Virus record (IMG/VR): IMGVR_UViG_3300009149_000155
Location: 1 to 32,934 of that record
From: a virus
Length of the DNA: 32,934 nt
Reading direction: 5' to 3' (one strand)
Shown: one piece after another, positions 1-32,934 of the stretch
Layout of the letters: each line of letters begins with the position of its first letter
Numbering within the stretch: the first letter of the stretch is position 1
Program-made: the position numbers and the translations under genes
The notes under the pieces: model-generated
Seen by the model: the letters and a program-made list of their open reading frames with translations, nothing else
What the model was told of the DNA's origin: nothing
Database searches by the model: none

Positions 1-3000
1 TAGCTTGTACTACTATTCTGCCATTTGTAATATTATCTACTGCATTTGAACCACTACTTTGAAGAGATAACTTATATAGAGTATTGTTTATAAATGTAAA
101 GGTTTCACCCTTTAATATGTCTGTAGTAGGTAGCGTATAAAGACGATTAGTAGATAATGGAGTTACCTGAAACCTTGGACTAGCTGCTGTTAAAGTAGCT
201 GCTGTGTCAGTTCCATCTAATCCAGCAGGAGATAAAAAAGCTCCAGCTATAAATGTTTTAGAACCTGCAAAAGCCTGAGCATCAGTTGTAACCATTCCGT
301 TATCTGTTGCACTTGCTGCCGGAAGACTAACGGCACTTGAACCGATAGCATAAATGAGTTTTACTTTAACTGTCCCAGAACCAAGTCCACTTGTTAAAGT
401 TGTCCCACTTGTTTTGAATTGAGTTTCGTTCCAATAGAAGTAAGAACCTGCGTCATCATTTGTGTAATCACCAGCCGTTGGACCTTCTACTTGCAATACA
501 ACATGAGTAGGTGTCCCACCCTTTAAATTATGATTAAAAGGAAGAAGAGCATCTATTTCAGCCGCAGTACCAGTGATCACTCGACCATCTGTTGCAACCG
601 ACTGACTAACGAGATTATTAGACTTGAGGAGCAATAAAGCAGAGGACATTGGACTTTCACCTGAAAGATCCCAGTAAAGATCGTTTACTTGCTTGTCAAT
701 TACGAAAGTGTTTGAAGGTCTGTTAAATCCGTCTAATGCTAATTCAGCTACCCATGCTTGTCTGTTTGGTTCGAGATTTCTATTGTGTGGATATTTGTAA
801 GAGAATAGTTTTGCTATGTCGTCGTCGGTGTAGGCGTAGCCGTTATTGAAAACGAGTTCATCTATCTTACCTTTAAAACGTTGTGTACCTCCAGTCCAAC
901 TTCCAATACCAACAAATTCGTTTGCAGTAGCACCATCCCTATCAGTAATCATAGATCCCACTAAAACTGAATTCAAATACAAACTAAGTCTTTTAGATGC
1001 GAAATCATATACTATAGCTACATGCTCCCATTTACCTAAAGTAACATTAGTAGTCTCAATAGAACCATCTAGAACAGCACTTTTACTGTAAGACGTTAAT
1101 GATAACCCTACAGTGTCATGGTAATTAAGATATAGATGGTTGTTGTCTCCAGTATAATCTAGGTCAAAAATAACAGCATATGCTGCCTCATACAAAGCAA
1201 TATTTACCCACATGGATACACTAAAATCACCGGGAGTAACAAAGAAAGAATTAGCAGCCATACGCAAATGATCGCTTAACCCATCAAAACTTACAGCACT
1301 ACCAGCAACACCATCAATACCAATAGCATTAAAATCTGGAGCACCAGTTAAAACTGAAAAATGATTTCCATTTACAGAATTATCATTAGCGTTTGCATCA
1401 AAGTTATAAAAAGAAGATGTACCGAATGAAGGTATACTATCTGCACCAACTACATGACCAGCCGCATATTGAGGACCATTAAATCTTCGAGAGTAGATAC
1501 CTAGTATTTGATCTGGCGTGTAAGTCGTGTTGTTACAAAGGAAAAATTCGTCTATTTCACCTTGAAAACCATAGGTAGCAGGATCATCATTCAAAGCACC
1601 TAAATTCCAAGCTGTAGCTCGACTTGTTACTTTTAAACCACCAACAACCTCAACAGAACCAACTTTGTGTCCATTTAGGTAAAGAGTCAGTAAATCGTTA
1701 GTACCTTGTGCAACAGTAACAGCTAAATGAATCCAACCATTAGAATCAGCATATCCTAAGAAATTATCGACAGTAATACTATCACCTGCGGTAGTACCTT
1801 CACGAACTCCCACTATAACCAACTGTCCACTAGCATTATGTTTAATCCAGATTAATCCATCTACACCGTTTTGCCCACCAGAACCATAAATATGTTGGTC
1901 AATAGCACTAGGAGGACTAGGCTTAACCCACATTCCAAAAGACTGATCGCCAGCAGATAAAAAGAAAGCCTCTGTCGGTTCCATCCACACAAACACTCTT
2001 GCATAACTTGTTGATCCATCAAATTTTGCAGTAGTTCCAGATTTAAAGATATCCAAACCATCAAAAGTAACCTCCAACCCCTGCAAACCGTAACTACCGC
2101 CAGAACCATCCTCAAGATCTGTATCTAAATTATAATACTCAAAATTCCCTGTCAAAAAACTATCTTCCAAATCACCTTGAGTGTTATCTACAATCCCAAC
2201 TTCACCGATAGTCGCAATGCTCTTTGTGTGATCAATATCACTAGGCAAACCGATAGGCAACACATGTTGGCTTCTAGCCTTATCGGATGGAGCTAACCAA
2301 GATCCACCAGATCGAACAATCGTTCCTATGTATGCATATCGATATGTGTTTTGTTCTTCTGCTGTAGTTGTAGAAAGAACAAACATTGTGTTGTCTACAA
2401 CGTAAACTGATCTTGCACCTACAAGGGTAGCCGTAGCCGGTAACTGCTCAAGGTCAAGGTAAATATAGTAGTTACCATCAACAGTGTAAGAAGAAAGATC
2501 TACGATCAAATCAGTAGCACTGTAAAATTCCAGTCCGTTTGAAAGTTCACGAGAACCTTTTTTGATCGTCAAGTTTGTTCCACTGACCGACTGAGGTTTG
2601 AAACTAGTATCTCCACCAGCACCACCTGCACCTGCACCAAAAGTAAAAATTCTAGTATCAGCACCAACTTTGTTTTCAATAATGTCAGTAGCACTACCTG
2701 CTGTTTTATAAGTGCCGGGGGTAGCCGATGTTGTTCCTTCGATATCTATATAACCAAGAGGTATCCCGTCTAATGCTGCAAACAATGATCCGGGATCAGG
2801 TAACGATCCAAGTCCAGCAACATTAGGACTAAACAAACAATCAATCGCATTATTTCCAGCTTGATAAACAAAAGCTACTCGTCTGAATTCTCCAATGACC
2901 GATGTTGGAAGGGCAAACGTTGCTCCTTCTACTGTCACTGTCCCACCTGTAATAGCTTCAGTTTGAAAGTTTATAGTTGTCGCTGCATAAACTGGAACCG

Positions 3001-3235
3001 TATCATCGGATGGTGGCATTACGCTTTGTGTACCATCCCCTTGATTAACCTTGTTCGCTGTAATTGCCAATACAGCACTTGCAGTCGGTTGATTTTGTCC
3101 CAACTTTAATGGACTGTCTAATGATGCATTAATGGCATCCATTATCACATCGTTGGTTGCTTCCGCAGCCTGACCCAATGTTGGCAATGCTGTACTTTGG
3201 ATGTCCTGATAATTCTGCCCTCTTGTTCTTACCAT
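1..3235 (-). CDS. Tail fibre/adhesin with two LamG-like domains, 3' partial
   Basis: The frame is open from an ATG at 3235 to the left edge of the window: 1078 codons with no stop, so the C-terminus is missing. I checked the frame at several points by reverse translation. A ribosome binding site (AAAGGA) lies 7 nt upstream. Residues 1 to about 330 are a baseplate-proximal region beginning MVRTRGQNYQDIQ and containing a Gly/Ala-rich linker. Residues about 360-580 and 605-815 each look like a concanavalin/LamG-type jelly roll: both hold a W-x-H-h-A-h-x-Y/V strand, a 'LxLYLNG/S' strand, and a closing 'G-x-I-D-E-h' motif (FQGEIDEFF and FKGKIDELVF). The C-terminal part resembles repeat-rich fibre shafts ('ATDNGMVTTDAQ'). 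LamG-like domains usually bind carbohydrate or protein. The inferred role is host-surface recognition at the distal tail. It is the last gene seen in the tail operon. The domain assignment is by eye and the ligand is unknown. Confidence 0.85.
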   Translation of the reverse strand, partial: MVRTRGQNYQDIQSTALPTLGQAAEATNDVIMDAINASLDSPLKLGQNQPTASAVLAITANKVNQGDGTQSVMPPSDDTVPVYAATTINFQTEAITGGTVTVEGATFALPTSVIGEFRRVAFVYQAGNNAIDCLFSPNVAGLGSLPDPGSLFAALDGIPLGYIDIEGTTSATPGTYKTAGSATDIIENKVGADTRIFTFGAGAGGAGGDTSFKPQSVSGTNLTIKKGSRELSNGLEFYSATDLIVDLSSYTVDGNYYIYLDLEQLPATATLVGARSVYVVDNTMFVLSTTTAEEQNTYRYAYIGTIVRSGGSWLAPSDKARSQHVLPIGLPSDIDHTKSIATIGEVGIVDNTQGDLEDSFLTGNFEYYNLDTDLEDGSGGSYGLQGLEVTFDGLDIFKSGTTAKFDGSTSYARVFVWMEPTEAFFLSAGDQSFGMWVKPSPPSAIDQHIYGSGGQNGVDGLIWIKHNASGQLVIVGVREGTTAGDSITVDNFLGYADSNGWIHLAVTVAQGTNDLLTLYLNGHKVGSVEVVGGLKVTSRATAWNLGALNDDPATYGFQGEIDEFFLCNNTTYTPDQILGIYSRRFNGPQYAAGHVVGADSIPSFGTSSFYNFDANANDNSVNGNHFSVLTGAPDFNAIGIDGVAGSAVSFDGLSDHLRMAANSFFVTPGDFSVSMWVNIALYEAAYAVIFDLDYTGDNNHLYLNYHDTVGLSLTSYSKSAVLDGSIETTNVTLGKWEHVAIVYDFASKRLSLYLNSVLVGSMITDRDGATANEFVGIGSWTGGTQRFKGKIDELVFNNGYAYTDDDIAKLFSYKYPHNRNLEPNRQAWVAELALDGFNRPSNTFVIDKQVNDLYWDLSGESPMSSALLLLKSNNLVSQSVATDGRVITGTAAEIDALLPFNHNLKGGTPTHVVLQVEGPTAGDYTNDDAGSYFYWNETQFKTSGTTLTSGLGSGTVKVKLIYAIGSSAVSLPAASATDNGMVTTDAQAFAGSKTFIAGAFLSPAGLDGTDTAATLTAASPRFQVTPLSTNRLYTLPTTDILKGETFTFINNTLYKLSLQSSGSNAVDNITNGRIVVQA

Positions 3236-3247
3236 GATCTATTCCTT

Positions 3248-4498
3248 TTAGTTTGACAGTAAAATTGCAGTAAAAATGTCTGACGCAATTGCAGCAGCAC
3301 CTAAAGTTACTGACGTTGGATTGTTTTGCTGATACCGTTCAGCCGCAGTTCCAACCGTTGTAGAATCGTACATCAACTTTCCATTCTTATAGAGCAACAG
3401 TCTATCCGTCCCTAATGTATATGATCCTGAAAAAGTTAAAGTCCCACCAGTCACATCTGTTATATCTTCCGACCATGTAGGAGCTTCTGCCAAGTATTCA
3501 AAAATATAATATTCACTTGCAACGGCAACAGCACCCAAAGTAATCGACGTTTCAGATGTTTCAGAAAAATATTCATTACCCACACCATATGATGATTTAT
3601 TTAAAAGATAACCATCTCTAAAAACCAGCAACCTATCCACGCTCATCGTATAAGATGGAACAGTGATAACCGAAGTTGATAATCCATCTTGGATCGATTT
3701 ATAAATGGGAGCAATATTCTTATGAAGGAAACCCCAAACATCCGTTAATAAAGATGCCGATTCTGGATAAACGGTCATTGGTGTTGCCTCTTGATATCGA
3801 TCATCTGCTTCACCTATTGTCGTACTATTAACCAAGCAAACACCGTTTTTATAAACACCTAGTTGATCGGTCCCCATAGTGTATGGTTTAGCCGTAGATA
3901 TGATGTCCCCAATTATGCTTACCTTGTATTGAATAAAATGTAGCCGAGATAAGAATGGATTTGGTTTCCTTGCTGTTACAACTACGCCATTCGGAACAGT
4001 GTAAGCAAATTCAACTTGAGTTTCAGAATTTTTTCTAAAATCCTTCCCCAAACCACCAGTAATATCCACTCTCTTCCACCGATCGCCTTCAAAAATATCA
4101 AGGTCAATAACTGTATTGTCACGGCTGAAAATTATGGATGTAAAATTGAATATGGTTTGACCAGAAGATGTCAATGCTTCTTCTTCTGGTCTGGCAAACA
4201 GTAACCCGAACGCATCATTTACCGCATCACTCGAACCAGCATTACTTGCTGATTCTGCTTCAATGGTATCGACTTGAGTCTGTAATGTATCAAGTTGACC
4301 TCTGGACGATGCCTCGTCACTGGCAACACCATCTGCAATCTTTATTCTTTTGCTATTAAAATCGAATAAACCAGCCGACTCAGAAATTTCTAAATTGCTT
4401 GCACCAATTCTAACAGATTGGAAGTCCCATTGTTCGCTGGCACTCTGCTTTGGGACTTGCTTGCCATTCTCTGTTACTATTATTCTTCGATCAGTCAT
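3248..4498 (-). CDS. Repeat-containing tail fibre protein
   Basis: This 416-residue protein follows an AAGGA ribosome binding site. Residues 1-60 contain a short strand-rich region ('IGASNLEIS...FDFNSKRIKIADG') of the kind that begins many fibre proteins, then a heptad-like stretch (about 66-84) that may trimerise. Three repeats of about 50 residues follow at roughly 205-252, 282-336 and 359-414. Each has the pattern Y-T-M/L-x-x-D-x-L-x-V/L-F/Y-x-N/D-G, then an S/T-rich turn, a 'G-x-x-x-R/E-Y' segment and a 'S-V/I-T-L-G-A-x-A-x-A-S' strand. Residues 101-178 may be a diverged fourth copy. The position between a baseplate-like protein and the LamG adhesin fits a short fibre or fibre adaptor. 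The family is not recognised by name, so 'fibre' rests on repeats and context. Confidence 0.75.
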   Translation of the reverse strand: MTDRRIIVTENGKQVPKQSASEQWDFQSVRIGASNLEISESAGLFDFNSKRIKIADGVASDEASSRGQLDTLQTQVDTIEAESASNAGSSDAVNDAFGLLFARPEEEALTSSGQTIFNFTSIIFSRDNTVIDLDIFEGDRWKRVDITGGLGKDFRKNSETQVEFAYTVPNGVVVTARKPNPFLSRLHFIQYKVSIIGDIISTAKPYTMGTDQLGVYKNGVCLVNSTTIGEADDRYQEATPMTVYPESASLLTDVWGFLHKNIAPIYKSIQDGLSTSVITVPSYTMSVDRLLVFRDGYLLNKSSYGVGNEYFSETSETSITLGAVAVASEYYIFEYLAEAPTWSEDITDVTGGTLTFSGSYTLGTDRLLLYKNGKLMYDSTTVGTAAERYQQNNPTSVTLGAAAIASDIFTAILLSN

Positions 4499-4509
4499 TT
4501 ATTTATTCC

Positions 4510-6915
4510 TTATGGTTCTGCAATTACTTCAGGATGTAACCAAAGATCAGTGCATGTTGCCGAAGCCACACCATCAGCCGGTTCTGCTCGACCCAATCTG
4601 ATAACTGTATCCCCAATAGCCGGTGGAGCCGTAAGTGAAACTTCACCGGGAGTTTCCCCAAGATAAACCGATGCTCCAACCGTGGCACCTAGTCCCGTTG
4701 TTAATCCAACACAGCTACCCTCTCTCACAACTATTCCAAAGTCACCATCTACAATAATTGCTGCTGTAGCACCAATGATATCTGACAATGAAGCAGTATT
4801 CGCATCTGCTAAAACCATTGTTCCATCGTCAGCCCATGCGACAATCTTATTTGCTGCAATTGGACTACCAGTATTATTTTTTACAGATTTGCCTAGTTCT
4901 CTTGGATATTGAATGTGGACTTCAGTTTCATTTGGTGCAGTCAACGATGCTGTTACCGCTTTACCTGTAAAATCTATTTTTCCAACAGTGCTTGCTACCA
5001 ATGCACCTTCATCATAAATATTTGGAGCGTCAACACCTACTGTACCATCTTGTCCACCACCAGTTTGGATTCTAAATCCAATTTTTGTTAGATTTGGAAT
5101 ATCGTAGATCAATTCGATCTGGTTGCCGATCCCTGCGCCAAGGTTCGCATCTTCTAACCAATCGTTGCCAACACCACTCGTTGCTTTCCTTCCATTAAAG
5201 AAGACCTCAAGCTGCCTCAGACCTGTTTGATATGTTTGTGCAGACCCAATCCCGAAAGGAGCCGGTAACGTTATCTTTGCACCGGCATTATAAGAAGCCG
5301 TTCCATCAGAAACCACCTCCTCATCATAGGATGGACCCATAACCATGTTGTAAATCGTCTCAACTATAGAATCTAGCTCTGACATCCCTTGCGTAAAGCT
5401 AGTAGCCGGAGTAATCCAATGATTAGAGGTATATGGGGGGGTAGAATCATACTCACTCACAAGACCAGTAGCAGTCATCCATTCTCCAGAAATACCGTCA
5501 CCAAGCTGGTTAGATTCCCCATCTTCAAGTTCAACCGACTGCCATCCATTCCCAAAATAGATCTTTGATCCTGACCTGTAACCTATTATATATCCACGAG
5601 TATTCAACTCATCAAGCACGTATGAGGCCGAAGTGGTTTTAAATACAGTCAAAGGACCACTGGGAGCCGTTCCGACATCTGGCAAAGTCACGTAAATCAT
5701 TTCACCGTCAAGAATATTTGACACTGTTTGAGCTGAAATCGTGTAATAAAATGACCTGCTTGGAGCAATTAGCTTTAAATCAGCATCCCAAGTGAGTTGA
5801 GTGTTGTCATAACCTTCAAGCATTCCATATGGGGATAGACTCGCACCGTTCGAGATATTTTCCGCTATCGCTTGATCTCCAGAAGTACCATTCGAATCGT
5901 TTGATAATTCAATCCGATCGCCAACACCTGATGTTGCAGTCATATTTATAGCTGCGGCCGTAATAGCCGCAATTATTGCCGTCTTAACTTGAGCAGGTGT
6001 CCCTTCTAGCGGAATAGTTATCGCATTGGTCGGACCAGATGAATCAGTATCGAACTCGAATACATAAGGACTAATCCCATCGTGCAAAGTAACAGTGTCA
6101 CCATCTGCAATCCCTGTATTTGGATCAGAAGCAACCGCTATCAATGATCCAACAGAAGGTTTTGGTAAATCCCAAGAAATTGTTCCACCGTCTGTCAGAA
6201 TGTAATTCATACGTTCTAAAAGATTAAGTGTACTAACCCCCTGTGCGGTATACCAAGCAGTTGTACCTTTCATTTCTTTTATGATTGTCTTGATTGCATC
6301 CGAATCGTTTTTGAGTGTAACGATCGTCTTGTCAGTCCTTGGACTTCCAAAATTCCAATTACTATCAAGATGCCAAAGGAAATCTCTCACGTCCGTTATC
6401 GTAGAAATAGAACCAGCCGATGTTAAAACTTCTGCGAGGGGAATTCTATTTGCTTGACTTGAAAATGAAATTGTATTGCTTATCAATGCGACTTCAGCAG
6501 TACATGTGACGGTATCAACACTTTGAATAAATTCTGCACCTACTCCTGAATTAGCAGTCGCATCCCAAAGTGTGACCGAATCTGTACCTGTTGTTCCACT
6601 CGTTATCTCCAATTCAACATAGTTTGTTAAATTGTCTTGAAGATCCACGGTTAAATCTATAGCACCAGCCGCTCTATAAACGAGGTTTTCAAATCCTGTT
6701 CGTTCCGCATTTAAAAGTAAAGAATCAGTTACACTGTTTACTTTTACCTGCAAACCACCATTGTCGATCACTTCCCAGTTTTGGATAATCTTGTTATCAA
6801 CATTGATGAATTCTTTATAATATTTATAAAATTCTTCAGCAATGAAATCCATTTGTGAAACGTAATAAGGAAGGTCATACCTTTGGTCTGCAACATATCT
6901 TTGTCTTTTCTGCAT
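4510..6915 (-). CDS. Large baseplate/tail fibre-attachment structural protein
   Basis: This 801-residue protein starts at an ATG preceded by AAAGG. The N-terminal ~250 residues begin MQKRQRYVADQRYD, include an alpha-rich segment (22-45), and look like a baseplate-attachment domain. Residues about 258-365 form an inserted beta-alpha-beta module ('ADGDTVTLHDGISPYVFEFD', then 'TPAQVKTAIIAAITAA') that resembles modules in the sheath and baseplate J genes of this window. Residues about 546-618 resemble the repeat unit of the neighbouring 416-residue fibre ('RQLEVFFNGRKATSGVGNDW'). Residues about 676-801 form a compact C-terminal domain with alternating short strands ('IVAWADDGTMVLADA', 'FGIVVREGSCVGL', 'VYLGETPGEVSL'), a pattern I associate with small beta domains of phage structural proteins. 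It probably sits between the baseplate periphery and the fibres. The exact function is unknown. Confidence 0.7.
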   Translation of the reverse strand: MQKRQRYVADQRYDLPYYVSQMDFIAEEFYKYYKEFINVDNKIIQNWEVIDNGGLQVKVNSVTDSLLLNAERTGFENLVYRAAGAIDLTVDLQDNLTNYVELEITSGTTGTDSVTLWDATANSGVGAEFIQSVDTVTCTAEVALISNTISFSSQANRIPLAEVLTSAGSISTITDVRDFLWHLDSNWNFGSPRTDKTIVTLKNDSDAIKTIIKEMKGTTAWYTAQGVSTLNLLERMNYILTDGGTISWDLPKPSVGSLIAVASDPNTGIADGDTVTLHDGISPYVFEFDTDSSGPTNAITIPLEGTPAQVKTAIIAAITAAAINMTATSGVGDRIELSNDSNGTSGDQAIAENISNGASLSPYGMLEGYDNTQLTWDADLKLIAPSRSFYYTISAQTVSNILDGEMIYVTLPDVGTAPSGPLTVFKTTSASYVLDELNTRGYIIGYRSGSKIYFGNGWQSVELEDGESNQLGDGISGEWMTATGLVSEYDSTPPYTSNHWITPATSFTQGMSELDSIVETIYNMVMGPSYDEEVVSDGTASYNAGAKITLPAPFGIGSAQTYQTGLRQLEVFFNGRKATSGVGNDWLEDANLGAGIGNQIELIYDIPNLTKIGFRIQTGGGQDGTVGVDAPNIYDEGALVASTVGKIDFTGKAVTASLTAPNETEVHIQYPRELGKSVKNNTGSPIAANKIVAWADDGTMVLADANTASLSDIIGATAAIIVDGDFGIVVREGSCVGLTTGLGATVGASVYLGETPGEVSLTAPPAIGDTVIRLGRAEPADGVASATCTDLWLHPEVIAEP

Positions 6916-6926
6916 TTGTCAATCCT

Positions 6927-8051
6927 TTAACAAATTATTTCAGGTTCAACAATCGTCCAATTAATAACAACTCCAGCCGCAACAATTGATTGAATAATTT
7001 GTTGTGCCAGTAAACGAGCCGCTATAATCCCTACTAGAAAGACCGAATAATCTGATCCATCCTGATTGGGAGCTTGATATGGTTTAACAATCACATTAAC
7101 CACTTCACCTGAACTATGATCTTTTGTAAATGTATAAGATGGATCAATTAAAATAGTTGTATTGTTTGGCCTACCCAAATATTTAACCAAAGATTCTTCA
7201 TTTGGATTTCCAACATTAAAAACCACGTAACCCGGAGCATCTGGAATTCCAGAAGCTTCAGTCATTATTAAGTTTGGGACAATAGCTCCAGCCGTTATGG
7301 TTTGTCCCAAAACACCTCTTTGTCTAGTCGTACTAAACAAAGCAGTTTTATCAGGTAAGAACGATCCGATATAAACTGGATGAGTAGCTGAAAACCGACC
7401 AACAGAAAAACCACTCAGATCATCTGAAACTGAAAATTGAATTACAACACCATTATCTCCAGCCGTATGAGATAAGATAATTTTAGAATTGATATCTTGT
7501 CCAAAAATACCACCAGCAATCTCGTCAATTACAAGCTGCTTCGTATCACCATCCAAATCAATTGTTATTTCTTTTAAAATATTATCAACGTTGGTTATTT
7601 CACCACTATAGTTATGGAAATGATGAGATCCCCTTAATCCTCTGGTCAAAGATGGGACCGATGACGGAATTTGAATCTCTATTTCGTTCGGTCTTATTTC
7701 ATGAACTAATACCTGTAGATTTCCTACCCCAAAAAAAACATCTAAAACTTTTTTGATGGTTGGAATAACTTGTTTAGGACTAAACGACAAGGCAGGGATT
7801 AATTGTCTAAACAAACTATCAGACAAATTAAATACTGTAGGTCTAAAAACACCTATGTTAGATCCCAAAGCATCTAAATATTGAAGTTGAGCCGTTACAA
7901 CATATAACTGTTCTTTTGCATCTTCGATTGCTTGAACTAGAAGATCATCTTCTCCAGCCCATGCGTACAGTATACCCCTAATATTAGGATTTACCGTTGG
8001 TCTAAACCTTGACGGGAGAAATCGAGACATTTTAGAAAGTTTAGTTACCAT
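6927..8051 (-). CDS. Baseplate protein, tail protein I / Mu gp48-like
   Basis: The start is the ATG at 8051, just after an in-frame TTG, because a GAGG ribosome binding site lies 5 nt upstream; this gives 374 residues. The first ~100 residues ('ILYAWAGEDDLLVQAI', then 'LQYLDALGSNIGVFRP') look like the helical N-terminus of tail protein I / DUF2313-type baseplate wedge proteins, which contain an L-D-x-L-G-x-x-x-G-x-x-R-P-like pattern. The middle is beta-rich and includes 'SLTRGLRGSHHFHNYSGEI', and the last 40 residues are helical. It lies directly downstream of baseplate J, where the wedge partner is found in P2-like and Mu-like phages. The name comes from position plus the N-terminal pattern. 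The protein is longer than P2 gpI (about 180 residues), so it has an extra central domain. Confidence 0.65.
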   Translation of the reverse strand: MVTKLSKMSRFLPSRFRPTVNPNIRGILYAWAGEDDLLVQAIEDAKEQLYVVTAQLQYLDALGSNIGVFRPTVFNLSDSLFRQLIPALSFSPKQVIPTIKKVLDVFFGVGNLQVLVHEIRPNEIEIQIPSSVPSLTRGLRGSHHFHNYSGEITNVDNILKEITIDLDGDTKQLVIDEIAGGIFGQDINSKIILSHTAGDNGVVIQFSVSDDLSGFSVGRFSATHPVYIGSFLPDKTALFSTTRQRGVLGQTITAGAIVPNLIMTEASGIPDAPGYVVFNVGNPNEESLVKYLGRPNNTTILIDPSYTFTKDHSSGEVVNVIVKPYQAPNQDGSDYSVFLVGIIAARLLAQQIIQSIVAAGVVINWTIVEPEIIC

Positions 8052-8058
8052 CAATACC

Positions 8059-8475
8059 TCAACTTATAGCAATATCTTCTTCGCTTACCCTTGCCAATTC
8101 ATTATCTGCTATAGCTATATTACTAGTCGGAACATTCATATCGACATCAAAAACACCATTGACCGCTTTTATTGCGACAAGAATCTCTGTAAGTATGACA
8201 TCAACACCTACTGCAAGCCTGTTTACATAATTTGAAACAGCACTCTTAATATCATTTGTGATAAGTGAAAGTGTTATTCCACTACTAGTTGTAATTACTA
8301 TGTCAAAACTAACTGGTACAATCACTGGCTCAATCACTTCTACATGAACGCCAGCCGCTCTAATTCCGGGATAGTTCTCTTGATCAGATTCGACACCATC
8401 AACCGTCCATTGTGCTACTTGAGCTAGTCCAGTGAAATATCGATATCCATCAATACCCCTTGCTTCTAACCAAAC
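8059..8475 (-). CDS. Baseplate J C-terminal portion, in the -1 frame
   Basis: This frame is open from about 8475 to a stop at 8059 and encodes 138 residues. It has no ATG, and the first possible start (GTG at 8337) lies in the middle of the domain without a ribosome binding site. The translation ('VWLEARGIDGYRYFTGL', then 'YPGIRAAGVHVEV', 'VGVDVILTEILVAIKAVNGV' and 'SNIAIADNELARV') closely resembles the C-terminal domain of baseplate J / Mu gp47 family proteins. Those typically have a 'YPGVKAAGV' segment, a V-P-V-x-h strand, a 'G-x-D-V-h-x-x-x-L' helix and end near 'VAIADDEVAR'. The upstream J frame ends in this region at 8466, so this is the missing end of J. It is reached by a -1 shift at the G run 8475-8478, or the sequence lacks one G. 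Coding identity is well supported; the expression mechanism is not. Confidence 0.8.
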   Translation of the reverse strand, partial: VWLEARGIDGYRYFTGLAQVAQWTVDGVESDQENYPGIRAAGVHVEVIEPVIVPVSFDIVITTSSGITLSLITNDIKSAVSNYVNRLAVGVDVILTEILVAIKAVNGVFDVDMNVPTSNIAIADNELARVSEEDIAIS

Positions 8476-11400
8476 CCCAATTGAGTATTCGCTGGACCGC
8501 CCGTAACCGATATCGCAGCGTCTTCACTAAAAGATAAAGATGCCAACTGTAATGCAGCAGAACCCATCTCTTTGATTTCAGCTTTAGTTTGGAGCAAAGT
8601 TATTTGATTATTGTTCCAAAATTCTTTTACCTGTTTTGCTGTGACTGGAAGTATTTGATATGTATCTCCAGTTAAAGGTGCAGATGGAAATGGTGCAGTT
8701 GTTGTAATTGTTCCACTTGCAGGTACATATGTTGAAATTACTCTTCGAACACCTGCTTCAGTCCCATCAATCATCTCAATTTCATACCCTACTATATCAG
8801 TAGCTATTTGCCATACGTTGTTCAAAGTAGAATCAATAAGTGTTGAAGGATCAGTTACCCCTGTAAGTGTACTTTCTCGATATAAAGGAGCCAAAAAGTT
8901 ATCAGTTAAATTATCGTCTACAACAATGATCAAATAATCATTAGTCGCAAAGGTAAATGGTCCTATATTTGAAACCAAAGCTGGTTGATGACTAATAAAA
9001 TTTTCAACTAATAATACTGGAAAATTCAAAGTATTATTTGCACCTGAGTCATCTACTCTAAAAGAACCACTATTCATTCTATTGGTTTTAAGTTTGATAT
9101 AAACAGCTTCGAATACCGAAGCAGTAATGCCAACTGTTCGACTATTGATAGCTCTTACTACTTCAACCAATGTTGCAGCACCAACATCAACAAAATCTCC
9201 AGATACAAACGTAACCGTCTTCGTTATTCCATCCACATACATGGTTAGAGTTTGCCCAACCAATCCAGAAAAGCTAGAAGCCGGTTCAGAAATAGCGAAG
9301 GCTCTGGTATCGTTTGATCCTAAAGTTACTTTATCGTTTGGATTAAGAGTTTCAACTAATTCAATTTGACCTACAAACCTATTAAGAGTGTAATCTCTGT
9401 TTGCACCAAATTCTTCAGTTTCACTAAATGCTAAAATCTCATTACCACCACAAATTTTTATTCTTGATTCTGTTGGAGGTGTCACAACTGCTGCTGCTGT
9501 TCTTTGAAGTCGTAACCAAAAATGAGATTCAGCATCGACCGCAGTGATAGCCCAGTCGGTAGGAGCCATGAATTTTAGATGACCGCTTTGAGTGAAACCT
9601 AAAGTTCCATCATGTACTCCTAAATTTGTCCATGCCGAGCCGTTCCAATATTCAAAAACTAAGTCCAGATCTGCACTTGCATTGACCAACAGATTAACAT
9701 AAACGGTATCGAATGGAACGTCTGCATGACCAAGATACACATAGTCCAAATTGACCACAAACATCTGAACGTTTGAAGCATTACCAGCACACTCAACTGT
9801 TCGGTCAACATTAGTTCCACCCTCTTCGCTCCAAACATGATCAAAAAGTTCTACAACACGCATACTCGATTCATTGTCACGTTCTAACATTGAAGCAAGA
9901 GAAATCCTTGTGTTGTTCGATGAAGACTTAGCGGTAAATCCTGTTATCCTTGCATTAATATAATTAACAAGCTCATTCACACTGACTATTGTAGCATTCA
10001 CAAAACCACTTGGAACAAACCAAATGTTTTGAATATTAGCTTTCGCACCATTTGCAATAACTGCAAGACTTGTTTCCATTGCAGAAAAATTATAGGTAGC
10101 TGGACTAGCACATTCAATTGATGCGGTTTTTCCATCTTTAACCAAAAGATGTAAGACATTATCTCTAAACAAATAAAGTTTGGTTGTATATTTAATATCA
10201 GTTTGGAACCCAAGCGCAACATTAGCTGATCCATCGACCACACGAATCTCTTCGTTATTATTTGATCTCGAAAAAATTCTTAATTTGACCCCATTGCTCG
10301 AAACACGAGATTCGGTAAGATTAGAAGATGAATTTATTTTTGTAAGAACCTCTTGAGCAGTCCCAGAACCCGGAACTGCAAAGTCGGAAGCTACAAATGT
10401 TATCGCTTCTTCTACCCCGTTAACATCTATATAAAGTATCTCACCATGAGATATGTTATAAGGCTCCGCATTTTGCGTCTCAGTAAACGCTTTCATCAGG
10501 GGAGTGTTCCCTATGCTCAGATACTTCTCACCGCCTGTAGCTGCAGGTACAACGACTTCTAGCCCTACTCTATTAAACTCAGGAATAAATCCTGTCCCAT
10601 CGTCGATGAAAAGCTTAACTACGTCAGTTGGAACCGTTGCCTCTCTGAGCGTAGCAGATACCACACGTTTGTTATCAGAAGTTGAAATCAATCCCTGAAC
10701 ACCTGTCACTATTGATTGAGGTGTCCCTCTTGATAAAGATTGAAGTGTAGACTTGATCCGATCTCTCAATGCTTGATCAGATTCATCGTCAACACCGTTT
10801 GTTACCCTTGTTGGATTTGTAACTGTGGCTCCTGTAAATGGTGCTGATCCAAAAGCTCTAATAGCACCGACCGGAACATTGCCTATTGTTCCCGATTGAG
10901 AAGCCGTCACTGCCACACCTGTCACTTCTGAATTACCATCCAGAATCGTAGCAGCAGCATCCAATGTAAAACTTATTTCTTCAAGAGTATCTGAAGCTGG
11001 AACCTTAACCTCTGTCCCAGAAGTAATTACCCTATTTCCACCTTGAGACAAAATTATTGTTTCGTCCGTCCCATGATCATTTGCAAAATTTCCCGTTAAA
11101 TTAAAAGTTACATAGTTAGCTTGAGTAGTGATCGAACTATAAACCAATGTTTCAACATTGGGAGTCCCTCTACCAACAATAATACTTCCAGTTGTAGGAA
11201 ACCCAGTCGCACTATCTCCATTGACGGTATTGCTACCAGCCGCAGCACCAGCCAAACCGGAATAAATACCGGTCACGATCTTAGTTATTGTGGAATCTCT
11301 GATAGTTACAGTTGTGCTTGATTCCGAAGCTTCAATTCTTTCAAGAGAATATTCTTCAGCACGATTGTCAAGATCCGTTCCTGTGGTGGAATCAAGAGAA

Positions 11401-11579
11401 TAACCTCTAATAATTTCAAGCATTTGGAAGTATTGTTCATCATCCTCTTGTGCTGCTGCTTCTAAAAGGAGCGTCCACACGGAACCATAGTTCACATCCG
11501 TCAAAGCTGTTGCTGATAACAACCGGGCCAACATATCTGAAAAAATCTCTGTAAACACTCTTGGTGAAAATAAACTCAT
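8466..11579 (-). CDS. Baseplate J-like wedge protein, enlarged (N-terminal frame)
   Basis: This 1037-residue frame has a strong ribosome binding site (AAGAGG). The core of the baseplate J / Mu gp47 family is visible: an N-terminal helix region ('EIFSDMLARLLSATALTDV' and 'SVWTLLLEAAAQEDDEQY'), the 'GTDLDNRAEEYSLER' motif (about 67-81), a strand region ending 'GTIGNVPVGAI' (230-240), and 'ESDQALRDRI...GTPQSIVTGV' (266-295), typical of J. The family is usually 300-400 residues. The excess lies between about 300 and 960 and contains a repeated module at about 376-460, a partial copy at about 510-575, and another at 773-857. The frame ends at 8466 before the J C-terminal domain, which continues in the -1 frame to 8059. 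J forms the baseplate wedge with gp25-like and tail-protein-I-like partners, and both candidate partners flank it here. The J call is strong. Confidence 0.92.
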   Translation of the reverse strand: MSLFSPRVFTEIFSDMLARLLSATALTDVNYGSVWTLLLEAAAQEDDEQYFQMLEIIRGYSLDSTTGTDLDNRAEEYSLERIEASESSTTVTIRDSTITKIVTGIYSGLAGAAAGSNTVNGDSATGFPTTGSIIVGRGTPNVETLVYSSITTQANYVTFNLTGNFANDHGTDETIILSQGGNRVITSGTEVKVPASDTLEEISFTLDAAATILDGNSEVTGVAVTASQSGTIGNVPVGAIRAFGSAPFTGATVTNPTRVTNGVDDESDQALRDRIKSTLQSLSRGTPQSIVTGVQGLISTSDNKRVVSATLREATVPTDVVKLFIDDGTGFIPEFNRVGLEVVVPAATGGEKYLSIGNTPLMKAFTETQNAEPYNISHGEILYIDVNGVEEAITFVASDFAVPGSGTAQEVLTKINSSSNLTESRVSSNGVKLRIFSRSNNNEEIRVVDGSANVALGFQTDIKYTTKLYLFRDNVLHLLVKDGKTASIECASPATYNFSAMETSLAVIANGAKANIQNIWFVPSGFVNATIVSVNELVNYINARITGFTAKSSSNNTRISLASMLERDNESSMRVVELFDHVWSEEGGTNVDRTVECAGNASNVQMFVVNLDYVYLGHADVPFDTVYVNLLVNASADLDLVFEYWNGSAWTNLGVHDGTLGFTQSGHLKFMAPTDWAITAVDAESHFWLRLQRTAAAVVTPPTESRIKICGGNEILAFSETEEFGANRDYTLNRFVGQIELVETLNPNDKVTLGSNDTRAFAISEPASSFSGLVGQTLTMYVDGITKTVTFVSGDFVDVGAATLVEVVRAINSRTVGITASVFEAVYIKLKTNRMNSGSFRVDDSGANNTLNFPVLLVENFISHQPALVSNIGPFTFATNDYLIIVVDDNLTDNFLAPLYRESTLTGVTDPSTLIDSTLNNVWQIATDIVGYEIEMIDGTEAGVRRVISTYVPASGTITTTAPFPSAPLTGDTYQILPVTAKQVKEFWNNNQITLLQTKAEIKEMGSAALQLASLSFSEDAAISVTGGPANTQLGFG
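8475..8478 (-). other. Candidate -1 frameshift site or missing G in baseplate J
   Basis: On the coding strand the in-frame codons are CAA TTG GGG TTT GGT TAG. Four consecutive G let a glycine tRNA on GGG slip back one base and still pair. The next codon is then GTT, which continues directly into the J C-terminal domain. The TTT in the A site would not re-pair well, so this is not a canonical X XXY YYZ heptamer. One additional G would also restore a single frame, so a homopolymer undercall is an equally good explanation. Confidence 0.55.
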
Positions 11580-11580
11580 T

Positions 11581-13575
11581 CTATCCTCTTACTGGTATAC
11601 CCACATTAATAGGTTGATCTCTCCCTGCCAATTTCAAAACAGTATTGATTATAACTGCATTACTCTCTTGACGAAACTCAGAATATAAAATTGACTCAAC
11701 TCTTGAGTCAGTCGTTAATGATGTCCTGACTTGAGATATGACTTTTCTTAAATCTCTAGTTTTAGTTCCTATCGTCAAATTAGTTCCAATCTCAGGATGT
11801 CTTTTTAAAGATCCCAACTCATAATACAATTTAAGAAACAAAGCTTGACCTACGTTCTGAGAACCAGCAACCAACTTTACATCTTCAGATGAATTTATAA
11901 TTAGATCGTAATCAGCATCCAACATCAAATCAACACCATAATTTTTTTCTGTTTCAGTTAAAGGATCTGAAATTGGATATTCAACTGATCTTGCAGCACC
12001 AGAAACTAATTCTGGAGCCGAACTTTGAGGAACATAAAGACTATCCCCCGGTTTCAAAACCCTTGGATTAGGGTTTGTACCAGTTGGATCTATATATGGT
12101 GGAACCAAATCGTTAAGGACAATCAAATCTCGATATTTATCAGCATTCCCAAGAATAGCAGCAGCCAATGTTTGAATTGTATGATCCGCTCCAACTAGGT
12201 ACTTAGACTTGAACGTAGCAGTGGTTAACTTTAATCTTTCCGCACCTTCACCTGCTGCTCTTGCTGCCACTTTCGCTATTTCTAAAAGTTGTGCGTTTAT
12301 TGTAGCTACCGCTACCGTGTCATTTTTTGACTGAGCCGCTGCTTTTTCCTTCTCAAGTGTTAACTTGCTTGACAATAATGCTGATTTTTGTAAATTTGCC
12401 TCTGCTGAATTATAATATTGTTCAATATTTAATTTAACTGAGTCAAAAGAAACCTCAAAAAATGAATTAGAAGATAAAGCTTTAGCTAAAGCTTTTTCAG
12501 CCATCAATAAAGCTCTAATCGCAATCATCTCTTTCCACGAAATATCAACCTCTTCTCTTCTTAATGTAGGAATCCTTCCTTTAGCAGCATTATATATGGC
12601 AACATCTTTCCCAAGATAATCAATCGAATTATCATAAATTTCCCTAACTTTTTCTTTTAAATTTTTAATGAATAAACGATCAACTTTATGTTGTGCTGAA
12701 ATAGCATCTAACCTACCACCAGCCGCTTTCAAGGTATTTGCAAATGCTATCACTGACCTTATTGGAGCTAAAACAGTATTTGAAATATCTCTTTCCACTC
12801 TTTCAAGAAAACCAAGACTGCCCTCTAAAAATTTATTAGCTATATCCAACGTGTCCTGAACTGCTTGAACTGCACTGTCAAGTATTTCAAGGGACGATCC
12901 TGTCTTATTAATTTTACCTGCTATACCAATCGCTTTTAAAATAATTGTATAATCATAAAGAAATGGTTTAGTTGCATTTCTTTTCATTGTAAATTTTTGA
13001 GGTTCTACATAGAGATCTTCCTGATCTTTATGATTGCTCCAAATTAATCTTAACTCGCCACTTTCATTTTTTTTATCATTCCGTTTAGCTTCAACATATG
13101 CCCTTATATATGACCTAAGTTCATGAAACTCAAAATAGCCCGACCGACCAGAAGCTAAGATAGGTCTGCCTGTCCTTGGACTTGAACCACCTGCTCTTCT
13201 ATTAGGTGATAAACCAGTCGTTCCAGAAATAGTAATATCTTTTAATGTCACACCTTGATGTTCTACTAATACACCTGAGAAAGTTGGTGTCACTTGAATT
13301 GCAAATATTTCATCTTGGGTTATTTCTTGAGGATTTATTTGAAGAACAAACTCTTTCCAGTCTGATATTGTTGAAAGACTCCCAGCAGAATCAACTTTGA
13401 CAACTTGGAACGAATAGCCTCGTGATTCTTGCCATGCCCTATCACCTTCATCTACTTCAAAGTTAGAAACATTTTTTGCAATATCCAATGGATATGGATG
13501 ATCGGTTCCAAACACACCACCAATAACATTGGATACACCTTCCAAACCATCTTTAAAAATATCTGCAAATCCCAT
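11581..13575 (-). CDS. Baseplate fusion protein: LysM domain plus gp25-like wedge domain
   Basis: This 664-residue protein has an AAGGA ribosome binding site. Residues about 50-220 are a beta-rich N-terminal domain ('WKEFVLQINPQEI...VTPTFSGVLVEHQG') of the kind seen in LysM-bearing tail/baseplate proteins. Residues about 225-455 are helical and coiled-coil prone, rich in Ala, Glu and Lys. Residues about 460-517 look like a LysM fold: 'GADHTIQTLAAAILGNADKY', an 'L-N-D-L' segment, then 'LKPGDSLYVP'. Residues about 545-664 look like a T4 gp25 / P2 gpW wedge domain: 'GVDLMLDADYDLII', 'NVGQALFLKLYYELGSLKRH', then 'VISQVRTSLTTDSRVESI'. Separate proteins in many phages (a LysM baseplate protein and gp25/W) are therefore joined here. 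The gene ends 2 nt before J begins, matching the gp25-J wedge pairing. Domain calls are by eye; the LysM and gp25 segments are the most secure. Confidence 0.82.
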   Translation of the reverse strand: MGFADIFKDGLEGVSNVIGGVFGTDHPYPLDIAKNVSNFEVDEGDRAWQESRGYSFQVVKVDSAGSLSTISDWKEFVLQINPQEITQDEIFAIQVTPTFSGVLVEHQGVTLKDITISGTTGLSPNRRAGGSSPRTGRPILASGRSGYFEFHELRSYIRAYVEAKRNDKKNESGELRLIWSNHKDQEDLYVEPQKFTMKRNATKPFLYDYTIILKAIGIAGKINKTGSSLEILDSAVQAVQDTLDIANKFLEGSLGFLERVERDISNTVLAPIRSVIAFANTLKAAGGRLDAISAQHKVDRLFIKNLKEKVREIYDNSIDYLGKDVAIYNAAKGRIPTLRREEVDISWKEMIAIRALLMAEKALAKALSSNSFFEVSFDSVKLNIEQYYNSAEANLQKSALLSSKLTLEKEKAAAQSKNDTVAVATINAQLLEIAKVAARAAGEGAERLKLTTATFKSKYLVGADHTIQTLAAAILGNADKYRDLIVLNDLVPPYIDPTGTNPNPRVLKPGDSLYVPQSSAPELVSGAARSVEYPISDPLTETEKNYGVDLMLDADYDLIINSSEDVKLVAGSQNVGQALFLKLYYELGSLKRHPEIGTNLTIGTKTRDLRKVISQVRTSLTTDSRVESILYSEFRQESNAVIINTVLKLAGRDQPINVGIPVRG

Positions 13576-13584
13576 ATCATATCC

Positions 13585-14223
13585 TTATGATATTGAGCCA
13601 CCAACACCGGCTCCTAATAAAATCGAACCACCGCCAGCAGGACATGTCCCTGTCACTGAACCAGTTGAATATGTCACTTCTGCATTATTCGATATATAAT
13701 CTATTAATGCATTACATAAATCTGAAAGTTCTGGAGATAAACTTCCAAAAACACCAGCCAAAGCAGAAGCCAAAGTAGGACCGCTCAATCCTTGAAGTGT
13801 TCCACCAGTCCCCTCGCCAACTAATGGTCCCGGCACTGTTGGTGTGTGAGCGCAAATGCCCGTAATGTCTCCAGCAGCAAATTCTATTGTAGCAGTCGAA
13901 AGATGATCTGCTATCTCTGTTGCCATATCTAAAAGTTCACTCGATACTGACGATTTACCCATTTCTGTTTTCATCTTATCAGCAAGAGATGCTCCAGTCA
14001 TTCCAGTAATCAATCCACCTGTTGCAGCACCATCCGATAAAGTAGGTCCACTTGGGGAAGGTGCCGTCCCAGTAATCTCACCGATAAGATGAGCCACAAT
14101 GCCCACCCCTAATTCGTTGATAATAGCTGTAGCCATGCCAATAGTTTCACTGGACGTTGGCTCTGCACCAAACCCCAGTCCTACTTTTAAAGCATCAGCC
14201 AAATCAGCCACTACCATTGCCAT
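13585..14223 (-). CDS. Three-repeat spike-adjacent baseplate protein
   Basis: This 212-residue protein starts at an ATG sharing its A with the stop of the spike gene (TAATG). The whole protein consists of three tandem repeats at about 9-80, 81-150 and 152-212. Each repeat has a short helix ('ADALK', 'ADKMK', 'ASALA'), a second helix after S-S/P-E ('ETIGMATAIINEL', 'ELLDMATEIADHL', 'ELSDLCNALIDYI'), a strand pair ending in a conserved G-E/D/S-I/V-T-G-x-C/A motif, and a Gly-rich turn ('DGAATGG', 'GEGTGG', 'GAGVGG'). There is no signal peptide or membrane span. The role is unknown, but coupling to the spike gene suggests a baseplate or central-spike component. It has no histidine/proline pattern of a PAAR tip protein that I can recognise. 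Confidence 0.75.
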   Translation of the reverse strand: MAMVVADLADALKVGLGFGAEPTSSETIGMATAIINELGVGIVAHLIGEITGTAPSPSGPTLSDGAATGGLITGMTGASLADKMKTEMGKSSVSSELLDMATEIADHLSTATIEFAAGDITGICAHTPTVPGPLVGEGTGGTLQGLSGPTLASALAGVFGSLSPELSDLCNALIDYISNNAEVTYSTGSVTGTCPAGGGSILLGAGVGGSIS

Positions 14224-15377
14224 TAAATACCGCCTTTAATTCCAGTTATAACAACCTTAATAGCTGCTACTTGTGCTTTGACACCAGCATAAGTCGCAAG
14301 GTTAATTGGAGGACCAGTAGGATATCCAAGATTGCCATTATGAGTTTCAGCCGACAAACCATCACACAATGCATCAAGTTGAGTACAAAGCTTTTCAATT
14401 TCTTCTACCAACTCTCCAGCAGAACCACCTATCCCACATTTGGCACTTTCTAATTTAAGCTTACCACCTGTACCATCGATTTCAACCTTACCAGCCTCGG
14501 CTGTAATTCTAGCTCCACCACTTGTTTGAGCTTCAAACTTATCAGCAGCACCATCGATCGAAACAACTAAACCACCATCTGTTATGAAATCAAACTTATC
14601 AGAAGTCCCATCTAAAGTTACGCTCGCACCATTCCCTGCTGTCACTAGCCATTTTTTGTCTGCTTTAATAAATTGCATCTTCAAAAGTGAATCATCGATA
14701 CTAAAATCAAAATCGCCATTTTTATGAAATTTTATAAAAGATGGGTTAGGTGATACCGCTTCAGGATTTTTTATGAATGGCGATGTCTTTGGAACTGCAC
14801 TACCTGTCGCTGCATAATCTCCACAAGCTTTAGCGTCCTTCAAACCGACATGAGTAATTGTAAGGTTAGCTTCCTTATCAACCATGAATTCCATTCCATT
14901 GAATTCAAATCTTTCAAAATTACCTTTGTCCCTAGTCGGTGGTATAAAATCAGGATTTTCATGTTCCCTTGCATGAGGCCTTGATCCAATTATTAAAGGT
15001 GTATCAAGATCACCTCTGATAAACATACACCAAACAAATTCTCCATCCTTTTTTTCTTCAAAAATTCTATCTTCACTTGGAAATTCTAAGCCGGTTGGCT
15101 CCATAGGGAAGTGTTCGACCCCCTTCCTCACTCTGACATGGTTTCCATGGATACTACCAAGAAGCCTAACATCAAGTGCATTCGGGTAATCTTGCCCACC
15201 TATATTCACAGTATATTCTAATTGACCTGTTCTATTCTCTGGATCATCAATATAAATAACTTTTTTTATGAAACCATCATAAATACCAAACATTTTATTA
15301 CTAGCATTGTCTTGTGTCTCTTCAAGAACTAAAAGATTATTCGGAATAACAGATCCATCTGGAAATACAAAACCCAT
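14223..15377 (-). CDS. Baseplate central spike protein (OB fold plus beta-helix)
   Basis: This 384-residue protein starts in a TAATG overlap with the hub gene. Residues about 35-135 fit the OB-fold of gpV/gp45/gp5-type spikes ('FIKKVIYIDDPENRTGQLEY', 'DVRLLGSIHGNHVRV', 'GEFVWCMFIRGDLDTPLIIG'). Residues about 155-315 contain short repeated strands of 8-12 residues ('FERFEFNGMEFMVD', 'DKFDFITDGGLVVSIDG', 'DKFEAQTSGGARITAEA', 'GKVEIDGTGGKLKLE'), matching the intertwined trimeric beta-helix of membrane-piercing spikes. The last ~65 residues form a helical tail with a 'NLGYPTGPPINLATYAGVKAQ' segment frequent at the end of such proteins. It lies between hub and wedge genes, as in other contractile tails. 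The call is confident; no lysozyme domain is present. Confidence 0.88.
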   Translation of the reverse strand: MGFVFPDGSVIPNNLLVLEETQDNASNKMFGIYDGFIKKVIYIDDPENRTGQLEYTVNIGGQDYPNALDVRLLGSIHGNHVRVRKGVEHFPMEPTGLEFPSEDRIFEEKKDGEFVWCMFIRGDLDTPLIIGSRPHAREHENPDFIPPTRDKGNFERFEFNGMEFMVDKEANLTITHVGLKDAKACGDYAATGSAVPKTSPFIKNPEAVSPNPSFIKFHKNGDFDFSIDDSLLKMQFIKADKKWLVTAGNGASVTLDGTSDKFDFITDGGLVVSIDGAADKFEAQTSGGARITAEAGKVEIDGTGGKLKLESAKCGIGGSAGELVEEIEKLCTQLDALCDGLSAETHNGNLGYPTGPPINLATYAGVKAQVAAIKVVITGIKGGI

Positions 15378-17194
15378 TATGCCATCCCCTTCAATATATC
15401 AGCACTAACTCCAAGTGTCCCTGCTATTGGAATAGATCCATCTCTTGATGTTTGTGTTTTAACCAAATAATTAGATGAAAATTCAGTATCTAATTTTCCA
15501 GAATCATTTTCTGATGCATCTATAAAAGGATTGTATCTATTTGCAAATTGTCCTCGTGTCAATTGCCATTCAGTTTCCCACTGACCCGGAAATGTCCACG
15601 TATGCGAGTATCCTTCTATATAATAAATTTTATCATTATTTTTAATTAAATGAGTAGTTGATGATAGAATCTTTAATGCCTTACCAATCTCAGCTTTATT
15701 ATTTCCAACCGACACCATAGTCCCTGTCTCATACAAATGATTATAAACATTTGCATCAAATAATTGTTCAAGGAATGATTTATATAAATCAATATTAACA
15801 TTTAAAGATTGTGATTTCCCTCCCCTAGTAGGATACACAAATGCTAATTCTCGATCGACACGCTTTAACCCATATCTTTTTATTGATTCGATTTGAACCA
15901 TGGGGTTCCCAATTCCACCCTTTTGACCCATTTGAACGTTTGCAAGTTCATTTACCCTTCCATATTTACTTTGAATAGCTGAAAGCCAAACCATATTGAT
16001 TCTTGAATTGCTATCTCTACCCAAGTCTTCATATTTAATCTCGCTTGGATCAATATCTACCGTAGGATAATCTTGCAATGCTTTGTAATGATTATTAAGC
16101 ATACCCATTGTATCTTTAAAAAACGCAGAAGATGGATGTGGTCTTAAAACAATTGATGGAGCAGCAATCCCTTTATTGTCTCTAACCAATTCGCAATAAA
16201 GGTCATTCACAACATCATTCGATGATCTTTTCAGACAACTCCATAATGGTTGACCCTTACCAATCATGTTTCTTTCTTTTTCACCGGGCAAATCTTGTTC
16301 AAGTAGTCTCTGCATAATATCATCAAAGTGGACACCATCTTGACCAAACGCTGATGATAATCCTGACAACGTTGCGACCGCACCTATAATATCTGCAGCA
16401 AAACTAAGACTGTCCTTTCCAGACTTAATCTTCTCTTGTCTTTTAAAAAGAGAAGCAGCACCACTAGGAATGATCCATTGATTTAATGGTTCTGTCTTAC
16501 CCTTCCCAATAGCTGTATTGGATAAGCTGGCACCTTTCGATCCTAAAAAAACATCTAAAATAGAATTGACAAGTTGAGAAGGATTCCCAGAAAAAGGAAT
16601 ACCGGCTGTATTGAGGAGGACTTGACTGCTTACAGTCTGAATTAAATATGGATTAAAAAATGTTTCAGTGTCTTCAAATACTTTTCCAAAATCTCTACCT
16701 GAAATCACATATCGAACAATTATTTTATCACTGTCTTCTTCTCTCTGTCTGGTTCTGCTTACTCGATCAACATTCCCAAACATAACCATATTTCTTGTTG
16801 TTTTGTCTTTTGTATATTCCTTAGTGTCAGAATATAAGTAAATTGCAAGCCAATCACCGGGAGAAATATACTGTTTCCAATTCTTATTAGGTAAAACAGT
16901 AATACTAAAACTACCAGACGAATTGCTCATGGTCTTGTGTACTGAAACTTCAGTCAATTCAGCTTCTAATGTACCTTCAGTGACTTCCATTACAGTTTTA
17001 GAACTATTGCCTAAACTAAAATCCACACTACTGGCTACACCAAAATTTTGAACTTCATAATGCCAATAGATAACACGAGCAAATGAAGTTGTAGCTCCAA
17101 TCTTTCGATACTGACTAGAATCTTTTTTGAAAGATCCCTCTGCATTGGCTACCTCACCTACTTTCTTTGATACTGTGTCTAGGAATGATGCCAT
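15377..17194 (-). CDS. Baseplate hub protein (gp27 / gpD-like)
   Basis: This 605-residue protein starts in a TAATG overlap with the tape measure stop and ends in another TAATG overlap with the spike. Residues about 70-170 show the first beta-domain of phage late control D / hub proteins ('LEAELTEVSVHKTMSNSSGS', 'SITVLPNKNWKQYISPGDWL', a 'NMVMFGNVDRVS' strand, and 'KIIVRYVISGRDFGKVFED'). The central ~200 residues include a helical insertion (about 260-330). The C-terminal part returns to beta structure ('TGTMVSVGNNKAEIG', 'DKIYYIEGYSHTWTFPGQWE'), another hub signature in which an aromatic H-x-W segment precedes the last strands. The hub connects tail tube, tape measure and spike as a trimer. 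The gene order TMP-hub-spike agrees. Confidence 0.85.
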   Translation of the reverse strand: MASFLDTVSKKVGEVANAEGSFKKDSSQYRKIGATTSFARVIYWHYEVQNFGVASSVDFSLGNSSKTVMEVTEGTLEAELTEVSVHKTMSNSSGSFSITVLPNKNWKQYISPGDWLAIYLYSDTKEYTKDKTTRNMVMFGNVDRVSRTRQREEDSDKIIVRYVISGRDFGKVFEDTETFFNPYLIQTVSSQVLLNTAGIPFSGNPSQLVNSILDVFLGSKGASLSNTAIGKGKTEPLNQWIIPSGAASLFKRQEKIKSGKDSLSFAADIIGAVATLSGLSSAFGQDGVHFDDIMQRLLEQDLPGEKERNMIGKGQPLWSCLKRSSNDVVNDLYCELVRDNKGIAAPSIVLRPHPSSAFFKDTMGMLNNHYKALQDYPTVDIDPSEIKYEDLGRDSNSRINMVWLSAIQSKYGRVNELANVQMGQKGGIGNPMVQIESIKRYGLKRVDRELAFVYPTRGGKSQSLNVNIDLYKSFLEQLFDANVYNHLYETGTMVSVGNNKAEIGKALKILSSTTHLIKNNDKIYYIEGYSHTWTFPGQWETEWQLTRGQFANRYNPFIDASENDSGKLDTEFSSNYLVKTQTSRDGSIPIAGTLGVSADILKGMA

Positions 17195-19539
17195 TATCTG
17201 CCATACCCTTTCCCAAGAGATGGTCTAAAGCTAGATGATGATTTCTCTTTTGATGTTTTTATTTTCATGGTCTGATTAAGCTGCCCCATAACATCTATAA
17301 GCTTCTTTGTTGATTCATCATTTTTCTTTAATTGTTCCCTATCAAGGCTACTAGGTTCTTCCGAAGGTTTATTAGCACTAGTTATCTCTCTTACATTATC
17401 ACCAGACATGCTAGACATAACTTTTCCAAGAGTATTGCCAAGATCATCATACTTTGCTTTTTCCCCTAATTGTTCTGAGACTATTCTTGTTGAGGCAGTT
17501 ACTTGTTCTTCAGGTGACCATCTTCCACCAGCATTCCTTCTCTCTTCATTTAGACCTCCCAACATACTAGCATACCCACCAGCAGTCATATTCCCACCGG
17601 ACTCCTTAACCTGCTTCATCATCCTAGTTGTTTCTTCACTACCTTCTGGTCCAAAATCTTTTTGAGCTTTTAAAAGATCTAAGTTTCCAGTATCAATATT
17701 TCCACCATACCCAAGCTTATTAAAAAATCTGCTAGTGGTATCATTTAACCAATTATCTGTACCCCAATTGATAGCTAATCGTATCGCTTCTCCAACAGCA
17801 ACACCCAAAACCGCTGCTCCTGCTAGTGCAGCCGTAGAAGTCAAAGCAGCCGCTACCATCGAACCTGTTAATAGCCCTCCAGCAGCACTTCCAATAGCAC
17901 TTCCAGCAATACCTGCTCCTACTCTAGTGATCGCTATTTTAGCTAGACCACCAACACCTAATACTAAAAACAATTTTTCAACATCGGAACTAAACATTCC
18001 TGTAGCCTTAGCAAATTCATCAACTGCACCTGTCATTTTAACAACAGCACTAGTCATTCCATCAGCTACCTTATTTTTCATACTGTCAATTCTCGAACCA
18101 AATTCAAGAACAGCACCTTCGAACGATTTCATATTTTTAGCAGCACGTTGTTCTGGAGTTTGTTGAGCATCTTTTAATTCTTGGATCTCTTCTTTTGATA
18201 ATTTGATCCCTTTGATTTTTCCTGTCTTGGTATATTGTGTCCATAGCTTAGTAAATATTGGAACCGCAGCCGCATCTGACATTCCTGTCCCTTGCTTGAA
18301 TGCTAAATATTTATCTTGTTGTCCACCACCCAAATTAACAACGTCACGCATGACAGTCGTTAACATACTATTTACCATCTCTGATCCACTGACCTTGAAT
18401 ATATCCGCAACTTTATTCAAACCAGCATTGTCCAAAGCATCTATATCTTTTTGCTTCATGGTCCCAAATAAACCCATGTTCCTTCTGACTTCTATACCGG
18501 CTGGAGAAAGACTTCCACCGGATGCCAAATCTAAAGAACGATAAGCTAAAAATTGTTGATATGGATCTGTGCTTTTAAAAGTGTTTTCAATACTCTTAAG
18601 AGCATCAAAAATTCTATCTGGTCTGCTATCACCTAAAACTTTTCCAAAAGCCATTCCCATTCCTGTAAGAGACTTTTGATCAATATCAATTCCCTTTGAC
18701 ATTTCTTCCATATAACCTGTCATGGAAGCTAAATATTCACCCACCGCAGAACCACTCATACCAGCCGCAACCGCACTACCAATCGCATCTGCAACAAATT
18801 TCCCTTCGTCTGCTACACCACCACGCCTTGCTGCGCCAAAAGCTTCTCCATATTGTTCTCCAGAAACACCATATGCCCTCTGAAAAACTTCACTCTCTCG
18901 AGTTCTAGCCTCTAACTCTTGCCCAGTCATATCTCGACCGGCAGAACGAGCTATCCCTGTTGCCCGTTCTCTACGCTGTTGACGAGTAAACCCAAGGCTA
19001 ATGTCATCTCCTATCATTGCACCGCCAGTGAGTTCTCTAAGACCCATACCGGGACCAGCTTGTTGGATAGACCGTTGGATGGATTGCTGAACGCCAAATC
19101 CTAACCCCAGCATACCCAAGGCTCGCATCCCACTTCCACCCATGCGTTTCAGAATTCCACCACCAGCAGCACCACCAGCACCACCTAATCCACCACCTAA
19201 TCCACCACCTGACATTAATTTTTGTTGTCGATTGATTTCTTTTATCTGGTCAGAATATTTATCTGCTGTGCTTAATAGTTGTTGAGCTTTTTTGTTGTCC
19301 CAAGCATCCTTGCCAGTTTGGGACATTTTGATAAGTTCATTGTTAACTTGATCAAAACCACTTTTGGCTATTTTTAGTTGACTGCCTAAGTCATCCACTA
19401 ATGCTTTTTTGAATTCTCTGCGAATGGTTGGATCTAACTTTACTTTTCCAAATTCTGCTATTGACTGTTTCGCTAGTTCAGTCTTCTCCTGAAGAGGTTT
19501 TATATCTAAGCCAAGTGATAACTTTGCTTGTTTAGGCAT
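17194..19539 (-). CDS. Tail tape measure protein
   Basis: I chose the ATG at 19539 (781 residues, beginning MPKQAKLSLG) because GAGGA lies 8 nt upstream; an in-frame ATG at 19563 has no good site. The N-terminal ~130 residues are helical and charged. A Gly-rich hinge follows ('GGGLGGGLGGAGGAAGGG'), then a long Ala/Gly/Met-rich helical region. A hydrophobic stretch at roughly 530-610 ('LFLVLGVGGLAKIAI', 'GSAAGGLLTGSMVAAAL') could insert into a membrane, as seen in many tape measures. The C-terminus is low-complexity and polar. The protein sets tail length and is ejected with DNA. At about 1.5 angstrom per residue, 781 residues would suggest a tail near 115 nm; this is an estimate only. The gene follows the chaperone and precedes the hub, the expected order. 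Confidence 0.9.
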   Translation of the reverse strand: MPKQAKLSLGLDIKPLQEKTELAKQSIAEFGKVKLDPTIRREFKKALVDDLGSQLKIAKSGFDQVNNELIKMSQTGKDAWDNKKAQQLLSTADKYSDQIKEINRQQKLMSGGGLGGGLGGAGGAAGGGILKRMGGSGMRALGMLGLGFGVQQSIQRSIQQAGPGMGLRELTGGAMIGDDISLGFTRQQRRERATGIARSAGRDMTGQELEARTRESEVFQRAYGVSGEQYGEAFGAARRGGVADEGKFVADAIGSAVAAGMSGSAVGEYLASMTGYMEEMSKGIDIDQKSLTGMGMAFGKVLGDSRPDRIFDALKSIENTFKSTDPYQQFLAYRSLDLASGGSLSPAGIEVRRNMGLFGTMKQKDIDALDNAGLNKVADIFKVSGSEMVNSMLTTVMRDVVNLGGGQQDKYLAFKQGTGMSDAAAVPIFTKLWTQYTKTGKIKGIKLSKEEIQELKDAQQTPEQRAAKNMKSFEGAVLEFGSRIDSMKNKVADGMTSAVVKMTGAVDEFAKATGMFSSDVEKLFLVLGVGGLAKIAITRVGAGIAGSAIGSAAGGLLTGSMVAAALTSTAALAGAAVLGVAVGEAIRLAINWGTDNWLNDTTSRFFNKLGYGGNIDTGNLDLLKAQKDFGPEGSEETTRMMKQVKESGGNMTAGGYASMLGGLNEERRNAGGRWSPEEQVTASTRIVSEQLGEKAKYDDLGNTLGKVMSSMSGDNVREITSANKPSEEPSSLDREQLKKNDESTKKLIDVMGQLNQTMKIKTSKEKSSSSFRPSLGKGYGR

Positions 19540-19642
19540 CGAAATAATCCTCAAATTCTTCATCAGTTACGGTTGGACTGACTTTTGTAATCTTAGATCT
19601 CGGAAGACTTCTCCCAAGACTATTGATTATAACATCTACTTC
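19532..19642 (-). CDS. Probable C-terminal end of the long tail assembly chaperone, in a third frame
   Basis: After the preceding frame stops at 19636, the -1 frame reads 36 sense codons to a TAA at 19532. The translation looks like real protein ('EVDVIINSLGRSLPRSK', then an acidic-aromatic ending 'TVTDEEFEDYFDA'). It has no possible ATG, GTG or TTG start, and in this frame a stop lies only five codons upstream of the GAT GGG junction. Its end overlaps the tape measure start by 8 nt, a typical coupled-gene junction. This suggests it is the true C-terminus of the chaperone extension, reached by a -1 shift at GGG (19642-19644) or through one missing G. The alternative is that it is non-coding spacer that happens to look protein-like. 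Confidence 0.5.
   Translation of the reverse strand, partial: EVDVIINSLGRSLPRSKITKVSPTVTDEEFEDYFDA
19548..19552 (-). promoter_or_regulatory. Ribosome binding site deciding the tape measure start
   Basis: GAGGA lies 8 nt before the ATG at 19539. It favours the MPKQAKL start over the ATG 24 nt upstream. The site lies inside the last codons of the chaperone-tail frame ending at 19532, so the two genes overlap and are probably translationally coupled. Confidence 0.75.
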
Positions 19643-20034
19643 CCATCTGTAAGATCCTTATCATTTTCGTTTTGATACTTAGAAATATCAACCTTAACTT
19701 TGCCTAAACGCTTTTTTATAACCTTTTCCATCTCAGGATCTAAAGAACCGTCCCAATCATCCTCTTGCTTTTGGTTAACTGATCCAAGAAACTCTTCTAT
19801 CTTCTCAGGATATCTAATGTAATATTCTTCCAACTGTTCAATAAAAAGTTCTTCAATCGTATACTCATCCAACTGTTTTGGTGGTTGCTTATAATGATTA
19901 CACCACCATCTAATCAATCTTTTTTCAGTATCCTTAGTGTTTGAAATAGCAATACGATGAAGATTATCATTGTCAAGTAATTGATTTTTCAATATCTCTG
20001 ACAAGTTTTTTAGTCTTATCTTCATCGGATACAT
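19636..20034 (-). CDS. Tail assembly chaperone, downstream (T-like) portion
   Basis: The frame is open from 20106 to a TAG at 19636. It overlaps the upstream chaperone frame by 134 nt and is +1 (equivalently -2) relative to it. Independent starts exist: the ATG at 20034 has GGAG 9 nt upstream, while the upstream GTG at 20106 looks poor. The translation contains 'DTEKRLIRWWCNHYKQPPKQ' followed by acidic helices ('IEELFIEQLEEYYIRYPEK'). A short helical, acidic, Trp/Tyr-containing protein before a tape measure fits the T half of a G/GT chaperone pair, which coats the tape measure during tail assembly and is absent from the virion. Expression as a frameshift fusion with the upstream frame is likely but not proven. 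The coding end may really extend to 19532. Confidence 0.7.
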   Translation of the reverse strand: MYPMKIRLKNLSEILKNQLLDNDNLHRIAISNTKDTEKRLIRWWCNHYKQPPKQLDEYTIEELFIEQLEEYYIRYPEKIEEFLGSVNQKQEDDWDGSLDPEMEKVIKKRLGKVKVDISKYQNENDKDLTDGK

Positions 20035-20401
20035 CTGATTCATCTCCACCATGTATTTTCTTTTTCCATTCAACTTCAAAATCCATAACTTTATTATAGA
20101 TTTCACTCACTACATTTCCATCATACATCTCTAACCCAAATGTGGTTTCAGCCCACCAATCAGGATATTCTTTTAAAGTATGTCTTAAATAAGCTATGGC
20201 ATGATTGAATTCAGCAACCTCAAGGTCATCAGGATCTTTGTCTCCATTTAATCGACCACGTAATGCTGATAACCGACTACGATCACCTAATGTCGGTCTG
20301 ACATATTTGAACTTACCAGCCCAATTCATGCCAGTTTCTTTGCCTTGCCCTTGGAAATTGAAGGAGTATTCCATGCTTGGGAGAGAAAAACTTTTTTCCA
20401 T
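19973..20401 (-). CDS. Tail assembly chaperone, upstream (G-like) portion
   Basis: This 142-residue protein follows GAGG 7 nt upstream of the ATG at 20401. It begins 'MEKSFSLPSMEYSFNFQGQ' and contains a 'FKYVRPTLGDRSRLSALRGR' segment and an 'EVAEFNHAIAYLRHTL' helix, a pattern I associate with small chaperones located between tube and tape measure. It ends with an acidic, lysine-rich tail in the region overlapping the next frame. Position (tube, then this, then an overlapping second frame, then tape measure) is the strongest evidence. Family membership is inferred, since such chaperones diverge rapidly. A terminator precedes it, so its expression should be much lower than that of the tube. Confidence 0.75.
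   Translation of the reverse strand: MEKSFSLPSMEYSFNFQGQGKETGMNWAGKFKYVRPTLGDRSRLSALRGRLNGDKDPDDLEVAEFNHAIAYLRHTLKEYPDWWAETTFGLEMYDGNVVSEIYNKVMDFEVEWKKKIHGGDESDVSDEDKTKKLVRDIEKSIT
20006..20011 (-). other. Candidate frameshift site in the chaperone overlap (run of six A)
   Basis: On the coding strand the upstream frame reads ACT AAA AAA CTT. A -2 slip of lysine tRNA on the A run would keep full pairing and continue as AAC TTG in the downstream frame. The heptamer A AAA AAC is present but not phased for a -1 shift from the upstream frame. A +1 shift at the terminal ACT TGA C (19973-19978), a weak-context stop, is an alternative. One surplus A in the sequence would also explain the offset. Confidence 0.4.
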
Positions 20402-20413
20402 TTTAGAACCTCA

Positions 20414-20450
20414 TAAAAAAAATTAATGAAAGGGTGATTCCCACACCCCT
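20414..20450 (-). terminator. Intrinsic terminator after the tail tube gene
   Basis: On the minus strand a 7-bp stem (20444-20450 paired with 20430-20436, one G-T pair) with a 7-nt loop is followed, after a short A/T spacer, by eight T at 20415-20422. It lies in the 82-nt gap between the tube stop and the chaperone start. A leaky terminator here would reduce chaperone and downstream transcription relative to the tube. Confidence 0.7.
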
Positions 20451-20483
20451 CTTGGTAATACCCCAAGTGGTGTCATTCCTTTT

Positions 20484-20924
20484 TTATCCGTCAGCTTCGT
20501 CAAAAGCAGTTCTACCGACGAATGACCATGTTTCGGTCATAACCCCTCTTGCGTCAACGGCTGACTGTCTTGCTTGAAGTTTAACACCAGTCATAAGCAA
20601 AAGGATCGCTTTCGTATCCCTATCCACTACTGATGCTGTCAGTTCTCCTTGAGTCAAAATCTGAGAAAGTGAAGACATATATCCCAAACCTTTAACAGAT
20701 TGATTTGGAACTCTAAAATTTTGACACTGTAAATCTACGGTATACCCAGTCTCAGCATGTTCTGCTACTTCCAACTGGTCAAGTACGTTTATAGGTTCGT
20801 ATGTAATATTTTCGTTCCAAGAAACGTTAGAAGCATAAGCTACCTTGTTACCATCCAACAAGAATATTGCCTTAGCACCAGCCATCACAACGCTTTTGCT
20901 GTCATTACCTGCTTGTACTGCCAT
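20484..20924 (-). CDS. Tail tube protein
   Basis: This 146-residue protein has an AAGGGAG ribosome binding site 8 nt before its ATG. The sequence alternates strands through most of its length ('AKAIFLLDGNKVAYASNVSW', then 'INVLDQLEVAEHAETGYTV', 'ELTASVVDRDTKAILLLMTG', 'GVMTETWSFVGRTAFDE'), matching the small single-domain beta-barrel tubes of myoviruses, which are about 140-170 residues. It directly follows the sheath gene, as in most contractile-tail phages, and is followed by a terminator. It should form the stacked hexameric rings through which DNA passes. Confidence 0.88.
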   Translation of the reverse strand: MAVQAGNDSKSVVMAGAKAIFLLDGNKVAYASNVSWNENITYEPINVLDQLEVAEHAETGYTVDLQCQNFRVPNQSVKGLGYMSSLSQILTQGELTASVVDRDTKAILLLMTGVKLQARQSAVDARGVMTETWSFVGRTAFDEADG

Positions 20925-20936
20925 GATTTATCTCCC

Positions 20937-23090
20937 TTATGCGCTTTGCTGAATGTCAGCTAAGTAAATTGTTGGTAATGCAAAATCAAGTCCTTGAACT
21001 GGAGTGACAATAACATCAATGCTGGCTGTATTACCTTCAACTACTACCTTAAGGTTTTTATAACCAAGCCCATCATTAAGATCATCTCCAACAATAATAT
21101 CTGCTTTCAAGTGTACTTCAAATCTTGCTTTACAAAGATTTGCAATACTCTCGGCTGTACCAGTCTTAGCTTTAGTTCCTGTAAAGAGAGCTTCAAGATT
21201 ATAACGCAAATCATAAGCAACAAACCCGCCAGCTTCTACAACTGATACTCTGTTCCAAACAAAACTAGGATCAACACCATATGTTGTGTTACCAACAACA
21301 TCTCGATATCCACCTGTGTCTAATGGTTCTGAAAGTTGGCAGTTTGCTTCGATCAATTCATCATAATCAAGTTTAGGTTCCCAGCTACCATCTCGAACTC
21401 GATATCCACTGACATTTTCGAGTTTGAATGTATTTGGTTCTCCAACTTCTGACCCAGCTTGCAAACCAGCTTTTATACAAGCTTGTGCCCATGGATCAAG
21501 ATAAGCCGTCTGCTTTTGAGAGTAACTGTATACCAAAGGATCTTGACCACAAATTGAAACATACGCTGAAGACATTGCTGCTGCCATTGCTTTAAATTCA
21601 GTTTTTGATCCAAGAACAGAAACATAAGCATTTCTTTCAGATTTACCGCTTGTGCCCCACATCTTAATAACATGGCTTTTAGCTAACGCATTCACTGAAG
21701 AAATCGTGACCGCACCAGCATCTTCTGAAATTAATGGGACAACAATATTTATTCTTACTGTTTCAAACGCTTCAAACCCATTTGCATAATCAGAGTTTGC
21801 AGATACACCATTTGTTCCACCAGTAAAGAAAGCTGGAGTTGTAAATGTTGCAAGGGCACCATCAACATTTGTAATCCTTGCAGCACTAGCAATATCACTA
21901 GTGGCTGTTAAGAAATCAACAAAATCTTGAACATCTCGTTTAAGATCCAAAGCTACTGTTTCAATATTGATCGCATTGTAATAATCAAGTTCGATAGAAT
22001 CAAGATCACCATTGGGTCCAGTCAAAGTACATGTATAAGATGCATGTGCATTGATTACATCGACCAACTCTTGAAGAGTCATTTTTGAAACTAGCTCACC
22101 GTTCTCGGTCTTGCCGATAATGAAATCAAGATCGTCTGCTGGAGTAGCTGCACAGCTAGTCGTAAGTTTTCGATCTCCAGCCGCATCTGCAATCGTCAAA
22201 GTTGAAGTTACTGCTGCACCTGTATAAAGGATTTGGATTTGAGATACACCACCAAGCTCTTGTTCTGCGTCTTCAATCAAGCTACCTTTTTTCAAGGTAA
22301 TATAACGAGAACCTTTTCGGCCTCTATCTGTACCAGCGATACCAAGGATAGTATCAAGTGTTGAAGTAGCACTAACCGAAATATAACCAAAATCCAATTT
22401 AGCAGTTGTAAGAACTGAGGTTAAAATTTCAATATCAACTTTCAAACCGTTTGCGGAAGCTGTGACTGGTCTGGAAGGGGACCATCTTGCATCTGTATTC
22501 AATTCAGTTTCAATAGCAGAAGTTGTTTCAGCTGCACCTGTCAGAAGAGAAGTAAAAGTATAAACTGTTCCATTGATAGTTACGATCAATGTGTCGCTAC
22601 CACCAGACAAATCAAATGGTCCATCGATTGTTCCATTGATGATCGCATTCAAATCTGTGATCGAACCAACCGATACGTTATCAACGTTGGCATTGTTCTC
22701 ATCTGCACCATAATTTACAGTTTCAAGATCGACTAGACTAAGAGGAGTCGCCTCGTTATTAGCTAGTCCTAATACAGCCTTTGTTGAATTATTTGTTTTC
22801 CAAATGATCACTGTACTTGCACCGTTTGCAATTCGAGCATCATTTGAAGGTTCAACTAAAAGTCCTAATGCATCTGCTATAGGTCCAGACTTGTATCTCG
22901 CCTTTGCAGATTGAATTTGAGTCCCTTGTAACACATCCAAAACACCCGGCTCACCACCCACTGATTCACCTACTATGCCAACAATACCCGTTGGCTGTAA
23001 TGGGAATCCTGTGAGATTTTGTACTTTTAAAGCACTGTAGGAACCCGGCTTTCGAATGGTCTTTCCATTAAATACACGTCTAATTGCCAT
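20937..23090 (-). CDS. Tail sheath protein with internal module insertions
   Basis: This 717-residue protein has a GGGAG ribosome binding site. The start 'VFNGKTIRKPGSYSALKV' followed by 'TGIVGIVGESVGGEPG' is a typical sheath N-terminus. The C-terminal third has the sheath core order: a 'VWNRVSVVEAGGFVAYDLRY' strand region, then 'GTAESIANLCKARFEVHLKA' and the final strands 'GYKNLKVVVEG...IDVIVTPVQGLDFALPTIYL'. Residues about 450-560 carry the alpha/beta core ('NAYVSVLGSKTEFKAMAAAM', 'AQACIKAGLQAGSEVGEPNT'). Between about 135 and 420 lie additional beta-rich segments. Two of these, about 158-252 and about 294-380, resemble the module repeated in baseplate J. Simple sheaths are often shorter (about 390-500 residues), so the surface is likely decorated by these insertions. 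Confidence 0.92.
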   Translation of the reverse strand: MAIRRVFNGKTIRKPGSYSALKVQNLTGFPLQPTGIVGIVGESVGGEPGVLDVLQGTQIQSAKARYKSGPIADALGLLVEPSNDARIANGASTVIIWKTNNSTKAVLGLANNEATPLSLVDLETVNYGADENNANVDNVSVGSITDLNAIINGTIDGPFDLSGGSDTLIVTINGTVYTFTSLLTGAAETTSAIETELNTDARWSPSRPVTASANGLKVDIEILTSVLTTAKLDFGYISVSATSTLDTILGIAGTDRGRKGSRYITLKKGSLIEDAEQELGGVSQIQILYTGAAVTSTLTIADAAGDRKLTTSCAATPADDLDFIIGKTENGELVSKMTLQELVDVINAHASYTCTLTGPNGDLDSIELDYYNAINIETVALDLKRDVQDFVDFLTATSDIASAARITNVDGALATFTTPAFFTGGTNGVSANSDYANGFEAFETVRINIVVPLISEDAGAVTISSVNALAKSHVIKMWGTSGKSERNAYVSVLGSKTEFKAMAAAMSSAYVSICGQDPLVYSYSQKQTAYLDPWAQACIKAGLQAGSEVGEPNTFKLENVSGYRVRDGSWEPKLDYDELIEANCQLSEPLDTGGYRDVVGNTTYGVDPSFVWNRVSVVEAGGFVAYDLRYNLEALFTGTKAKTGTAESIANLCKARFEVHLKADIIVGDDLNDGLGYKNLKVVVEGNTASIDVIVTPVQGLDFALPTIYLADIQQSA

Positions 23091-23102
23091 TTCTTATCTC
23101 CC

Positions 23103-23390
23103 TTAAAAGCCTTTAAAAATTTCATCCCATTCCTGAATTGTGGCGAACTTCACACCAACCGCTTTCGGATATGTAAGCATCCCACTCCACAAACACTTTC
23201 GAACACTTTTGATTTTAACGTAAACACCAAACGGAATTTTATTAGTAGCAGCCACTTCCGTCTTTTTAGATAATTCATTTATATAAGATCTTTTCTGATC
23301 CGTTGGCATCTTAGATGCCTCAATCTCCTCAATCTTCTTTTCGATAGAAAATGTTCTCTTCTCTTTACTAAATTTTTTCTTTTCTACCAT
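23103..23390 (-). CDS. Small basic virion-module protein of unknown function
   Basis: This 95-residue protein has an excellent AAGGAGG ribosome binding site. The first half is highly charged and helical ('KKFSKEKRTFSIEKKIEEIE'), followed by 'MPTDQKRSYINELSKKTE'. The second half ('IPFGVYVKIKSVRKCLWSGM') may be a small folded domain. It has no signal peptide or membrane helix. Its place between neck and sheath genes suggests a head-tail joining or tail assembly factor, but the family is not recognised. Confidence 0.7.
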   Translation of the reverse strand: MVEKKKFSKEKRTFSIEKKIEEIEASKMPTDQKRSYINELSKKTEVAATNKIPFGVYVKIKSVRKCLWSGMLTYPKAVGVKFATIQEWDEIFKGF

Positions 23391-23405
23391 TTTGACCTAC
23401 CCTCC

Positions 23406-24092
23406 TTATTCAAACTGTACGTCAAGATCAATTTTACCCACCATAGGCACTTTATCTTTCTGGAACAGAGCAAATGTCTGAACCGTTGCAGTTACAAATC
23501 TTGAAAACATATGAGAAGGAAGGTATTCATTCAGTCGTGAAAGATCTGTTGCACTGTATGTAATATTCTTCAAACCCTCACTGCCCAATTGATCCCTGTA
23601 TGCATTCAAAAGATAGATAACAAGCATATACAAATACTTTGTTAAGTCCGGTCCTCCTACAGCATGTATTCCTATCAAGATTTCATCTTGTATTGAAGTA
23701 TATCCTATTTCTTTTCGATCTGTAACATTTTCATCTCCATCTAATGTATCAACTTGCCCTTCAAAGTCATTTAATCCTGAATATTGAAGCAACTCTGATC
23801 CGCTTGAAAGATTTATTGAAATAGTTGGAGAAGTCTCGCTTTCGAGTGGGAATGACTGAATAATTTTAATCTCAGTATTATTGATATATGTTGCGATCTC
23901 ATCAATTTTAGATTGACCATAACGGGCACTGAGGATTGACTTGCAAAGGTTTCCAAAAACATAATCTTTTGCATCTGGAGTTGTTCTAAACCATTCAAAC
24001 CCTTGTTCAAGAATATATTCAAAAATAAAGTCTACCGGATACAATCCATAATATTGATCAGTAATAGCTTCTTCATTAGGGTAAACGTACAC
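23406..24092 (-). CDS. Neck / tail terminator-like protein
   Basis: This 228-residue protein starts at a GTG whose first G is shared with the upstream TAG stop; GGAGG lies 4 nt upstream. It contains helical ('DFIFEYILEQGFEWFRTTPD') and beta segments ('EIGYTSIQDEILIGIHAVGG', then 'PDLTKYLYMLVIYLLNAYRD') and a C-terminal strand pair with 'TVQTFALFQKDKVPM'. An alternating helix and strand layout just upstream of the sheath is typical of tail terminator or tail completion proteins, which cap the tail tube and join the neck. The name is inferred from order and size; no diagnostic motif is visible. Confidence 0.6.
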   Translation of the reverse strand: MYVYPNEEAITDQYYGLYPVDFIFEYILEQGFEWFRTTPDAKDYVFGNLCKSILSARYGQSKIDEIATYINNTEIKIIQSFPLESETSPTISINLSSGSELLQYSGLNDFEGQVDTLDGDENVTDRKEIGYTSIQDEILIGIHAVGGPDLTKYLYMLVIYLLNAYRDQLGSEGLKNITYSATDLSRLNEYLPSHMFSRFVTATVQTFALFQKDKVPMVGKIDLDVQFE

Positions 24093-24862
24093 TAGACCTC
24101 CAAAGTCGCATTAACAATTTTATCAAGTTCTTGATCTGCAAATCTTTCAACTTCTTTAAGAATATTATGTGCTTTAATTCCCGGATGTATCCACGCACTA
24201 GGCTTAGAATTCTCACTCATAACTCGCCAAGTCATCAACATGCCTTGACCTCTTTGCTTAGTTGTCCCTGTAGGTTTTTGAATCCTTGTTAAACCTTGCA
24301 AATATTTATGAACATCAGCACCTTTTGGAATCCGCTTGACAGGTCCACTTTTAACCTGACCACTCGCACTCCTTATCATCTTATCTAATCCATACTGGCT
24401 CACTGCTTTTTTTAAATGCGTTTGTAAATTTGCATCTTTCGCTTTTCCAGTATACCCAAGCCTTGCATCTGAAGATGTAGAATGTCTGAACGGTATGATC
24501 ACATATCTCTTTCCATCTTTACCAACTTTTGATTTCGAACCACCAAGCCAACCGGGTCTTACATTTTTCATATCAAAAGATGGCATCCCATGCTCAATAT
24601 TATTTGGCATAGTACCAACAAGTGTAATTTCATAAACAGGTTCCCCACCATCAGTCCTAGTGGTGAAACTTTCAGCTTGTCTTAGTCCATTGATATAAAT
24701 TTCTCTTGATGTCTTTAGACGGGTTTGAGCTAGCCTGATCCATTCAGACTGAGACGCTTTCGCTAAACCGGCTATGGCTCGACGGAACACATCAACCACA
24801 CCCATTTCAAGCGTGTTAATGTCAACACCAAGCCCTTCAAGTTTTGCGTTAACAGAAATCAA
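24092..24862 (-). CDS. Neck protein, HK97 gp10-like tail completion
   Basis: This 256-residue protein starts at a TTG overlapping the previous TGA (TTGA) with a purine-rich AAAGGAAGAG stretch upstream; the next in-frame Met is 20 residues later, so TTG is preferred. The N-terminus 'LGVDINTLEMGVVDVFRRAI' and the helix 'LAKASQSEWIRLAQTRLKT', followed by 'SREIYINGL', resemble HK97 gp10-type neck proteins. A central basic region ('GWLGGSKSKVGKDGKRYVII') and a C-terminal 'PSAWIHPGIKAHNILKEVER' segment are also typical of this group, where a W-x-H-P-G motif precedes the last helix. It probably bridges connector and tail terminator. The similarity is by eye. Confidence 0.68.
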   Translation of the reverse strand: MISVNAKLEGLGVDINTLEMGVVDVFRRAIAGLAKASQSEWIRLAQTRLKTSREIYINGLRQAESFTTRTDGGEPVYEITLVGTMPNNIEHGMPSFDMKNVRPGWLGGSKSKVGKDGKRYVIIPFRHSTSSDARLGYTGKAKDANLQTHLKKAVSQYGLDKMIRSASGQVKSGPVKRIPKGADVHKYLQGLTRIQKPTGTTKQRGQGMLMTWRVMSENSKPSAWIHPGIKAHNILKEVERFADQELDKIVNATLEV

Positions 24863-25602
24863 TCTATGTCTCTTCCTTTGTTATAGACCATGTAATCCCA
24901 CCTTATATGAGCTTGCTGTGGTAATTGGACAGGTTCTTTATAAGGTTTATTTTTAGAATCGTAGTAATAACGATTTTCATGTATCAAATCTAAAACCCTG
25001 AATGTTGGTAATGTAGGATATAAAAATGAATACAAAGTCCCTACAGCCGGTTTGTTTGAAGTGAGCCAAGTCAAAGTTCTACCAGTCAATGAATAATCCG
25101 TATCTCTCACATATTTATTTCCAAACGAATCAACCAGTGAATAAAATCCACCGTCACTTGTGTCTGAAGACACATACCGTGTGTAATCAATATTATCGTT
25201 TGTTCTTTTTATGAATTCATTGAACTGAGAAGTTTGATCGATCATTTCAATTTTGTACCAATAAGCCAATCTAAAATCAGGCTTTGTGGTCATGTAGGCA
25301 TCTTTAACATCATATTTAGTTTTGTCTAATTCTTCTGACAATTTTACACTTTGTATGAATGCCCATTCTTCAATGGCACTCGCATCTAAATCAATTGTTT
25401 GATTACCATTACAGGTTGCACAATCTAAAGGATGATTAACGCTTGATGTATCAATATCCAATCCACTTCTGTTCGGACATAAAATCGCAGGGGTAATTCG
25501 AACACGAGTACCTTGATCTTCAATCAAATGATCAAAATCCTCTACCACCAAACTTATTCGTCCGGGTTTCCTTAAAGGTTTTGGATATGTGTTCTTGACC
25601 AT
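24859..25602 (-). CDS. Neck/head-closure candidate with possible metal-binding cysteines
   Basis: This 247-residue protein starts at an ATG with a weak ACGGAA ribosome binding site. A C-x14-H-x3-C-x2-C arrangement (C42, H57, C61, C64: 'ILCPNRS', then 'NHPLDCATCNG') could bind zinc. The remainder is mixed beta structure with several aromatic strands ('FRLAYWYKIEMIDQT', 'GGFYSLVDSFGNKYV', 'IRWDYMVYNKG'). It lies between a connector-like protein and a gp10-like protein, the usual position of a head-closure or stopper protein. The function is inferred from context only. Confidence 0.6.
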   Translation of the reverse strand: MVKNTYPKPLRKPGRISLVVEDFDHLIEDQGTRVRITPAILCPNRSGLDIDTSSVNHPLDCATCNGNQTIDLDASAIEEWAFIQSVKLSEELDKTKYDVKDAYMTTKPDFRLAYWYKIEMIDQTSQFNEFIKRTNDNIDYTRYVSSDTSDGGFYSLVDSFGNKYVRDTDYSLTGRTLTWLTSNKPAVGTLYSFLYPTLPTFRVLDLIHENRYYYDSKNKPYKEPVQLPQQAHIRWDYMVYNKGRDID

Positions 25603-25620
25603 TAACTTTTTCCGTCATCG

Positions 25621-26400
25621 TTAGGCTACAACCATACTTATCCCTTTTAGGTTAAGCCTTATGTTAATCAATTGTTCTTTGATCTGCTTTTCATACTGAA
25701 GAATTCTTGCTCCATAACCAGCATTTGTAGCCGACGAAGTAGTTCCAACGGATTGACTTAATCCATCTAATGAAATTGACTTCGATGCGATACCAGCACC
25801 AGCTATTAAATCTCCAGCTATATTCAAAGGACCAGTCGCAGCTTTCATTCCAATCAACTCTAAAATATCGAATGGAACCTGTCCTTCTTCGAAACCAGCC
25901 TCGTAATCGATAAAGATAAGATAAGGTATGTAATCTCTTGCCGTGTAAAGCAACGGCAGAAAGGAACCACCTTGTCCCATTAAAATCGCACTAAAAGTTC
26001 CCTCAGTTGGAATAAGATTTACCATTCCACCGACCGAATCAGTTTTAAACCACGTAGGATCGTATGATAAAATTTCATTACTGATCGGAAACTGAATGGC
26101 ATATTTTGTAACTTTTCTAACTGGGAAGTTATAAAGCTTCACACATCCAAAGTTTGTATAATCAATGTAGGTATAATCATGAGCTTCATTCGTGATAACA
26201 GTTGGATGGAGAAGTATTTGAAGTTCTCTCTCAATCCATTTTTGCGCTGATTTAATATAAAATTCAATCAACGTATTAGGCATTTCATTCCCATTGTCAT
26301 CCGTTAGGTCAACACCGAATAGGAAAGTGTCTTTGACAAACTGTGCTGTAATAAGCAGGTCATTGTTCTGAGGTCTTATGTTGTAAGCAATTTCACTCAT
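25621..26400 (-). CDS. Head-tail connector (adaptor) protein
   Basis: This 259-residue protein has an AAGG ribosome binding site. The N-terminal ~70 residues ('FVKDTFLFGVDLTDDNGNEM', then 'TLIEFYIKSAQKWIERELQI', 'LLHPTVIT') match the helical start of gp6-like connectors, where an acidic segment leads into two helices. The middle is beta-rich ('CVKLYNFPVRKVTKYAIQF'), and a helix-rich Ala/Gly segment ('DILELIGMKAATGPLNIAGD') follows. The C-terminus ends with an amphipathic helix. Such adaptors extend the portal ring. It is the first of the neck genes after the capsid block, as expected. Confidence 0.65.
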   Translation of the reverse strand: MSEIAYNIRPQNNDLLITAQFVKDTFLFGVDLTDDNGNEMPNTLIEFYIKSAQKWIERELQILLHPTVITNEAHDYTYIDYTNFGCVKLYNFPVRKVTKYAIQFPISNEILSYDPTWFKTDSVGGMVNLIPTEGTFSAILMGQGGSFLPLLYTARDYIPYLIFIDYEAGFEEGQVPFDILELIGMKAATGPLNIAGDLIAGAGIASKSISLDGLSQSVGTTSSATNAGYGARILQYEKQIKEQLINIRLNLKGISMVVA

Positions 26401-26411
26401 GTCAAATTACC

Positions 26412-26705
26412 TTAATAACTAAGATCGATAGTATATTTTCTACACCTCTCGAACTCAGAGCAAACACTGTCATGAAATTTAAACTTCAAATCAGTAGCTT
26501 GCTCTTCTGTTATATCAAAAAAAAATTTAGCTTTTCCCGGCTTAACTTTTTCTACTTTTTTAATTCTGTGACTACCAGCTTCGCTTGTTTGTAGATAAGT
26601 CGCAAACAGGTAATTTACTGTGACATAGTAATTTATTTTATCTCGACTATTTGAGCAAGTCCGTCTGCTGATAATGTCGCTTTTATTATATTCACTGTGT
26701 CCCAT
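26412..26705 (-). CDS. Small virion-module protein resembling DUF5659
   Basis: This 97-residue frame starts at the ATG at 26705, preceded by AGGTGG only 3 nt upstream. It overlaps the C-terminal coding part of the preceding gene by 73 nt. Residues about 24-97 ('INYYVTVNYLFATYLQTS', 'KKVEKVKPGKAKFFFDITEE', 'FHDSVCSEFERCRKYTIDL') resemble the small phage domain DUF5659, in which a strand and helix are followed by 'K..FFF.D' and a final 'F......RKS.IY' helix. The first ~23 residues are rich in Ser, Arg and Asp and may be read-through of overlap DNA. No better ATG, GTG or TTG start exists downstream. The function of the family is unknown. Confidence 0.6.
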   Translation of the reverse strand: MGHSEYNKSDIISRRTCSNSRDKINYYVTVNYLFATYLQTSEAGSHRIKKVEKVKPGKAKFFFDITEEQATDLKFKFHDSVCSEFERCRKYTIDLSY

Positions 26706-27028
26706 AAACCACCTGATCTTATTACGATTGGCACATTAGCTGGTAAAATGATATCGGATGTGGTCGCAGCAGAAGCTCCAACACTCAATCTAAAATGAGC
26801 GTTAACAGTTGAAATTAAACGATATGCCTTATTGGGTTCCATAGCCCTTACCGATGAAGTCCCATTCACTGCACCCGAAATTGGAAGAACATTAGTCGTT
26901 CCACCAACGATTTTAGGAAAATAAACCGGACCATCAATAACTTTTCTCGAAGACGAAAATGCATCATGCTCTCGCCTAAGAATCTCTTCAGTAGTTAATG
27001 CCTGTTCTTTTGTCCATTCAGTAGTCAT
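26633..27028 (-). CDS. Small beta-domain virion protein (possible capsid decoration)
   Basis: This 131-residue protein starts in an ATGA overlap with the upstream gene. Residues about 1-30 are helical and charged. Residues about 55-131 are strand-rich: 'EPNKAYRLISTVNAHFRLSV', 'SDIILPANVPIVIRSG', 'TVNIIKATLSADGLAQIVEI'. A 'Y-R-L-x-x-T-x-x-H-F-R-L/I' strand followed by 'LPAxVPxxIR' occurs in small proteins of phage head modules that may coat or cement capsids. Position just after the major capsid gene supports a head role. The function is inferred. Confidence 0.65.
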   Translation of the reverse strand: MTTEWTKEQALTTEEILRREHDAFSSSRKVIDGPVYFPKIVGGTTNVLPISGAVNGTSSVRAMEPNKAYRLISTVNAHFRLSVGASAATTSDIILPANVPIVIRSGGLWDTVNIIKATLSADGLAQIVEIK

Positions 27029-27321
27029 TTTTTATCAACCTTCTTAGGGTGTCTTCTTTTTTCTTCAACTCTTTTTTCAACTTTTTTTTCTTCAACTGAC
27101 TTTTTTTCTTCAACTGACTTTTTTTCTTCAACTGGCTTTTCTTCTTCAACTGGCTTTGTTTTTTTGAAACCAGTTAAAACCACTTTAAACCCAACTACTT
27201 TAAGTGCATTAGCAATTTCTAAATCGTCTGTTTCAACATATCCCTTATCATCAACCTTAAGAGTCTTGTCCTTTGCAAAAATTAAAATCTCTCCAGCTAA
27301 ACTTTCCATTTTTAATTTCAT
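27025..27321 (-). CDS. Small head-module protein with charged repeat tail
   Basis: The start is set at the ATG at 27321 because AGGAG lies 7 nt upstream, giving 98 residues beginning MKLKMESLAG. Residues 1-50 form a small domain ('SLAGEILIFAKDKTLKVDDK', 'YVETDDLEIANALKVVGFKV'). Residues about 55-98 are low complexity: six-residue repeats of the type (K/E)-(K/S/P)-V-E-E-(K/E), ending with a basic cluster. The tail is likely disordered or a charged helix. The small domain followed by a Lys/Glu-rich tail next to the capsid gene suggests a minor virion or assembly factor. No specific family is recognised. Confidence 0.68.
   Translation of the reverse strand: MKLKMESLAGEILIFAKDKTLKVDDKGYVETDDLEIANALKVVGFKVVLTGFKKTKPVEEEKPVEEKKSVEEKKSVEEKKVEKRVEEKRRHPKKVDKK
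27088..27159 (-). repeat. Four tandem copies of an 18-bp repeat within a coding sequence
   Basis: On the plus strand the unit is ttcttcaactgacttttt, in four contiguous copies (27088-27105, 27106-27123, 27124-27141, 27142-27159), with degenerate partial copies toward 27060. The 18-bp period keeps the frame and encodes the V-E-E-K-K-S type repeats. Copy number could vary by slippage. Confidence 0.85.
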
Positions 27322-27328
27322 TATCAAG

Positions 27329-27333
27329 CTCCT
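27329..27333 (-). promoter_or_regulatory. Ribosome binding site deciding the start of the repeat-tail gene
   Basis: AGGAG lies 7 nt before the ATG at 27321. It shows that the in-frame TTG at 27327 is not the start. Confidence 0.7.
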
Positions 27334-27342
27334 AAATTATAA

Positions 27343-27363
27343 GGTCAACCCAATCGGTTGACC
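27343..27363 (-). terminator. Perfect hairpin downstream of the capsid gene (second of two)
   Basis: Eight-bp perfect inverted repeat ggtcaacc / ggttgacc with a 5-nt loop. On the minus strand the following sequence is TTATAATTT, not a clean T run, so it may stabilise the capsid mRNA end or act as a weak terminator rather than a strict one. Confidence 0.5.
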
Positions 27364-27369
27364 CAACAA

Positions 27370-27390
27370 ATGGGGGGTCACCCCCCCCAT
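27370..27390 (-). terminator. G/C-rich hairpin directly after the capsid gene
   Basis: Eight-bp perfect stem (atgggggg / ccccccat) with a 5-nt loop, 11 nt after the capsid stop, followed on the minus strand by TTGTT. The stable stem with a weak U tract fits partial termination or protection of the abundant capsid transcript. Confidence 0.6.
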
Positions 27391-27400
27391 ATCAACTAAA

Positions 27401-28870
27401 TTACGCACCAACAAGATCAGGAACAGAAAGACGACCGATATTTTTAATTATCATTATCCCTCTAGGTCTGAAAATAATTGGAGTATTGTAATATAATTGC
27501 ATCCATCGAATGCTTGAAGCCACTGTTGCTAGTGGAAACTTAAGCATTGGAGAAAGTTCACGAAGAGTAAGAACTGTTTCGTCGAACTGTCCTATGTAAG
27601 CTGTGCCAAGACCCGGAAGATTTTCGTTTCCATCCAAGAAAATGGTAGATGCACCAGCAGACACAACTTCAGCTACAAGATACTTTGTACCAGCAGCACC
27701 ATCAGCAATACGAGTTCTGTAAACTCGATAACCTGCTGTGTTGTCATTACCCGAAACTGCGCCTCTAGCAATCGTCAACTTAGCTTCATCAGAAGCACCA
27801 AGCACTGCGATAACAGCAGAACCAGAACCAGTCGTAGAAGAAGACTCACCATTTCTGGAGATGGCTGTTACTTCATACGCATATGTTCCGAATTCAGCAG
27901 TTTTAAATCCACGGCTTGTAGATTTAGCTTGAACAGCAACCGTAACAGTCGCAGGAGCGGTTGGACATGATGAGTTGTTAGCAGTAGTTGGAGCTTGCTT
28001 ATCAATTCCTAAGAAAACGTCAGGCTTAAGTGTCAGAGTACCACCGGCAGTCTTAACTTTTCTGCTATCAAAACCAGTTGTAACTTCTCCATCACCTACT
28101 GGAATACCATACCGGCCTTTGGAGAAGAAACCTACGTTGTAATCTCGATGAGCCGTGTGTGGAAGATAACATGATGTTGGAAAATAATGGTTGTCTAAAA
28201 GCACTCTCGCAGCTTCTGAAAACACACCTTCTGTCAACGGCTGATTTCTTAAGTCAATAACGTGTTCCGTAGAAACGTCAGGCTGAAGATCACCTGCAGT
28301 GTCAGAATCAGCGTAACCTGCAAGTAGCTGAGACTTTAATCCGTCAAAGGATTGAGAAATAATTGAGCTATCACCACTGAAAAGATTTTCTTCAATTTGT
28401 CGAAGCATCCACATCGCACCGTTTTTAGTTTCAAGAGCAACAACGTTTCCGTGTGCTGGCTTAACTAAAAGCATTGGGTGTGTAATTTCACGAGTTGTAC
28501 CCATGAACTTGACGAACTGAACTTTTCTTTGATACTGGCTATCTTCTGTCCGAGGAAGTCCACCCTCATTGATAAAGAAGCCACCTTTTCCCCCGTATTT
28601 CGAGAGCATGTTGTACTCTTCAACGGTGTTGTAGGCTTTTGATTTAGGAATATCGTTATAAAATACGATGTTTTTCATCATATAAGAAACGATTTTTAAT
28701 GTTGCATCGAGAACTTCCACTCGCAATGCACCGCCTTGGCTTTGAGATGCTGGATCGGTAGCGTAACCTGCTTGTAACGCCTTATTGATCTCCATTACTT
28801 GCTGGGGATCACTAAGTCCGAAACCATCCCCATGCCCTTCAAATTGTTTTGGATCGATTACTGGATACAT
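27401..28870 (-). CDS. Major capsid protein with a fibronectin-III/Ig-like insertion
   Basis: This 489-residue protein has an AGGGGG ribosome binding site. The fold appears HK97-like: an N-terminal helical arm ('DPQQVMEINKALQAGYATDP'), a strand/loop region with 'SKYGGKGGFFINEGGLPRTE', 'KVQFVKFMGTTREITHPMLL' and 'WMLRQIEENLFSGDSSIISQ' (about 155-170), and a C-terminal region 'MLKFPLATVASSIRWMQLYY' ending 'TPIIFRPRGIMIIKNIG'. Residues about 303-416 look like an inserted FnIII/Ig-like domain with 'FGTYAYEVTAISRNGESSST' and 'AGYRVYRTRI' strand pairs. It lies between the scaffold/protease genes and the neck genes, as expected. The insertion probably sits on the capsid surface. It is not necessary for the core fold and was probably acquired as a module. 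Confidence 0.88.
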   Translation of the reverse strand: MYPVIDPKQFEGHGDGFGLSDPQQVMEINKALQAGYATDPASQSQGGALRVEVLDATLKIVSYMMKNIVFYNDIPKSKAYNTVEEYNMLSKYGGKGGFFINEGGLPRTEDSQYQRKVQFVKFMGTTREITHPMLLVKPAHGNVVALETKNGAMWMLRQIEENLFSGDSSIISQSFDGLKSQLLAGYADSDTAGDLQPDVSTEHVIDLRNQPLTEGVFSEAARVLLDNHYFPTSCYLPHTAHRDYNVGFFSKGRYGIPVGDGEVTTGFDSRKVKTAGGTLTLKPDVFLGIDKQAPTTANNSSCPTAPATVTVAVQAKSTSRGFKTAEFGTYAYEVTAISRNGESSSTTGSGSAVIAVLGASDEAKLTIARGAVSGNDNTAGYRVYRTRIADGAAGTKYLVAEVVSAGASTIFLDGNENLPGLGTAYIGQFDETVLTLRELSPMLKFPLATVASSIRWMQLYYNTPIIFRPRGIMIIKNIGRLSVPDLVGA

Positions 28871-28885
28871 TCGTAAACCCCCTGA

Positions 28886-29626
28886 TTAAAGTATCGCTTG
28901 AAGCAGTTTATTAGCTTCAGGTGTAACAAAACTGAATGTCTCAAAATTGATGACATCCTCTTGACTCAAATTGCCCTTCTTAACAAGATCACACATTGCG
29001 TCAGTAATTGCTTTCTTAACAGTGAGTGAATCTTTTCCTGCCAAACTCTTATAAAAACCTTCTTCGCTTGTAGTTGGAGCTTCAACAGCACCTTCTTCTA
29101 GTGTATTTTCAAAAGTTCTTTCACTTTTAGAAATACCTTCAATTGACTTTGAACTTGCTGGCTTGTCACCAATGATTCCAACTTTTTCACATAGAGCTTT
29201 AAGGACTATGCCAAGATTACCAATAGACTCACTTGTGTCATCAAGTCTTTCCATAATCTCTTCAAAACGAGAATCTTGCGCTCTATCGCTTTTAACGACA
29301 AAATCTCTAAGACCATTCACTTGCTGGGCAGTATGGTCAACTAAAGATTTTAGAAAGCTAGAAACTTCAACTTTCGTTTCTACTTCTACTGGCAAATTTT
29401 CTTCGAAGCTTGCTGGCTCGTCAGATTTTTTTGCTTCACCCTTTTTCTTTTTGTTGTCATGCTTGTCGTTCATGTTCTCTCCTGCTACTCCAAGTGTTCC
29501 ACTTTCATCTGCTGCACCATTACTGGAATTCAGATCACCATCAGTTGGAACCCCTTTCTGAACTTCACCTCTAGGAAGGTTTAATTCGTTAAGGGCATTG
29601 GAGATGTCTTCTTGTTTGATAGCCAT
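28886..29626 (-). CDS. Probable capsid scaffold or head assembly protein
   Basis: This 246-residue protein has a strong AAGGGAGG ribosome binding site. The N-terminal ~80 residues are polar, Ser/Asp/Lys-rich and likely disordered ('NDKHDNKKKKGEAKKSDEPA'). Residues about 85-155 are predicted helical and coiled-coil-like ('SFLKSLVDHTAQQVNGLRDF', then 'SRFEEIMERLDDTSESIGNL'). A second acidic helical part ends 'SFVTPEANKLLQAIL'. A soluble coiled-coil protein immediately before the capsid gene and after the protease is the usual scaffold position. Sequence does not prove scaffolding function, but composition and order support it. Confidence 0.65.
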   Translation of the reverse strand: MAIKQEDISNALNELNLPRGEVQKGVPTDGDLNSSNGAADESGTLGVAGENMNDKHDNKKKKGEAKKSDEPASFEENLPVEVETKVEVSSFLKSLVDHTAQQVNGLRDFVVKSDRAQDSRFEEIMERLDDTSESIGNLGIVLKALCEKVGIIGDKPASSKSIEGISKSERTFENTLEEGAVEAPTTSEEGFYKSLAGKDSLTVKKAITDAMCDLVKKGNLSQEDVINFETFSFVTPEANKLLQAIL

Positions 29627-29640
29627 TAAAAAAACCTCCC

Positions 29641-30126
29641 TTAAAACCTAAATTTTAACTTCTCTACTGCATTAACAGTCGAAGAAGTACCTGCCTCTGT
29701 AGTTATAGCATGAGTAGTCACAGCTTGATTTGAACCACCAGTGGTAACAAAAGCTATAACATGTGGTGCAAAATCAGCATAAGTCACCGTAAGAACCTTA
29801 TCAGAAGTTATATCCACAGATGTAACTAACAGTTCTGCTTCTAGTGCTGCAACGATTAATGATTGAGTATTTGCATTGCTAGTAGCGTAAACTACTGGTG
29901 TACTCGCAATTGCCACACCATCAAGCGTTATAGCAATTGAGTTAGATGCCTCAAAAACTATATCATTAGTGAGCGTAGCTACTTCATTGGTAGTAATACC
30001 AGCAAGCACATCAATAATTTCATCCACCTTGGTGAGTAATGCCGAGTAAGCTTTTGTCGGATCGTCAAAGATATGCTCTCCTCCAACCTCATCACCTGAC
30101 AACCTTCCTATCTCAGTTGATAGCAT
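29641..30126 (-). CDS. Small head-region protein with beta-rich module
   Basis: This 161-residue protein starts immediately after the protease stop (TAA then ATG) with GAGGAG 8 nt upstream. Residues 1-45 contain a helix ('TKAYSALLTKVDEIIDVLAG'). Residues about 55-145 look like the recurring module found in other structural proteins of this window: 'NSIAITLDGVAIASTPVVYA', an Ala-rich helix 'NTQSLIVAALEAELL', then 'SDKVLTVTYADFAPHVIAFV'. Function is unknown. The placement between protease and scaffold suggests a minor head or decoration protein. Confidence 0.65.
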   Translation of the reverse strand: MLSTEIGRLSGDEVGGEHIFDDPTKAYSALLTKVDEIIDVLAGITTNEVATLTNDIVFEASNSIAITLDGVAIASTPVVYATSNANTQSLIVAALEAELLVTSVDITSDKVLTVTYADFAPHVIAFVTTGGSNQAVTTHAITTEAGTSSTVNAVEKLKFRF

Positions 30127-30936
30127 TTACTTTCTCCTCAAAAAATGTTTAACGAACTCAGCTACAGCACCATCCTCAAAGTCAGGTCGCAGCTTTTGAA
30201 CAATTTCAAATGCTTTTTCAAAATCATCTACATCAGGTAATTCATATGCACTCATCATTAATTTCAAAGCATTTTTTTTCTTTTTATTTCTCTTATCATC
30301 GTCTTTTTCTAAAGACTCTGGAGATAATGCTGCACCATTTGTCTGTCCTACTGGACCTGACGCTGCACCATACCCAGCACTTAAAGATTTTCGAGCAATA
30401 TCTATATTGAGAAATGATTTGGTCAATACATCCCATGTGCATTCCGTATTCACAGGACAATTGGTTATCGCTACATTTTTGATCATAGCTTTTTCAATAA
30501 TTGCATTGCTTCTTCGAATAACTTTACCTTCGATAGAAAAACCAAGTCTTTTATCTGGTGTTGAAGCTAATGCTTTTGCAAGTTCCCAAATACCATCAGC
30601 TCTACTAGTCCCTTTAAGAACATATCCTTCTGCTAACCAACCTTCAGTCTTACCAGTTGGAGTTGCTATCTCTTTAGAATAAAAAACTCTTTCAGGGTAT
30701 CCAACTATTGCTGAAGTTGATTGGGAATGATTATCATTGAAATGACCATATTGAAGGAAAGGATTAAAATCTAATCCTTTGGCTAAAACTCTCTCACCTT
30801 GTCGATCTTTGGTAGCTGTAGACATTACACCAATGATTCGACGAGAATTATACTCATCTTCGTCTTCTGACTTCGTAATAAATTCAACGTTTGGCAACCA
30901 AACTCTGAACCCATCTTCTCTAATATAAAAATCCAT
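30127..30936 (-). CDS. Prohead protease
   Basis: This 269-residue protein has a poor ribosome binding site (TTGG, 9 nt from the ATG). The N-terminal ~180 residues match the prohead serine protease fold: 'RRIIGVMSTATKDRQGERVL' with the 'G-x-x-S-T' and 'D-x-x-G' elements, 'FLQYGHFNDNHSQSTSAIVG' with candidate catalytic H65/H70, and 'KRLGFSIEGKVIRRS' with the nucleophile candidate S134. The region 'IKNVAITNCPVNTECT' matches the strand after the serine in this family. Residues ~200-269 are a highly charged, helical tail ('KDDDKRNKKKKNALKLM') that could be a scaffold-like or self-cleaved segment. It acts in capsid maturation by cutting scaffold and the capsid N-terminus. The call is confident; catalytic residues are assigned by pattern. 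Confidence 0.85.
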   Translation of the reverse strand: MDFYIREDGFRVWLPNVEFITKSEDEDEYNSRRIIGVMSTATKDRQGERVLAKGLDFNPFLQYGHFNDNHSQSTSAIVGYPERVFYSKEIATPTGKTEGWLAEGYVLKGTSRADGIWELAKALASTPDKRLGFSIEGKVIRRSNAIIEKAMIKNVAITNCPVNTECTWDVLTKSFLNIDIARKSLSAGYGAASGPVGQTNGAALSPESLEKDDDKRNKKKKNALKLMMSAYELPDVDDFEKAFEIVQKLRPDFEDGAVAEFVKHFLRRK

Positions 30937-30953
30937 TTTTATACCAAGTAAAA

Positions 30954-30987
30954 TAAAAAAAGCAGTTATGCTTGAAGCACAACCACT
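30954..30987 (-). terminator. Strong intrinsic terminator before the protease gene
   Basis: On the minus strand an 11-bp stem (30977-30987 with 30961-30971, including three G-T pairs) with a 5-nt loop is followed by a run of T (seven T at 30955-30961, then TATTTTA). It lies in the 100-nt gap after the zinc-ribbon gene and ends only 18 nt before the protease ATG. No clear promoter fits between it and the protease, so downstream expression must come from read-through or antitermination, or from a promoter that I cannot recognise. The rest of the gap (30988-31036) is AT-rich without other features. Confidence 0.75.
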
Positions 30988-31036
30988 CCATAGTCAATGA
31001 GTCTTCGTTGTATAATTAAAATTCTAAAGAATTAGG

Positions 31037-31261
31037 TTAAGATTGTCCAGTATTTTTTACTTCATATGTAAATCTTGTATTAATTGATTTAAGAATATCG
31101 AAATTAATAGGGACATCTTGCTTGCAAGATTTACAAACCGCAAAGCAACCTTCGCTGTTCCATTTAATTACCAATGCTCTCATTTTAACTTCATTATTAT
31201 TACTTTTAATAATAGAGTTATTACAATTACCACATTTGACATTACAAGTTTCTTCTTGCAA
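31037..31261 (-). CDS. Com-like zinc-ribbon protein
   Basis: I chose the TTG at 31261 because GAGGAG lies 7 nt upstream, giving 74 residues beginning MQEETCNVKC. The frame is open further upstream, with another TTG at 31276, but that lies inside the ribosome binding site. Two C-x3-C-x2-C clusters ('CNVKCGNC' and 'CFAVCKSC') separated by about 28 residues suggest a zinc ribbon, similar to Com of phage Mu, a translational regulator that binds RNA. The start overlaps the last 20 nt of the upstream gene, implying coupling. It may regulate translation of a neighbouring gene. Role by analogy only. Confidence 0.65.
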   Translation of the reverse strand: MQEETCNVKCGNCNNSIIKSNNNEVKMRALVIKWNSEGCFAVCKSCKQDVPINFDILKSINTRFTYEVKNTGQS

Positions 31262-32934
31262 GAAGTATCTCCTCAATCTTTTGAATTCTTGATTTTCTAA
31301 TATCGATTACATGTAAGGGTTCTATCCTTTTTACGGGACCACTGCTAGCAACCACACTGGGCTTAGATTTTACAAGATCTATAACATTGCTGAACGTTTC
31401 ACCGGGAACATATGTTTCATCCGACTTAACTACCAATGAAAAAGATTTCTTAGCAACATTCAATCCCTCAACTATATTTTTAATAATGTATGTCAACACG
31501 ACAGGATCAAAAATTTTGTTTTGAGCTAAATACCAAATCTGATCATCTGACGATTTAAAAATATCTGCATGAGTCAAACCGTGAGTTTCCAGTTTGTGCT
31601 TTGGAATATCCACTAATTGATCTGGACCACCTCTCATCTGAACATACTTCCTCATAGCTCCAACCATGATACCTTCAAATTGTTTAGCCTGATTAGTAGT
31701 GGCTACTATACCTTGTTGAAATGGAATTGTTTCGACTGGCTGTTGATATGGATTGTTACCCTCTGGAATAGATTTCTTAACCAAATAATTCCAACAAGGC
31801 ATTAAATGGATAGGAACGCTCGGATGAGGCATTGACTTTTTACCATTTGATCCTCGTTGACATTCATCAAAAACTTCTCTTGGCATTTGTTGACCAACTG
31901 ATTCAGCCCATTCTGGTTTAGGATTAGCTTCATCCCATTTCTTAAGATCTCCCCATGTTGGATATGGTGGTGGTCCATTTGGATGAACTTCATGCCAATT
32001 ATCACTTATGAAAGGCTTTAACCGATCGTATTGCTTTGCTGCATACCCTCGTTTCATACGTTCTACATTCGCGTCAATTGGTGGATTCTCTAAAATTTCT
32101 TTTAAATCTCCAAAACTCCCTTTCTGAAATTCTTCAGTGACCCCAGACAATCCTTGAATCCTTGACCCAGACACTTCTTTATATTTCAAAAATAATTGAT
32201 GTTCTGCGTCTGGTGCATTCAAGTCTATTTGACTTATCGCATTGAACATATGCTCAACTTTAGCTCTTCTCTCAGGCTTCACATCTGCTTTGATGTTTTC
32301 AAAAACTCTTTTTGCATTTTCTAAATATGGATTTCCACCAGACGCATGAACTTCTTCCATTGCATCTATTCGAGTTTCCGATTCTGCAAAGTCAGGATCA
32401 GCTTCTCTCAAGTCCCTTGCCGCAGAACCCTCTTCAGCCGGAGTTGGGTATCTCGTGTCAGACATGAGACTATTAATCCGCTCCATCGATGTTCTTATTC
32501 GATCAAGTCTCTCTGGGTCTGATGGTTCTGGTGTTGGTTCTGGTGTTGGTTCTGGTGTTGGTTCTGGTGTTGGTTCTGTTATAACTAACTCTGGTTCCGG
32601 TGCTAACGCAGCCACAGCCTCTTGAACCGCACCTTGAGATTCTGATGGTGTTTCTCCCGAAATTGCAGCATATGTTTCAGGATGTTCAATTTCCATCCTT
32701 GCAAGCAATTCTTTTATTCTTGCTTGTTTCTTTTCTTCTTGTGACAACGGGGTTGTTGTAACCCAAGTATAAAGATCATCTATAACCTCTGGTGTGGCAG
32801 TACCACTTAGACGGGAAGCGAGGGAAGATGCGTCTATAATATCCTTAGCATCACTAAAAGTGGGGATGTGATCCATTAATACATTCCCACCCCCATCTCT
32901 AACTTCAATACCAGACTCAGTTATTATTGCAGAA
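31242..32934 (-). CDS. Head-region protein with Pro-Thr-Glu linker, 5' partial
   Basis: The frame is open to the right edge of the window. The first ATG inside is at 32876 (544 residues), but the sequence upstream of it is open and protein-like ('ITESGIEVRDGGGNVL'), and there is no convincing ribosome binding site, so the true start is probably outside. After a helical segment comes a flexible linker of P-T-P-E repeats (about residues 101-117 counted from 32876), then a long mixed domain with 'FDECQRGSNGKKSMPHPSVP' and a segment with 'GIMVGAMRKYVQMRGGPDQL'. The C-terminus is basic ('SRIQKIEEILLARRNL'). Not recognised. A portal-associated or minor head protein is possible by position, since the protease and capsid genes follow. 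Confidence 0.7.
   Translation of the reverse strand, partial: SAIITESGIEVRDGGGNVLMDHIPTFSDAKDIIDASSLASRLSGTATPEVIDDLYTWVTTTPLSQEEKKQARIKELLARMEIEHPETYAAISGETPSESQGAVQEAVAALAPEPELVITEPTPEPTPEPTPEPTPEPSDPERLDRIRTSMERINSLMSDTRYPTPAEEGSAARDLREADPDFAESETRIDAMEEVHASGGNPYLENAKRVFENIKADVKPERRAKVEHMFNAISQIDLNAPDAEHQLFLKYKEVSGSRIQGLSGVTEEFQKGSFGDLKEILENPPIDANVERMKRGYAAKQYDRLKPFISDNWHEVHPNGPPPYPTWGDLKKWDEANPKPEWAESVGQQMPREVFDECQRGSNGKKSMPHPSVPIHLMPCWNYLVKKSIPEGNNPYQQPVETIPFQQGIVATTNQAKQFEGIMVGAMRKYVQMRGGPDQLVDIPKHKLETHGLTHADIFKSSDDQIWYLAQNKIFDPVVLTYIIKNIVEGLNVAKKSFSLVVKSDETYVPGETFSNVIDLVKSKPSVVASSGPVKRIEPLHVIDIRKSRIQKIEEILLARRNL
31269..31274 (-). promoter_or_regulatory. Ribosome binding site for a TTG-start zinc-ribbon gene
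   Basis: GAGGAG lies 7 nt before TTG at 31261. It decides the start in favour of this TTG and sits within the coding end of the upstream gene. Confidence 0.65.
32524..32575 (-). repeat. Four tandem copies of a 12-bp repeat encoding P-T-P-E units
   Basis: On the plus strand the unit ggttctggtgtt is repeated four times from 32524, plus a partial fifth. The copies are identical, encode proline-rich linker units in frame, and may vary in number between isolates. Confidence 0.85.

Follow-up and report, generated by a model that had tools for sequence, protein, structure and literature searches.

The window, i.e., the whole stretch of 32,934 bases analysed here, is the virus record IMGVR_UViG_3300009149_000155, and its virion genes form one block on the minus strand. 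The block encodes a protease, a 161-residue head protein (p161), a scaffold-like protein, the major capsid protein (PHROG 752, E 2e-85) and neck proteins, and also the sheath (PHROG 279, E 2e-27), the tube, tape-measure-like and baseplate genes, baseplate J, and fibre-base proteins, among them one of 801 residues (p801). Baseplate J matches Pfam Baseplate_J (E 3.8e-13) and the wedge subunit family PHROG 6 (E 2.5e-23). The original prediction was that one β-α-β module recurs in several of these proteins; the genes and coordinates that it named agree with the window, and the segments concerned are listed in Table 1.

Table 1. Features of the window, with residue ranges in the host protein and positions in the window.
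Feature	Residues	Position	Strand	Remarks
Baseplate J (wedge protein)		8466..11579	-	1037 aa as read; frame broken near 3' end
Accessory block of baseplate J	361-1037	8469..10499	-	contains every module copy of baseplate J
J1	370-463	10191..10472	-	hhalign P 99.8 to J3, 98.6 to J2; family HMM E 2.2e-38
J2	497-580	9840..10091	-	hhalign P 98.6 to J1 and J3; family HMM E 2e-8
J3	766-860	9000..9284	-	hhalign P 99.8 to J1; family HMM E 3.8e-32
J4 (half copy)	978-1036 (to 1037)	8472..8648	-	helix and last two strands
C-terminal core of baseplate J		8059..8465	-	other frame; includes ORF 8059-8337
S1 (sheath)	156-258	22317..22625	-	profile homology and AF2 model
S2 (sheath)	284-395	21906..22241	-	J-family P 3-8%, slightly above background
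F1 (p801)	252-374	5794..6162	-	clean insertion in the 801-residue fibre-base protein
H1 (p161)	47-150	29677..29988	-	~100-residue extra domain; insertion real, family unproven

When the window segments are compared pairwise as single sequences (BLASTP, phmmer), no significant similarity is found, and profiles were therefore needed to test the claim of a shared module. For baseplate J, 65 relatives were collected; sheath relatives were drawn from the contigs that carry them, p801 relatives were taken from the flanks, and the profiles for the J1/J2/J3, sheath and p801 comparisons were built from 5–26 relatives. Among J1, J2, and J3, hhalign returns probabilities (P) of 98.6–99.8 with E-values down to 7e-28, which bears out the prediction that these three segments share one module. 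J4, a copy missing from the original list, aligns with J1 (P 97.5), J3 (P 96.5) and the pooled family (P 98.9). Judged by their sequence profiles, J1, J2, J3 and the half copy J4 are one homologous family. Relatives of baseplate J are ~1172 residues long with the accessory block and ~610 residues without it (21 long and 21 short by coverage). Near position 8469 the reading frame of baseplate J changes, and the C-terminal core seen in the relatives runs on in another frame (window 8059–8475, minus strand); frame 1 extends the 'GIDGYRYFTGLAQ...' of the relatives, which belongs to this core. The break may reflect an error in sequencing, or the gene may be truly damaged.

In the sheath, S1 aligns with the pooled J family (~100 copies) at P 94.6 and E 7.3e-8. 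An HMM made from J1 and J3 copies only, scanned over whole phage records and so independent of any choice of segments by eye, matched S1 in the sheaths of four phages (E 7e-5 to 0.0036). On these profile matches, the first sheath segment is a member of the J module family, as had been proposed. The AlphaFold2 model of sheath residues 100–430 has a pLDDT of 81, with values of ~90 or more across most of S1, where the predicted order of elements is strand-strand-helix-strand-strand-strand (ββ-α-βββ). Some distant sheaths cross the S1 site uninterrupted and have no S1. The core of S2 is recognisable in distant sheaths, and S2 is probably an older sheath domain.

The segment in p801, F1, is linked to the J copies by profiles at P from under 1 to 54%, varying with the profile pair. 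For an unbiased ranking, 19 virion proteins (p161, which has no alignment across H1, left out) were divided into 146 overlapping segments, each of which was compared with the J profile. After baseplate J itself, the order was sheath 101–260 (S1), p801 251–410 (F1) and sheath 251–410 (S2), with the background at or below 16.8; F1 is the top match outside the baseplate and sheath, and in the reverse ranking the best outside segments for the F1 profile are J2 and J3, the excess of F1 and S2 over background being only modest. Distant phages have a further copy in a neck-type protein, and this copy forms a bridge, matching J at P 98.7, S1 at P 92 and F1 at P 54 (E 1.3e-4). The AlphaFold2 model of p801 residues 244–387 (pLDDT 88.8, pTM 0.80) has the strand and helix order of S1, plus an extra short strand ahead of the helix. 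Among predicted viral structures (BFVD), a baseplate J-like protein matches this model best (TMq 0.72; rmsd 2.5; 131 aligned columns with 21% identity), and the further matches include tail sheath, major tail and kelch proteins. A tblastn search of phages with F1 alone found none. Weak by profile and good by predicted fold, F1 very likely belongs to the module, and for this protein the original prediction holds on fold and on a rank above background, with profile support reaching P 54% at best.

In p161, H1 is an insertion, and relatives of 70–80 residues lack it. In a shuffling test of H1, one of six profiles reached 1 of 100 shuffles and the rest gave nothing; searches of viral contigs and phages with H1 alone found no relatives. 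The proposed spread of the module over structural proteins is thus supported for baseplate J, for S1 and, very likely, for F1, and is not established for S2 or H1. In the profile comparisons, J1–J4 and S1 are joined, F1 is joined weakly, and S2 stays at the P given in Table 1.

A resemblance to the hook-IN modules of flagellin had also been suggested, and it holds at the level of the fold. When the F1 model was compared with the PDB using Foldseek, the first eight matches were all flagellar cap proteins or flagellins (probability 0.82–0.99, E 0.006–0.07), and FliD 5h5v (0.98) and FliC 4nx9 (0.99) were among the matches; the E-values for flagellar chains, 0.006–0.08 in all, point to a likeness but are not strong. 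The model of S1 and S2 together matches the phi812 sheath first and then, more weakly, domains D2–D3 of FliD from E. coli and Bdellovibrio (5h5w, 0.77; 6kty, 0.80), ranked below the sheath matches. A fold like FliD/flagellin D2–D3 is thus found for the F1 and S1+S2 models, and for the J copies through their homology to S1. The strand and helix orders of the two modelled copies, S1 and F1, correspond to each other.

At the level of sequence, the likeness to flagellar proteins is fainter. No member reaches the gathering threshold of Flagellin_IN (PF07196), 22.7 bits: 3 of 27 J members match, with a best E of 0.0036 (J3 scores 15.6 bits), 1 of 12 F1 members matches at E 0.025, below the Pfam cut-off, and the window record has no match. 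Because of this, we call the module FliD-like and not a member of the hook-IN family. Against a FliD alignment, the J family scores P 32.7 and J3 P 39.1 (E 3e-4), the aligned part being helix-strand-strand, about half of the module; segments with J3, J4, and J2 rank first in the proteome. One row of that alignment (L154) is in the wrong frame and was retained, which most likely adds only noise to the FliD comparisons. The J profile found nothing credible among PDB sequences, the best match being a ribosomal protein at E 0.09.

Modules of this kind, the FliD-like "FD" or lateral domain, have already been reported in phage sheaths and capsids (2023–2025). The insertion domain (InD) in the sheath of Vibrio phage XM1 resembles FliD D3 (PMC10457771), and the lateral sheath domain of the Adele/phiTE type, for which nozzle and auxiliary capsid proteins are named as further carriers, is said to have no direct part in contraction (PMC12846349). 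As for these FliD-like sheath insertions, the model that contains S1 matches FliD D2–D3, but here the wedge protein also has the module as tandem copies, p801 very likely has it too, and the homology between wedge and sheath copies is visible in sequence. In crAss001, the FD domain of the auxiliary capsid protein gp36 contacts the A-domain of the capsid protein (PMC10172136); its host protein is a different one, and the likeness is drawn through the PDB neighbours FliD 6IWY and FliC 4NX9, which are common to the S1+S2 and F1 searches. In Myxococcus phage Mx1 (OR576727), baseplate J-like and kelch proteins carry the module by sequence, at E ~1e-16, with fewer detected copies than in the window and in different, longer host proteins. 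To these reports, the present analysis adds tandem copies and a half copy in the wedge protein, empty insertion sites, and links in sequence between the copies.

Empty sites occur among the relatives of baseplate J, p801, and p161, and they show insertion between conserved parts of the host proteins. Six phages have F1 at the p801 site, and in ~15 relatives the site is empty, and cleanly so, as in, e.g., TIDWEKA/GVETLRW. Some of the copies are absent from close relatives, so the module behaves as a mobile accessory. A sister clade has an extra copy in a second baseplate protein, encoded by the gene that follows baseplate J; none is seen in the window counterpart bp375. In more distant phages, a copy is found at the N-terminal side of a protein that is homologous to p259 of the window in its C-terminal part. 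Proteins of ~580 residues with the module in their N-terminal part are encoded in L164 (1696–3441, plus strand) and L165 (1375–3105, minus strand); the C-terminus of the former is related to p259 (E 6e-14), which itself has no module. A 2528-residue baseplate J-like protein in L110 (104–7687, plus strand) combines one J copy with a tandem series of about five F1-type copies, full or partial. A search of GTDB genomes with the J1 alignment yielded no relatives.

In a tree of 102 copies, grouping is mostly by position, such that J1 falls with the J1 of other phages and J2 with J2; S1 is a single clade (support 100/100), and the baseplate copy of Myxococcus phage Mx1 lies within the J1 group. The module alignments are short, so the deep forks of this tree are not resolved. 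Because copies cluster by position as far down as Mx1, the duplication inside baseplate J would predate the group. F1 is present in a subset of the p801 relatives, and large proteins of other phages contain the rest of its known kin; on the sequences, F1 appears as a separate gain, in a pattern that fits horizontal gain.

The original prediction went further and suggested that the copies arose by duplication within this genome. Several copies do lie within one genome, but they cluster by position and not by genome, and J1 of the window is up to 63% identical to J1 of other phages, against 29% between its own J3 and J1. Recent intragenomic duplication is ruled out by this position-wise clustering as the source of J1–J3 and S1, and as an account of how one copy could have spread through the proteins of this phage we consider it highly improbable. 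We regard as likely, instead, that the copies represent a module of the FliD/flagellin D2–D3 type ("hook-IN", "FD") inserted in virion proteins, with an ancient tandem duplication within baseplate J, gain and loss elsewhere, and a role in lateral contacts. The module, a small β-sandwich unit, would be of the α/β kind and ~95 residues long, ββαββ and often with one more strand. It would have been duplicated in tandem within baseplate J long ago; its gain and loss in other proteins would be explained most simply if the domain was transferred.

A narrower reading accepts common ancestry for baseplate J and S1 only, and takes F1, and any of S2 and H1, as convergent β-α-β structures. The variable profile links of F1 agree with this, and a resemblance in fold could by itself be convergent. 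It is harder to reconcile with the leading rank of F1 among the 146 segments outside baseplate and sheath, its own preference for J2 and J3, the neck-protein copy that joins it to J, and a best BFVD match that is itself baseplate J-like at 21% identity; on balance, we find convergence unlikely. Another reading takes the modules for promiscuous phage-type Ig-like domains, and it has a precedent, since Ig-like additions to sheath proteins are described as common (PMC9230969). The Ig-like domains of phage virions (Fraser 2006, cited in PMC9230969) are likewise mobile accessories inserted in many virion proteins. Their fold is a different one, however: an Ig β-sandwich has no central helix, while both modelled copies, S1 and F1, have one, and flagellar proteins head the matches of the F1 model, with antibody-type matches only at E >0.8. 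An Ig-like identity is therefore very improbable. Least probable of all is a chance likeness between β-rich, Ala/Thr-rich phage sequences, which would be in line with the insignificant single-sequence comparisons but not with profile E-values of 1e-8 to 1e-28 and a separation from the 146 background segments; for J1–J4 and S1, these values and that separation refute it.

With respect to function, the FliD-like module may be compared with the domains of XM1, Adele/phiTE and crAss001, and because its fold and placement match theirs, we infer that contacts on the outside of the virion or weak surface binding are the most likely role of the copies. The surface decoration or inter-protein contacts suggested in the original prediction are thus plausible and in keeping with the published cases. 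An outward-facing lateral domain would add contacts between subunits and weak surface binding, leaving the contraction core untouched, and by analogy the module probably serves to cover or reinforce the surface of the virus. A more far-reaching idea, which we put forward tentatively and think doubtful, is that one FliD-type module is reused as a standard outer part of the wedge, sheath, and fibre base, of the second baseplate protein and neck of relatives, and perhaps of the head, with copies that touch each other or share one ligand to give a decorated surface over the whole virion. Scattered structural reports of FliD-like phage domains can be brought together in one family that is traceable by sequence and has filled and empty sites, and with it comparative genomics can follow how such an accessory domain of the virion is gained, lost and spread.

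Some further likenesses were noted in the window. By eye, the start of the major capsid protein (27401–28870, minus strand, residues ~26–62) resembles the end of the protease (30127–30936, minus strand, residues ~182–210) in a stretch of the "AGY...GGAL" type. The capsid stretch has a second match, in six relatives at E ~1e-5, in an upstream ORF of 273–547 residues, which in G001 directly precedes the p161 homologue and is probably the protease. A 416-residue protein (3248–4498, minus strand) seemingly contains three to four repeats around L-x-V/L-F/Y-(K/R)-(N/D)-G, again by eye, and a stretch of p801 at residues ~555–640 resembles these repeats.

Follow-up and report, generated by a model that had tools for sequence, protein, structure and literature searches.

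In the tail gene cluster of an uncultured, contractile-tailed phage, the tail assembly chaperone gene G is overlapped, in the +1 register, by the gene in the position of T, which probably has an ATG and a Shine–Dalgarno sequence (SD) of its own for translation, and an apparent third reading-frame segment would be the end of T, put out of frame by the loss of a single G. It is fairly likely that no covalent G–T fusion is made, i.e., that T is a free protein whose translation begins inside G, and that the ratio of the two proteins is set by the strength of initiation rather than by frameshifting. The stretch of DNA analysed here (the window) is 32,934 nucleotides long and is an uncultured virus record (IMG/VR record IMGVR_UViG_3300009149_000155, positions 1 to 32,934).

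The tail gene cluster lies on the minus strand, as do all the genes and motifs of the window described below. The order of the genes is tail sheath (20937–23090), a gene in the tail tube position (20484–20924), G (19973–20401, encoding 142 amino acids), T, and a long tape-measure-like ORF. An earlier note had described the chaperone region as three reading-frame segments, and these are indeed present, with the coordinates and frames that it gave. Recomputed from the window sequence, the first segment (G) and the second (an open stretch from 20106 to 19636) share 134 nt, and the second is displaced by +1/−2 relative to the first; the third (19657–19532) is again in the first frame, has no ATG, GTG or TTG start, and overlaps the ATG of the tape measure gene (at 19539) by 8 nt. 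In the window, T is thus cut short: from the proposed start at 20034 it reaches only 19636, and 36 further codons and a stop (19532–19642) are displaced from its frame.

No named phage matched the window at the nucleotide level, and bacterial and archaeal genomes, when scanned, yielded no relative and hence no indication of a host. The closest named relatives are very distant: the sheath is 25–32% identical to those of Myxococcus phage Mx1, a Bordetella phage, and Bacillus Herelleviridae. At one end of the window, a very long ORF (2–3235, at least 1078 amino acids) runs off the end of the contig; two repeated-looking stretches in it resemble laminin-G/concanavalin-like modules, and it is probably a tail fibre gene, both judged by eye only.

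G is a tail assembly chaperone (N-type) by its position and its profile matches and, less firmly, by its fold. It sits between the tail tube position and the tape measure, which is the placement of tail assembly chaperones. The profile phrog_1038 (tail assembly chaperone) was matched by 16 of 17 members of the G family, with a best E value of 4e-7, and phrog_25000 by 10 of the 17 (best E value 5e-9); G of the window, taken alone, gave a weak match (E value 0.09). The predicted fold of G (pLDDT 85) has as its best solved match the HK97 tail assembly chaperone gp13 (2ob9), with a middling Z of 5.0 and an rmsd of 4.7 over 88 residues, and predicted structures of viral chaperones match the model with E values below 1e-3; Foldseek, used on solved structures ahead of the VIA second look, had returned nothing significant for G. 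For T, it is the position that gives the label of T-type chaperone. A tblastn search with T against named phages found no match, comparison with PHROG gave weak and scattered matches, and the model of T (pLDDT 72), which predicts a helical protein, had no convincing match among predicted viral structures. The earlier identification of the locus as a tail assembly chaperone pair is supported.

The displacement of T relative to G is +1/−2 in all 19 distinct lineages that were compared (15 recovered in a first profile search and four recovered later in a search with a T profile), and the overlap measures 38–134 nt. The first change of register is real and conserved. In 13 of the 19 lineages, a stop in the T frame lies no more than six codons upstream of the T ATG, which leaves the open frame little length beyond the gene itself.

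The proposed start codon of T in the window is the ATG at 20032–20034 (there is an alternative in-frame ATG at 20025), and the proposed SD is the GGAG at 20044–20047, 9 nt before the ATG. The conserved part of the T protein begins with an in-frame ATG in 15/15 lineages of the first set and also in the four later ones, which had played no part in forming the idea of an independent start. When the codons of G were shuffled synonymously, an ATG was expected in 9.1 of the 15 lineages (p 1.5e-4), and an ATG together with a core SD, which was found in 11, was expected in 3.0 (p 1.6e-6); the lineages share ancestry, so these p values overstate their independence. The proposed SD of T is encoded within the last codons of G, and in relatives it appears to be the VEAGN of G that codes for it. 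Often the T ATG is preceded by a motif such as GTAGAGGCTGGCAATG, of which the TAG doubles as a stop in the T frame, so that the T ORF opens at the SD. In the predicted structure, the first helix of T spans residues 8–18, shortly after the proposed methionine.

The locus would thus consist of G (20401–19973) and T (from the ATG at 20034 to 19532) as overlapping genes in the +1 register. Judging from this conservation, T is most likely translated independently, from the ATG and the SD that lie within the end of G; G and T would be two separate proteins, in a ratio set by the strength of their ribosome-binding sites. Against an independent start stand five lineages (L012, L024, L025, L027 and L039) in which the SD is weak or non-canonical, a comparison of amino-acid conservation in both frames of the overlap, which favoured neither frame, and, in the window, a run of six A residues (A6) followed by a predicted hairpin.

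The distant relatives bear on the same question. In lineage L028, T begins 15 nt after the stop of G, and in lineage L029 it lies in the frame of G, directly after the stop; in neither do the genes overlap, and the family therefore includes both arrangements, with and without an overlap. In phage Mx1, the gene in the place of T begins 2 nt after the stop of G. The second protein is divergent in L028 and L029 (MSKFGILNFVR and MSKYGLLNFLR, respectively, after a G stop at about 3417 and 3408).

A GT fusion product may possibly be made as well, at a low level. The reading in which T comes from its own start and a little GT fusion arises by inefficient shifting is unlikely, although phage lambda needs only about one GT for every thirty G (PMC5009743), and the conserved overlap and register would keep a fusion possible; a conserved shift signal was not found in the lineages, and the register is lost in the distant relatives with separate genes.

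The earlier note had proposed a Mu-like −2 shift, for which the A6 run (20006–20011, in the window and in the near-identical contig L002) would be the slip site. A single programmed −2 shift at this run, producing a GT fusion, combined with a one-base error further downstream, is quite improbable. The register fits, a −2 re-pairing of the run is possible in principle, the window has a predicted hairpin shortly after it, and long-tailed phages as a rule make the fusion by a frameshift, which in Mu is −2 (PMC5009743). However, the run is not conserved. Among the 19 lineages, six-A runs occur in the overlap, beyond the window and L002, only in L027 and L044/L045. The register is also kept in many relatives whose overlap is free of homopolymer runs; eight lineages (L013, L015, L016, L019, L020, L023, L026 and L035) lack any run of four or more identical bases there, and no slippery motif common to the overlaps of the 19 lineages was found. 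The hairpin is not conserved either: its z is −2.5 in the window and −1.9 in L002, with a mean over the 19 lineages of only −0.5; the predicted structure is mildly stronger than chance in the window but is not a trait of the family. With a conserved ATG, in most cases accompanied by an SD, T can do without a shift, and in L028, L029 and Mx1 it stands apart from G with no overlap. Assignment to the Mu-like frameshift class fails on two of the features tested: the register and the overlap are those of the class, but a conserved slippery sequence is lacking, and initiation signals for the second ORF are present.

The register would equally fit a programmed +1 shift at or near the stop of G, leading to a fusion, and the conserved IAIS motif of T always follows this stop at a distance of 16–64 nt. 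Such a shift is very improbable. Neither the codon ahead of the stop (ACT, GGA, CCG, CCT, GAG, AAG and others) nor the stop itself (TAA, TAG or TGA) is constant, which removes a common +1 site; nor was a common +1 motif seen among the lineages.

The third segment is explained by L002 (IMGVR_UViG_3300024262_001058), which is 99.8% identical to the window over 6.4 kb. The alignment covers 6359 bp and has 14 mismatches and one gap, and the gap is a single G in the GGG run at 19642–19644: L002 has GATGGGGAAGTAG, where the window has GATGGGAAGTAG. When GGGG is restored, the second ORF reads on without a break across the 36 codons as far as 19532, where it stops, and it is likewise unbroken in every relative whose sequence reaches the end of T, ending mostly in or near DEFEDxF. 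Thus, the 36 codons, which the earlier note had regarded as protein-like, are real coding sequence, continuous with the second ORF in L002 and with a DEFEDxF ending that recurs in most relatives. From the comparison with L002 and the other relatives, the third segment is the result of an indel, the loss of one G from GGGG, and not of a second frameshift; it would be the ordinary end of the T protein, displaced into another frame. Two consecutive programmed frameshifts giving a three-segment protein, a reading that comes from the window itself, are effectively excluded, since the one extra G in L002 fuses the second and third segments, the second break is found in no relative, and GAT GGG AAG is no obvious slip site. 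Of the more conservative reading in the earlier note (one programmed shift plus one base error), the base error downstream is borne out by the GGGG of L002 and the unbroken T of the relatives, and the programmed −2 shift at A6 is not.

The loss of the G is probably an error of sequencing or assembly, although it could instead be a real variant in the population. In scans of viral_contigs, from which the record of the window itself was possibly left out, the GGGG form was present and the GGG form absent. The gene for baseplate J is also broken in the window: the ORF at 8466–11579 matches positions 161–266 of the phrog_6 profile, and the next ORF, in another frame (8059–8523, stop to stop), matches positions 316–405, whereas the same region is one stop-free ORF of 1175–1266 amino acids in 8/8 relatives. 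Together with the gap in the G run, this means that the window record holds at least two frame-breaking indels. As a separate observation, the 14 substitutions that separate L002 from the window are unevenly spread, nine of them lying within about 400 bp around the boundary of sheath and tube genes (3925–4325 in L002, 20869–21269 in the window), which is perhaps a recombined stretch or a mixture of strains.

The tape measure protein gene (17194–19539) begins at the ATG at 19539 and not at 19563, and relatives are alike in this (e.g. L006, with MPTTTKQARLTLGMDIKPL). Its proposed SD is the GAGG at 19549–19552, where T encodes its FED motif, so the tape measure gene would be started in the same way as T, from an SD that lies within the end of the gene before it. 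In two successive cases, the SD of the next gene thus appears to be written into the C-terminal codons of its predecessor (20044–20047 and 19549–19552). For the tape measure gene, these codons are the ones for DEFEDxF of T, and this C-terminal motif may be conserved partly for the protein and partly for that SD.

The locus can be compared with several known systems. Lambda (gpG and gpGT, by a −1 shift) and Mu (−2) also have two overlapping, out-of-frame ORFs between tube and tape measure, and Mu uses the same +1/−2 register; the present locus differs in the conserved start codon of its second ORF, usually with an SD, and in that no slippery sequence is common to the relatives. A review names phage T4 as the exception to the G–GT frameshift, which is regarded as widely conserved in long-tailed phages (PMC5009743), and T4-like phages are reported to have two genes, a short one and a long one that is fused (Vladimirov, Gautam and Davidson 2022, as cited in PMC10885494 and PMC12846349). 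On that description, T4-like phages resemble the present locus in forming the chaperones without frameshifting, and differ in that their long gene is fused, whereas the second gene here is the T part only. In Microbacterium phages of subcluster EA1, a different phage group, the tail assembly chaperones are likewise encoded by two separate genes (PMC11659878). LysYB1 (a Lysinibacillus phage, SPO1-related Herelleviridae) and Mx1 have a weakly similar G and the same order of G, second gene and long gene; in LysYB1, G and the second gene overlap in the +1 register, as here, and Mx1 differs in that its second gene begins after the stop of G. The second proteins are too divergent for comparison by BLAST.

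Genes for an independent T have precedents, and the locus adds, modestly, one more group to a type of exception that was already known. Two cautions follow from it: the register alone is insufficient for calling a frameshift, and single-base breaks in viral records that consist of a single contig are not to be trusted. A group of phages in which T would be separately initiated, in overlapping as well as non-overlapping arrangements, raises the question of whether tail assembly needs a fusion of G and T, or only the right ratio of G to T.
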